Source: Sinohyriopsis cumingii
Taxonomy: Eukaryota; Mollusca; Bivalvia; Unionida; Unionidae
Assembly (NCBI GenBank): GCA_028554795.2
Contig: CM068828.1
Location: 15,738,814-15,802,813, forward strand
Direction of reading: 5' to 3'
DNA: 64,000 bases
Of this stretch, positions 1 through 64,000 are shown one piece after another. Position numbers and translations under genes: made by a program. Position 1 is the first letter of the stretch. Every line of letters starts with the position of its first letter. The notes beneath the pieces were generated by a model. It saw nothing but the letters and a program-made list of their open reading frames with translations. It was not told the DNA's origin and made no database searches.

Positions 1-1023
1 CCACCAATACATATATAAAAGAAGTCGTATATAAAGTTAACCGCGCTAGCTTACGACCACGTAATATATCCTCACTCCATTTTCCAACATATACAGAACT
101 ATATGGTATCGATTGGCTCGCTCACTTTTGGTAATATAGTTTTATTTTTATGTTAGCGGTATTAAGTCTGACTATAGTCGCGAACACCTCAATTTAACAA
201 ATGCTATCCCCTCTTTGAGATTTAAAAATGCACAAGGAGGTTTGTGCCATTCAACAAGTGCCTAACTAATGTAGTTTTCTTCTGATTGGTTTAGCACAGT
301 ACAGAGATCAATAGCAAGAGACTCTCAATGGTCATAGCTAGTCTTTAACGTTGTAGATATTATTGGGTACGTGGCTACCTTTTAACAGCTGCTTTTTATT
401 TATAGCACCGATATCCATTATTTTTCTGTCGTCATAATCATCGACATAATCGTCGGTTTCGTGAACATGTTTTATCATCCGATCTCTGATTCCACAAGGA
501 ACACCATTCAGCACCGTAAAAGTTCATAAATACATTTTTGAGAACGATCGTTTATATCAAATCATTTTTGTTCACGTAACTAACCAGATACTTCTTTTAG
601 TATTTCTATCATTAGGGGTTTGATTTTTTTTGTTGATTTTTTTGTTTTTGTGGGGGGGGGGGGATATTTTCTCTCAGAATTTTCAACGTTTATCATATAG
701 AATTTTATTATATCGGTTAATATTTAATTGTTATGCTTTTGAACAAACTTTTTCCAAACACACATATAACTGAACACCCGGTTTGCACGAGGGACGTGAT
801 AGGTTTTTGCAGAAATGGACTCTGTGCGAGCTTATAAATATTGCTATGATACCGGCACATTCGAGCCAACACGAGTGTATCAAAATTGTTACTATGGCAA
901 GCCAGCAACTACACACAATAACGCGCAACTACAATACTACCGCTTCAGGGTAGGGTGGTACAATGGTTTCTGCTTGTAACGATGTCATTTGATGTATATT
1001 TTGTCGATGCAGAACACGAACAA

Positions 1024-1215
1024 TATCAGTTCATGAACATTGTATGTTATGTTGTAAGGAACACCTACAACATCAGTTCATGAACATTGTATGTTATGTT
1101 GCAAGGAACACCTAAAACATCAGTTCATGAACATCTCATATTATATTTTAACAGAACACCTGACAATGTCCGTTTATGAATATCATAGAATATATCGTAA
1201 CAGAAACCATAATAC
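1024..1215. repeat. 47-bp tandem repeat, about 3 good plus 1-2 decayed copies
   Basis: The word ATCAGTTCATGAACAT recurs at 1025, 1072 and 1119, an exact 47-bp period. Each copy continues into a TGTATGTTATGTTG segment and an AGGAACACCTA segment. A fourth copy near 1165 is recognisable but diverged. This is a short minisatellite with no coding potential. Confidence 0.85.
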
Positions 1216-3095
1216 CAGTTTGGAAATAAATTGTACAAACCTTCGATTTGAGCATAGTCCAGTATGGTGACTGCAGTAAGAAATCGTATCCAAAATTATA
1301 AAAATTCCAGACTGTGAAATTAATTACTAGATTGTATGAAACTTTTCCATGGATTCCAGCTCAAAATGATAACCATTTCAGACAGTAATTCCTAATTACG
1401 TGGGTGTCCCAGTAGTTTAACAGACTAAGAAAACGTCTTAGCACACGACGTACAACTGAAATACCATTTTCGTTTCAAACAGGAATGTGATTTGGCATCT
1501 TTTCACTCTTAGATTATTGAAAAAGATAGTATTCCCCAACCAAGCGTAGCATTTTTAAGTCATTAGTTTGGAAACAGATTGTTGCATTTGGTCCAACCAT
1601 TTAGCTCATATACATAACTATTGAGGAAAATGTCGATTTCGAACCTTTTTTTTACCACCAACAAAAATCCCCAAGACACATATGACTTTAAGGATAATAG
1701 AGGATAATAGAAGGCTAGTGACGTCCTATATTGATATAAAAACCTTAAAAAAATTAACTTAAAATGAATAGTGTTGTAAGATTCTCTAGTTGTAATAAAT
1801 GACATTACTTTTAAAAGGATCACCCACTAACATAAAAGTGATGATCTTATCTTGAGGTCTTTGAATATTTAAAACGTAAGTAAGAAACAGTTAACCAGTA
1901 ACAGTCTCTATACATTAAAGTTAATGCACATATGAGGTATGTAGGCAGTACTAGCAAAAGGTCCAGTATCCAAGAAATATTCTGTCCAATCGCCATCTAC
2001 CTTCTATAATTGTAGGCAATAAACTCGATGAACAACATATCAAGGGCAATATAAAAGCAGTGGTTAGAGTTTTTAGATTACATTTTAGCATATACAATAC
2101 TAATGAAGTGAATTAAGTGAACCAGTTTCTTATTTCTTAAGTTTTTTTTTCTTCTTCTAAACTCAGTTAGATTTTAACCCACATTTCCATGCCTTTACAA
2201 AATCAGAGAGCTTTGTTACTTTTCTGTGAAAATCATTAAAAGAGGCATTGCTTTACAAGCATAGGCATATGAAGAGTCTGATATATGGTAATCAAATATT
2301 GTCAGACAACGTTTGTTCATTTAAAGAAATGGACATGCAATCAGGCGAAGGAATCTATTCTCCCTTAAAGGATTTTGACTCGCTAATTTATATCAGTTTA
2401 TTACTGTTTTCCCCTTAAGTTAAAGGCAAACAACACAAAGTTTAAAACAATTCCTGGGCCGTTTTGTCTATTGAAGAAGTGTTAAAATGAGTTCCCAGAC
2501 TCTCAGGAACAAGACATTTTATGAGTTCCTAAAGCAAAAGAAAACAAGACATTTTGATTCCTGGAGAGAGTGATTGGACGTTCCAAATGACAAAACTGCT
2601 AGAAGAGAATCATGATTGGAATTAAAGTTTAGGAAAAGATTTGATCCATCAAGCATGCGCCATGAGAATGAATAGTTACTGAACTGCAGCTGGCTATAAT
2701 GGATAATGCACCATTATACAATGATTGTGAACAGAATGGTACGAAAGTTATAGTTCATGCTTCAGTATTAATATGTATCTTGGATTAAACTGAAATTACG
2801 TTGTATAGAACTTGCTCTAAGGTATGTAAAATTTATAATTCATTATACTCTCTTTTTTATGACAGGCATGATTTTATACCCGCATCCCCTTCCACTCTAT
2901 ATGCCAATGGGACGGACATTATTTTAATCATCAATGTTTCCAAACAAGCCCGTTACAAGAACGGCCGACCGGTAACAATCACAAATAAATGAAAATTCTT
3001 CTGGCAAATACAATTGTTCTGTCTGGTTAGAAATGTAGAATACGCTCAGACAAACGATTCAATACAAATTACGCATAATTATGTAGCTCTTAAAC

Positions 3096-3296
3096 TATAT
3101 GAGGCCACATTCTTAGCCAGTCTGACTGGTCCATATCCTTTAGTCAAGTGGTGAAGTGTGACTGACTGCCTACACAGAAGACGAGTGTTTAAATCTTAGT
3201 GGCAGCTACCAGGGATGCAGAGTGTTTTGGTGACTCCTGTTAGACATATTTGTCATTGGCTAAATGAGCCTTGTTATTAAAAACATTCACGTATAA

Positions 3297-3300
<4 letters not shown>
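3096..3300 (+). repeat. Degenerate tRNA-derived SINE ending at a (TA)n tract
   Basis: The stretch has a tRNA-like head. A box-A-like TAGTCAAGTGGTGAAG lies near 3142, and a box-B-like GTGTTTAAATC lies near 3187, at the spacing of a tRNA-derived pol III promoter. The body runs into the microsatellite at 3301, which may have grown from the SINE tail. Target-site duplications were not resolved, so boundaries are approximate and the family is unknown. Confidence 0.45.

Positions 3301-3390
<90 letters not shown>
3301..3390. repeat. (AT)45 microsatellite
   Basis: An uninterrupted AT dinucleotide run of 90 bp. Any Tyr-Ile open frame across it is an artefact of the repeat. Confidence 0.97.
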
Positions 3391-3394
<4 letters not shown>

Positions 3395-4089
3395 TATTGA
3401 AGCGAAAATCTGATCTGATGCGACTTTTCATAAAGACCCTATAACGACATTAATGGAAAGAGGGTTATTTTGCAGGTAATTTAGTTCTGCTAAATTTGTA
3501 AACAGTTATCTGCATAGTTATCTGCAAAGCGAAATGTCTGCAAAACATTGCTGAAAGTTATAAACTGATATAATAGTGGCTGGTGTACAGTACCTTAAAA
3601 CCGAAACACTACGAATATGACAGGATCAGAAGCAGACGATTGTGGCACTGCAAATATTGACCACTATACAGTTTTATAAGAGTGGACTCAATCAATACCA
3701 GTATTAATTTATTGTACAATAGTTCATTTCTTTACTTTTAGGTCTGGAATACGAAGCTGCTCAAATACAAGTTTATGGACAATGCCACCATTGACATGGA
3801 TAATATATCACAGAGTACACGGAAAAAGTATGCTCTATTTGAGAACAGGGGAAGAAAAAAGGAAATATTTTAGAAACCAGGATATCTTTAGTTAGAGGTT
3901 ATCCATACACTACCAATGTGTAGAGTATAAATTATTAATGCCATGAAGGGAAAATTAGCTGATCGTTTAGCTCTACTGACCAAAAGAGTTTATGGAATGG
4001 TCTTCTCGCAATTATTTTGCACCAACATTTATCCCTGCTAAGACTTCACCACTTTTAGGATTGACACGAAATATCATATACACAATTAT

Positions 4090-4640
4090 CCCATGATCTA
4101 GTTGGTTCTAAATTAATATGGTGCCGCTCAAGACATCCAATTTCTTGAAAAGAGTGTTATTGCTACTCATCCCGAAATGATGCTCATATCAATATTGGGT
4201 ATTCACTGAAAAAAACGTTTTACGGCGTCCTTCTGATCTTTGTACCAATCTGATGTCCAATATGGCTGCCATAATAGCCATCTTGAGAATCTTATCGCTT
4301 CTCCATCTCAACAGAAAATCATATTCATCAACGATTACCACCAGAGCACTGGTTGGTTCTACATAAAAATGGCTACCGGCTGATGTCTAAGTAACCGTCT
4401 TGAAATTATTTGTTATTGCTACTTCACCTAAATTAACTTATGCAAACTGACTTGCAATAAAGCCACCAAAATATTGTTATCTCTACCCCACCCAAAGGAA
4501 CCAAAATATTTAATGATAATGATACTTTGTCGATCCTAAATGAAAACAGTGCCACCCCAACATTCAATATGTCAACCACAACAGCTAATTTGACTATCTT
4601 GTTATCGCTGCAGAATGTTAGTGATAGTTTAAAACTCAGC
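4090..4640. repeat. Degenerate long-period repeats
   Basis: Two segments, starting near 4102 and 4349, share GTTGGTTCTA, then AT-rich words, then ATGG, a CATC/GTCT word, CTTGAAA and TTGTTATTGCTACT in the same order about 245 bp apart. Intervening segments (about 4240 and 4560) look like further decayed units with ATGGCTGCC and CTTGTTATCGCT words. Boundaries and copy number are uncertain. Confidence 0.35.
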
Positions 4641-5098
4641 AGTTGAAGGAATAAATGGACTTATTTTGAATTCCTGAAAATTCGTTTCGATTCTTTTTTG
4701 TGTATATATTTTAGAATCACTTTTGACAAGTTATTTTCAAAGAACTTTGCCCTACAGATTTAGCTACCATTGCACCAAATATAAATATTGCAAAGCTAAG
4801 TGTAGCCTGTCGTAGAATCCTATAACAGTGTTAGGCATTGCTGTTTGTATGCAGTGGTATGAAACATATTAAGATATATAGCAGGTACTATTTCAGTCTA
4901 AATGTCTGTTAATAAAGGTTTTTCTTTCTTGAGCTAACCAAACCCGTTTGAGTTAGTTTTGCCTCTATACTCTTCTCGTATGTGATGCAATATGATAAAG
5001 GTATCTCTATATCTTTCTCTCAGTCTTTAAACTTTTTTATTCAGGAACATAAGTCTGATCTTGCCACACATTTGTTTCCAGAACATAACCCCAAAAGT

Positions 5099-5480
5099 AG
5101 TGTAGTGGGGCACTATAGCGACAATTGGATTTCTGTGTTAAAATGGGGGGTGGGGGTGTACCCTGGCGACAAGGGGAATTTAACATGGGTAAATTTAACA
5201 TGGGTGGGCCTATAGAGCGACAAAAAATACTGGGCCAGTACAGCGACAAGGGTATGGGTCTGTTTAGCGACAATTAGAATTGACGTCATGGTACTGGCCA
5301 CTAGTAACAAGGGGATGACCTTAATCGGACCAAACAGCGGGAAAAAAACTAGAACGCTTGGCAGGACTGACATAGAACTGGATAGACATAGACATATACA
5401 TAAGGACGTAACAAATTTTTAGGCAAGAGAGCAAATTTTTGCGAGGCAATGTAGTGGCCCTGAAAAGAACCTTTGGGTTA
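5099..5480 (+). repeat. Element A left terminal inverted repeat
   Basis: Matches the inverse complement of the right end with scattered mismatches. Shared blocks include CTATAGAGC, GGGTATGGGTCTGTTTA, TTGACGTCATGGTACTGG, CTTGGCAGGAC and GGCAAGAGAGCAAAT. At its inner edge it contains a histone-type stem-loop on the minus strand (5456-5471). Confidence 0.9.
5456..5471 (-). terminator. Histone-mRNA-type 3' stem-loop SL1
   Basis: On the minus strand this reads GGTTCTTTTCAGGGCC: a 6-bp stem (two G-C, two U-G, one C-G, one U-A) and a UUUC loop. That fits the metazoan replication-dependent histone consensus GGYYYUHHUHARRRCC. The upstream flank is CCCAAA and the downstream flank ACTACA, close to the canonical CCAAA and ACCCA. 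The purine box downstream (GCAAAAATTTG) is weak. It lies 126 nt beyond the stop of the small gene at 5597-5875 and inside the left TIR. Confidence 0.75.
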
Positions 5481-5596
5481 CTTTTTCTTCTAATTTCTTC
5501 CTTGTCTTTTGATTTGCAACAGCACCTTATCTTCCCTATCACATTCTTCTTTTTCTTCTACTATTTTATCCTCCTCCTCCTCTTCTTCCTTTTCCA

Positions 5597-5875
5597 CTAT
5601 CTCTTCATTTTTCTTTTTTCATTTTCCTCTTCTTTTTCAATCTTAGCATTCCATACTCTCACATGTTCTTTCTCCTCTATATCTTCCTTTTCCTCCTTTT
5701 CCTTTTTAATCAGCTCCTTTACTATATCTTTGCCTTTCTTGAAATTATTTAACTCCATCTTCACACGATGTACGCTATAGAACCCATAATAATCCTTCAC
5801 CATCATTTCCTCCAACATCCCAAGCGTATCTAGTACCTCCTCCAATTTCATCATCTTCTCCATGTTGATGGCCAT
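5597..5875 (-). CDS. Small Lys/Glu-rich helical protein (cassette gene 1)
   Basis: An intact 92-residue frame, unlike most of the element. The first 30 residues are Met/Leu/Glu-rich (MEKMMKLEEVLDTLGMLEEM) and the last 40 are nearly all Lys, Glu and Arg, predicting a charged helix or coiled coil. No family was recognised. A promoter-like block lies directly upstream (5881-5928) and a histone-type stem-loop downstream (5456-5471). The same arrangement recurs at genes 2 and 3, whose N-termini are also short, Leu-rich and charged, so these look like paralogues. A DNA- or virion-associated charged protein is possible but is inference only. The complementary Phe/Ser-rich frame is a shadow. Confidence 0.6.
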   Translation of the reverse strand: MAINMEKMMKLEEVLDTLGMLEEMMVKDYYGFYSVHRVKMELNNFKKGKDIVKELIKKEKEEKEDIEEKEHVRVWNAKIEKEEENEKRKMKR

Positions 5876-5880
5876 CTTCG

Positions 5881-5928
5881 TTTTATTCCGTGTAGAATGG
5901 CGCGAATGATGACGTAAAGGAAAACATC
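5881..5928 (-). promoter_or_regulatory. Shared promoter-like block P1
   Basis: Read on the minus strand it starts GATGTTTTCC, continues through TTACGTCATC and CGCGCC, and ends in GGAATAAAACGAAG just before the start codon of cassette gene 1. The same word order occurs upstream of genes 2 (7201-7249) and 3 (7999-8042): GATGTTTTC, CGTC, a CGC word, then an AATAYAAA box and CGAA. Confidence 0.55.
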
Positions 5929-5998
5929 CCTTACACTCACTTCACATATTACCTACTATTCACACATAAGGGAAGGGGAAAAAACCACAACATCTACA

Positions 5999-6470
5999 AT
6001 CCACACAAATGTACGCGAACGCATACAAACACACTCTAATATCCACACACACGGGAAGGAGAAAGAGCAAACGCCAAATATGCTATCCACACAAGGGAAG
6101 GAGAAAAAAAAACAACAAACCAAATAAACTATCAACACACATGAAGGAGCAAAAATGAAACCCATTATCTAATATCCACACACGGGAAGAGGAGAAAAAA
6201 ACCACTATCTACTATCCACACACGGGAAGGAGCAAAAAAACAAACCCCAAATCTACTATCCACACACGGAAAGAGAACAAAACCACAATACCTACCATCC
6301 ACACAAACGTAAGCGAACGCATACAAACACACAGTCTACTATCCACACATGGGAAGAGGAAAAAAAAACCTCAAATATACTATCCACACAGGGGAAGGAG
6401 AAAAAACAAACCCAAAATATACTATCCACACAAAGTACGCACACGCATAAAAACACACATACACACAAAC
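5999..6470. repeat. Minisatellite of about 42 bp between cassette genes 1 and 2
   Basis: About 11 imperfect copies built around TATCCACACACGGGAAGGAG plus an A-rich and CAAAC segment. Copies start near 5999, 6032, 6081, 6129, 6175, 6213, 6260, 6297, 6339, 6381 and 6424, with a period of about 33-48 bp. It ends in CACA-rich sequence near 6500. The Val/Cys-rich frames across it are repeat artefacts. Confidence 0.85.
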
Positions 6471-6602
6471 GTACACGCACGCACACAAACACACAAACAC
6501 AGACATACACATGTCAGGAAAGGAGTCTGTGTTTATAATCACACTGCTCCACATTCACACTAACTGGCAACTTGAATAGTTTCTTTTTCTAGAGATCTGG
6601 GT

Positions 6603-6618
6603 AGCCCTGAGAAGGACT
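6603..6618 (-). terminator. Histone-mRNA-type 3' stem-loop SL2
   Basis: Minus-strand AGTCCTTCTCAGGGCT: six paired positions (A-U, G-C, U-G, C-G, C-G, U-A) and a UCUC loop. It is followed immediately by ACCCA, exactly the canonical 3' flank. About 13 nt further on is AGAAAAAGAAA, a good histone downstream element able to pair with U7 snRNA. It terminates cassette gene 2. Confidence 0.75.
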
Positions 6619-7151
6619 GGTTTTTTGTCGAACTCGAAATGAACCTCTCTTAATGGTGGCAACTCCCTGGTCTGGCGCCACAGACACGTCGCCGGCTCCA
6701 GCCCTGCTTTCAACTGATGCGTGTGGTTGGGAGCGCAGAGGGAGGTTGATTGGTTCCACTACCCCACTCCTTCGTTTGAGGGATAGTGAACATTTTGTTG
6801 TTGTTGTTCCCTCTGTCTTCTGTGCCAAACTCGGGGATAAACTGGAATCCTTGTCTCCTGTGGACGCTGTCCTGGTTGTTGTGGCTGTGGCTGCGGTTGA
6901 TGTTACTGTGGTGGTGCTGCTAATGGTTGTGGAGACGTCCTCACATCAGGCTTGACCTCACACAAAGGTTTCAGCATGAGGTAAGGAAGGATCCCTATCT
7001 TCTTTTCCTCTTATTCTTTCTTTATCCTGTCCTCCTCCTCTTCCTCAACTCTAGCTTCTTCGGCTGTGGCCTCCATAGCCAGCTCATCTTAAAGACGCCT
7101 GGCATATTCCAGGTGCATCTGGAGTTCCTTAAGCTTGGTGAGTCTGCTCAT
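6619..7151 (-). pseudogene. Cassette gene 2: charged, Gln-rich protein with stops
   Basis: The frame begins at an ATG (7149-7151) reading MSRLTKLKELQMHLEYARRL and then meets a TAA. Read through, it continues as a Glu-rich coiled-coil segment, a Gln/Pro repeat segment and an Arg-containing end. At least three in-frame stops, each one transition away from a Gln codon, suggest simple decay. Start, promoter block (7201-7249) and stem-loop end (6603-6618) match the layout of genes 1 and 3. Function unknown. Confidence 0.5.
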
Positions 7152-7200
7152 GTTGTTGCAGTTGACGGATCAACGATTGCTAGCCAGACTGACGATCGCT

Positions 7201-7249
7201 TTCGCTTTCGCTTTATATTTGTGAAGCGGGGACGTGAAGAAAAACATCC
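7201..7249 (-). promoter_or_regulatory. Shared promoter-like block P2
   Basis: On the minus strand: GGATGTTTTTCTTCACGTCC, then CCGCTTCACAAATATAAAGC, then three GCGAAA-like words. AATATAAA is a plausible TATA box about 75 nt before the cassette gene 2 start codon. It aligns word for word with P1 and P3. Confidence 0.6.
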
Positions 7250-7547
7250 ACTGTCACCAAAACGTACAAGACCCACATTACTATCCATCAAATGGAACGC
7301 GCGGACCTAAAATAAACACGCAATCACTTTTTACCTACAATCACTAGCTACAAATAAAAGCACACAGACTGTTTGACAAGTTAAGGAAACGAAGTGTTGA
7401 TAGACACACTTCCACTTCTATTTTTTATTACATAAAACAAAGAAACAAAGTGCTTATATACACACTATATTTTTTTAACGTACAGACAAACACAAATGCA
7501 CAAATTTTGCCAATTGGACTAGTATCTCTTTTCTAGAGTATTGGGAT

Positions 7548-7563
7548 AGCTCTGAAAAGGGAT
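7548..7563 (-). terminator. Decayed histone-type 3' stem-loop SL3
   Basis: Minus-strand ATCCCTTTTCAGAGCT keeps the UUUC loop and the 3' stem arm AGAGCU, but two of six pairs are mismatched. The downstream flank is ATCCCA, followed by CTCTAGAAAAGAGATAC, the best purine box of the set. It lies 31 nt past the stop of cassette gene 3. Confidence 0.6.
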
Positions 7564-7593
7564 GTTTTGTGGACGGGAAGTTATAGCAATCTT

Positions 7594-7959
7594 TTATCGT
7601 CTAAGATTGCGTCCCCGTCTGGTGGCAGGTTTTCCCACAGGATAAGGTCTGATTCTTCGGAAAGAGCAGGAGAACTCTTTCGTGTCTACACGGCAGTCGA
7701 CTAAAACAACTGTCTGGTTCCTGCTGTTGTTGCTGCTGCTCTCTCTGCTCGCTTTGCTTCTGAAGTCTTTACTTCTCGGTCAATTCTTTTTTCTCCTTCT
7801 TGATTTCCTCTCTGAAGACCTCTTCTATCAGGTCTTTGGCCACTTTCAGCATCCTGACATTCTCTCTATCTCTTCAGACTTGGGTATCAGGCTTTGCCTG
7901 TGACGATGCAAATGCAAGTAGGCTTCATTTAGTTTAGCTAAATTAGAAGGCATCTTCAT
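7594..7959 (-). pseudogene. Cassette gene 3: charged, Gln-rich protein with basic tail
   Basis: It starts at 7959 (MKMPSNLAKLNEA). A Lys/Glu-rich helical segment follows, in a shifted frame after about 7858. Then come a Gln-rich segment (from a CTG/TTG-type repeat) and a basic C-terminus ending near GKPATRRGRNLRR at the stop (7594-7596). At least one frameshift and one stop interrupt it. Promoter block upstream and histone-type stem-loop downstream as in genes 1 and 2. The basic tail would suit a nucleic-acid-binding core protein, which is inference. Confidence 0.5.
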
Positions 7960-7998
7960 AGGTTGACGAGTCAACAGTGGATGGTCAGACTGCAGACT

Positions 7999-8042
7999 GT
8001 TTCGTTTTGTATTGTTCAAGCGCGGACGCGACAGAAAACATC
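7999..8042 (-). promoter_or_regulatory. Shared promoter-like block P3
   Basis: Minus strand: GCGATGTTTTCTGTCGCGTC, then CGCGCTTGAACAATACAAAA and CGAAACAG. AATACAAA stands where P2 has AATATAAA. It lies about 40 nt upstream of the cassette gene 3 start. Confidence 0.55.
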
Positions 8043-8311
8043 GCTAAGATTTTTGTTGGGTAGGAACACTATAGAGTTTATCTTAGGGTGAGGGATAGAT
8101 TAGAAGTCAAAGATCATGTATAATGATAAAAATTGAAAACAAACGACAGACACATTTTTTCAAAACAACATTTTTATTCAAATAACTAACAACCAACAAT
8201 CAACAATAAAACAAACAAAATATTGTTGACAAGGTTGACAAGGTTGTGAAGTGAAGTTAGATTTCTATTGATGGAAGTCATTGGACCATTGATGTACGCT
8301 ACGTTTCCTAG

Positions 8312-8768
8312 CTAAAGACAAAATATAGCCATAATGGTCCAAAACCATCGATCTACTTTGTCATCGTTTCTAGAAGAGTTATGATCAAAATAAGTCACTA
8401 AATTTTCAAAGGGATATCCAAGACTGCGTTGATAAAGAAAATACAAACAATATTGTCCACATACCATGGAATCTGTGCCTTGTAATTTCGCATTATTGAA
8501 TCGTGTCGTCTGGACATTTCTTCTCACAAAGTCGATGATGTCGTCTTCCAAAGGTGGCAATGCATACGAATCAAAATACTCCATACAACCCTCTTCATGG
8601 AAGTAGACGGCTACGCAATGGGTTCCTGGGAGATGACTGTCGTCCGTATTGAGGCATGAACTTGATGGTCTTGAGGTTTGCGATTTCATCTTTAGCAAAC
8701 ACGATATAATTCCAAGACGCAGTGTACCAACTATGCTTCAAAAGGTAATAAAGTTCCCAGGTATCCAT
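8312..8768 (-). pseudogene. PRO: Adenovirus-type (Ulp1-like) cysteine protease
   Basis: In Polintons this enzyme is thought to mature virion proteins. The C-terminal 128 residues are open and contain the catalytic series: His in SHLPGTHCVAVYF (the usual Trp after His is Cys), Asp in MEYFDSY, and Cys in MVCGQYCLYFLY. The N-terminal 40 residues, from the ATG at 8768 (MDTWELYYLLKHS), lie in another frame, so there is a frameshift near 8640-8670. The family is normally about 150-200 residues, which fits 8312-8768. It directly follows the 8738-9274 gene, overlapping it slightly. Confidence 0.85.
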
Positions 8769-9274
8769 TTTTTGTTTTCTTGTTTTTTTTTTGATAGATA
8801 ATGATAAGTCACCAATTCAATCCTGACTTTTTGCTTGAAAATCTCTGACAAGTAACCTTTCCTTTTCCTTGTCTCCCCACTCTGAGGAAAGAGAGCTTCT
8901 ATGTGATGGATCTCTAGAGCCATCAATGGAGGAGAGGAATGATCATGCAGGTGATGCAACACTGCCGAGATAAGACCACAAGAGTCCTCCAGATACTCGT
9001 CCAATGTTTCGTTTTGACTCATCATCATACATTTGTCGTGTTGAAGTTGACTATCCCGATCGTTTTGACATCCATAGAAATCTTTCTTGATCAACTGCGT
9101 AATTTGTTCTACCACGTGTTTAGCAAAACAGGAGACTAAATGGTTTTGTTCTGGCCATCTGGACCTCATCACTTTGTCCTCCACGGGTCTTTTGTCGTCC
9201 ACGACTTTCACGATATCCTTCCATTCCCTTTACAAAGAGTCTCGATCATTCAAAGATGGATACGTGTCTTCCAT
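8738..9274 (-). pseudogene. Unknown Polinton gene between capsid and protease
   Basis: A long open stretch (8738-9211) encodes about 157 residues. A credible start at 9274 (MEDTYPSLNDRDSL) is separated from it by one in-frame TAA. The protein is hydrophilic, His- and Lys-containing, with no domain I recognise. Its position between the capsid fragment and the protease suggests a virion-related gene. Overlap with the protease start implies both were translated from a compact minus-strand cluster. Confidence 0.5.
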
Positions 9275-9284
9275 AGCTTCTAAT

Positions 9285-9796
9285 AGTCTAGAATGACTTC
9301 TCTAAACTGTTGATTTCTATCGTATTGTCAAATTCGGCATACAAGACGACGTTCTCCGTGTGGGGTAGACCTTCTGCAGACTGATGTTCCACACGTATCT
9401 GACCGGATTTTATAGGGTGGAAATGTCCCTCGTCACTGCCTTGGTCTGGAGTGAAATCAAATGCCCACTATGTGTAACTCCTGCATAATCGTCGCACGAA
9501 ATGCTGTGATTGCTGTTGGTCCCTAACTGTCCCATGGCTTCGTACATGGACAAGTACGACCTCAGGTAATTTTTCTGGGCAAAGTTAGGCTCGAAGGGTC
9601 TGGTACACAAAGTCTTGCCATCGCGACTGACTTCGATTTAGGACACTCTGTAGTGCTTAAATTGGAAAGGCTTTTGATCGTGGGCTCCGTTGAGTGCTGC
9701 ATTGCTAACGATGCCCACGATTAAACGTTTGGGTAACTGTCCTTGGAACAGATGATTTTCCGACTTGGAAGAAGCACAAGACTCTCTGTGCATCAT
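9285..9796 (-). pseudogene. Major capsid protein, C-terminal part only
   Basis: From MMHRESC at 9796 the translation carries hallmarks of the Polinton double-jelly-roll capsid family: a PKRLIVGIVSNAALNGA segment, then PFQFKHYRV, then a YLSMYEAMGQLGT segment and a terminal strand region. At least two stops or frameshifts interrupt it. Family members are much longer (several hundred residues). The N-terminal half is not found upstream, where the pVI-like gene ends at 9866, so most of the gene seems deleted. Confidence 0.7.
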
Positions 9797-9865
9797 TTTT
9801 CTGTCTGTGGTTTTTAATAATCAAAAACGTGTAAGTCTCGGTGGGTTCTTCTTTTCTTGGTCTTT

Positions 9866-10260
9866 CTAGCTCTGATGGTATGAAGTGCTCTTGAGGGGTG
9901 TATTCGTCGTCTCTTTCTGCCTCGTCTTTGCTGTGACGTCAGGGAAGCTAGGAATGCCTGACTCAGCAGCGTCCAGGGCATTTATCGGAGTTTCTCGTCG
10001 GCCTAAAATGTCCTTACCCGTTTGAAGCAAAACATTTTTGCCTGCTCTCATGAAAGTTTCTTTGGGGTTTTGTTTGTCGAAGAAATTCTTTGCGGTGCGT
10101 CAGCGCGACATCTTTCAAGGCATGCAATGTTCGTGTCACCATCGGTTTCAAAACGGGGGCCACAGAACGAAACGCCGATTTCAACATATCTCCCAAACCA
10201 TGTCCTCGCTGTCGAACGACTACTTGGTACACAGGATACATGACTTACGAGTCGTTAGAG
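9866..10260 (-). pseudogene. pVI-like minor virion protein
   Basis: The N-terminus carries QRGHGLGDMLKSAFRSVAPV, a Gly-rich turn followed by an amphipathic helix. This is the signature of adenovirus pVI/pX-like membrane-active proteins found in Polintons. A Lys/Arg-rich middle and a C-terminal segment (GKDILGRRETPINALDAA) follow in a second frame, with a frameshift near 10040. It lies between the penton-like gene and the capsid fragment, the usual virion-gene neighbourhood. Confidence 0.65.
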
Positions 10261-10316
10261 AACCGTTTTCGAAAATGGAGTATCACTGTGACTTTCCCTT
10301 TGGTGAAAGTAATACT

Positions 10317-11121
10317 TTATTCCAGATCTCCTTTTATAGCAATGTTGACAGTGTAAAAATCCGACTTCCTGACGGGTAAATACTTAAGATGTACACCTTC
10401 GAGGTGAACGTGATAGGTGTTTCCACCTTCCTCGTCAGTGGTCGTGCCAGAATCAACTTTGAAAGGAATGACACGCAGTAACGGTACGGAGGTGTGACCC
10501 ACCATTTTGTACTCCACCACATCAAAGTACACACAAATCAAATTGAGAACTTTATTCAGTTCTACAGGGAATCGAAAATACTTCGCGAAATCTAAGTTGT
10601 TGGCGATGAATGGTACAGACTCACCTAGCTTAATCATTTTGACATTCCTACCAAAAATGTCAAACAATTCGGGACAAAATTGAATGGCCAACGTTTTTTT
10701 ATCTGGAAATTTCATAAGTAGGCGACGAGCTACTCTATGGCACTCCAGGGTGACACTGCATTAATCTGTCAGCAATCGTGTCCACCAAATTTTTACCGCT
10801 AAAATAATGGACTGCCGAAATTTTCACAGTATGGATGTACCGTGGAGTAGTGGGGGCTACTTGTAGTTTCTTAGAGTCATCTACAGTTGGATTTTTATCC
10901 AAGTACTCTTGCAAATGGGCATCTAGAACTTCAACCTCAAAAGTGTTTTGCTTTTCAGTGATGTTTTTGATTTGTGTAGGGTGAATCACTTCCCAATGGG
11001 CTTCGTGATCTAATTGGATAGCCTGAGGTAATTTGGCCGTGAAACAGCACAAGGTAATGCGGAGAAACACCTCCATGGAACTGTCACGGGATAGCGTCAA
11101 GTAAAATTGGTTGTTGTTCAT
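10317..11121 (-). pseudogene. Penton-like minor capsid protein
   Basis: Begins at 11121 with NNQFYLTLSRDSSMEVF, followed by a region ending in LDHEAHWEVIHPTQIKNI. This pattern (FY-TL-S start, P-I-L segment, W-EV) marks the widespread Polinton single-jelly-roll penton candidate. Two frames, 10735-11121 and 10317-10715, together give about 260 residues and are separated by a frameshift near 10720. The second half contains beta-strand-like alternation and ends in YTVNIAIKGDLE. Confidence 0.65.
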
Positions 11122-11346
11122 AATTCCAGAGTTCTGCTGTCCGAGGGTTCACACGAAGTCAGAGGAGTGTCTTAAAGAGGATTGTTATTGTTGGAGTGGC
11201 GACTGTTGGAAGGGTGACTGACAATGGACGCAAGGCTCCCATTGTTCCCGTTAGACGAGTATTTCAGGGAAGGATTGGGAAGAAGGTAACCGATGAAACT
11301 GCTAAGTAAAATGGTTCACAATTGCTCCAAACTCAAATTGGCAATG

Positions 11347-11520
11347 TCAGCACAGAAGACACAATACACCACAAAGATTCGGCAAAAAAGACGATTTGCG
11401 TTTTAGGCACAAGTTTTCTACACCACACTCACAAAAGGGTTGCTTTTGTAGATCTTGCAGAGAAGAACTGGGTGAAGGAGAGGTCACGGTTGTAGTGGCA
11501 GCTGAGGCTGTGTTGAAGGG
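11347..11520 (-). other. Short ORF of unknown meaning between penton-like gene and integrase
   Basis: A frame of about 58 residues, Ser/Thr-rich at first and Cys-rich at the end (FCECGVENLCLKRK). It could be a small metal-binding protein or a decayed gene end. The rest of 11122-11528 shows nothing I recognise. Confidence 0.25.
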
Positions 11521-11528
11521 CTTGATGG

Positions 11529-12653
11529 TCACTTCTTTTTATAGTCAATGACTTGCGAAGCGTCGATCGAAGAATCAAAACTGGGAGGATATAATTTCCA
11601 ACGTACTTTGACTTCTTTGACACGTCGTTTTCCAACTTTACGGGTTCTTCGTTCGAGAATGTTTTCGATGTCGTACGCTTCGTTTTCTTTTTCGGTTACA
11701 CCTTGTAACTCGGGCAAGTAAAACGTTACTTTTAACACTCCCCCGTTCTTGATGTCTTCCAATTTATAGACGTCAGGATGATGGTCACACACTCGTCCAG
11801 TGACGCGAAACAATTTAGTGGTCCAGTTGGGAAAGTAACCTTTGTCGAAAGTGCGTTTAGTTTTGCCACTGCGCACCCAATCTCCTGTTGCTAATACTCC
11901 ACCTTTCTTGGGGACTTCCATCATCGGGGACGTACCAAAACAGGCGCTCAAAAACAGTCACTTTGTTGTCGGTATTCACTTCTTGGGGCGCAGATCCGAT
12001 GTTCCAATGATAAGATTGGTTGTACGCTTGGATCAGATGAGGTAAGACGTCGATTTATTTAGAGAGTGTGTTGATGCGTAAAATATTTCTACATGCGTTC
12101 TTTCAAGGTGCGTTGAAAACGTTCCAAGATGCTGGCTTTGGTTTCGGGATTCCCGGTGGTGAAAAAATGAATGTCACGTTTCGTTAATTCTTTTTGGAAA
12201 GCTTGGTTCAGAAATTCGGTGCCTTTGTCGGTTGATATCAAAGAGGGTGACGACCACTTTGTTAAACACCAGTTGGAGGGCTCGCACTAGCTCACTGCTC
12301 GATTTGGAAGTCAATGGCACGACCAAAGCAAATTTAGAAAAGACGTCGATGACACAAAACAAATATTTGTAACCACGATTGTAAGTGGCCAAATGAGAGA
12401 CATCGGCTAAATCGGCTTGCCATTGATGATCGATGCCCTCCACTCGGGTGCGACTTCTGAGAAATGTTCGTCAAATGGGCTTGTGTATGGTGTCCGTGGT
12501 TTGTTCTTGTTCCCTGGAGACTTTTAAGTCGAGTTTTGACAGCCTGATACAATTTCTGAACTCTTCCGTAACCTGCAGGATGGGATGGTTCGTAATAAAT
12601 GTTGGTTAACACCTTCTCCGGTTTTTGTTAATAAGTCATCCACACTTCACTGA
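11529..12653 (-). pseudogene. INT: Integrase (DDE type) with C-terminal chromodomain
   Basis: The N-terminus contains IYYEPSHPAGYGRVQKLYQA, the zinc-binding-domain side of Polinton integrases. The catalytic triad is present: first Asp in HQWQADLADVSHL (codons 12408-12419), second Asp in STDKGTEF (12227-12229), Glu in SILERF (12122-12124). The last two are exactly 35 residues apart. The C-terminal frame 11529-11951 ends in a chromodomain-like strand (KEVKVRWKLYPPSFDSS). Frameshifts occur near 12440, 12250 and 12000, so the gene is broken although the active-site residues survive. The family inserts the element and makes 5-6-bp target duplications. Confidence 0.88.
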
Positions 12654-12928
12654 TGCTACTCTTTTTTCGTGTGGTATTTTCTTGGATTGTAATGCTTTGC
12701 GTGTCCGGTGAGCAATAGGTATCGGATAGGAGGATGTCTGAACAGGGGTAATTGGTTCTTGTTTCACTTATGTCTTTACCTTCCTTTTCTCTTCTGTGGA
12801 AGAAGGGGTGGCCATCATCTTTTTAATCCATCGAATTCTGGATGTAGGTGGTGTTGTTAATATACGTACGTTCTCTGGTGGTGTAGTTAACTTGCGTACT
12901 TTTTTGGTGGAGTTTGAAACTCTTCTTC

Positions 12929-13216
12929 TCATGTTTCTGTCGGGGTCACTGGGGGTAGTGGTGATTGACTTTTCATCAGGGTCTTAAAATCTTTCAGAGT
13001 CGGCTGAGATGTTTCGTCTACAGCTTTCTGGTGAAAGAGTTGCAGTCGTTGCAACACTTGACCGTATCGTTGCGATTTTTCCGTTTCTGACAAATTGCTT
13101 TGATCCATCAACGATTGCAGTTCATGTTGTAACTGGGAGATCACGGTCAAATGAGGATTTCGAGGTAAGTGAGGGGTATTCTTCTTGCCAACGATGGAAT
13201 TCCATCCTTCATATGT
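12929..13216 (-). pseudogene. Short coiled-coil protein upstream of integrase
   Basis: The well-formed part reads VISQLQHELQSLMDQSNLSE followed by a KSQRYGQVLQRLQLFHQ helix. This heptad-like pattern (short Leu-rich helix, SETEK turn, Tyr-rich helix) recurs in small genes of Polinton and adintovirus-like elements. A start at 13216 requires one frameshift. Role unknown. Region 12654-12928 shows only decayed coding-like sequence. Confidence 0.4.
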
Positions 13217-13499
13217 AAGGCACTAAATTCAGGTCACGCCCTTGAATCAGATTCTAAAGGTTAAAGCTGAGATCTTTTGACCCCTAAGACCTCCTATTAT
13301 CTTCTTGAGCGTTTTAATCTTTGATTCATCCCTAGTGAATTAGCAGCTTCAACAAGTCCTGTAATCAGGATGCCTATGGGACTTTGAGTATGGGGGCTAA
13401 CGACAAGTTGTATTAAAATCTTTTTCTTTTTATTGATGAGTACTTTCTTTTGGACCATCTGGCGAAGATCGTGTCGATGCTTGCCTAATCATTCTTTTT

Positions 13500-13790
13500 G
13501 ATGGGGAGACAAATGTATCGTGCCTTTCAAGACATTAAGACAACATTCGCACACGGTATCGACGACATCTTTGGAGACTGTTTGAATGATTTTGTTTTCG
13601 CATGGGTGAAGGGGCTTTGGACAGTACGGATATCACGTCCCAATGTTTTGCTAAATGGGGAGAAGTCTTTTCCTTCTCTTTCCTTTGGGGGTAGAAGAAG
13701 GATGGCTCCTGGGGGGGTGTCATCTTTGTTAGTTCCGGAGCACACAAAAAACGCACTTACGTCAATGACTTGGTACAAGTCCTTTTATTT
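13500..13790 (-). other. Hypothetical ORF, local paralogue of 13960-14200
   Basis: An open frame of about 83 residues including GAILLLPPKEREGKDFSPFS. Its nucleotide neighbourhood resembles that of 13960-14200 about 400 bp away: CACAAAAAAC, AAGTC(C)TTTTAT and GGGGTCTTTTC words recur in order. The two therefore look like a tandem gene duplication. No domain was recognised. Confidence 0.35.
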
Positions 13791-13959
13791 TGTTTGTTTT
13801 GTTTTTTGTTATTTATTTGTGTTTTTCGTTTTTTTTTTGGGGGGGGGGGCGGGGGGGGCTTATTTTTGGAGTAGGTCGAATGGTTTGTAACCATTCATTT
13901 TTACGATCTCTTTGACAATATCACCAAACAATTCTCTCCTTTTTTAGTTGCTTCTCTTT

Positions 13960-14200
13960 ATCTTTGGAAGATGGGGTCTTTTCTGGGGTAGACATCGATG
14001 CTTGGCTAAACGTTTTTCGGATGCGTGGTCCAACGACAAGACTGTCTTTTATGGGGATTTTTTTCGTTTTTGGACAGCAGAACTACGATGGTGGTGGTGG
14101 TGTGTACCTCCTGCAGATGACATCTTTTGGTGTTAAGGAGCACAAAAACACTGTTACCTAACGTTTTTCCCAAGTCTTTTATAGTGGAATGCGTCGCCAC
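13960..14200 (-). other. Hypothetical ORF, local paralogue of 13500-13790
   Basis: A frame of about 64 residues (DLGKTLGNSVFVLLNTKR, then VVLLSKNEKNPHKRQ), partly alignable with the 13500-13790 product: DLxxxxxxSVFV, then a LLPxK/LLSKxE motif. It continues past a stop into PSIDVYPRKDP. Decayed; function unknown. Confidence 0.3.
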
Positions 14201-14279
14201 TGTCTTTACATCGTATCAGCTTGATGACAGGCATCACGCATCGTGGAAGGCTTCGCAACTGACTAAATCGGGACAGTTC

Positions 14280-14765
14280 TTGATTGGATAAAGTCAGTAA
14301 ACTCTGTAACATACGCGATCTCTTTTGGACTTTGATTTTGGGTTCAGGTAGCAGCTGCCACTGAGGCTAAAGGAGGGTGTCACCGCTGGAGAAGTTCCTG
14401 GAGACAAATGTTTCCATATTTTCATCAAATTAGAAAGAACGGGTGTCAAATTGGGTTTGGCTTGCATCACTAGCAACGGGGAAGTGGAAGAATCCGAGGC
14501 TACTGGAGACGCAGGCACCGTCGTTGCAGGTCGTGGCTTGGAGTTGTAAAGTTGCATCCTCCCGAAGTGCCTCTCAGGCGGGAAGAAGCTGTTTTATTGG
14601 GTCTTTTCTGGGAGCTTTTCCTTTTCTGGGGACATTTCTTTTTTATGGGTTGTGACCTGGTCTTGAAACCACTGATCTTTTTCCTCAGGGTACGTTTGGG
14701 TCAGGAAGTGGCTTTTTTCTTGGGGAGGACTTTGGGGGCATTGGGATCAGAGTTTATGAGGTAGA
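14280..14765 (-). pseudogene. Very basic Lys/Arg/Pro/Ser-rich protein, possible core protein
   Basis: One minus-strand frame through about 14560-14765 is almost entirely basic (KTRSQPIKKKCPQKRKSSQ and similar), interrupted by stops. A second part (14294-14557) is Ser/Pro-rich (NLTPVLSNLMKIWKHLSPG) and ends KSKSKRDRVCYRV. The composition resembles protamine-like virion core proteins of adenovirus-related elements. That comparison rests on composition alone. Confidence 0.35.
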
Positions 14766-14799
14766 AAATGATGACACCTCCTGGATAACTGCTACCTCA

Positions 14800-15104
14800 A
14801 GGTTTCAAAATGATTTGCTTTTTGGTTTGAGTGTCGATGAGATGGATCGGCTAGTTGTGTCAAGGCTACTTTGTTTCTCTAAAAAAGGCGTTTGGTTTGA
14901 TGTGGAATGTGAATGATGCCATGCAGTAATTGACGTGCTGTCACCGTAAGCCATCGTAAGATGTCTTTGAGACTGGCTTCTAAAACAAGAGCACGTACTT
15001 GTGGATCTTTTTCGCGACTGATGCAGTACAAGGCACGAATCAATTTGACGGGAAGATAAGACCGAAGGGACGTCATATGTTGACGCTGTATGAGACAGAC
15101 CCAA
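14800..15104 (-). pseudogene. Hypothetical helical protein next to the ATPase
   Basis: The better coding frame (14879-15076) gives RSYLPVKLIRALYCISREKD, then ALVLEASLKDILRWLTVTAR. It is a helical, Leu-rich, 66-residue protein with a natural amino-acid mix; the overlapping Ser/Thr-rich frame is its shadow. It lies directly downstream of the ATPase gene. No family recognised. Confidence 0.4.
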
Positions 15105-15118
15105 AGTGTCCGTGGTTT

Positions 15119-15861
15119 TTATAGATTTTGTTTGTTATGTCGATGGGGACGTTTCACGACAGGCCCTCCGAAGGGGACGTGACACGGAAGGCCCTCTGTC
15201 TTGGCACCAGTGGTAAAACAAATGGGTACGAAATAGCAAATAATTGGGGCTGATAGTTTTAAATCTACTAGTAAATAGGCGCGTGGGGTTTGAGTGATTC
15301 GTACGCATGAGTCAGCCAAGGCGTTCCTAACTGTTAGGCTAAGATATGCACTTGCAATTTATCTGTAGGGTTTTTAAACAAGACCACGTAATGAGCATTG
15401 AGACTGATGCTGCGATGGGCTTTACTTTGTTGAGACAAACTGTGGGTTATATAAATGACACTGGCGCGTAAACCACAGTTTATTTTCGTCTTCGTCTTCT
15501 CCTAAGATGTCGTCGAAGATGACCATATGTGTTTGACTAGGGTTAGACACGACCCCGTCGTCTTCGCTAGGAATGCCTTCCACAACCAAGATGGAATCGC
15601 CTTGACTTTCTCGCAAGAGACTGTACGCCGCTTGCCACACTTTGTAACACCAAACCATCCACTGAGGTGGACGATCGATCAAATGATGTTCATGTTCGAT
15701 CAAACGTTTGACAATTGCGGTTGGCCTGAACCGCTAGGTCCGGCAATTAACATGTTAAAAGGATGGCGAAGATACAATGCCTCCCAACAAGCACGATCTA
15801 AGTGTTCGTCGTTGACTTTGAAAGTGAAAGAAGAGGGATCAAAGACGGCATAGGTAGTCAT
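15119..15861 (-). pseudogene. ATP: FtsK/HerA-type genome-packaging ATPase
   Basis: It starts at MTTYAVFDPSSFTFKV (ATG 15859-15861). A P-loop follows at 15718-15741, reading GPSGSGQP, so the Lys of the usual GxxGxGK(S/T) is Gln and the Ser/Thr is Pro. A Walker B segment MVIFDDIL and downstream helices occupy 15422-15703. The C-terminal frame 15119-15319 ends KRPHRHNKQN. About 247 residues in all, the normal length. A frameshift lies just after the P-loop (about 15705-15717) and another near 15320-15420. The altered P-loop Lys would abolish ATP hydrolysis in this family. Confidence 0.85.
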
Positions 15862-15877
15862 AGTAGTGCAGAGAATG

Positions 15878-16533
15878 TCACTTTTGACACGAAGACAGAT
15901 AAGACAAAAGTTTTGTATAAATTTTTCTGGACACGTTTATTGGAAGTTCAATTAGAACAACACGAAAGACAAAAATACGTAAAAGCCACAAGGTTAAGTA
16001 CAGCGATAAAATTCGCATCAAAACGATCAAAGTGAAATATAAACAAGTCACTGTACAACATGTTTTAGGTAACAATGTTGTCCTACGGACAGTGTGTAAT
16101 TTTCTTACAGTCTCTACATAGGACACTGTCACACAGGTGTCCTTCCGAAATGGTCTTTCGGGAATGTGCATGACAGTCCTGTCCTGAAGGGAATTGTTTT
16201 CCACGGTGACGAGTTCTTCATCTGACACTGTCCCTAACATGGGTTTAAATGTTACTTTGATCACTGGACATTTGAATTTAGGATCACAAATCTTGCGCAT
16301 AATTGGTCACTTCTTTGGTCCAAGCCTCGAAACCCCAAATTTTTCAGTCACGTACATCTGTCCAGTGAGGGTGTAAGTCACAAGCTACACACACATCGTC
16401 GCACACATCTTCAATACCTAAAAGTTGACGAATATCTTTTTTCCGTAGAGGTCGAGAAGAATACAAATGAAAGTGCGAGGCTTTTAACAGATTGAGTCTC
16501 TCGTGGACATTAAAAAGTACCACTTTCATATTT
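15878..16533 (-). pseudogene. Hypothetical Cys-containing protein
   Basis: Begins at 16529-16533 with MKVVLFNVHERLNLLKASHF, then IRQLLGIEDVCDDVCVACDL containing a CxxxCxxC cluster. It continues in shifted frames with KCPVIKVTFKPMLGTVSDEE and ends near 16090. The remainder to 15878 is low-complexity hydrophobic sequence and probably not coding. It sits between the ATPase and another small gene. Role unknown; the Cys cluster may bind metal. Confidence 0.35.
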
Positions 16534-16559
16534 TTTGGCGGTACCTCACTGTGAAGATT

Positions 16560-16754
16560 TTACAGATCCCACAAGGAATCTGATGGTAAACGAAATCTCA
16601 GAAAGCAAGTCACTAAGACACACAGTACACGATGACCCAAATTTATCGGATACAGTGCTGGTAATAACTGTTGGAATTCCTCCACTGTCTGAATACTGTC
16701 ATTGATTTCCTTCCACTGCAATCGTTCTATCACGAGTGATAAAGGTCGTGGCAT
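16560..16754 (-). CDS. Hypothetical 64-residue protein
   Basis: An intact short frame from ATG 16754 (MPRPLSLVIERLQWKEINDS) ending LRFRLPSDSLWDL. It sits 13 nt after the end of the upstream gene, fitting a compact gene cluster. No family recognised. Confidence 0.4.
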   Translation of the reverse strand: MPRPLSLVIERLQWKEINDSIQTVEEFQQLLPALYPINLGHRVLCVLVTCFLRFRLPSDSLWDL

Positions 16755-16766
16755 GGTAGTCTGTTT

Positions 16767-17190
16767 TTATACCTCTTTTTGTCGGATGTAATAAGTGTAC
16801 TTTTTGCACAAAACTGATCGTTCACCGTCATCGCATCCAAATCGTTTAGTCACTGGTTCACACGTCAAACATCGCACAGAATTTCCCTCTACAGACAAAA
16901 TGTGATAGTGTAAAAGATTTTGGTAATCCTTTAACTCTTCCGTTGGAATTCGATGTAGTATGACCACCTTGCAAGTAGTAGGATGAGTAGCCAACAAAGT
17001 CTTCTAGTCCTCGTCCAGTTCAACAATGTCTGACCAGTAGAACGTTTTCGAATGAATCAGTCCTCTTATGCCATTCAGGTGCCAGTGATTCCAACATCAG
17101 TGACCTAACAGATTCAATAGACTTTTCGTTGGACTTGTCTTTTGACCAACTCTCGGTAAATGGGTTCCAGAGGTAGATTCTGAATGTCCT
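16767..17190 (-). pseudogene. Tandem-duplicated unknown gene, copy 1
   Basis: The intact end reads HRIPTEELKDYQNLLHYHIL, then SVRCLTCEPVTKRFGCDDGE and an LCKKYTYYIRQKE tail, with two CxxC-like Cys sites. The upstream part is broken by stops. Nucleotide words (GACCAACTCTC, AGTCCTCTTAT, GTAAAAGATTTTGGTAATC) match copy 2 at 17216-17640 in the same order, so it arose by local duplication. Confidence 0.5.
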
Positions 17191-17215
17191 CTTCTAAACT
17201 ATACATTCATGGCAA

Positions 17216-17640
17216 TGTCTTTGTTTTGTTTGAAGTAATAAGTGCACTTTTTGCAGAACTGATCGTACTCCAGTAGCGAATTGAGATTTTTAGTCACTAG
17301 TTAGCACATTACACATCGCACAGGATTTTCTTCTACAGACAAAATTTGACAGCGTAAAAGATTTTGGTAATCATTTAACTCTTCCTCTGGAATTCGTTGT
17401 AGTACGATCATCATGTTAATAAAGGGATACGTAACCACCAAAGTATGCTGGTCCTCGTCTAGTTGAACAATGTCTGACCATTGGAACGTTTTCAAATGAA
17501 TAAGTCCTCTTATAACATTCAGGTACCAGTGGTTTCCAACATTGGTGACGTAACGGATGCAATTGTTTCTTGCCTTTCACTTGTATCTTGACCAACTCTC
17601 AGTAAATGCGTTCTCTCAACTCCACAGGCAAACCACGAAT
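17216..17640 (-). pseudogene. Tandem-duplicated unknown gene, copy 2
   Basis: Contains FQWSDIVQLDEDQHTLVVTY and QRIPEEELNDYQNLLRCQIL followed by PVRCVMC, clearly paralogous to copy 1 about 450 bp downstream. An LPVELRERIYWELVKIQ segment at its start overlaps the end of the 17599-17868 gene. It has frameshifts. Function unknown; the paired Cys suggest a small metal-binding module. Confidence 0.45.
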
Positions 17641-17868
17641 GTTCTCTTGTAACGTATCCATCCAGAGATTACTGAGATCGTCCCAGTAAAGGTAGATAAT
17701 GACAATCCATAGACCATTGAACATGTTCCAGGTAAGCCGAATCTTCTGCTCCCACTCGTGAAGTGACACACCGAGACTGAAACACTTGACTTTATCTCCT
17801 TTGCCGAAGTACATAAATCGGCTCTGGCTAATTCTTTGAGGGTATGTCCTCCAAGATATTTTGGCCAT
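17599..17868 (-). CDS. Hypothetical 89-residue protein
   Basis: An open frame from ATG 17868 (MAKISWRTYPQRISQSRFMY), continuing with an aromatic-rich segment (WNMFNGLWIVIIYLYWDDL) and ending LPVELRERIY. It overlaps the 3' end of the gene before it, in line with the tight minus-strand packing. No domain recognised; it may be fused to or read into the 17216-17640 gene. Confidence 0.4.
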   Translation of the reverse strand: MAKISWRTYPQRISQSRFMYFGKGDKVKCFSLGVSLHEWEQKIRLTWNMFNGLWIVIIYLYWDDLSNLWMDTLQENIRGLPVELRERIY

Positions 17869-18287
17869 TTTCGTCAGAACGTTTGGAATCGACTTTCAAA
17901 GTCGCAGTATTCAGGCAAACACACAGAGAACGAATATTCGCCTTTCCCAGGTTCATTTCGATGAGGGTACAATGACAGGAGCTTACTTGGGGTTGGATGA
18001 CATCCGTTGGATGGTAGCTGAATGGTTTCACGAGGAGGTTGACATCCACCATGAAAACCAGTAAAGAGTCCACGATAGCGAGTGGCATCGCTTTCGCATC
18101 TGTGAGGTTTGACACGCACATCATCAATTTCCATGGTGGGTGTAGTGGTACTAGTAGTCATAGTGAAGTTCTCATGATGTGGTGCTGAGTCGCTGAAGTC
18201 ACAGCGTACGGCATCCCTGCAATCGCAAGGCATATCATCGCACTCGAGTTTTCTCTCGCTTAATACTTGCTGTGAGAAAGGATTCAT
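17828..18287 (-). pseudogene. Hypothetical gene immediately after polymerase
   Basis: Starts at 18287 (MNPFSQQVLSERKLECDD, followed by a Cys-rich MPCDCRDAVRCDF segment) and continues in two alternating frames, so at least one frameshift is present. Its ATG overlaps the polymerase stop codon as ATGA, which supports both this start and the polymerase end. Function unknown. Confidence 0.4.
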
Positions 18288-21200
18288 CTTTTTCGCTTGG
18301 CGTTTGTATTCACAATGAAGTATCGGTCTTGAACGTTTTCCCCTTTATATGCTGGCCAATATCGGCGTGTCCGTAAAGTAAAGAAAAGTGACTGGGAAGC
18401 CGCTCTCGCTTGTGGTACACGATTTGATACACTTTTTCCAAAGGCCTACTGACGATTTGGTGTTTGGCTTAACGTACAATATTCTGAGACTAGTATGTGG
18501 TCACTTTAAAATTTGATCCTCTCCAGACCGCAAGGCTTCTTTCAGTACCCCAAAGTTCACCTCTTGACTGGTGCAATAATTGAGTCAATCCTTTGAGTTT
18601 ACACTCGGTGTGCACTTCTCCTTGTTGGTTCCGGTATTCGTAGCCGTAATTTTAGTACCGAAATTAGCAAACTGTATAATCTTGTTGTTGGGGTGCTGGT
18701 CCATCCAGGCGGCTAAACGGTCTCCTTCGATGTCAGGGTGCCGACGACACATGCGATCGACGCAGATGAAACTGTCCGTTTCAAAATACAGCACACGATC
18801 TCCTAACAGTTCTGCAACTTCGTACAACTTTAAGAGAGCATAGGCTGTCACCGAATGGTGACATTTCCAAATTCGTCAGCGTCTACAAAGTCCAGTTCAT
18901 CTTCGTAATTGACTAAGATCAAGTCCTCACGAAGAAAGTACACGTGTGTCATGTATTTGGTTTTGTCGTGAATCATCTGAAAGTAACGTGAAGGTTCTGT
19001 CAAATACTCCGTTTTGGGTAAACACGGTCGTTGTGCCATTTTTCCCCACAAGCAATTTTAACATCACTCTGCCAAACGATCGCCTTCCTTCGTTTTTCTC
19101 CACTTGGTCTAAAGCGATGCCTTCCTGCTCCAAGTATTTCTCATTGAATTTCTTTTGTTCTTCGTGAGTGTGGCATCAGGAAGGATAGCCGCTGACTTCT
19201 TGTTTCAGTTTCAAAAAGGCATCCAAGTAGTCTGCGAAAATGCCTTTCTGTGTCTCGTCACCGATGTGGTATTGTTCTGTCTTGGGAAGTGGTCAATTTC
19301 GCACACCTCTAACAATTGGTATCCCAGGACCAGAGCCTTAAACATTTCCACGCTGACCCACGTTCCTGTCAAGGCGCGTTCTTCCTGGGTGTGCTGATAA
19401 GGTCGGTCTTGGTTGCACGTTTCGGCAAACGTACGGCACATGGGAAACATCAGTTTTCCTTAGCAATGGTGAGGTAAAACGTGATGGTACAAGTCCGTGG
19501 GAGGGAAGACGTTGCACTTGACCAACCTCTCGTATTGTCGAATGTTTTCCAAATCAATGTGTTCGTCAGCAATTGCGGGTGCCCTGCGGAAAAGTGACAA
19601 TATTTGCACACGTAAGGATACAGTGAACACACGTCCAAGTATTTGATTTCTTCTCTTTTCTTCTCGTCAGCGTGGTGCAGTAAACATGTGACATTCGTCC
19701 TTCCTCCGTACAAACGGCCCCGTGGCTTTAGAGGGTCCACCAATTTGTAACTCTCCACCTTGCGTTTAAACTCGGGATCGGTTTTCAAACAGTGATCGTA
19801 CTTGTGTACCCACATTTCCACCTCTCGGCATCCTTGCTGTTCTAACTTCAAACATCGCTGAGAAGTAGCCTAGTACAAGTCTTCCATGGTCCTTTGTAAA
19901 ACCTGATTTTTAGTGCCAAGTTGAGGATAACAGATGGGTCATCCATGAAAGAATAGCCGTTAAACTCGTACACGATCTTAGGGTTTCCTAAGTCCCAACC
20001 ATCCACTGAATACCTTCTGGTTGTCTTTTCGCCTCCTCCGTTTCGGACATGTTGGATCCATTTGTTTTCCTTGTCGCACAAGTAATGTAGCCAGCGTAGG
20101 ACTTTGACCGAATATTGACGTTTGACAAAGTTCGTCGTTTGAGAGCTTCTGACAACCAGGGTGTTTTCGGGCATGAATCGTTGGCGGTACACTAAGGAAC
20201 ACGCTTTGGAAATGGTGCAGGTTTCTTTCAAAGGATCGATTCCTCCGTGCTCCATGAATAATTCTCGAAGTTTTCCACAGTAACGCCGTAAAATGTCTAC
20301 GTCGGAACGACTATGCTTTAATATGTCTTCCTGAAAGTAGAAGGGGTCTGAGGCGTAAGTCTAGTACCAAGCGTAGAAAGCTTCTCGTTGTTGGGTGCGC
20401 ACGTTGTCAGGGTCATAGTAGTGAGCCTCAGGCAAATGGGGTAAAACGGCGTGTTGATTGGTTTCGGTATTGAAAAAGTGCGGAAAATTACAAACGTTTT
20501 AGGTATTCGAATCAAAGGCATGGCCAAGTAACTTATCGAATCTTTAAATTGTGAGCCATCACCTTGGCATAGCGATGACAATCTCCGTAACGTTCGATAT
20601 CCTCTTGACTTCACGTCTTGCAGATGGGGTCTACGACCCATTGGGAGAAATCGGTCAGCGTGTTTAGTCCCCGAAATATTTTTCACGTCCTCTAGGAATC
20701 TTGCTACAGTGAGGGTAATGACTAAAGATAGATTCTTGGATGCACTTATCGCACGCTCAATGAGCCACGCAGAAAATAAAAATGTGAATGCCAGAATCTT
20801 GCATACATTCTAAATCGAAACAGATGAAATTCCCTTTGTCCTTCTTTTCATCTTCTTCGTGTTAGGGTTGGTATTTTTTAATGTAGCATTCGTGTTTCGA
20901 ATCCACGAGTTGGTGACAAAGGTGACATCGTTTTATTCCTGAACATAAGTGTGCCCTGGCATTATTGATACGTATGGCTTGTCCGCAAGTAGGGCACAAT
21001 TTCAGGAGTTGACAAACACTTTTCTGCTGTGAACTTTGCTTCTTCAGATGTTGTTGGTAACAGGTAGGACTGACAAAAGTACGCTGACAAGCAAGGCAAT
21101 GCACTCGTTCTTGTCCTTTTGTATCTTCTGTCTTTGAAATATTTGCATCGAATCAACAGATCTCCGCGCACATCTTGAAGGTTTACTTTCAACGTGTTTC

Positions 21201-21429
21201 GTAGAACCAAGAATCTTGCATTTGTTTGCATTTCAGGAATGCTACAGGGTGTGTCTTTGGATAGCCCTGATTGTTGTAACAGGAGTTCTGCTTCTCTTCG
21301 TTGGCTGTGGTTCTAAATTTTGTAGAGGAGGGGTCTTCCGTCTCTATAATGTGGTAGTACTTTTCAGGGTTTTGTGGTGGTGAGCTATGGTTGGGTGTAG
21401 ACTCTGGGTCTGGATTCCGGCTCACTCAT
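18284..21429 (-). pseudogene. POLB: Protein-primed family B DNA polymerase, frameshifted
   Basis: About 1,048 codons from ATG 21427-21429 (MSEPESRP) to a TGA at 18284-18286. In order: N-terminal Cys/His fingers (CLACQRTF, CPTCGQAI, CHLCHQLVDSKHEC) at 20880-21100; exonuclease motif CFDLECMQDSG (20808-20816 codes DLE); an SDVDILRRYCG segment; palm motif A DVCSLYPYVCKYC near 19620; RALTGTWVSVEMF; motif B around MWGKMAQR (19030-19050); motif C VLYFETDSF (18771-18782), where the first Asp of the usual DTD is Glu; and a KLKG-type segment at about 18590. At least seven frame changes break it. In Polintons this enzyme replicates the element from a terminal-protein primer. Confidence 0.92.
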
Positions 21430-21508
21430 GTCATCTTCGAAATCGCTGCCATGAATTTGAGCAGAGACTTCAGCTACTGTACGAGGCGATGAATCTTTTC
21501 TCCAAAAA

Positions 21509-22105
21509 ATGATACGATTGTTTCACTTTGACGGCAAACATACAAATGACTACATTTTAAATGGTATGGGTCCCTATATCCATGTCAGGACAGTGTCTTC
21601 CTGTATAAAGGTTCAGTGTCCTCCCTCCATTATTCATGTCACTCTCAATCCTACCAGAACGATGGAAGAACCAACAGAGATCGAACATCTGATCAGAGCT
21701 TTTGCGAGGTGTCATAAGAAAGTTTCTTCAGACAAACCGACGCACTACTCCCCCTCTTTTCGAGATAAAATTCAAGATACTTGCTATATCTGTAAGAAGA
21801 AAGGGCATTTGGCTACAGAATGTCCAGACAGTCTGAAAGCAAGGCAGGTGTCAGAAGAGAGGAGTCAAGATACATGCTATCATTGTCAAGAGAAAGGACA
21901 TTGGTCTTCAGACTGCCCTAAGAAACAACAGGAGCAAGAGGAAGAGAAGTGTTCCGAACAAGAAGAAGAAGAATTACCCTCCCCGAAGGAAGAATCCAGA
22001 CACGTCCAGGAAGAGACAGAAGAGAAGAAAAGAAGAAGAGGAGAAAGCGAGGAAGAAGAGGAAAAGCCTGTGAAAGTGAAGAAATTCGAAAAACAGAAAG
22101 GGTGA
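21509..22105 (+). CDS. CCHC zinc-knuckle protein, divergent from POLB
   Basis: An intact 198-residue frame on the plus strand, 80 bp from the divergent polymerase start. Two CCHC knuckles are visible: C92-C95-H100-C105 (CYICKKKGHLATEC) and C123-C126-H131-C136 (CYHCQEKGHWSSDC). A very acidic/basic tail follows, with runs of Glu and RRRG/KVKK patches. The true start may be M52 (MEEPTEIEHLIRAF), after which the sequence looks more protein-like. Zinc knuckles of this type bind single-stranded nucleic acid, as in Gag or CNBP proteins. Such a gene is not part of the usual Polinton core; it could be an acquired nucleocapsid-like protein. Confidence 0.75.
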   Translation: MIRLFHFDGKHTNDYILNGMGPYIHVRTVSSCIKVQCPPSIIHVTLNPTRTMEEPTEIEHLIRAFARCHKKVSSDKPTHYSPSFRDKIQDTCYICKKKGHLATECPDSLKARQVSEERSQDTCYHCQEKGHWSSDCPKKQQEQEEEKCSEQEEEELPSPKEESRHVQEETEEKKRRRGESEEEEEKPVKVKKFEKQKG

Positions 22106-22339
22106 ACAAAGACACAGAAGAAGTCTATAAACATTTTAAAGTGTTGTGTTGTGAATTGGATTGCATAATTTGTACTAGAATAGATCACACAGAAAACGTA
22201 AGTGTCTCTTGGTTGTGATTTTTAGAATAAGGATCTAAATTTACCCAATAATATACACACATCACGTGGCAGAAAAGATATTTTGAGTTTTGAATGATTT
22301 TGGCAAAATGGATACTATCTCTTTTCGAGAATAGTGGGT

Positions 22340-22355
22340 GGCCCTGAAAAGGACC
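22340..22355 (-). terminator. Histone-mRNA-type 3' stem-loop SL4 (best match)
   Basis: Minus strand GGTCCTTTTCAGGGCC satisfies every position of the metazoan consensus: a 6-bp stem with one U-G pair and a UUUC loop. The upstream flank is CCAAC and the downstream flank exactly ACCCA. It is followed after about 10 nt by TCTCGAAAAGAGATAG, a strong U7-type downstream element. It ends the minus-strand gene at 22384-22977. Confidence 0.82.
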
Positions 22356-22383
22356 GTTGGGTGTTTGTTTAAAAACAAACAAA

Positions 22384-22977
22384 GTGAGGAACGGGACACA
22401 ATCATTTTTAACCGCCTTAAGTCTTTGCCACGGCCATGGCCTACTTCTGGACTTGCTCCTGTCGATGATTTGATAGAAATCACTACGGCTGGTATCTTAG
22501 GTGTAGTAACAGGGTTGGGCTGTTTGGCTCGGGAAGGTCCTTTTCTCTTGGGCCGGATTAAAGAAGTCTGATATATTTGTTTCAGACTCCTTAACTCTGC
22601 CAAAATGTCTAAGAGTACCGTAACTGTTTGACCTTCTATCCTAGGCCTTGTTTCTCCTCTGATGGTGCTGCTTCTTCCTCTCATTTCCTTCTTATTGCCT
22701 CTTATTCTTCTTGCTGTTGCTGTTGAAGGATAAAAGCTTGTTTTGCTTCTTTCTGCTGCTGTAAACATTTCGTCAATTCTTCGTTCTGTCTCTGTTTCAA
22801 ATCCTCGACGTGTGGTAAGGAAGGAGAAGGTGGCGAAGGTGCTGATACCGGAACAAATTCTTGCGAAGAAGAGAGGAAATCCACTAAATCCCAATTAAAG
22901 TAAGTCTCTTCTGGGAGTAGGACTGTGCTGACTTTGGTTGCCACTGCTATGCCATCGCTTCTCGTCTCACTGCGCAC
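22384..22977 (-). pseudogene. Cassette gene 4: Gln-rich then basic protein, frameshifted
   Basis: The first frame (22702-22977) runs from STVLLPEETYFNWDLVDFL through a Ser/Pro linker to a coiled-coil and Gln-rich segment (KQAFILQQQQQEE). A second frame continues with a helical stretch (TVLLDILAELRSLKQIYQ) and a basic part (IRPKRKGPSRAKQPN). A frameshift or stop separates them near 22700. It ends shortly before SL4. Its layout (helical, Gln-rich, basic end, histone-type 3' end) parallels cassette genes 1-3, though the P-type promoter block was not seen upstream. Confidence 0.45.
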
Positions 22978-23243
22978 AGACCCTAGCGTATCTACGTAAG
23001 GAATGTGGCGTCACAGGCAGCTCTCTTCGGATTGGAAGACAGACTGTGACTGAATTTTGTAACGCTTGTTAGGATTGGTGGACAATCTCAATCCGTTTCG
23101 ATCCGCTCTTCCTCTCTTTATAACTGCGGTTCACTTCATTCCCCTCACCTGTTCTCGTCACAAGATGTTGACTAACGTTGAACCGTCATCCCTTGTATCG
23201 TTGACGCTGTTCGGACTTACCCATGTATGTCAGTCAGATCATC

Positions 23244-23333
23244 ATGGAAAATCATCCGGATCACCGATACGAGCGTTTGGAAAAGAAAAATCTATGGCGA
23301 GAGACAAGGCTGTCTGAAGAGAATCCTCATTAA
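23244..23333 (+). other. Candidate short plus-strand ORF facing the right TIR
   Basis: A 29-residue frame beginning MENHPDHRYERLEKKN, rich in charged residues like the start of the other cassette genes, and stopping at TAA 23331. It points outward to stem-loop SL5 at 23425-23440. It may be the decayed start of a plus-strand cassette gene mirroring gene 1 at the left end. Support is weak. Confidence 0.3.
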
Positions 23334-23419
23334 CGGTCCAGAAGCCAGAGGCAGTTTGAGGAAGAGAAGAAGACCTGTGTGATGCCCTCTATATTAAGGG
23401 AATGGCGTTGCCACAAAAG

Positions 23420-23802
23420 CCAACGGCCCTATTCAGGACCAAATAATTGCCTCGAAAAGATTTGCTCTCTTGCCTACATTTTTATGTCCTTATTTCTATG
23501 TTCATGTCTATGCTTATCCATTTCTATGGCACGTCCTGCCAAGCAGTCTAGCTTTTGCCCGCGCTATTTGATCATTGATGTCAGCCCTTGCCACATTATT
23601 GCCAGTGGCCAGTACCATGACGTCAATTCCAATTACTGATAAACAGACCCATACCCTTGTCAATGTACTGGCGTAATATTTTTTTGTTGCTCTATAGGCC
23701 CACCCATGTTAAATTTCCCCATGTTAAATTCCCCTTGTCGCCAGGGTACGACCCCTCTATTTTAACAGAAGTCCCATTGTCGCTATGGTGCCCAACTACA
23801 CT
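23420..23802 (-). repeat. Element A right terminal inverted repeat
   Basis: Inverse partner of 5099-5480. GACGTCA, CAGACCCATACCCTTGT, GGCCCACCCATGTTAAATTT and CTATGGTGCCCAACTACACT correspond to left-end blocks in reverse order. Confidence 0.9.
23425..23440 (+). terminator. Decayed histone-type 3' stem-loop SL5 in right TIR
   Basis: Plus strand GGCCCTATTCAGGACC: five of six stem pairs with one C-A mismatch and an AUUC loop. Upstream GCCAAC, downstream AAATAATTGCCTCGAAAAGA. It is the inverted-repeat counterpart of SL1, so each TIR carries an outward-pointing stem-loop. Confidence 0.55.
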
Positions 23803-26800
23803 ATTCCTAAATGTACTGCATGTTATTCGCAATTTTAGTTTCAATATTTTTTACTGATATTCTCCATTTCTCTTTCCATCCATGTATTATACACACTTTC
23901 GTTTCCAGGCCAAAGTCCAAAACCAGCTAGAAATAAGATACCCATGTGAAATTTGGTATGTTTACTACCCATGTGGTGTGGATGTTTTACTTTCTGTTCA
24001 CAAACCTTAAGTTTAAATATTTTTCTGTTTTCATCTATATGTCTGTTTATCCATCTGTTAGTTAATCTTTCAATTTCAAAGGTAAACTACCAAATAATTC
24101 ATGTCATCTCAGTAAAATATTATTCAAGCAAGAGATCTAAATATGCCTTTTGCGATTAAAAATTCTTAAGGTTCAAAATGTTAAGTTTTGTCCATTCGTC
24201 TATTCATCCATCCTTCTATCAGTCACTATTTTCTTTTTGGGTCAAAAATATACACCACTACTAATCTAATCTAAGTGTGCCTTTCGCGATTGATCGTTTC
24301 TCTGCATTCATGTCATTTTGTTGTATCTGGACTTAAAATTATTTTTTTCATTTATACGCACATGATAAGTTATGGTCCTAAATGCTTAATAATAAAGCAA
24401 GATAGAGAAAAGAGGATTTTAAGAAAATGCAACAAATTTCATTTGAATATATTACATCGACAAACTTTAAGATTTGCATTAACCATCTGCCAAAAAGGCA
24501 TTTATAGTAGGGTTGAAATGGTTTTATCAACTTCAGATTTATTGCTATTGACAGTTAACTTAGTATGGTTATATGAGATGTTGCTTATAACTGGCTAAAA
24601 AAATTGAAATATTCTTATAAAATCTAGCATGAACATTGTCTCAGATTGACATGTGTTTCATATGTATTTAGTCTCATTTACCATACGGTACTAACATAGC
24701 TAGTGTACAAGTGGGGGACCATAGGGTATGTACCACGAGTCGCTGGATAAGTGGATCTTTTCAGCGGAAAGTAGAATCTTTAGGTGACTCTTACATATTA
24801 CCACCCCAATTTTAAACACTTTAGTGTCTTGATTGTGTATTTTCAAACCAGTATACTCGATGCATGTTAAAAGTAAGAGATTTGGTGTTTGAAATATACA
24901 TAACAAATGGTACAGGCAGATGATGAACAAATTGCTCATCGTTATTAGAACGAAACTAATAAAATAATATACGAATTTTTCAATAAGATACGTTTATGAA
25001 TATGCATGAAAATGCAACAGTTAAAGGCAAATAGTAACCAACGGATTGAAATTGGGCCTACTTTACAAATTATTTTTGAATTCTAGCAACTCATTATAAC
25101 AAAATTTCCAATTTCAGGACCTATGATAATTGAGTAACTTTTTTTCTCTCCATTTGATGAAGTGTAATGATAAAATGGTTTCACTGTTTTGTTGATAGAA
25201 TGCGATTATTCTTATTAGTACTATTTCTGGTTCTTTGTACCTATTTCTCTGAGATACTCAAAAATAAAGTCGTGCTGTCCGACAAGCTTTTATATATGGA
25301 AAGTTTACAATTGATCCAGTCAAAGATGAACTATTCTATTGTCCAGTTTAGAGGTTCCTTCGATTTCAAAGACACAATTTGATATTAAATACATACATTT
25401 GATACTCTGCAAAATGTAGCGTTAAATCCTTTCATTCGGATTTCAGCACATTGCTGAATAACAATTTATTTACAGACCTAATCCCTGCTGCTAATAAATA
25501 CAGACTTTTATGTAACTTGAACTAAAGCACTGCAACTTGAACCAGTTTTATACAAATATCGTCTTTTCTAAATTACAAAGTGAAGATAAATGCAATACAA
25601 TAAACGGAAATTATATATTTATAACCTAATTTCTTTTTTGCTATACTTGTAATCCAATGTATTTTCTGATAATTCCTAAAGAAGATATTGTACATTTTTT
25701 AGGGTAACGCATTTCATAGATTAAACCTAATTATAAATTGTAAACATAATTGACTCAAACCAGTGCTAAGCAACAAATTATACTTGATTTTCCAGCATAT
25801 TAATTACTAGATAGATATTGTTACAACTCTATGGTTTTGAACTAAGTAAGAGAAAAGAGCAAAAATCTTTATGTTTTGTAAAATTCAACAAATAATTTTT
25901 TCTCTAAAATTTAAATTAAAATTTAAAAAATAATTTACAGTTTTGTGAATTAAATAAAAAAACAGTCCTCAAAGTTATATCACAAGTCCAAAAGTATAGA
26001 GTACTCCACGTGAATTTCAGTGGTTTTCCTTATGAATTCCAATTTGAATATGCTGATGTGACAGTAGTCTCAAAGAGTATTGACATGCTAACAGTCTTGA
26101 AGTGTTCCAATGATATTTTCCAAAGTGTCTTTCAATGAATTCACAATAATTCCGCGGAAGCAATATAGTCCTAAAGTCAAAAAGCACTTTGTAATAACAA
26201 TGACTAAATAAAAGAAAGAAATGAAATCCTCGATATGCAATGAATAATTCTGAAATAAACAACATTATCTAAAAAGCTAAGACACAATAACAGAACCAGG
26301 ATAAGGGCCATTTTCACATCAAATTCATAAAAACCAACTTGTTAAACATTTGAAATTTCTAAAAGGTCTAGACCTTGAGCTCAACATTTGTAAAAATGTT
26401 TACACCCAAGTAATAATGATCTTAAAATGTAATCAAAAATCATAGTCAAGAATTTGATGTCTAATATTTTATTTGCAACAAAACATTATGTCAGCAGTCT
26501 ACCCTCTACCCTCAATTACTTACCAAGGTCAATCACACAGTATTGATATACATAACACCTCCTTTATTAAGAAAATTAAAGATCTATGTAATAAATCTTT
26601 CTTTTACATATGAGTCAAAAACACAGTTCGATGCTAGAATAATTAAAATTATCTAGGATGATGTCTTATGAAAGACATAAGATATACACAAAATGAAGAA
26701 GTATAATACTTCTCTACACGTGATAGCGCATATACAATCATATTATCGTCTCCCTTGATGTGCCTGATGGCAATGTTTTATTCCTGCAATATTAAACTCT

Positions 26801-29800
26801 ACTTTAACATCTTCTGATTTTCGTTTTTTATTTCCTAATGAAGGCAAAGGGGTGGTGATAACTGAATACAATAATCGGAGCATAAACTAAACTAATACTA
26901 TACACTTCAAAGTGTTGCAAAGCCAGCATCAAAGGCAAACATCCCTTCTCTGCTGTAGATTAATTTCTCCGGTGCTTTTTCTTTTCTTTTCAAAAACAGT
27001 ACACTGGATAACCCATACAATATATGTCTTCTTGAATCAATACTGCTCCAACCCCTACATAACTTGCAACAACAAACATTTCACACGACTGACTGAAATT
27101 TGGAGCTGAAAGAACCGGCACACTCTTAAATATGGCCTCTAATTTATCAAAGCTTCTTAATGTTGTCAGACCAATGAAATGTTGTTTTCGTACGCATCAA
27201 ATTGGTGTGGAGTTCAGCAATTATGGAAAAATCAGAGCAAAATTTCCGATAATATCCAGCCATACCAAAAAATTATATCAACTGCTTTTTATTTATTGGC
27301 ACTGGGAATTTAGAGATAGCCTTGACCTTAACTTCGATCTGTTAACTTGATCGTGTCCCACAATTTATCACAAGAATGTAAGACAGGCATGATCAAACTC
27401 ACTTGTTAGAACAGTTTTCTATATTTGAGATCCGATTTTAATTAGAATTGGAGTAGCGATTTCTTCGAAGTGTTTGATAATGAACACGTTTCGCGACCTT
27501 TAAGGTGACACTGCAACTGGTTGGCTAACATTGTTGCCATCATGGACGCCATATTTTTTATCATATTTTTGATTACGTTTGGAAAATTTGGTTATATCAC
27601 TAAGTTCTCGGGTGAGTTTGATGATGAACGAGACAATAGACAATTTAATTTAAAGTGAATGGTGTGACGTAATAAATACAGTCAATCTTACATATATTGA
27701 TATGCTAATGAGTTCGAACAATACCGCTGTAATCATGACGAAAAGAGTATCCAGTACAATGAATTGAACTATGGGATAGCATGTAAAATACAGGTCTTGC
27801 TATTAACCGACAGGACGCTACAATTGCATTACAGGTAGGTTCCTTGATAATTTTCATCGAATATAAATCATTTTAATGTCATTGGTCGATTGCTTGTGGT
27901 TAGATTGTTCATGGATCGAGTAGAGCTATGGTCAATGGGTTATATTTCGACCTCTTCGGGACACATTCCCCTGAACATGTATATCCACTTGTTAGGCTCA
28001 CATGTATTCCTATTGAAAGTAGAAAGAGGGAATATCGCAGTGTTATATTTCTTCTTTAGTTAATAAACAAGGCATACAAGACATGGTGAACAATATAAAT
28101 ACGAAATGGCAAGCTCTAGCATGTCCAGCGGCAATGCATGGACCGCGAGATCATTTGCCATAATGAATGTTACGTAATGTTGATGAAAATTGTAAAATCT
28201 TTCACATACGTAATTAAAATTCACTTTTCTTTGTAACTATGTACATGTATTTAATAAATTACGTCGATATTAGATATTTATTATGCTCATACATTAGGTT
28301 TATGTTTAAGCTCAGGTACATTCACAGTGGGACCGTTTCCAATGAGAATCCTGGAAATGTTGATATCGCATAATTCTCAAAAGGCAATAAACCAATACTT
28401 CCCTCACAACAGTCTACAGACTTCTAAGGCCTCTAAAACAATTGCTGTACGATATGCTATGTTACCTACAATTTATTAGATATTGTATATATGAGTCATT
28501 TCAGTTATATAACCAGTTGTATATCTGAGCATTCAGTTTATATAGTATTCATTATTTTAAATATATACCCTATATCTGGGTATTAAGTTAAATTTGGTAT
28601 TCATCCATCATTTCTAATATACACCCTACCCAATATATTGGCATAAAGTGTGCTATTGTATTCTTCTATCATTGTTAGTATATATTCAGCCCTTTATCAG
28701 AGAATGAAGTGTGATGTTGTATGCATCCATTATATCTAATATATAACCAACACTTCATCAGGGCATGAATTGTGATGTTGAATTCAGCTATACTTTCTAA
28801 TAATAGGGCATGAAGTGGCATATGGCACTCAGACATAATATGAAAACAATTTTCTAAATGTGTTTAAAATATATCATATGATCATGCACATTTGGAAGTA
28901 ATCACCAACCGTTATAACGTTAAGCAAAATTCACTGTTAAACATGGGAAGCCGTGGTTTGTATAACATCGAGAATGTGGGTATCGGGATAAGAACACCAG
29001 TAAGGTGAGAGCTTACAAAGCCGATAGTAAAATAAGTACAGGACTTCATAATTACATAATTGACTCCTTATGGTTCTTATGTTAGCTATAAACATGTACA
29101 CCTGAAATGAATGTTTGGTACCTATGCTAGAAAACACAAAAAAACCGCACATGTAGAATGGATCAAGTGTCGTGCTATCTATTTAAGATGTTTAACTATA
29201 ACGCGAATCAGTCATATTGTATAGACAACTGAATTGTAGCCTATTGTGAGAATGTGTACCGAATATCGGTTAAACGGTTCACGTAGTTGCTACTTCTATT
29301 GACTGTCTTTTGTACAACAGTCAATTAAATGATACTAATACTTATAAAATTAATGTGAACTATCCAAGCAGACTTTAAAATCAATCATCCTGGCATACAA
29401 TTTTCTATTTACATAAAGTCACCATGACGGTTAGGCTTAACCATCGTAAAATCTATTCCTCAGTAAATATCATCTTCCTTGGATTTACCTTTGTAAATCA
29501 ATTTTGCCATGAAAGACAATATTATAACCTTGAATTGCCATAGTTGATGATGTTGGTTCGGTCACTAAACGTACGCCCACCACAATACTATCCAGTCTTT
29601 TCCTATGGATGACCACTTTGTAAAGTCCTCTTATAATGTCCACTCTATACGAGGCGAAATGTCATAACACCATTTATGTGCAGCACACACTATGTCGGTA
29701 AAGACAGTATATTAAATTACAACTGAAATGCCAATGGAAGTCATCGGTTACAATATGCTAGCTATTAGTTAGTACGTAACAAAACAAAATGGCATCCATA

Positions 29801-30500
29801 CTCTTAACCAGCTCCTGAAACATTCGGAAATATATCTGTACAGAAGAAAATATACTAGTTCTAAGTGCAACCAGCAACTAGTATAGGTTGTGCATAAAGA
29901 ATCAGGGTAACTTAGTAACCTCACTCTGCGGATATAAGTACAGATTTGCATGTTTGCATGCTCAGACAAAAGAACAGTAAAACAAATTTGGCTACGTCTT
30001 CGCTGTCTCAGTGGATCTATTCATTTTTCAAAGCAGATTCATCAGATTAATTGTCAGGATTTTCAAAAAGAGGAATAAACAATATAGAAACACTCAGTGC
30101 TGAACAGAAATATTCTATTGAAATAGATTCAACCTGCCATGATTGTGAGGCACCAAAATCCAACATGGCTTGACTCCTCTTCAGCTCCAAGCTTTTTTGA
30201 AATCCAATATGATATGCAGAGTATAACAATCACAGCTGACTCCAAAATAATTTCAACAATCAAGGAATTCTTGGATGGGAATCAACACTTCCAAAAGGGA
30301 CACTCACATAATGACTGATGTAAAAATCAATGAATACAGATTCTTCCACACTAACTCTCTGCATAACAACTGGTAAAATTCATGTGCAATGGCCAGGCTG
30401 CGCAGAATGGGTAAATTATTTTATCAACACTTGTCAGCAATGGTAGATAACACCAGTTTGAAATTAATTACCTCTCAGCCAAGGGCTTCAACACCCATCC
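23803..30500. other. Gene-poor host DNA between Element A and the LINE
   Basis: AT-rich sequence without convincing genes or exons; frames are under about 110 residues and of random composition. The only structure noted is the degenerate array at 28485-28830. Decayed interspersed repeats are likely but were not identified. Confidence 0.6.
28485..28830. repeat. Degenerate tandem array, unit about 60 bp
   Basis: Five to six diverged copies of a unit with an ATTCATCCATCATTTCTAAT-like word, ATATACCCTA, and CATCAGGGCATGAAGTG followed by TGATGTTGT. Copies lie near 28546, 28600, 28660, 28722 and 28781. Noncoding. Confidence 0.65.
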
Positions 30501-30571
30501 CTGAAGCCCACAGATCTTAAAATAAAGTCAACAGTAACACAGCTTTATATGAAATAAGCCAGACTGCAATT

Positions 30572-31210
30572 GTGGAGGAAACTCCAGGACCACAGTTTAT
30601 GACAGGTGCAAAAAATTACTTTGAGTTCCGTGACCAGACTTGCACCTCCATGCAGTACTCAGTAATAATAGATATTCTCCAGTCCCAAGTAGAAAGGTTA
30701 GAACATAAACTCTCTGCACTAAAATCAAGTAGTCTACACAGCGTTCAAATGGATAAACCAGGTGCGAAAAAGTGTGTCAGGAGACCCAGACAATACAATA
30801 CACAAACATATCATGGGACCAAAATACAAGAGTATGTCAGGGCACTCAGACCATACAAAAACCAGCTATTAGAAGAAAAAAGCTTATATAAACAAACAGA
30901 TGCAACCTCACCAATTAAACAAGATGTGTCTCTTATACAGGCATTAGATGGGCAGAGCCAAAGATAAGTTAAAGCACATACTGTAAACACTGTCAAGCAT
31001 GTGTCTCACTCAACATCAAATCCAGGTACAGAAGGAACTGTTCTAAAGACAACCTCCAATTACCCACAGTGTGACGCTAAATTAAATACAATTCTAAATA
31101 CAACAGTCACCAAACTCTGTCAATCTAGTCATGGAAGTCAAGAAGTTCAAGCAATGCAGCTGAATCCCCCCCCCCTTGAAAAAATCAGCAACATAATTAA
31201 AGACAGGTCA
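30572..31210 (+). pseudogene. LINE ORF1, 5' part
   Basis: A coding-like stretch with a coiled-coil-type helix (MQYSVIIDILQSQVERLEHK) and a polar region, open to 30967 and then continuing in another frame to 31258. It reaches KISNIIKDRS, where Element B begins. The continuation reappears about 7 kb away at 38185 with a matching helical segment (TTEVQLLIILQKKILEM). One host frame cut in two is the simplest reading. Confidence 0.6.
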
Positions 31211-31450
31211 AGCAGGAGGGATGGTGAACAGACCAATTCTGAAGCAAGTCTTCTTTGAAAATAAAGCTTCATACGAAAAATTAAAAATACAAGGTCAATA
31301 ACGTCAAACCGAAGCCTCTAACCGAAAGAGATTTTCTCTAATTGGGTTAGCTAATTTTGCTGCTTTCTTTTTGTCGCTTGTGTTTTCAAATTTGTATGCA
31401 TGTTCGTTTACCCGCCCGGACACTAATTTTTTGTCACTCTCCCTGCTGCT
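31211..31450 (+). repeat. Element B left terminal repeat
   Basis: Shares with 48911-49140 (direct) and 60803-61042 (inverted) the blocks GGTGAACAGAC, AGCTTCATACGAAAAA, ACAAGGTCAATAACGTCAAA, CCGAAGCCTC, TTGGGTTAGCT and TTTACCCRCC, in order. Confidence 0.9.
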
Positions 31451-31513
31451 GTAGTGCGTGATTAATTAATTCATTACTATATCAATAATTTAATCTCACA
31501 CATCTACACTAGC

Positions 31514-32546
31514 TCGAGAGATACTTGAGGCAATTAAAAAATATCTCCCTGTTCGTGATTTTGTCAAGCAACAACTACAAGAGCGTCGGGAGTCTCTGGT
31601 GGAATTTGCAGAAGGTGCATAACAAGTATTTAAACCGGTAACGAAGACTACCAAACGAGTTACCGAAGCTACCAACGGTCGTCTTCGAACGTTGGAGAAA
31701 ACCGCTAAAGCAACTGTAGAAATAGCAGAAAGAACATTAAAAAAAAAAGAATTAAAACAAACCCAAGAAAGATTCTAAGAGAACTCCCAGGTGAAATAAC
31801 TGCTGCTCAGCCAACGCGACAAATACTTAAAGGTCTTGACCAGTTCGTGCTGAAGTGAAGTAGGTGATATAAAGGATCGTATACCAGAACCAGAATCAGA
31901 ACCAAAACAAGTAAGCGTCAGAACTGAATTAAAAGATAAATGTAACGAAGAGTATATTTCCTTCATAAAAGACATTAACATGCCGTGCACAGTTTTGATC
32001 AGAAAGAAACATTTCTAAAACCCGAGTACACTAATGATAATGTAAGTGGTGAAACCTGGTACAAATAGATACTTCGTGTACACTGCAAAATTGATCGGGT
32101 TCGAAGTTATGATCTAAGATATATTACATGTATCAGTGGAATAAATAAATATCTTGCACAGTTACAACAACGACATAAAGAACCACAACAACAACCACAG
32201 CCAATATTAAAACAACCACAAAACAAAAATCAATGCAACCAGCCCAAATAACAAGAAAGGAAGAAGAAAGATGGCAGAATGCATGTTCTATCCCATGCGC
32301 AACTGGAAGTGGTATTGGTTCAGGTACCAGGGGAAGTGGCCTTATTACTCCATGACCCAGCAATGTCCTTGCCGACGTTGAAAGACTAGAAATTCTGATT
32401 GGCGGAAGACGAGCCGTCAATAATTCCCCGGAACTAATTAAGGAAGCAGCTGATATTTGTCAAAGATTATTTACAGGCGGTATCATGGACATTAAAGTTT
32501 ATCGGCCTCTTATTAAAGAAATCGTTGATTACTATCACAGTGATTG
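31514..32546 (+). pseudogene. Element B first virion-type ORF (counterpart of 59780-60759)
   Basis: Opens with EILEAIKKYLPVRDFVKQQL, then alternates frames through a Thr/Lys/Ala-rich helical region and ends DIKVYRPLIKEIVDYYHSD at TGA 32546. The Element C copy is better preserved. The start codon region is altered here and several stops occur. It is the first gene after the TIR in both copies. Long amphipathic Lys/Ala helices suggest a minor virion or DNA-bound protein; function not established. Confidence 0.6.
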
Positions 32547-32594
32547 AGGGTATGCAATTCGATCAGTGACAAGAAAATAAGATGATTATACATA

Positions 32595-32990
32595 ATGCTC
32601 AACGTGGACCGATCATGGCCAGGGTGATAAATTCGCGATTACCAACATACAAAGAGATCTATGGTGATGTTGTTCAGAGTCTATTCAAAAGTATAGCCTC
32701 AAAAGCAATACCGATTGCAAAACAATTATCAATGAAAGCTGTTGGTGTTGTTCGTGATAAAGGTATTAGTGTTGTTGGTGATGTTGCTAGTACAGCATCC
32801 TCCGCAATCAAGGATAGACTAGCACGATTAAAAGAACGAAAACCGAAGCCAGTAAAATTACCCAGCACTGAGTTTATGCCTTCAAATGTTAGTAAAACAA
32901 TAATCAAGGCGCAAATAAAACATTAGCAGAGTTGGCTGGTGTACCCCTGTCAGAAAAAGATTAAAATATAACTGCTAGTCTGATAGCAGG
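32595..32990 (+). pseudogene. Element B small basic ORF (minor virion protein candidate)
   Basis: From an ATG in the 32582-32926 frame: RVINSRLPTYKEIYGDVVQS, then a long helical stretch with alternating Ala/Val/Lys (KAIPIAKQLSMKAVGVV) and an Arg/Lys-rich end (RLKERKPKPVKLP). The end is frameshifted, with a terminal IAGSGLRIRR just before the capsid gene. The helical, membrane-seeking look resembles pVI-type minor capsid proteins. The Element C copy (59400-59750) is much more decayed. Confidence 0.5.
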
Positions 32991-33028
32991 AAGTGGTCTT
33001 CGTATTAGACGATAACAATTATAATAAA

Positions 33029-34341
33029 ATGTTTATACGTGTATCTGATCAAGCATTTGAAATGGATGCGCCAGTTCTCAAGGATGAGTCAGTGTGCGAT
33101 TATCAATATTATTCTTACGACTCACGTGTACCTAATGAACAAGGAAGAATCGAGTTGCAAGTTCATGATACAAGTAGATATTTCTTACCCGCTGAGGCAT
33201 TCATTGAGGTCAAAGTAGATATTTGAGAGCAAATGCTACAGCATACACAATTGGTGATCGAGTTGGTTTTGTTAATAATGGTGTCATGGATTTATTTAAC
33301 AGTGCCACATACATCATTGACGGAAGGAATATTAAACCATGCCTGGAAAACGATACTTGGCCTTGCAAGATACATTTATGATTACTCGAGATCAGCTGGT
33401 CCATCAATGATGTTTGCAAAGGATACAACTGATACAGAAAACAGAAACGTAACACTAAATACAGCTGGAACTAAAGTTGCATCAATGAATGAAAACTTGA
33501 ACTTGGGATTCGCATCACGTCGAACAATGTTGAACGGCGATGAAGAGTTATTATGTTTGATTCCACTATCGCATATATTTGGATTCAGTAGAAATGTTAC
33601 AAAGGTATTTGGCGCTAAACACACCGTGGTACTTGTACAAAAAGCCACCGACAATGATGCAATATGGCGTGATGCTGCCGTTGGTGCTGGTAAAGTAACA
33701 CTAACAAAACTGTCATCGTGGATGCCAGTAATGACTGTATCACTTGCCGAAGAACAACGGTTACTCATGGGACAAGGTGATAAATTAACATTATCATGGT
33801 TGACGATGACCACATTCAGTATTCAAAGTAATGCTGCTGGTTTATTCACATGACAGCAGGGGTTGTCAGCACCACGACATATATTCATTGCGTTTCAGGA
33901 AAATGCCAAAGTAGATTCGCAGGAACAAAATCAATGGTGTTTGACACATGGAGTTTCTAAGGTTTCTTTGAGAATAAATGCACATCAAGAACCTTCTGAA
34001 GAAGTCTTACTAAATTTTGATAATAGTCATATTGCACGTACTAATCATTGGTTGATGACATTTATGGGGCGTGATCAGAATGTTGATTCTGGTTTGCAAA
34101 TATCTCATCGGGATTTCACAACGCTGTATCCGATTTATTACGTTTCCCTGTACATTTGGATTTGTTCAGACAATCAGTCGTTGATATACACTTCCGAGCT
34201 CGTATAGCTTGACTACCCGCTGGTGGTTACAGAACAATCGTTGTTATACTCTCCGACAAAACAATGTTACTTGACGGTGTTGGTGGACGAATGAGAGGCA
34301 TTGATTCCTCAGTGGAAAACATGTCGTTAAATCGCTCATGA
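33029..34341 (+). pseudogene. Element B major capsid protein (double-jelly-roll type)
   Basis: About 435 codons from ATG 33029 to TGA 34339-34341. The N-terminal block (DAPVLKDESVCDYQYYSYDS, then GRIELQVHDTSRYFLPAEAF) and mid blocks (LARYIYDYSRSAGPSMMFAK, then LCLIPLSHIFGFSR) are the conserved core of adintovirus and Polinton-like capsids. The C-terminal block has HIFIAFQENAK and LQISHRDFTTLYPIYYV. Frameshifts near 33225 and 33860 and a stop near 34207 break it. It lacks a Gly/Pro-rich loop present in the fuller Element C copy. Confidence 0.85.
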
Positions 34342-34348
34342 TATTATA

Positions 34349-34814
34349 ATGTCATATCATCACGTTAGTGTTACTCTGACTCCTGATCAGATTTAAAAAA
34401 ACTTCAATCGAAATCAGCAAAGAACTGTGGAATAAAAATATCACTATGAAAAGAACAAATCGAAAGTGGTCTGAACGTCAACTCAGGCACTTCAATAACT
34501 CCAAACATTCAAAGACTGGCGTACCACTTAATCATTCTGCGAGTGCAATGAAATATGCTGTCAAGACGGGTGGTATATTTTCACTTCTTGCAGCTATACC
34601 AACGTTAATAGCCGCTGCAGCCCCAGCAGCTGCACTTGGAGCTGTCGGAACTGCTGCTGGGATGACACTAAAGAAAGCAACAGGTGACGCAATAAAAGCT
34701 TACAAAAAAGGGAAAGGGTCTAAGTCTGCCAGGAACTCCCACTCGTGGTACGGAAACGGTCTGATACTTCCCGGGACACTTTATTTGATGCAAGGCGTCT
34801 CCTTCCTATGTTAA
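34349..34814 (+). pseudogene. Element B membrane-active small virion protein
   Basis: Starts MSYHHVSVTLTPDQI at 34349, eight nt after the capsid stop. After a stop or frameshift it continues through NSKHSKTGVPLNHSASAMKY, a hydrophobic Ala/Leu segment (GGIFSLLAAIPTLIAAAAPA) and a Gly/Lys tail ending LILPGTLYLMQGVSFLC. The hydrophobic segment after a basic head fits a pX/pVI-like membrane-lytic peptide. The stop overlaps the start of the protease. Counterpart at 56638-57100. Confidence 0.6.
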
Positions 34815-35241
34815 ACTTTGATTTATTTGATGCTGCTAAAACATTAAACATCAAGAACTTCAGAGGTGTTTTATGCGTGATCAATTGCCAAATTTAACAA
34901 ACCGTGTTGAAACCGGTATCATTAATCTCGATGGAAGTTCTGGAAAAGGTACTCATTGGGTTGCATACGCGATTGATCCACGTGGAGTTGTTTATTTTGA
35001 TTCGTATGAGTTGGCGCCACCAAAAGAATTTTTAAAATATGTCGGCAGAGTGCAAAGCACTTATCTTCAAAACACTCCCGTCTGGTATTCAACTTTACAA
35101 ACACAGACAATACCCGATCCGTCAATATGTGGCCGTGAAGTAATTGCTGTATTCTACGCTGTGTCAAGGTCCCTAATACCACCTCATAAAGTCGTGCAAG
35201 AGTATACAAGCAGACGGTATAGATGTCCACCGTCATTTTAA
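34808..35241 (+). pseudogene. PRO: Element B adenovirus-type cysteine protease
   Basis: From ATG 34808, overlapping the previous stop. The conserved series is all present: His in KGTHWVAYAIDPRGVVYFDS, Asp in the same FDSY, and Cys in PSICGREVIAVFYAV. One frameshift near 34872 separates the first 21 codons from the rest. About 144 residues, slightly short for the family. It would cleave capsid precursors. Confidence 0.8.
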
Positions 35242-35258
35242 ACAGATCTTAAAGTATA

Positions 35259-36288
35259 ATGGAAGAATTTACGGAAGATCTCCTCGCCTGAGTAAAACTC
35301 AGCAAGGCGACTTATCTAAATATGCAACCCTTGACGAGGTCAAGGATGAACTCGCTAATCTTTTGTGTCTCGCAAATGTGGACCAAAATAAGTCGTTGTT
35401 TTTCAGGATAAGCATGGACGATTAAAGAGCAATATCCCGTTAACGTATTATTCTGTGGGTTCCAGATGTGACCAAAAATAACTTAGTGCTGTTTACTAAA
35501 AACGGTAAAATTAAAAACTCGGAGGAATGGATTTTAACACTCATGGGAGAGATTACTGGACGCACCAGGGTAATTGGAGATAGTATGTATTGTGATCACT
35601 ACATAAGTAAAAATGCAATTATTAATGAGAGAGAACCAAAATTTGTCGATGAAGTGGCAACAAAAAGATACATAGACAGCAACAACAACACGATAGGAAC
35701 TGAGAATAATGATCATTTACTAACCGCCGGTGTTACAATGACTGGCTCTCTAATATAGCTAATAATAAAATTACTGGTTTTGGAGAACCAGAATCAAGCG
35801 ATGACGCTGCAACGAAGAAATATGTCGATGATAGCGACCTTCCGATGATGAACCCGTCAAAGACAATCAATGATGGAATGACCACATTTAGATCTGAATA
35901 CTCTTATCATGAACAATCGTTTATAAATTTTCGCAAAAATATAAACGGAATTTTTGATGATTTCTTTGGAAAGCCAACATTTATCGGTATTAAACTATCA
36001 GAAATAAAAAAGATCACTGACAGTGTAGGATATACGACAGCGTCGGGATCAGCATTATTGACACCACTCAAACAATCCATCAAACATCGCGCTGAAGTTA
36101 CCGGTATGTACAGGTTCTCAGTACTCGGTACTACGACATTTACGATATCTACCACAATATCGCGGCGATCCACTAACTGGATCCTCTGGATCTATGTTAG
36201 TGATTTTGAATCAAAACCACGAGGAAACATTTGTTGTGGAACCCGAAGAAAAAATATTAGATTTGTTGTACTAGGTTTGTTGTCTTGA
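35259..36288 (+). pseudogene. Element B fibre-like protein with tail-fibre stalk motif
   Basis: From ATG 35259. After frameshifts, the stalk includes NLVLFTKNGKIKNSEEW, FVDEVATKRYIDSNNNT and NKITGFGEPESSDDAATKKY with VDD following. The N-K-I-T-G-x-G, P, DAATKKYVDD pattern is the repeating shaft motif of phage and virus tail fibres. The head (GIKLSEIKKITDSVGYTTAS onward to HRAEVTGMYRFSV) is beta-rich. Element C keeps only the last part of the head (about 55985-56200). The gene probably encodes the spike that contacts host cells. Confidence 0.65.
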
Positions 36289-36322
36289 ATTAGTCACTAA
36301 ACTACTACCTACTTTAAATATA

Positions 36323-36814
36323 ATGAGCTCCCCAATCGACGTTCAACATTATGGATACAATCAAGTATGTGAGAGGCAAACCAAAACTGAAATATATCGT
36401 TAATGAGTATACAGTAAAAGTAAAAAATATCGCAAACGTGTAGTTGTCGTTGACATAATTGTGTATTCGGTGTCCGCTGTTATCGCTGGAACCAGAGTAT
36501 TGCTATCAAGAATAACAATGACATCGCCATCAGTTGTAACAATTTGTGTTTCAGCTGCAACAACAATTGCTGGTGTTCGTAATATCTTTGCAAAAACTAT
36601 ATCTACATGTACAAATACAAAATTCCATGATTATACAATAAAGTTGCATACAGCGACGCTAGCATACTCCAAATTATCTTCATTGATATCGTCAGGTCTT
36701 AGAGATGGAATAATATCAGATACTGTGTTTACAGAAATGATTAAGATTTACAATGAGGCAATGACTCTTTCAGAATCTACTTCCGATTTAGAAAATCTGG
36801 ATTTAGTATCCTAA
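36323..36814 (+). pseudogene. Element B small membrane protein with C-terminal helical hairpin
   Basis: Starts MSSPIDVQHYGYNQVCE; a stop follows near 36402. Then comes a hydrophobic membrane region (VVVVDIIVYSVSAVIAG to SVVTICVSAATTIAG) and a helical domain (TIKLHTATLAYSKLSSLISS, then DGIISDTVFTEMIKIYNEAM). This N-membrane plus helical-hairpin gene recurs in adintovirus-like elements without known function. Counterpart at 55462-55920. Confidence 0.6.
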
Positions 36815-36897
36815 TTTAAAATCAGGGTTTGTAAATAATGTCGTTATCGCAAGAATTAATGTAACAGATAGTCGGTAATACAACTCCGTCAAAAACC

Positions 36898-38125
36898 ACG
36901 ATGATATCAGCAAGTTCAACCAATCCTGAATTTAGCCTCAACTTTCCAACGGCAATTCCAGCGAAAGAAATAGCACTAGAATAAGTGCGAGTATATCACA
37001 ACTGGCCAAATATTAGATAAAATTCATTTGGTGCGTTGCAAGCAAATAATTCTCTTGTATTTTCGTATAAAAATAAACTAGATGGAAAACCAGACTGGAA
37101 TGTTGTGAGTATACATACAGGCAGTTATCAAATCGACCAAATCAACGATGAATTCCAGCGCAGAATAAAATCTGTAACAGACAAGGAATCCAAAATTACT
37201 ATTACTGTTCATTATCAGCCAATATAGAAATAATTTTGCTAGTTTATTCCGTTGATATATATTCTTCATCGATCCGAAATGTGTTATGATGGCCCAAAGT
37301 ACCACCTGAAGCATCGTTGACGCTACCTCTATCTTAAAATTGTATGTTTCTGATGGTGAATTAATACCCAACATGCAGGATCATATATATAAATATGACA
37401 ATAATATACCAACAAGCATCGATCAAGAATTTTTCAAATCATCTTTCGACGTAATTAAACTTGAGCATGCACGTGCAGTTGGCGATCTACAAAGTTTTTT
37501 TTTCTCTCCAATATTGCACAATATTATAATAACGACATAAAACAACAGATTATTGAAACGATACAACATCAAAACCAGATTACACCAGATCTTAAAAATG
37601 TTAACAAAGCTATCATTGAAACAGTGATTAGATACAATGAACGTTTTACAAAACCCTATATAAAGAATCTTAGACGGTTGTTTCTCAATCATTATAAAAT
37701 AACCGAAACAGAATAACCAGCATTTAAATTACCAGGATTTAAGTACGACGAGCTAAAAAATAATATCAACCATATCATCGCTGAAACTTTCGTAAAATTT
37801 CCAAGTCATGGAGAAACATAGCCCTGCCATCAAATATTCTCAATCATAACAATGATCCGTTCTGTGGAGGAAGTCACATTTGTTCGGTCTGGTCAGTAAG
37901 TTTGAAATGTATCCTTGATAATAGCGGATTTTGACATTGCAGATAGACCGGATTAATGGGCTATAAAACAATCAAAAATCCAGGGGGCGCTTGAGGTGTG
38001 AATGTATATAAAATATATCCCTGTTGAGCCTGACTGGATTTTTAAATATCTACTTAATTGCTGCAATCAATTGCATCACATTCAAGATTGACTGCGATTG
38101 TTGATGGTATATTTACAATTCATGG
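36898..38125 (+). pseudogene. Element B penton-like protein, C-terminal segment inverted
   Basis: The N-terminal half (SSTNPEFSLNFPTAIPAKEI; YHNWPNIR; GSYQIDQINDEFQRRIKSVT) matches Element C 55123-55353. A helical middle with many stops follows (37330-37800). The C-terminal half starts in the normal direction (about 37830-37880, AATGATCC and GTGGAGG words). From about 37885 to 38125 it runs in the opposite orientation: its plus strand matches the Element C plus strand, although the genes are otherwise inverted between the copies. Confidence 0.65.
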
Positions 38126-38184
38126 CTAAAATAATCATCAATAATCAAAGGAGTAAGAACAAGATGATTATATAAACCTGACAT

Positions 38185-39115
38185 AAAAACCACAGAGGTG
38201 CAACTATTAATAATATTACAGAAAAAAATTTTGGAAATGAATATGTCACCATTTCATACTGTAATTCTTCTCATTGGTAACAATAATTACAGTAATGTCC
38301 AATATTTAAAGAGCATTGGTGATGATTGTGAAAGCTTGTTGTATGTCATCAGCTCTAAAACCACATAGTGAAAAATAATCATCGCAGTTCTACCGCCTAG
38401 AAGGCATGTAATTATGACTCCACTGAATGATACCCTAAGTGCATTGTGTGAAAATTTTCAAATACTCTTTGTTCCGCAATACAGGACCTTCTTCAAAGAC
38501 AATCGAGTGAACCAACACTTATACCAGCGACACCGAATCCACTTGTCCAACAGAGGTACTGCCTTACTCGTTAATATAAACCAGTACATAAGACTTATAA
38601 AATGGGTTAGTCATGAGTCAGAAAATTGCTTGTATTGTGGAGAGCACGGTCATGTAGCACAGCGGTGTCTGCATGGAAAACAGATTCGTTGCCATGTTTG
38701 TAACGAACTAGGTCATAAGCCAAAGCTGTGCACATACCAATAGGTAGAAGGCAATGATGCACAGACCTATGCAACAGATATGCAGCAACAAAATGTATTA
38801 GAATATGTGAATACTTTTCAATGTAATAATTATAATTCTATAAACAGGTTTCATGCACTATCAGATTTGTGTACAAAGTGCGACTTGTTAACATGTAAAC
38901 AGCTATGTGACACTGTTCAAGTTACTTTTCCCTCTGAAGATCCTCAAGTGTCTAATATATCAATGTCTTCTTGTATGTATGTAAATCAGTCTCATATTGA
39001 ACATTCCCATGTATTCACTACATGTGGTCATGGTACAACAGATGGATCTTGTATGCTATCGTCTTCATGTGTTTATGTAAATATTCCAGGTGATGAAAAT
39101 AAATATCAAGTCTAA
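38185..39115 (+). pseudogene. LINE ORF1, 3' part with zinc knuckles
   Basis: Resumes LINE ORF1 after Element B: TTEVQLLIILQKKILEM, then FHTVILLIGNNNYSN, and a region reading YQRHRIHLSNRGTALLVNIN. Two CCHC knuckles follow (CLYCGEHGHVAQRC and CHVCNELGHKPKLC, near 38629-38735), then a Cys-rich tail to 39115. Stops occur near 38369 and 38744. Zinc knuckles bind LINE RNA. Confidence 0.7.
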
Positions 39116-39299
39116 AAACAATACATTGCATACTACATTGTCTGAAAATCAATCCTCTGTTCAAAATTGTTATGTCTTGGGCCTCTTCAAATGAAGTCTG
39201 CAAGTCATCAACCTAAATATTCAAGACATGCTCCCTAAACTGAATGATATTAAGTTAATAAGATAGATCAGGCAATATTCAAGGTCTATGTGAAATCTT

Positions 39300-42299
39300 T
39301 CTTTCGGATGATTGTGATGATTTGACTCTCCAGATACAAGGGTTCAACTTTGAACGAAAAGATATGGAATCCATGGGAGTGGAGGTATTCTTCTCTTGTG
39401 TGGACAATTTCATTAGTTTTAACAGACGTCTAGAGACTACTGGGCTCGAGAGTATCTGGATTGAAATAACTATTGCCCAATCAAAGCCAATACTCTTACG
39501 TTCAGTTTACAGGCCACCTAGTTCCACAGCTGACTGGATTGATAGATCTGAGGTGCAAATTAAAAAAGCATTACTAAAGGAACATTTAGAAACTATCATA
39601 TTTGATGATTTTCACATTGACTACATGAAAACGCCACCATTAACATGGATAAGTAACTTTGAAACTTACAACTTTACCCAATTAATTAACACCACAACGA
39701 GAGTAACATAAAAGTGCTACTATCATTGATTATGTCTATACTAATAAACCTGAAAACATAAGCGAATTAATATGCCAGTGTACGCACTGAGTGACCACTA
39801 CCCAGTCTAAAAATGGTCAAAACATTGAAATACAATACATGGACTTTAAACAGTTTGATGAGAAAATGTTCTTAGATGATTTTGGTTTGCAAACATTCCA
39901 GTCAGTCTGCAATATAGCTGATGTCAACACTGCCTTAGACAAATGTTATCAGATGTTCCATGCAGCCTTAGACAAGCATGCCCCAATTAAAACAAAAAGG
40001 GTTAAACACCAGATTACACCCAAGTGGATTACCCATGGGATCAATTAGGCTAGGCACCTAAGAGATAATTTCCACAAGAAAAAAAAACATGAAAAGATAT
40101 ATAAAGTTGAGGAATAAAACTAAGCACCTGATAGGTACGGCAAAAGGGAACTAGTATCAACAGTCTATTGATGAAATTAAGAGTACCAAGACATTGTGGA
40201 AGCATTTAAAAGAGCTGAACCCACCCAAAAACAGTTTTGTTCCCCATAGACTTAAGCAAAATGAGGACATAGCAACATCTGTACAAGACATTGTGGAAAT
40301 GTTCAACAATTTCTTCATAAGCATCTCAATTAACAGTATTCAGAACCAGACTAACATCCCAACTGAACTTGATGCTCTTCTGTTATTTATAAGAGCTAAA
40401 ATTCCTGATGATAATTATTTTTCAATAGCTAATGTTAGTAAAGCTAATGTTTTTGATATGCTAATTAAGATAAATATTTATAAATCCTCTGTATTGGATG
40501 GTATTGGTCCACAAATTCTTAAAATTGCTGCACCAGTAATAATAAAGTCATTAACGCATATCATAAACTTAAGCATAATGAGTGGTAATTTTTCAGATAT
40601 ACTGAAATGTGCAAAAGTTACACCTATCTTTAAGAAAGGAGAAAAGGAGGATCCAGGGAATTATAGACTAATATCAATTCTACATGTATTGTCAGAATTA
40701 TTTGAAAAGCATGTAGCCATTCAGGTCAATACATTTTTTGAAAACATACTCTCTATTTCATAAAGCGCAGTCAGGATTTAGACAGTACCATCGTGCCAAA
40801 CAGAACTTACCAAACTAATTGCTCTTTGGCTGAAGGAAATGGATAATGGACATATGACTGTGATTGTTTTTCTTGAATACAAGAAAGCCTTTGATCTCGT
40901 TGATCATGAAATTCTGCTGCAAAAGTTGAACTTTACAGGTTCGACAACCCATCTTTAAACTGGTTTAGATCATACCTAATGCGAAGGTCTCAGCAAGTAA
41001 GCATTGGCAATATTATCTCTCAAACTCGCACTATTCATTCAGTGGTCCCCTCAAGGCTCAGTTTTAGACCCTCGCCTCTTCCTTATCTATATCAATGATC
41101 TACCATTCTATAATGAATCCACAACTTCAGATTTGTTTGCAGACGATGAAACATTGTATACATCTAGTTCTGATACTGAAATTATCCAAATGAGATTAAA
41201 CTCAGACCTTATTAGAGTCCAAACCTGAGCAATACAAGTTAGGATGGTAATTAATGAAGGTAAAACAAAATGTATGACTTTGGGGACATCACAAAAGCTA
41301 CACAAGTCAGGGAACCCGGAACCATCTCTTGCAAAAAATAATCATCCGTTAGAAAATGTCAAAAGTGAAAAACTTGTAGGTGTGTCCGTAGATAATAATT
41401 TATTGTCCAATGACCATATTGACAAGCTTAGTAAAACACTGTCATGCAAAATTGCCCTACTTAGCAGAATCAAGAAATATTTGCCTATGGAAACTCGCAA
41501 TCTATACTAGAAGTCATATATTCTTCCAACAATGGATTATTCTTCAGATGTATGGGGAAACTGTGCTAAGTCTAAACTTGACAGGATTAATAAACATCAG
41601 AAACGAGCAGCACGCGTAATTTTAGATGCATCTATTGATCATCCCTCAAAAGCGTGTGTGCTTTGGATTTTTAACGTAGCTTCAACAATTTTTCAGTCAT
41701 ATCGCTACGATGTCTGCAGTGTGGCAGTTTATAGTGATGTCAGACACTGGGGCATAATGCCGGAGACATGTAGCATGATGTCCCACCCAGTCACATTATC
41801 CTGACACCAGGAAGACCAATCCTAACACTAACCTCTTAATGCTGAGCGCCAAGTGTGGCAGCTGTTAGTAACATTTTTAGAAGTCTTTGGTATGACTCGG
41901 CCGGGGATCGAACCTGCGACCGCCCTCATCTTAGGCGGACGCTCTAACCACTATGCCACCAGAGCGGTCCCTCAAAAGCATTGTTTACAGAACTCAAATG
42001 GTTCACAATATGACAGGATAGATTTTCAAAAGGCATTTATTTTATATAAATGTTTACATGGAACTGCACCAGAGTATCTTCAGGACTCATTCAGGCCTTT
42101 TTCAACACAATAGCAATTGAGATCTATATCACATGGAAACCTTCAAGCACCAAAACCAAGAACAGAGCAATTTAAAAAGAGCTTCCAATACTCTGATACA
42201 GGTCTGTGGAACAAGCTTCCACTACATGTAAAATCTGCTGAAGATACTAGAGTATTTAAGAATAGATATCATGAGCATTTATTTGTTTCTGATAGATAA
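39300..42299 (+). pseudogene. LINE ORF2: endonuclease and reverse transcriptase
   Basis: Endonuclease region: LQIQGFNFERKDMESMG, LLRSVYRPPSST, IIFDDFHIDYMKTPP and the catalytic YALSDHYPV (39780-39810). Reverse transcriptase: KVTPIFKKGEKEDPGNYRLI, then FLEYKKAFDLVDHEILL (the first catalytic Asp of motif A is Glu), QGSVLDPRLFLIYINDLP, and FADDETLY with the Asp pair kept. Thumb region: KSEKLVGVSVDNNLLSNDHI. The end (FQYSDTGLWNKLP, STOP 42297-42299) is intact. Multiple frameshifts, plus a SINE at 41654-41967, make it dead. Confidence 0.85.
41654..41967 (-). repeat. tRNA-derived SINE inside LINE ORF2, 12-bp target duplication
   Basis: Flanked by exact copies of TCCCTCAAAAGC at 41642-41653 and 41968-41979. 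On the minus strand the head reads GGTGGCATAGTGGTTAGAGC (box A) and box B GGTTCGATCCC (complement of 41904-41914), a complete pol III promoter. The body contains CTGCCACACTTGGCGCTCAG, which looks like a central domain shared by molluscan SINEs (from memory, not checked). It splits the LINE ORF2 reading frame and so is younger than the LINE. Confidence 0.92.
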
Positions 42300-42473
42300 T
42301 GGAATTTCGTATTTTAATACTAAACATGTTAAAATAAACAGTAATTAATGCTATCTTGATATAATGTACATTGTTATACTCTCCTTAAGAGGGCCTCAAA
42401 GGATAATAGCCCTTGACTAATGAGGCACCCTCTATAAATAAAACATAAATAAATAAATAATAAATAAATACAA

Positions 42474-42496
42474 TATTATTATTATTATTATTATTA

Positions 42497-42540
<44 letters not shown>
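42474..42540. repeat. (ATT)n microsatellite at the LINE tail
   Basis: About 22 ATT units with one interruption (ATC), directly after the TAAATAAATA-rich LINE 3' end. Probably grew from the tail. Confidence 0.95.
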
Positions 42541-44796
42541 TTCAAAGCATATTTGTATGTTACCTTCGACAACACACGTTGTCTTCGTTTTCTTATTAGT
42601 TTCAACTACTGAACTGGCGCCATTGTCTTCGTCAATCTTCGTCAATCTTGATTCTATTAGGTTTGCTTGAAGGACTGAATTAAACGGACCGATTTTTCAA
42701 ACCTTATAAGGAAAATTAGTTTATTTCGTGAACATACGTGTTTACCTCCCATTAACATGGCTGAAAAAGGTACAAATAAAATGGAGCAAAAAATGATTCA
42801 TATATGTATATAATGCTCATATATATCCCTGAAATCTATTATCGCTTTCAATTATTCATAACTATCTACTTAATTTGTATGCACATTGATAATGAATAAA
42901 AATTTCGGGATACATGAGAATAATTGAATGTTTCTATTTACAATACGATTTCCATCATTCTGACTGGACATCCACATTTGAAGTTCTATTGTTAATACCT
43001 GAATGAACCGAACAGAATATATTAGTATAGTCACGACCACTGGTTAGGGTTAACACGCTTCTTAATGATGTAATCTTGCATTTAATTAGCTGAACCTGTT
43101 ATAAATCTATAAGGCATACGTGTTGTCCAATTTCGATCAAACTTGGATTAGAAGCATATATCATCAGGATCTTGGAACAGTTCGATAATCAGCTTTCCAC
43201 TATTCTGGAAACCGTATTTTTAATTTGAGACTTGGAATATTATGAACTATTTTGATAATGAACGATCAGCATACATGTTAAAGAAGCGAGTTATTATCTG
43301 ATTGGTTGAGTTTATTACCGCTCTGGACCCATCTGATCCGTTATTGATCAAATCTGAAATTAAGACTTCTATTATCAAGATTTCTTGGAGCTTGGTTGGT
43401 GTCCTTGGAGCGTAGTGTTTCCTTCACTCAAATCTAGGTGATAGACATGCGCGATTTATCGTCTTCGATTGCCTAGTGGTGCACTTACAAAACAGATATG
43501 TGCTATCAAGTTAAGGTTTCAAGGTTTCACCCATTTAAAGCTATTCAAAAGAAACACTTGATATGCAACATATTTATCATTCAGTGAATTATATTGGACC
43601 ATTTTATATCACTATTAGTGTTAACAAGAGAAGAGCAAGGTTGTGTTATGCTTGTCTCCAAAGTTCTATTGCGAAGAAAGTTTAATAAAAGCAAGGCAAA
43701 ATATGAACATACTAAACACCAATCTTTTTTTCAAGTACACTTGTGTCAATCAGGTATTGTTACATTTTCTTTTCTTCCAAATTTTGTTTGTGTTGGTCAA
43801 AAAATGAGATCTACTGATCCAGCGTATGTGTCATAACTTATTAGATATTTCTACTCGTATCGTCTATTTTAAGTTTTACACAGAATGCCACCTGGACATC
43901 GGACAAATTTTTAAAATTTTCTTCGTCTGCACAATCGCAATCAGCGATACAAAACACCTTTACAAGGTACTTTGAACAGGGAAATATATAATTTAAGTGA
44001 CCTGGAAGGTGAACTGTGTTAGGTACACTGCTAAACTGCTAACTGAAAAGAAAAGAAAAACAGTATGTATTAGAAAATTAGCTGCAACCACAAACTATTT
44101 AAACATGTACAAATCAGCGTAACCCACGTACGTCAGTTCTGGAATTACAGAATCTCAAAGCTATTACACCTAATGGCAGTGCTGCAGCTATAGCTAGCGA
44201 CTTTAGTTATATTAAATTTAATATGTTGTGATTTGTTTTGATTTTAAATTTGTTTTGTTTTATGTATACTAGTATTTTTTGTTGAGATCGTTTTAGGTCT
44301 CCAAAATAAAATAGAAACAATTGTTTCTATTTTGTATGATCAATGTATTCATCTAAAGCGGCTTGAAAAAGATCAAGTCACCAAAAAGTGACTAGTCAAT
44401 CAAACAATCAATGACAATAAATACTCAAATATTAAAACTGCAATAAAACAATGAGGACATTTGTAAACCAAACCATTGTGGATGTTCCATTACTTTACAC
44501 TTGTATACATAATGAAGCAGCCCTATCTAAAATGGTATATGAATTCGTTCGTTTTCTTTGTCAACATTTTATAGCTTGGTTTTCAGATCTATGTTGTCGA
44601 TTGCATCAATAAATAAATAAATAAATAAATTAAAATTAAAAATAAATAAATTAAAATTAAAAATAACTAAATTAATTAAAATTAAAAATAACTAAATTAA
44701 CTAAAATCAAAAATAAATAAAATTAAAATTAAAAATAAATAAATTAAAAATAAATAAAAATAAATAATAAATAAATTAAACATAAATTAAAATAAA

Positions 44797-44867
<71 letters not shown>

Positions 44868-47800
44868 GCACACAGCATATTTGTGGCCTTGGTTACAAGA
44901 CAGTGGAAATGGACCAAATGTATAAAATACAGAGCGAGACCTTTCAGGACATGCATTAAAGAGCCGATCTATTGTCTATATCGTGAACGAACTATATAGC
45001 TGGCATTTATTCCACTTAAGGATATTCCATTATTCTGAACGAAAATCCGATCCAGTCTGGTTCGGTTTGGTGTTGCATCCTCCTAATCACTTCAAAATTT
45101 ATTATTAATGGCTAACCGATTTTACCGTATTGCCTAATAGTCTTTGGTGCAAAAGGAAGTTGACAGGCATTACTAGTTGCATGGAGAAAATTCATAGATA
45201 TGAAAGTATCAATTTTGAGCGAGTGTAAAATTTTGAAAAAACAATAGACCAATACAGGTTTTCGTACCTTGCTTTAGGAATTGCTGTCGAGGTTGTTCAG
45301 GGCCGACTAGAATCCTTTCATTTGCAAACAGCGTGCAGAAAAACTCGTGTTCAATTTCACCAACTTCAATTGAAATTCACTTTTCCTTGCCTCCGAATGG
45401 ACTGTTCATAAGTGTCGGTGGCATTTCTTTGTCACTACATACAGTCTCCGTATAGCTTGTACACCCTATCAAAGTCTGGACAAAAAGTTATGGAACTACT
45501 TTTATTACAAGTTATTATTTCACACTCACTCCTAAATGGTGCAGGTACGTAATTGAAAGAAATAGGACATCCCTACAACCATGTTGTTGAGCCATTTCGT
45601 AACGGAGTACAATCCCCCACCCACCAGTACGGAATTGTGCATTACCAAAAGCCCTTAATCGTACAAATAAACTTACAAAAGCATTAAATTATTTTATCAA
45701 GAGAACATGCAAGTTGCGTTGAGGATTGGAAGGCCTAACATGGCCTGTAGTACGAAAAATGTGAAATATTTGACCTCTTAGTTTAAGATTAAAGCTACGC
45801 AGGTCTCCAAGGGATCCTTTAATATTCCCGACTGACGCGTTATACATGTTTAGGGCCTGGATAAGATTTAAATCGATATTCTTGGCTGGATTATCAACAC
45901 ACTTCATGTGACCGTAGCAGTGACAGGTAAGAAAGACGTTTCTTTAATGCATCTAACATTCAAGTTGAAACAACGTTAGTGTAACAATATGAAACGGATT
46001 AGGGTCAGATTATTACAATGAAGACACCAAGAATGACAAATGAAAATACGATGTTTATTTATAGATGATTAAAGATTGAAAAATCCTACTCCAAATTTGT
46101 ACGTATAAATGCCAAGACTGGATTGTGGACACAATGATGAACGCCGAGTTAACACCGAGTTAACTGAGCAGTAACTGAAGTAATATAACGAATAATGATA
46201 CGGTTCCAACTTTTACGAATTGTAAGATGTAATATAAAACGAACAGTCAAAAACAAATGAAATTAAAAATTAGAACAAGAAGAAACAATCATTCAAACAA
46301 TGATATGCGAGTTTCAAAACAATGATATGGCTTCACTAAAATAGTGATACCTGGTTTCATAAAAATAATGACTGTTGCTCAAATAATGATAACCGATTTA
46401 ATATAAACTGGGACACATCTTGCGGAGTCCAATTCATAAACACAAGGTAATTTCTGCCCCACCATACTGCCGGATAATCAAGAAGAAACCACGAATGGTA
46501 CGCCCCTCAGACTACCCAATGATTTGTAAAACCTCTTGTTCCCTGCATAACCGTTGGTTCTGAAACTTTGTTCCCTCAACACGAAATAACCACCCTCTTC
46601 CTCAGGTCCAGCGTCACCGCTGACAGCAGCACACCGGGTATATACCAGCCCAAATTAGCACCACGGCTAAAACACCTACTATACGGTGCAAACACAAAGA
46701 TTCAGCATAGTTCTGTCACTTACGCTCTATTGTTCCGTCGCCCCTTCAGCCCTTTACTTTTCAGCTGAAATTATAATATCTAAGCCCGTATAAAATTATT
46801 GACACGGTCATGTATAAATTGCAATGACGTTCGTGACCCATGCGCGTAAGTGGAGTTGATCATTTTATAAAAATCATCCGGACTGCCATATAAGTTTATC
46901 ATAATAATCAGGTTCATATGTGAACCTCTATCTGACGAGAATCTTGCAATAACATTCTCTCAACCCTGAATTCATGCAACATTTATATGAATACAATCCT
47001 TCTGTTTAGTTATATACTGGTGAACCTGAAAACAAAATCTAACACTGCATTACACAGTTCGGAACTATAAAAAATGCACGATAAATATCAGAATAAAACA
47101 AGTCTATCCTATAATATAGATAAGAAAATACAATTCACATACCTCCACAGTTGGAGATATTGCGCCGTAAAGAGGACCGCTCAATTACAAGACTTTCCGT
47201 AATCTGTAGTTTGAATATTCGTACCTTTAGCCTATATGTAGATTGGTTATGTTCCAATGCATAGCCAGTGCGCTGAAGGTAGTATCGGTTTTCCCATCGT
47301 AAGCACTTCACTCGTGCAACATGAAGTGAACCGAACTCATTACGTGGAAACAATTATAGGTTACTACATTTGTATGGCAAAATATGAACGAGTTTTTCGG
47401 ATGTAAATACTGCACGACCTTGGGAGTGCAGTATATCCATTTGACAAAACCAGTACATATTTTCTTATACAAAAATGCAGTAACCTTTTAATTATATGCT
47501 CATTTTCTTATTCTACCTAATGCTTAATTATATTAACAAAATACACCACAAGAAACAAAGTAACTAAATGTATGCCGTATTCTAAACTAAAAACACAAGC
47601 GCAGATTCATCATTACACAACAACAACATTATTACTGTGCACAGAACTCCGACCAGATACATTTGAACTTAGAAAGAAAATGGCGTGTCTAGATAAAATT
47701 GAAATTCGGAGTCATATTGTGAATGAATGCGCATTGCAACAACTTTTCCATTTGATCTGGAATGAATAGATTTTGGTATTTTGTTTCAATTCTACGAAAT

Positions 47801-48905
47801 TTCGTGAGTATGGACTGGATTTTTATGTGACAATTCCACATGAAATACATCGGATTGAAGAAGCGAGGGAGAAGCGCGTTGACATCTGCAAATGTGTTTC
47901 TGTTTCTGTCATTGAATGTTTGAAATCATAATGTGTTAAAAATATGAAGTCTTTCAATTGCAATTATCAAAACGACGCTATGGAATTTAATGTTTATTTC
48001 ATTTTGAGTGCGGTAAGGAGGATGTAATTGAACATATATTTGAAATTGCAGTACAATTTCGAAATGTGTAATCAAGGTTGAGAACCTATGACATTGCTCA
48101 TGTAATTCTGATTTGCAGAACTTAGAAAGTACATTTTGAGGAAATTCCGGATATAAAACTGTAAGTATACATTTTGTCATTCTTATTACCAGCTAAAGAA
48201 GACAGTATATGCCTTGCAACTTGTATGTTATTTGTAAGGACCCTTTCTTGTGTCTACTGTATAGCTAGCCTAAACCAGAAACATTGTATCAAAAAAGTTA
48301 ACGCGGAATGTGCCAAAGTAGCTGGTTTGTGGCAGGCCACGAAACATCTGCTTTACTTCATTCAGAAACAAATTTAATCAACCAAAACGTAAAGCGCCTA
48401 CTATGCGAGTGTACATGATTTGTTTACAAATCAAAAGTGCTGGCATCTGCTTTCATTGTTTGTTTAAAATAGAAAGTAGTTCCTTTATGCACGTGAATGT
48501 AATATGAAGGTGTGCAGTATCGTAAAATACTGAACGATTCTGACAATGTAAAGTTAACAGACAATCGATGAGCATATAATAATGTATGATATAGATAAAC
48601 TACCCTCAGGTAACGCTGTACATATATACGATACCCGAGTGCATTCTATTCCAAATATTCATAAACAATAAATGTACACAATTCTATGACATTTAGGATC
48701 ATAGTAATATAATTTCGTACTGCTGTATATATGTAAATATGACCATATCACTAATAACCACGTAAAAGTTAAATTTTTTAAATATGAAAAACATTCCCTT
48801 TGTATATGTTGTGTGTATAGACCTGGAAGATGTCTACTAGCATATTTTCCAAATTCAAACTGTTCTATTTTGGGCGAAACTTGTAGTAGGGAAAACAATG
48901 AATGA
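42541..48905. other. Gene-poor host DNA between LINE and Element C
   Basis: No gene supported. Contents: A/T-rich low-complexity DNA (44605-44800), a (TA)n tract (44801-44862), and a short run of TAATGATA-type words spaced about 22 bp (46296-46400). A segment near 43130-43200 resembles a dispersed molluscan repeat but is too short to assign. Confidence 0.55.
44605..44862. repeat. AAAT/AAATTAAAAT low-complexity tract plus (TA)31
   Basis: 44605-44800 is a mixture of AAAT, AAATTAAAATT and AAATAAAT words. 44801-44862 is pure TA followed by CACACGCACACA. Confidence 0.95.
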
Positions 48906-48910
48906 AGTTT
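48906..48910. repeat. Target-site duplication of Element C, left copy
   Basis: AGTTT immediately before the left TIR, matching AGTTT at 61043-61047 immediately after the right TIR. Five bp is a normal target duplication for a retroviral-type integrase. Confidence 0.75.
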
Positions 48911-49140
48911 AGCAGCAGTGAGGGTGAACAGACTAATTTTGGAGCTAGTCTTCCTTGAACATTAAGCTTCATACGAAAAACAAATGAAAATACAAGGTCA
49001 ATAACGTCAAACCGAAGCCTCGAATAGACCGACATTTTCTCTAGTTGGGTTAGCTCATTTTATTACTTTATCATTGTCGCTCGTGTTTTCAAATTTGTAT
49101 GCGTGTTTGTTTACCCACCTGGACACTCATTGTTGGTCAT
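48911..49140 (+). repeat. Element C left terminal inverted repeat
   Basis: Inverse match to 60803-61042 and direct match to 31211-31450. It runs up to the 3' end of the ATPase gene. Confidence 0.92.
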
Positions 49141-49703
49141 TTTGAACTTAATCATATCCATATTCCCTGAACACCAAGTCTGATGAATATTTCGCAGAGT
49201 ATGTGTATCAACTCCATTAAACACAACTAAAATATTGCAGTTATCTCTGATTACTTTAATTATTTGTGTATATCGCTGAGTAACATAAATCACGTCTGAG
49301 TTTTAGTGTCTGCCTCGAGAAAATATCCGAGCTGGATTTGATTGTTTCGTCAGCATCACATTATCATATACTACGAGATTATTAATAAATCCATCGAGGT
49401 CATCTACAGATGGGGCTTCATCAATATTAGTGATAAAATCAATAATATCAAAATCATCCTCGTCCAACAATTTTGCATTTTCATTAAAATCTTTAAGTAC
49501 ATGGTAGCATCGCTGATCAACTACGACGGAGCAACTAAATATAAGTTATCCCACTAGAGCCATATCATTATCAAGCTAAGTAATAATTGCGTCTTACCAG
49601 ACCCAGATGGACCTATGATAATTGCTCTGATAGAATTTGGAAGCGCTGGATGATGTTTGATTGGTTCTTGCTTTCGTGTCGAAGAGAAATCAATGATATC
49701 CAT
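49111..49703 (-). pseudogene. ATP: Element C packaging ATPase
   Basis: From MDIIDFSSTRKQ (ATG 49701-49703). The Walker A motif IIIGPSGSGKTQLLLSLI is intact. A Walker-B-like LVVYDNVM lies near 49370, where the second acidic residue is Asn. The C-terminal part (YVTQRYTQIIKVIRDNCNIL, then VVFNGVDTHTLRNI) runs to 49111 and touches the TIR. At least two frameshifts or stops lie between. About 198 residues. Divergent from the PLA2 gene about 175 bp away. Confidence 0.8.
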
Positions 49704-49879
49704 GTTGTACATAAATATGAATTTATATTGTGTTCGAGGCAGACCATACACCCCCACCAGTGGATTAACAACAATAATAGCGAAAAATAAAAAGCGCGCA
49801 CTTACAGGCAAGTGTGTGAAATGTGGTACAAAAATAAAAAATTACCTCCCTTGACAAGTCAAAGAAAACAGGTGGTGAT

Positions 49880-50266
49880 ATGGCTGCTTCATTTGGACCA
49901 TTACCAGGAGCTCCATGGGCTAAATACCCAGGAGAAAAACATCTTCTTCGATATAATTATTGTGGTCCTGGAACCCGACTTGATATCCGACCTGACGAGA
50001 AAGATCAGCCAAGACCTGAGGAGTATCCAATAAATGGTATTGATCAAGAATATCACGTTCATTATGTTGCGTATAAGAATAAGGAGATACAACAACGACA
50101 TATTGCAGATGTCAAGTTGATTCACTCGTTAAATTCCATTAAAAAACAATCTCTCAGAGAAAAACTTGCTAGTTTCCTAGTAAAATCCGCGATGAAAGGT
50201 AAACTAGTATTATGGGCTGGTAATTATTCAACCGATTATTATTATAATGGAATCGATTTATTATAG
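49880..50266 (+). CDS. Parvovirus-type phospholipase A2 domain protein
   Basis: An intact 128-residue frame. Residues 24-31 (RYNYCGPG) form the calcium-loop motif and residues 50-67 (PINGIDQEYHVHYVAYKN) correspond to the catalytic helix of the viral PLA2 family seen in parvovirus capsid proteins and adintoviruses. The expected His-Asp pair reads His61-Tyr62, so the calcium-binding Asp is missing; the usual Cys in the helix is Tyr58. A C-terminal helix-rich part follows. In the family this domain helps virions leave endosomes. It overlaps the integrase start by 20 nt. Confidence 0.75.
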   Translation: MAASFGPLPGAPWAKYPGEKHLLRYNYCGPGTRLDIRPDEKDQPRPEEYPINGIDQEYHVHYVAYKNKEIQQRHIADVKLIHSLNSIKKQSLREKLASFLVKSAMKGKLVLWAGNYSTDYYYNGIDLL

Positions 50267-51003
50267 CCCAAGAGAATATTGGAGTGGTAGAGCAGAGATT
50301 AGTAAACTTGCTGATGCAGCAAATGTCACACGTTCTGTTGCTTCAAATTGGTTAGCAAGAGAGGCGATAGGGCACATTTTATCTACCACAACCAAAACTA
50401 ATTCAGTACCCACAGTGTGCTGTCAGAGCTCCCAGTCAAGTTCATCAAGCAGATATTTTGTTTTTACCACACGATAATATTAAAATTGATATACGTCAAT
50501 TACGCACATGCAAATAAGCGTTGACTGTCGTTGATGTTGCAAGTAGGTATCAAGAAGCAGAATCACTATCATCTAAAACAGCAGCTGAAGTTGCATCTGC
50601 GTTTGAACGAATTTATCAACGTGGTGGCCTACGATGGTCACAGTTGCTACATGTTTATCTTGGCAAGGAATTTATTGGTGCATTATCATCTCTGATGAAA
50701 AAACATAACGTCAAAATCAAACGAGGACGTACAGCAAATCATCGCGATCAGGTAATTTTTGAACGATTTAGTCGAACACTTGCTGAGCGATTGTTTGGAT
50801 ATCAGTATGAGAAGAAAATAATTCAGAAAGATATGAGATCTCGTGAATGGGTTGGAAGTCTATTAAGTGTAATAGCTACGTTAAATAATGAAATTACTCG
50901 CGCAATTTCTATGCAACCCATCAATGCAATCACAAAAAATCACATATCAATACAATGACATGACTCCTTCTCAAAACAACCAGTATTAGGTAATGTGACT
51001 GTA

Positions 51004-51101
<98 letters not shown>

Positions 51102-51304
51102 ACCTGGTGAACTTAAAGGTGGTAAAAAAAGCAACTGATCCTATTTGGAGTGTGACGACATATAACATTTCCAGTGTGATAAGATCCACCGGTAGGCCTG
51201 CTATCGTTATGCTAGATTCAACTGCTCCTCAACGTGGATTTGTACCTGAACAATTACAAATAATTGCTGAGGATACGCAATTACCACCGCGTTCACCTTT
51301 GTGA
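50247..51304 (+). pseudogene. INT: Element C integrase with (TA)n expansion in its reading frame
   Basis: N-terminus IYYSPREYWSGRAEISKLAD, then the core. The first Asp is kept in QADILFLPHDN (near 50455). The second Asp is replaced by Tyr (TAT, 50656-50658) before the expected GKEF. Glu is kept in FERFSRTLAERL (50761-50763), 35 codons from that Tyr. A stop lies at 50956-50958. The frame continues to [10 protein letters not shown], where a 93-bp TA tract adds 31 in-frame Tyr/Ile codons, then GPGELKGG, an A-run frameshift, and the C-terminal domain [12 protein letters not shown] to PPRSPL (stop 51302-51304). Confidence 0.85.
51007..51099. repeat. (TA)n tract inside the integrase gene
   Basis: 93 bp of pure TA, exactly 31 codons, in frame with the flanking integrase codons on both sides. 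It sits where the domain reads Val-Arg-Tyr before the GPGEL motif, so it probably grew from a short TATATA-type codon run. Confidence 0.9.
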
Positions 51305-51499
51305 ACTGACGCCTCGACGTCGATTACACTCAAGACAGGTTAGCATCACATTTTCGCATGTGTGACCAAAACTCCTATCTACGGTAAACTGTCTTGGTTT
51401 ATTATTTCAATACTGCCATAACATTACTGTATTACAGCTCGCACAATGATTATTCGGTTGTTATTTCAGCGTCATGATAAAATCAGCGTCGAGATCAAA

Positions 51500-53160
51500 T
51501 TCGCGCTTACTTTTTTGTACAATGTAGTTTATGATCATATGATCCTCATTGGGTAAATTTGCCAATTATTTTTCTGCCAAGATCTTTTGCGATTTTATTC
51601 TCAAAATCAGTTACATCAGAATATTTCTTTTGTTGTGGTAACCAAACTTATTGCTGGGGACTATATGATATAATTGTTTCACTTACAACCAACCATATCA
51701 ATATTTTTACATCAAGCATATATCGTAATAAAACTGTTGGAGCCCAAACCGAACAGCGACAATAGAATGATGACCTTCGGCAAACTTTAATGATGTAATT
51801 CGTGTAAATCCATTTATATCAAAATCTGCTAGAGGTCCATTTAGCGATACTCTGGTCATCTCGTGTGTTAGATGTCCAGTTCTCTTAAAATATTTAGAAC
51901 ACTCTCCCATTCCAAGAAAACTTCCGGGATAACACGCAACCATATCAGCCGAGATAACATCCTTATATTCGTACCTCGTATTCCATAATCCACCGTGCCC
52001 GTATTCGACACAGCTTGATATTATATCCCCGAGAAAATTAAACGGAGTTGTTTCCATGAATATTTCTCTCTTGCAAAATGAGCCGCGATTGATGGAATCG
52101 AAAAACAATTACTGAGCAACTTTTCACGATCGTTGGTGTATTTTGACGCAAGATCATCATTAGGTCTTACAAACTGATCAAATTTATTTTCTTCGATATC
52201 GATACTTCCATCAGGTTTAATTAATTCGTCAGGATTTTCTTCGGAACTTTGAAATAACCAGGCTGATACAGGATCATTCTTACTTATTTCGTTAATAAAA
52301 TCAAATATTTCTCCTTGGTAAAATCTAACGGTTCTCTTGGAAATATTGTTATAGCAGAAGTCTGCGCCTTATGATCAACAATATTTATCTGAGCTCCTTT
52401 CGATAAATAGTTCGGCTCGTATAATACTTCTCCTGTTATTGTTTTTACTTTTACTGTGAATGTAATTTTTCGAACTTAGCAACATCATTTATTGTAGCTC
52501 CTTTTTTATCTTTGACTGATTCAGCCCATTTGTTTATTTTTTCACGTCGTAGATCTGTTAGTTTCTTTCCACGTGTTGCATTTGTAAAATGTTCTATTAC
52601 TCAATCGGCTACACGATTTATTTTCGAAAATGTCTTTGGTTTGAGATGATCAAGGCTTGCTTTATCATTTATCGGATATATTGCATCAATGACTGCAGTC
52701 ACAGGATACGCTCGTTTATGATATGGTTTTTCAATACCAGTCAAAATTCCTGGTTTGGAATTGTTATTTAACGTAACAATATTTCCAGTGTGAAGACGGA
52801 CAGGGTCACGTTTGTCATGGATAATCCAAGTATTGTATAGCTCCGCAATAGATTTTACTCTAAAAAATATCTTTCATTGTCGAGATAATTAATAATCGTC
52901 GCCGCTCGTTGGTCATTCATTGTAGCATCGATAACACCATCGATGTAACGCAGGATCCTGAATGTTAACCACACATGAGATGCACCATCACCTCGAAAGT
53001 CTTTCTTGATGTCATGAATACTTTTAATCAGAGTTTTTGTCGGATCAACCAGAGCTCGTCTCGGCAACTTTGGGTTTCTTCTGTCAAGATCGAATCTAGC
53101 TTTAAGAGGTTTGATTGTAGATAATCTCTCAAACTCCTCTATATTATAATTAAGGCAAAT
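51500..53160 (-). pseudogene. POLB: Element C DNA polymerase B, truncated before motif C
   Basis: The N-terminal part (52855-53160) reads KLPRRALVDPTKTLIKSI and GDGASHVWLTFRILRYIDGV. A broken middle follows, then 51707-52108 with GLWNTRYEYKDVISADMVAC and YPGSFLGMGE (palm motif A, Asp kept) and a THEMTRVSLNGPL segment. It fades near IGKFTQ (about 51550). The later palm motifs including the catalytic DTD, and any C-terminal domain, are missing. The next recognisable sequence is the integrase end at 51304, in convergent orientation. About 1.6 kb remain of a gene usually over 3 kb. Confidence 0.75.
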
Positions 53161-53233
53161 ATATATTTAGATTGAAGTATAATCTATATATATATATATA
53201 AAGGTTCAGACAAAGAATAATTGAAAATGGTCA

Positions 53234-53401
53234 ATGATCGGCTCTACAACTCCTTGTAGCAAGACCTGCGTAAATGAAAAATGTGGACCTCACATACAAA
53301 TCGTGCGAAGAGGGAGTCTAGTACCTAAGCCGTGTTTGAAGTGTGGTGTTGGGGTTAGAGGAGAAACGCAATTGTGTGGTGGAAACAAAATACGGATCTG
53401 A
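53234..53401 (+). CDS. 55-residue Cys-rich zinc-ribbon-like ORF
   Basis: An intact frame, MIGSTTPCSKTCVNEKCG onward, stopping at TGA 53399-53401. Cysteines lie at 8, 12, 17, 34, 37 and 48 with His20; the CLKCG pair and PCSKTC look like halves of a zinc ribbon. It is divergent from the polymerase start with a TATATATATA stretch near 53190 between them. No counterpart remains in Element B. It could be a small transcription-factor-like protein; unproven. Confidence 0.45.
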   Translation: MIGSTTPCSKTCVNEKCGPHIQIVRRGSLVPKPCLKCGVGVRGETQLCGGNKIRI

Positions 53402-54481
53402 ACTATTTCCCAGATAAGCGTAAAAATATGTTCTCGCTACAGCTCAATAAACTGTTTTTTTGCATTAACAGAAATTTTTCATCGCCGTATTCATCAATAA
53501 TCATATTAAAGCTAAATTGTTCTGTGTGTGGAAGTGTCAATATTGTTCTGACGGCACTTTTAATTATCTCTTTGTTGTATACAAAAACTCTAACGTGTTG
53601 ATTCATTATATAATACCCCTTGATTAAATCAAGAAATAATTGTTTGTAGTGTTGTAAAAAGCCAACTTCGACTCAGAAACAGGTTTTACCAAATCCTCTA
53701 CGAACGTGATGATTTATGATCTTACATATAGATTTAAATTCAAAACTTTATGTCTCAAATCAATAAAGTTTCTGGTCTGGTCAGGAAGTTTGAAATGTAT
53801 CCTTGATAATAGCGGATTATAACGTAGCTGATAAACCGGATTAATGGGTTCTTGTACGATCAAACATCCAGGAGGTACTTGAGGTGTGAATGTGCATAAA
53901 ATATATCCCTGCTCAGCCTGACTATATTTTTCCAGATCTACTTGATAGCTGCCATCAATTGCATCACATACAAGATTGACTGCGATCGTTGATGTTATAT
54001 TTACAATTCCAGGTGAAATATGACGACCTCCACTGTATGGATCATTGTTATACCTGAGAATACTACCGATGGGTTTATTTCTTCCCATGCGGCTAATAAT
54101 TATGGGATGTAATTATTGATAGTTTCATTGCTTTTTTTCAACTCGTCGGTATTAAATTCCGGTATTATGAATGTAGGTAATCGTTCCTCTGAAATTACAT
54201 ATGCGTCCAGGAATAATTGTTTTATTTTTAAAACATCAACTACTTCATCAATGCATTTAGTTACTTCGTGAGAATTATCAATTACATTTTCAATGATAAT
54301 TTTGTTGACAAACTCTAGATCAGATATAACCTAATTTAAATGCTGTATCGTTGCGATGATCTGCTACTTCGTATTGTCGCTGTAATATTGTGTGACACTT
54401 GAAAACAAATTTTGCAGTTTATCGAACACATTTTTGTATTCTGACTTGATGTCGTCGGAAAATGTATTATCTTCTTTATGT

Positions 54482-54494
54482 AATACTATTTCAC
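54482..54494. repeat. SINE target-site duplication, left copy
   Basis: AATACTATTTCAC, repeated exactly at 54748-54760. Confidence 0.95.
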
Positions 54495-54747
54495 TGGGCC
54501 CCGAGTGGCCGAGAGGTCTAAAGCGCTCTCCGTTACCGATCACTGCCATCTCACCTCTGTCTGCGTAGGTTCGAGTCTCGGATTCGGCCAATGTGGGTAT
54601 GTGAGAAAGCTTGGCAGTAGCTTCTCGAGGGTCGGTGGTTCTTTCCGGGGATTTCCTGGGTTCTTCCTCCCCCATTAATACTCGCCGCCATGTATAGCCT
54701 ATCGTTTGCTGAAAAATGGCGTTAAACCCTACAATAACAGCAACAAC
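54495..54747 (+). repeat. tRNA-derived SINE inside Element C
   Basis: 253 bp between exact 13-bp duplications. The head GGGCCCCGAGTGGCCGAGAG resembles a Leu/Ser-type tRNA box A; box B GGTTCGAGTCT lies at 54568-54578. The tail is TGGCGTTAAACCCTACAATA followed by ACAGCAACAAC. The GGCGTTAAAC tail is common in molluscan SINEs (from memory). The clean duplications show insertion after Element C was in place. Confidence 0.95.
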
Positions 54748-55461
54748 AATACTATTTCACCGCACTTAAAATCAAAATAGTATTTTATTGCAGGAAGCCT
54801 TGTACGATCAGACACAATGAAAGTAGATTCCCCAAGATTCCATGGATATGTTTTTTCGATATTCTGGAAGCTTCAAAAATCTTTTCTAGTCCGTGGAGAA
54901 ATCGACACGTTGAGGTTCTGGTTGTCTTTTATAAACGGGTGGTATCTCTCGCCATCCTAAGACTGTTCGGATTGACGATTGATATATGTCTACAGCATAA
55001 TCTAGAGAATTTATTTATATCGCGGCTGATAATGTTTGCTCATGAACAGCGATAGCTCTTTGGGATTCTTTTTCTATGATAGATTTGATTCTGCGCTTTA
55101 ATTCATCGTTGATTTGTTCGATCTAATATTTACCTGTGGGAATACCAGCAACTTTCCAATCGGGAGTTCCATCTTGTTTATTTTTATACGAAAATACCAG
55201 TGAATTATTTGCTTGCAACCCACCGAATGAATTTGATCTAATATGTGGCCAGCTGTGATATACTCGCACTTGTGTTAGTGCTATTTCTTTCGCTGGAATT
55301 GCCGTTAGAAAGTTGAGGCTAAATTCAGGATTCGTTGAACTTACTGATATCATTGTGGTTTTTGACGGAGTTGTATTACCGACGATCTGTTGCAGTAATT
55401 CTTACGATAACGACATTATTTACAAACCCTGATTTAAATCAGGACTCGAAATCCCGATTTT

Positions 55462-55920
55462 CTAAATCGGACGTAGATTCTGACAGTCATTGTAAATCTT
55501 AATCATTTCTATGAACTCAGTTTTTGATATTATTCCATCGCTAAGACCTGATGATATCAATGAAGATAATTTGGAGTATGCTAGCGTCGCTGTATGCAAC
55601 TTTATTGTATGCTCATGCAATTTTGTATTTGTCCATGTAGATATTTTTTGCGATGACACTAAGAACACCAGCAATTGTTGTTGCAGCTGAAACACAAATT
55701 ATAACAAGTGCTTCGTTGTTATTGTTGATAACAGTACTCTAGTTCCAGCGATAACAGTGGACACCGAATACACAATTATGTCAACAACTACACATCTGAG
55801 ATATTTTTTAAACTTTTACTGCATATTCGTCAACGATATTTTTCAGTTTGGTTTGCCACTCACATACTTGGTTGCATCTGTAATTTTAGAACGTCGATTG
55901 GGGAGCTCATTATATTTTAA
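55462..55920 (-). pseudogene. Element C small membrane protein (counterpart of 36323-36814)
   Basis: The C-terminal helical domain is open: HTIKLHTATLAYSKLSSLIS, then DGIISKTEFIEMIKIYND. The N-terminal start and membrane segment are present as nucleotide similarity to Element B but carry stops. Confidence 0.6.
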
Positions 55921-55984
55921 GTAGGTGGTAGTTTAGCGACTAATTCAAGACAACAATAGTAAAACAAACTAATTTTTTTCTTCG

Positions 55985-56200
55985 GGTTCCACCACGAATG
56001 TTCCATGTCGTTTTGCTCCAACATCATTAACATAGATCCAGAGGATCTAGTTAGTGGATAACGCTGTGATATTGTGGTAGATATCTTAAATATCGTAATG
56101 CCGAGTACTGAGAACTGTATATACCGGTAACCTCAGCGCGATGTTTAATGGATTTAATAAGTGGTGTCCAAAATGATGATCCAGACGCTACTGTATGGAG
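55985..56200 (-). pseudogene. Element C fibre head remnant
   Basis: Only the end of the fibre-like head survives (TPLIKSIKHRAEVTGIY), joined directly to the end of the protease gene. Relative to Element B about 800 bp (35230-36040), including the whole stalk, is missing. Confidence 0.6.
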
Positions 56201-56620
56201 GGCTATATTGTCTGGTGGTATACTCTTACACAACTCTATGAGGTGGTATTAGGGACTTTGACACATTGTTGAGTGCAGCAATTTCTTCACGGCCACATAT
56301 TGGCGGATCGGTTATTGTCTCTGTTGGTAATGTTGAATACCAGACTGGAGTGTTTTGAAGATGAGCACTTTGCACTCTGCCGACATATTTTAAAATTTAT
56401 TTGGTCACGCCTACCCATACGAATCGAAATAAACAACTTCACGTGAATCAATCGCGTATTCAACCCAATGAATACCTTTCCCAGAACTTCCATCGAGATT
56501 AATGATGCCGGTTTCAAAATTGTTTGGTTATTTTGATAATTGATCACGCATAAAAACACCTCTGAAGTTTTTCATATTTAATATTTTAGCAGCATTGAGT
56601 AAATAAAACTTGGACGTAGG
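56200..56620 (-). pseudogene. PRO: Element C cysteine protease
   Basis: Reads KNFRGVFMRDQL, then INLDGSSGKGIHWVEYAIDS with the catalytic His, VVYFDSY with the Asp, and ICGREEIAALNNV with the Cys, in two frames with several stops. Colinear with 34808-35241. Its end runs into the fibre remnant through a deletion junction near 56200. Confidence 0.7.
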
Positions 56621-56637
56621 AAGGAGACGCTTTGCAT

Positions 56638-57100
56638 CTAACAAAGTGTCCGGGGAAGTCTCAGATCTTTTCCGTACCACGAGTGAGGAGTTCCTGGTAG
56701 TCTTAGACCCTTTACTTTTATGTAAATATTTTTTTCGTGACCTGTTCCTTTCTTTAGTGTCATCTCAGAAGCAGTTCCAATTGCACTAAATGCAGCTGCT
56801 TTTGCAACAGCTGGGGCTGCAGAAGTTATTAACGATGGTATAGCTGAAAGAAGTGGAAATATACCACCCGTCTTGACAGCATTTTTCATAGCACCCGCAG
56901 AATGATTAAGGCGTACGCCAGTCTTTGATTATTTGGAGTCACTGACATGGCTGAGTTGACGTTCAGATCACCTTCGATTTGTTCATTTTTAGTGATACTT
57001 TTATCCCACAGTTCTTTGCTGATTTTGAATCAAGTTTTTTTTATCTGATCAGGAGTCAGAGTAACACTAACGTGATGATATGACATTATAATATCATGAG
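56638..57100 (-). pseudogene. Element C membrane-active small virion protein
   Basis: The open part from 56889: KNAVKTGGIFPLLSAIPSLI, an Ala-rich hydrophobic stretch, SEMTLKKGTG, and a Gly/Leu tail (PHSWYGKDLRLPRTLC). The upstream part (57000-57100, VTLTPDQIKKT-type start) is decayed. Counterpart of 34349-34814. Its first half exists a second time at 57704-57920 because of the local duplication. Confidence 0.6.
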
Positions 57101-57703
57101 CGACTTAATGACATGTTTTCCACTGTGGAATCAATGCCTCTCATTCGTCCACCAACACCGTCAAGTAACATTGTTTCGTCGGAAAGTATAACAACGATTG
57201 TTCTGTAGCCACCAGCGGGTAGTCAAGCTATACGAGCTCGGAAGTGTATATCAACGACTGATTGTCTGAACAAATCCAAATGTACAGGGAAACGTAATAG
57301 ATCGGATACAGCGTTGTGAAATCCCGATGAGATATTTGCAAACCAGAATCAACATTCTGATCACGCCCCATAAATGTTATCAACCAATGATAAGCACGTG
57401 GAACATGACTATTATCAAAATTTAGTAAGACTTCTCCAGAAGGTTCTTGATGTGCATTTATCCTAAAAAAAACATCAGAAAGTCCATGTGTCAAACACCA
57501 TTGGATTTTGTTCCTGCGAATCTACTTTGGCATTTTCCTGAAACGCAATGAATATATGTCGTGGTGCTGACACCCCTTACTGTGATGCTGTCATGTGAAT
57601 AAACCAGCAGCATTACTTTGAATACTGAATGTGGTCATCGTCACCATGATAATGTTAATTTACCACCTTGTTCCATGAAATAGAGTAACCGTTGTTATTC
57701 GGC
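56880..57703 (-). repeat. Tandem duplication block, distal copy
   Basis: Contains the start of the membrane-active ORF and the C-terminal third of the capsid gene (NAHQEPSGEVLLNFDNSHVP). It is a diverged copy of 57704-58583: TTTGCTGATTT, CACTAACGTGATGATAT, CATTATAATATCATG and CTCTCATTCGTCCACCAA recur in order about 840 bp apart. Confidence 0.8.
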
Positions 57704-58583
57704 TTTAATGACACCTGCAGAAAGATTAAGTTTAAAGACAGTCTTTGATTGTTTGGAGTCATTGAAGTGCCTGAGTTGACGTTAAGTTAGTGATAGTTTA
57801 TTTGGACCACCTGCGACCTGATCTTGTTTAAGCGTTATTTTTGTTCCGCATTTCTTTGCTGATTTCGACTGAAGCTTTTTAATCTGACCAGGAGTTAGAG
57901 TAATATTAACGTGATGATATAACATTATAATATCATGTGCGCTTAATTACATGTTTTCCACTGGAGCATCAAGAGCTCTCATTCGTCCACCAAAAAACCT
58001 TCAAGTAAAATTGTTTTATCTGAGAGAATAAAAGCGCTTGCTCTGTAACCACTAGGAATAACTGGTGGACCAGGTATTCCCGGTGGAGATCGTGCTACAC
58101 GAGCTCGGAAGTGTATATCAATGACAGATTGCCTGAATAAATCTAAATGTTCCAACGTAAAGTAATACATTGGATACAGCGTTGTAAAATCACGCTGAGA
58201 TATCTACAAACCAGAATTAACATTCTGATCACACCCCATAAATGTCATCAAACGATGATATGCGCGTGCTACATGATAGCTATCAAAACTCAGCAATACT
58301 TCTTCGGATGGTTACTAATGTCCATTTATCCTAAAAGAAACTTCAGAAAGTGAAAGTGTGTCAAATGCCATTGGATTTCGTGTTTGTGTGTTTTCTCGTG
58401 CATTTTCCTGAAATGCGATGAATATATGTCGCGGTGCATGCAGAAACACCCTGCTGTGATACTATCTGCCATGTAAATAAATCAGCAACTTCACTTCAAA
58501 CACTGTCTGTTGGCATCGTCAACCTTGACAATGTTGATTTACCACCGTGACTCGTAAAAGAGAGTAACCGTTGTTCGTCGATC
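57704..58583 (-). repeat. Tandem duplication block, proximal copy
   Basis: The copy directly continuous with the capsid gene. It keeps a Gly/Pro-rich loop (SPPGIPGPPVIPSGYRAS) that is missing from both the distal block and Element B. Confidence 0.8.
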
Positions 58584-59358
58584 GATGGAGTCATTCCTGA
58601 CATCCACAGCAAAAGTTTTTGTTAGTCTTATTATGCATTCACCATCTGTGCCGGGTCGCCAGATTGCATCATTGTCGTTGTCTTTTCTAACAAATATAAC
58701 TGTATGCTTTGGCTCCGAAAATAACCTTTCTGACATGTCTACAAAATCCAAATATAGGTGGTAGTGGAATCACACATGAAAATTCTTCTTCATCATTTAA
58801 CATTAATCTACGTGCGGCAAATCTTAAGGCAAATTCTGGATTAGCGTCATGAAACACAGGCCACACATCAGCGCCAGCGTCGTCGGCGACATTTTTTGGT
58901 CGTCTTATATCATACTGTCTGCTTTCTGGATGATCAGTTGTATCTTTTGCAAACATCATTAAAGGACCAGCTGATCTCGTGTAATCATCGCTGTATCTTG
59001 CAAGGCCAAGTATTGTCGTGGCAATATCGACGTTTTCCAAGCATGATTCAATAGGTCATACGTCAATCATATATATGGCACTATTAAATAACGTCAGAAT
59101 ACCATTGTTAAAAAAACCATGTCGATCACCAATTCTGATTCCTGTACCATCAGCTTGTAAAAGTGTACATTCTACTTCAATGAATGCCTCAACGGGTAAG
59201 AAATATCTGCTTGTATCCTGAACTTGAATTTCGATTCGTCCACGCTCATTTAGCTCTCGTGCGTCATAAGAATAACATTGACAATCGCGCATCGATTCAT
59301 CTTTGAGAACTGGTGCATCTATGTCAAATGTGGGATCAGACACGTTTAAACATTTCAT
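57950..59358 (-). pseudogene. Element C major capsid protein
   Basis: From ATG 59358 (MKCLNVSDPTFDIDAPVLKD). Conserved blocks follow: CQCYSYDARELNERGRIEIQ, QDTSRYFLPVEAFIEVECTL, LARYSDDYTRSAGPLMMFAK, CVIPLPPIFGFCRHV, and near the end LDLFRQSVIDIHFRARVARS with SDKTILLEG. About 470 codons with frameshifts near 59045, 58720 and 58500. This is the fuller of the two family copies and shows the double-jelly-roll capsid identity most clearly. In this family it forms the virion shell. Confidence 0.85.
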
Positions 59359-59399
59359 TTTAATTGTTATCGTCTAACACGAAGACCACTTCCTGCTAT

Positions 59400-59750
59400 C
59401 AGACTAGCAGTTATATATTTTTTCTTTTTCTAATAGTGGTACACCTACCATCTCTAAATTGCAGGCATAATTTCAGTGCTGGTTAATTGTACTGGCTGTA
59501 GTTTTCTTCGTTATGATCGTGCTAGTCTATTCTTCATTGCTGAGAATGCTTTGCTCGCAACATCATCAGTAGCACCAATGCCTTTATCACGAACAACATC
59601 AATAGCTTTCATTCCCAGTTGTTTTGGCATTGCTTTTGGGGCTATCCTTCTGAATAGACACTGAACAACATCACTGAGTCCATTGGTAATCGCTAATGTA
59701 TCGCCCTGACCACGATCCGTCCACTTTGAGCATTATGTATGATCGTCTTA
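59400..59750 (-). pseudogene. Element C small basic ORF, strongly decayed
   Basis: Nucleotide counterpart of 32595-32990, ending with the same IAGSGLR-R motif before the capsid gene. Most of the frame is broken by stops and frame changes. Confidence 0.5.
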
Positions 59751-59779
59751 TTTCATTGTCACTGATCTAATTACACACC

Positions 59780-60759
59780 CTCAATCACTGTGATAATCAT
59801 CGACGATTTCATCAACGAGAGACCGATAAACATTAATATCCATGATACTGCCTGTAAATAATCTTTGACAAATAGCAGCTGCTTGATTAATGATTTCTCG
59901 GGATTTATTACCGGCTCGTCGTCCGCCAATCAAAATTTCTAGTCGTTCAACATCCGCGAGGACGTTGCTGGGACAGTTTATCAGGCAACGGAAGGGTTTG
60001 TTTTTTTCGTTTTTACTCTGCCAGTGCCAATACCTTTTCCTGATTCTTCGCCTGGATTTTGTAATACTGGCTGTGGTTGTTGTAATGCTGACTGTTGTTG
60101 TAATTGTGCACGATATTTATTTATTCCCTTATTAAATGCAATAAATCTTGTATCATTACTTCGGGCCTGGTCAACTCCGTAGTGTATTCAAAATATTAAT
60201 TTGTACCAGGCTTCACGACCTACAACATCATCAACGTACTCGGGTTTTGAAATTATCTCTCTTTGATCAAAACTATGCACGGAAAATAAGTTAATTTTTC
60301 ATCGCTGAGTTGTTTTATTGTAGCAATACTATTTTCAGTAAATTCATCATTCACTTTAGTTCTGACTCATGATGGTTCTGGTATAAGATCATTTATATCA
60401 GCTACTTCAGAACGAAGATAGTTAACACCCTCAAGTATTTCTTGCGTTTGTGGTTGATAAGAAGCACCAGCTATTTCACCTGGACGTTCTCGTAGAACCT
60501 TTTTTGTTTGTTTAGTTCTTTTCGCGATTTTTCCAGTTGCTTCAGCGGTTTGCTTTAACGTGGATAGAAGACCTTTGGTAGCCTCTGCAAATCCTTCTGT
60601 AACCTTCGTAACCGGTTTAAATAATTGTTCTGCACCTTCTGCAAATTCCACCTCAGAGTCCTGACGCGCTTGTAGTTGTTGTTTGACAGAATCACGGACG
60701 GGGAGATATTTATTAATTGCCACAAATTTCTCTTGAGCTAATCTAGCTGTGTGAGATTC
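59780..60759 (-). pseudogene. Element C first virion-type ORF
   Basis: Starts at ATG 60759: MESHTARLAQEKFVAINKYL, then a KQQLQARQDSEVEFAEGAEQ segment, Thr/Lys/Ala helices (TKGLLSTLKQTAEATGKIAK) and SYQPQTQEILEGVNYLRSEV, open to 60367. After a stop, broken frames continue to DINVYRSLV near 59830 and end YHSD. It is the first gene inside the right TIR. Long amphipathic helices; exact role unknown. It aligns along its whole length with 31514-32546. Confidence 0.65.
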
Positions 60760-60802
60760 CATTATTGATAAAATTATGATATAATTACGCACACACTACA
60801 GC

Positions 60803-61042
60803 AGCAGGGATGGTGACGAGCAACAATGAGTGACCGGGTGGGTAAACAAACGTGCATACAAATTTTAAAACATGAGAGACAAAGATAAAGTAAAAACTGA
60901 GCTAACCCAATTAGAGACAATCTCTTTCGGTTAGAGGCTTCGGTTTGACGTTATTGACCTTGTATTTTAATTTTTTTCGTATGAAGCTTTATTTTCACGG
61001 AAGACTTGCTCCAAAATTGGTCTGTTCACCCTCCCTGCTGCT
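60803..61042 (-). repeat. Element C right terminal inverted repeat
   Basis: Inverse of 48911-49140: GGTAAACAAAC, TGAGCTAACCCAATTAGA, GAGGCTTCGGTTTGACGTTA, CCTTGTATTT and GTCTGTTCACCCTC occur in mirror order. Followed by target duplication AGTTT (61043-61047). Confidence 0.92.
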
Positions 61043-61047
61043 AGTTT

Positions 61048-62110
61048 TAAAAATGTGATGTGATATTATGCTACACTATTTTGCTGCTGGTATACGCAAT
61101 TATATATGGCTCTCCTTTATCGGACAAATTTTGTGCGATTGACAACAGAATAATGTATAGTTAACTTAGTCATTTCCCTCTGCTGATTGACATTCTAGTG
61201 TTTTTTTTATTTATTTACAAGTAAAATATTTGGAATATATAAACCATATTAAAAACATAAGCAACAAAATTATAGACTAATTTGAACAATGTTCCGTATT
61301 ATGAATCACAAGTTTCTAGCTGAAACGTAAAATCTGGATATATTTGAAAGAAATTCATAATTGTTTGCCTCACAAGTTAACAGTGATGCATTTTAGTATC
61401 ATTTTCGAAGTCAACGTGTTTCTGAAATAGGAAAACAAAACGAAATAAGAAGTATCTGAACGAGGTAAACACCTGCAAAGGCCTATGTTGAATAAGCATA
61501 TTTTCTGGTCCTTCTCCAAATTTCCACGTATGATGTATATTATAAATATGAACAGGATTAATTTAATTTCTGAGATAATATTTGTGTTCATGTGCTAGCT
61601 GCTAGGGAAACAGTGTGTTAGAAAATATCAAAGAAGATATACACATTTTTTTATCTTTTCCAATTGATACTGTCTATCTATAAACTATTCACTAAATTTA
61701 ATTAATTTTGAATATTTTTCTGGTGTAAAGTTAAGAGAAACAAGGTTTTCTCTTGTTAAAATGTGACCGGAAATGAAATCGAATAACCTTATGATGAACT
61801 AATCTAACTTACAAGTCAATGTGCAACGCTGAAAAAATGAGACAGTCACTGATAACGACAGAAGCTGATTGATGGCTCATACGATTGCTTGCGAGGTCTA
61901 AAGGCTTCTGACATTTCGTCTTCACGGAAAATATGGGCGTTCCTTTGCAATAGTTGTCCTTAATTTCGTGGCAACACACACACGCGCGCAAGCAGAATAA
62001 CGCACACTAACACAAGACCGATGGCTTTGAACAATTGACCTTACGCCAGAAGGTAGATCGCTCCGCCTACCGAACACGTGACTTGACAACGTCTTAACCT
62101 CCGACAAACA
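61048..62110. other. Gene-poor flank between Element C and the Penelope-like region
   Basis: AT-rich, no supported gene. The last 100 bp become CpG-richer (GATCGCTCCGCC, GAACACGTGACTTG) before the ATG at 62121. Confidence 0.5.
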
Positions 62111-62120
62111 TTCTGTGAAA

Positions 62121-62260
62121 ATGGCGTGCGTGATAACATCAAAAGATATACCAGACGATAATGGTGAGCAATATTTGCCATATGAAACAACATTGAGACA
62201 GAGACAGAAAGCGAGAGCATTTATCCATCGCTTGCACTTCTCTAAGTTACGTCGGTATGC
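62121..62260 (+). other. Exon-like coding stretch of unknown origin
   Basis: After a good initiation context (GAAAATGGCG) the frame reads MACVITSKDIPDDNGEQYLP with a basic helical continuation (TTLRQRQKARAFIHRLHFSK). Composition is more protein-like than the surroundings and the upstream 100 bp are CpG-rich. It could be the first exon of a host gene or part of the element; no family recognised and no clear splice donor. Confidence 0.3.
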
Positions 62261-62269
62261 GGAGAACTC

Positions 62270-62345
62270 GCCCCCACGTATCTGGAGAAGTCGCCTCAGA
62301 GTGGTTGGAGAAGTCGCCCCAATTGTTTGGAGAAGTCATTCCAAA
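62270..62345 (+). repeat. GGAGAAGTCGCC repeats, left side
   Basis: Three copies of a TGGAGAAGTCGCC-type word spaced about 23 bp. The inverse (GGCGACTTCTCC) occurs twice at 63723-63765 on the other side of the reverse transcriptase remains. Confidence 0.8.
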
Positions 62346-62392
62346 GCTTGTCACCCAAATAACCTTTCTATAACACAATTAAGTCATCTTTT

Positions 62393-62398
<6 letters not shown>

Positions 62399-62474
<76 letters not shown>
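62399..62474. repeat. (TA)n microsatellite
   Basis: 76 bp of pure TA immediately before the Penelope-like coding remains. Confidence 0.97.
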
Positions 62475-62475
<1 letters not shown>

Positions 62476-62479
62476 GCGA

Positions 62480-63495
62480 TCACACGAGATATTAACTAAA
62501 TTAAAGCAATATCATAGTAATATTTATAAGGACGAAATTAAGTCTGTATATAATCTAATGAATGACGACAGTATATTGATTAAAAAGGATGATAAGTCAA
62601 GCACTATTATTATTGTGAATCAAGATGATCATGTTAAAGAAGTTGAATGTCAATTAAAAATTAAATAAAAAATTTCAACATGCATTAATGAGATCGCTAA
62701 AAATAATAATTCCGTATGTGAGGAATTTGATACTTTCCCTCTTAACATACGTACACCTCAAAAATAATTCCGTATATGAGGAATTTGATACTATCCCTCT
62801 TAACATACGTACACCTCAGTTCTACATATTACCCAAAACTCATAAAATTCCTGACCATAATTTACCTTTAAATTTTCCAGGACTACCCATTATATCAAGT
62901 TGCAATTCATATAGTGAAAACCTATCCAAATTTATTGATAGTGTTTTACTACCTTTAATGAAATCACTTCCTTCATACATTGATACATCTACTTTCATTA
63001 AAAAGTCGAAGTATATTCCACATTTATCTGATAATTTAAATCCTGGTATCATTAGATGTAACATCACTATATACCAACATTCCGCATGCGGATGGTATTG
63101 AAGCGTGCAAATATATTCTTGATAACAATCCTAATAAATATCACACTATATAGCGAAGATATTTGTAAAATAATAAAAACTTATCTTGGAAAATAATTAA
63201 TTTCAATTTAATAATACGAATTACATACAGATAATGGGTATTAATGTGGCTCATATATACTCTTCCCTTTCATGGGTGAATTAGAAAAGCATTTTATTCA
63301 AAACGAAAAGTTTAATCCATCTCTTTGGTTCAGATTTTTAGATGACATATTTATGATCTGGAAGCATTCATCTGAAGAACTGAAAAAAATGATTGATCGC
63401 CTAAATCATTTTCACCCGACGATTAAATTTACTTATACTGCATCTAGTACACATGTTTCAATTTTAGATGTAAATGTAATAAAAAAATATTGATA
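62480..63495 (+). mobile_element. Penelope-like element reverse transcriptase, decayed
   Basis: Pieces in order: SVYNLMNDDSILIKKDDKSS with TIIIVNQDDHVKEVE (62545-62665); TPQFYILPKTHKIP and LPIISSCNSYSENLSKFIDS with SYIDTSTFIKKSK (62810-63010); then NPSLWFRFLDDIFMIWKHSS and HFHPTIKFTYTASSTHVSIL (63310-63480). LPK-HK, the S-SEN-SKF core and FLDDIFMIW are diagnostic of the Penelope family, whose catalytic pair is the DD of FLDD, kept here. Frameshifts and deletions remove parts between motifs; the GIY-YIG endonuclease was not found. Confidence 0.85.
62703..62818 (+). repeat. 58-bp tandem duplication inside the Penelope-like gene
   Basis: Two adjacent copies of a unit from AATAATTCCGTATGTGAGGA through TTAACATACGTACACCTCA, with two to three substitutions. 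It duplicates codons of the region just before the LPK motif and shifts the frame. Confidence 0.92.
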
Positions 63496-64000
63496 ACACT
63501 ATCTCTACAAATATTATTAAAATGCATCTAATGATTTGAAGAACAGGGCAAAAGGGACAGATAACACTTATTTTTCGTTAAGTACAGAAGCGGAGTTGAT
63601 CAAATGGAAAAGTTGAAAAATTGCAAATTCTATAAATTTAATAAGTTACTAAGTTAAGAAAAACAACAATAAATAAAGCCTTAACCATGTGGCTATATCT
63701 CAGAACTACTATATATGATCCTTGGGGCGACTTCTCCAGACGAAGTGGGGCGACTTCTCCGAACCGTTGCGAAATTTGTAAATATATACAATAGCCGAGT
63801 CGATATCGACAGAAGCAGCTTGTTGGAGGAAAATGGCGGACGTAAACAGTGTCTGGAAGTGTGTATAATACCTCTCGCTGATTGGTCAATCGAGCAGAAT
63901 GATTGACAGTTGGTGATAGGTCAATTGAGTCATGTGGATTTATTTTGTCTTCCTTCTCCAGAAGAGCCATATACCTATCTAGCTTTTAAAGCGGGTATCG
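63496..64000. other. Right flank with inverted GGCGACTTCTCC words
   Basis: Contains GGGGCGACTTCTCC at 63723-63736 and 63747-63760, inverse to the left-side repeats, and a CpG-bearing stretch near 63830 with GGAAAATGGCGGACG. No gene supported. Confidence 0.5.

Follow-up and report, generated by a model that had tools for sequence, protein, structure and literature searches.

Can a virus-like transposon carry its own genes under the 3' end signal of replication-dependent histone genes? The question is raised by a stretch of 64,000 nt (the window) from the bivalve Sinohyriopsis cumingii, in which the original prediction had placed five such signals within one element, element A (at 5456, 6603, 7548 and 22340 on the minus strand and at 23425 on the plus strand). 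We found all five at these positions, and we estimate at roughly 85% the probability that five small terminal genes of the Polinton family to which A belongs are expressed in the manner of replication-dependent histone genes.

Element A, a decayed Polinton, measures ~18.7 kb and is bounded by terminal inverted repeats (TIRs) of ~380 bp with 79% identity. It shares with Polintons/Mavericks this size, the long TIRs, a type B polymerase, an RVE integrase with a chromodomain and a putative cysteine-protease-like gene; Polintons of matching size and gene set are described in PMC4028283. The repeats and the larger gene pieces are:

5098..5479, left terminal inverted repeat, starting at SL1
8315..8737, minus strand, protease piece (control gene without stem-loop)
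11529..11951, minus strand, chromodomain piece adjoining the integrase (Pfam Chromo 0.0011, under the curated cut-off)
12177..12470, minus strand, broken piece of an RVE integrase core (Pfam rve 3.2e-6, under the curated cut-off)
19450..19851, minus strand, type B DNA polymerase piece, frame broken (Pfam DNA_pol_B_2 1.1e-6)
21509..22105, plus strand, gene for a CCHC zinc-knuckle protein (stem-loop-free control, convergent with gene 5)
23417..23803, right terminal inverted repeat, starting at SL5

The protease piece of A has no Pfam match, and its relative P0001 matches Peptidase_C5 at just 0.086; a double jelly-roll capsid protein and an FtsK-like ATPase had no Pfam match among the pieces of A. 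A 6-bp target duplication is a feature of Polintons/Mavericks; it was not found at A, which is old and decayed (the flanking 6-mers are AAAAGT vs ATTCCT).

The five signals, each with its downstream purine box, are distributed over both ends of the element:

5430..5476, minus strand, SL1 and purine box at the inner edge of the left TIR, 3' of gene 1 (Rfam Histone3, 20.5 bits)
6578..6623, minus strand, SL2 and purine box, 3' of gene 2 (Rfam Histone3, 21.3 bits; A-U at stem position 1)
7523..7568, minus strand, SL3 and purine box, 3' of gene 3 (direct reading and alignment; not found by Rfam)
22315..22360, minus strand, SL4 and purine box, 3' of gene 5 (Rfam Histone3, 32.1 bits, E 1.1e-5)
23420..23466, plus strand, SL5 and purine box at the inner edge of the right TIR, 3' of the right plus-strand gene (Rfam Histone3, 20.6 bits)

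Searching positions 1-30000 of the window with 4227 Rfam families (E<=10), we obtained matches to a single one, Histone3 (RF00032), at four sites, all of which score lower than its gathering score of 34; positions 30001-64000 held no Histone3 match at E<=10. SL3 is decayed, with two non-pairs in the stem, but its flank and purine box are still there, and it aligns at 80% over 41 columns to the 3' end of host H2B. SL4 aligns at 76% over 87 columns to the 3' end of host H2A, and the stem of SL5 contains one C-A mismatch. With a fixed 24-nt pattern we found three sites in A at <=2 substitutions and one at 4, and the remaining 45 kb of the window contained none at <=4. When A was dinucleotide-shuffled 300 times, no site appeared at <=2 substitutions, one at 3 and 16 at 4. 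The U7-type purine box is present as well, AGAAAAGA-like and positioned as in host histone genes. The outer sites SL1 and SL5 are one site in two copies: the TIR homology (79% over 398 columns) starts 3 nt ahead of the 5' flank of the stem-loop and extends to the element ends.

The genes that precede the signals are short:

5490..5875, minus strand, gene 1, coding for a small charged protein (broken frame in A; 128-132 aa in open-frame relatives)
6624..7151, minus strand, gene 2 (broken in A, end approximate; 121 aa in relative L086)
7569..7953, minus strand, gene 3 (broken in A, end approximate; 118 aa in relative L086)
22370..23010, minus strand, gene 5 (both ends approximate; 183-230 aa in full-length relatives)
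23165..23400, plus strand, right plus-strand gene, divergent from gene 5 (end approximate; relatives 76-77 aa, pI 10.8-11.0)

Four of the signals had been predicted to sit just past the ends of small genes. In the relatives each of the five genes shows this arrangement; the frames of A are broken. Gene 5 of A has lost its stop codon and its frame therefore continues through SL4. A gene 5 relative from metagenomes, P0018, also runs on, and its extra residues, from codon reading, fit a stem-loop and purine box in frame. Representatives of four stem-loop gene types (genes 2 and 3 being outside the scan) had no Pfam match above the cut-off, histone or other, and in none of the types scanned was coding for a core or linker histone found.

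We searched one host genome (2.9 Gb) for further copies of the signal. All 75 Histone3 matches scored there lie above the cut-off, with the best Polinton site at 45.6; unlike the sites in A, the genome copies of the Polinton stem-loop are well above the gathering score. Among the best 30 of these 75 matches, 26 adjoin Polinton A-type genes and none a core histone gene (H2A, H2B, H3 or H4), and in 22 of the 30 an ORF with a length of 60 aa or more stops 7-27 nt ahead of the stem. No relatives were found in viral and prokaryote contigs.

Copies in the host genome were also chosen by protein instead of by signal. For gene 5 (30 best protein matches), the stem-loop lies downstream in 27/30 copies at <=2 substitutions and in 29/30 at <=3, and its divergent neighbour is followed by one in 27/30. 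The two control genes behave differently: for the convergent CCHC gene there is a match in 1/27, where it is the gene 5 stem itself read from the opposite strand, and protease gene ends carry the stem-loop in 0/20 but a poly(A) hexamer in 18/20. From 8 of the 20 proteases the left ends could be reached; 6 of these 8 loci contain 14 stem-loops, 10 of which lie 15-41 nt past an open ORF that is 70 aa or longer, and the other 2 loci are without signal. The hexamers AATAAA/ATTAAA sort the two gene classes uncleanly, as they occur in just 5/27 CCHC control genes (and 3/30 divergent neighbours). They are found within 250 nt of the gene 5 match end in 23/30 copies, typically 84-110 nt out, so that a poly(A) tail is possible there. 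The identity of the signal as a histone-type stem-loop with purine box at gene 3' ends is thus supported by its sequence and position, by the host-genome copies chosen by protein and by the two control genes.

Stem pairs were counted in an alignment of 70 of 71 genome stems and the 5 window stems; the one excluded was the L033 stem of gene 5, which an insertion had shifted. Stem position 1 shows an exchange from G-C to A-U in most gene 2 and gene 3 stems, including SL2 of A. Covariation is modest: its score was reached by 10/500 shuffles and the number of two-sided pairs by 351/500. In the gene 5 region the stem (mean majority frequency 0.93) is slightly more conserved than the coding end (0.89) and the sequence 111-150 nt on (0.89), and the spacer between stop and stem is more variable (0.77).

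The host's own histone genes form a tandem cluster of 8.3 kb units (109 full-length H4 matches scored). Their five stem-loops score 35.0-39.4 bits, are followed by a similar purine box and lie 27-38 nt past the stop codon, compared with ~15-41 nt in the Polinton genes. The likeness also extends to the promoters: in left-end genes of relatives, a promoter 24-mer is exact with host H2B and a 21-mer with H4, and the Polinton promoter element is identical to host H1 at 25/26 positions; when the histone unit was reversed, the best match had E 0.004 and lay in a part of the window outside A. Three such elements can be located in A:

7226..7250, minus strand, promoter element upstream of gene 2, host H2B/H1-like (3 substitutions; TATA-like box 8 nt on)
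7296..7316, minus strand, second promoter element upstream of gene 2 (20/21 identical to host H4 promoter)
8020..8044, minus strand, promoter element upstream of gene 3, host H1/H2B-like (4 substitutions to the Polinton pattern)

Host cluster and Polinton hence agree in their promoter elements, in stem-loop and purine box and in the distance from stop codon to stem, and differ in that representatives of the four Polinton stem-loop gene types scanned lack any Pfam match above the cut-off. The common promoter elements add support to the identity of the signal; like the signal itself, its position and its specificity, they are direct observations.

Such likeness might also mean that histone regulatory DNA was captured in the past and that the signals are now passive remnants of genes that are polyadenylated. 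The exact promoter 24- and 21-mers, an 80% match over 64 columns with the host H2A 3' region, the host AACGG flank in SL4 and SL5 of A and the poly(A) hexamers downstream of gene 5 would all fit; yet across five genes and numerous copies stem, flank and purine box remain close to what is functional, with more variation in the gene 5 spacer, and we regard this explanation as unlikely. The flanks in the genome copies (AAAGG in most, ACCCA in many) vs those of host histone stems (AACGG in 4/5, ACCCA in 0/5) also indicate that the Polinton stems were not freshly copied from any host histone gene. Two hairpins lie where the TIRs border the interior of the element, and TIR homology starts at the stem-loop flank, which suggests a different role, as cis-elements for replication, packaging or transposition. 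Three of the five hairpins are internal, however, and all share the sense orientation just past stop codons and the histone purine box, an arrangement also seen in host histone genes, which makes this role very improbable.

Finally, the repeated motif could be the C-terminus of a protein (P-x-V-L-F-R-A-T in one frame) and not an RNA signal, since a similar peptide can be read in one window frame through SL1, SL2 and SL4, and the gene 5 frame of A runs through SL4. We rejected this reading, to which we give hardly any credence: the gene 5 protein stops ahead of the stem-loop position in 18/19 metagenome relatives and in most genome copies, open-frame copies of the other genes mostly stop ahead of the stem too (22/30; 10/14), and the frames of read-through differ between gene 2 of L089 and gene 5 of the window.

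Expression in the manner of replication-dependent histone genes remains our preferred reading, and it suggests that the Polinton took over the host's replication-timed histone expression system. By analogy, the stem-loop genes most likely give rise to replication-dependent, non-polyadenylated, histone-type mRNAs; use of SLBP and U7, absence of a tail and S-phase timing are what we infer from the known histone pathway. Left-end genes have promoter elements that also precede host H2B and H1, plus H4 for gene 2. Each short gene carries its 26-nt histone stem-loop ~15-41 nt past the stop codon, followed by the U7-type purine box. The stem-loop would be recognised by SLBP and the purine box by U7 snRNP, cleavage would take place ~5 nt past the stem, and the resulting tail-less mRNA would be made, translated and stable mainly while the host is in S phase. 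In this family the protease gene has an ordinary poly(A) hexamer in place of the signal. We consider it probable that the whole histone programme was adopted, with promoter elements 5' and stem-loop and U7 box 3', such that in S phase, alongside host chromatin assembly, the histone machinery would produce the small proteins, and the other genes would use ordinary mRNAs. Searches for the host factors gave a best U7 match of 29.3 bits, under the cut-off, and one exact match to a guessed U7 pattern without visible hairpin (34 matches vs 59 for the reversed control); for SLBP there was no exon match in a search that also detected no control.

Compared with the replication-dependent histone mRNA 3' end (RF00032; SLBP/U7 snRNP/HDE), the Polinton genes have in common the 26-nt stem-loop with its flanks, short genes, the distance of ~15-41 nt from the stop codon and a purine box ~10-15 nt on; the difference is that the signal here sits on genes of a virus-like transposon, not on histones. 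Conversely, what sets the A family apart from Polintons/Mavericks is its small terminal genes with histone-type promoter elements and 3' ends. We found no paper linking Polintons with the histone stem-loop, histone mRNA or SLBP in a literature search with subscription journals and most preprints outside its scope. According to a 2009 paper (PMC2781718), only histone mRNAs carry the stem-loop, and SLBP had not been implicated in the regulation of other genes; the Polinton copies would represent a non-histone user of SLBP and U7. This would hint at the way in which a Polinton coordinates its genes with host DNA replication and would explain why such genes escape poly(A) RNA-seq, and it opens the timing and mode of Polinton expression to direct testing.

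Element A, a decayed Polinton (about 5098-23803 of the window), is bounded by terminal inverted repeats (about 380 bp, 79% identity). It retains pieces of a type B polymerase, of an RVE integrase and, with the latter, of a chromodomain, together with a CCHC gene and a protease piece, a relative of which matches the adenovirus protease family only weakly (0.086); no capsid or ATPase was recognised in it, and the 6-mers flanking its two ends, where a target duplication was looked for, differ from each other. It also holds a 246-bp direct duplication (83%; 16845-17090 and 17289-17534). The original prediction claimed five histone-type stem-loop sites in A, and we find them after five small genes, one each:

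5430-5476, minus strand: stem-loop SL1
6578-6623, minus strand: stem-loop SL2
7523-7568, minus strand: stem-loop SL3 (the 7548 site)
22315-22360, minus strand: stem-loop SL4
23420-23466, plus strand: stem-loop SL5

Four of these are matched by Histone3 (Rfam RF00032), all below the gathering score; the 7548 site is decayed and missed by Rfam, yet aligns with the other four. Histone3 is the sole Rfam family matched in window positions 1-30000 (E<=10), with no match outside A, and was absent from 30001-64000. The best three sites were not equalled in dinucleotide shuffles of A. At the left end, genes 3, 2 and 1 stand in tandem, with a GT-rich imperfect minisatellite (5942-6494) separating genes 1 and 2; the right end carries a divergent pair, gene 5 and the right gene. 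Terminal-repeat homology sets in 3 nt ahead of the 5' flank of each outermost stem-loop, so the repeats' inner edge is where the outward-running end genes would terminate. The reading frames in A are broken and the gene 5 stop codon is lost; of the 19 gene 5 relatives among metagenome proteins, 18 stop short of the stem-loop position, and the motif was therefore rejected as a peptide. Representative proteins are small, most of them basic (pI 8.6-11.0, leaving aside L011, a partial gene 5 frame; gene 2, 6.5), and Pfam gave nothing above cut-off for the four stem-loop gene types scanned; our guess is that DNA-binding core proteins are among them. The window has two more decayed Polinton-like stretches, at 30000-39000 (weak double jelly-roll capsid match, 33233-33853) and 50000-60000 (weak integrase match, 50521-50958), both without a Histone3 match and without the left-end promoter element described below.

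A Histone3 search of the host genome (2.9 Gb) scored only the top 75 of 589,472 first-look candidates, and all exceeded the cut-off. Among the 30 best loci, 26 matched A-type Polinton proteins, all 30 carried an identical perfect stem, and in 22 an ORF (>=60 aa) terminates 7-27 nt upstream of it; no match to H2A, H2B, H3 or H4 lay within the 3 kb of any locus. Of the four loci where no protein matched, three (L004, L015, L017) have the stem after an ORF whose basic C-terminal tail is like the one in gene 1, and in L019 an ORF terminates 82 nt upstream. The family is very large, with 36,309 first-look candidates for gene 5 and 33,339 for the protease; nearly all of the best 150 protease copies scored lack internal stops and are about 91% identical to the query, which suggests recent activity.

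Copies were also chosen blind to the signal, by protein similarity. Of 150 gene 5 copies scored, the best 30 were taken, and 27 of them have a stem-loop within 250 nt downstream (<=2 substitutions); the divergent right gene has one in 27/30 loci. The convergent CCHC gene, a control, was matched in 27 of these 30 loci and is followed by a stem-loop in 1/27, where the stem belongs to gene 5 itself and is read on the opposite strand. After the protease gene, for which 20 ends were chosen among 150 listed before flanks were seen, we found no stem-loop in 450 nt (0/20) and AATAAA/ATTAAA in 18/20. At the left ends fetched from eight of these twenty loci, the stem-loops following genes 3, 2 and 1 number 14, spread over six loci (none in L085 and L091), and ten of the 14 lie 15-41 nt past an open ORF. 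In relatives the signal stands just past the 3' ends of all five small genes; the original prediction had placed four of the five sites so. As evidence on the other side, a poly(A) hexamer is also present in 23/30 gene 5 copies, typically 84-110 nt beyond the match end, in 3/30 right gene copies and in 5/27 CCHC controls, so the hexamer contrast is clear for the protease only.

In 75 aligned stem-loops (54 distinct), found by pattern and hence biased towards structure, 91.4% of stem cells pair, and shifting the stem partner drops pairing to 65% or less. There is one clear two-sided change: position 1 is G-C in stems that follow gene 1, gene 5 or the right gene, and mostly A-U in those that follow gene 2 or gene 3; covariation alone is weak, because 10/500 shuffles reach its score and 351/500 the number of two-sided pairs. 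Around the gene 5 stem (34 sequences), mean majority frequency stands at 0.77 for the spacer, 0.88 for the purine box, 0.93 for the stem and 0.96 for the 3' flank, with 0.89 both for the coding end and for the sequence 111-150 nt on; conservation of the stem contrasts with the spacer, but not with all surroundings.

Host histone genes lie in 8.3-kb tandem units (H4 matches scored: 109 full-length and four partial or weak); one unit, L081, contains H4, H2B, H2A, H1 and H3, each with a stem-loop (35.0-39.4 bits), at stop-to-stem distances of 27-38 nt. The left-end genes share with it a 25-bp element, and a separate 21-bp identity links the H4 promoter to Polinton left ends:

L081 791-816 and 4193-4218, plus strand: 25-bp element, host
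L086 1138-1163 and 1938-1963: 25-bp element, Polinton left end
Window 8020-8044 and 7226-7250, minus strand: 25-bp element, A
L081 8256-8276: H4-promoter 21 bp, host
L086 1068-1088: H4-promoter 21 bp, also in left end L087
Window 7296-7316: the same, 20 of 21 retained in A

At <=4 substitutions the 25-bp element has 22 sites in 8/8 left-end loci, and a TATA-like box stands 4-8 nt beyond 11 of these 22; the element occurs in none of the 30 gene 5 loci and nowhere in the window besides its two sites in A. It precedes H2B (24 bp identical with L086, twice there) and H1 (25 of 26), and a weaker inverted copy lies upstream of H2A; with the histone unit reversed, nothing comparable was matched (best E 0.004). 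The promoter of gene 5 and the right gene is different, short and divergent (22900-23165; also in e.g. L013 and L030), with TATA boxes, TGACGTCA and two ATTGG boxes, in a layout recalling divergent histone gene pairs.

The purine box of host and Polinton is alike in place and similar in letters. Before the stem, SL4 and SL5 of A carry AACGG like 4/5 host stems, whereas most Polinton copies have AAAGG there, and many have ACCCA after the stem, found in 0/5 host stems; these differences argue against a fresh copy of one host gene but leave room for an old one. Host H2A (L081 2278-2297) and Polinton (L086 1660-1677) 3' regions have in common a TCAATTTTGCCA-like stretch some 45 nt beyond the stem; this may be chance, because 20 nt outside A (about 29494, E 0.63) match that host stretch as well.

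The original prediction knew of no such description for Polintons, and our search of the open literature likewise found no paper pairing Polinton with histone stem-loop, histone mRNA or SLBP; within that literature, a Polinton with histone-type gene expression would be a new combination of two known kinds. In the host genome no U7 scored above cut-off, and SLBP gave no exon match in a search where no control was detected. In the histone pathway the two recruited factors are SLBP and U7, and the cut falls about 5 nt past the stem. According to one account, factors are recruited separately by the stem-loop and by the purine-rich element downstream of it, a single cut is made between the two, and histone mRNA is tail-less and regulated with replication (PMC2781718). 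For the Polinton genes, the signals, their placement and specificity and the shared promoter elements are observed directly. Most simply read, these genes follow this pathway: SLBP and U7 would be recruited, the transcript would be cut between stem-loop and purine box, and the resulting mRNAs would lack a tail and be regulated with replication, timed to S phase.
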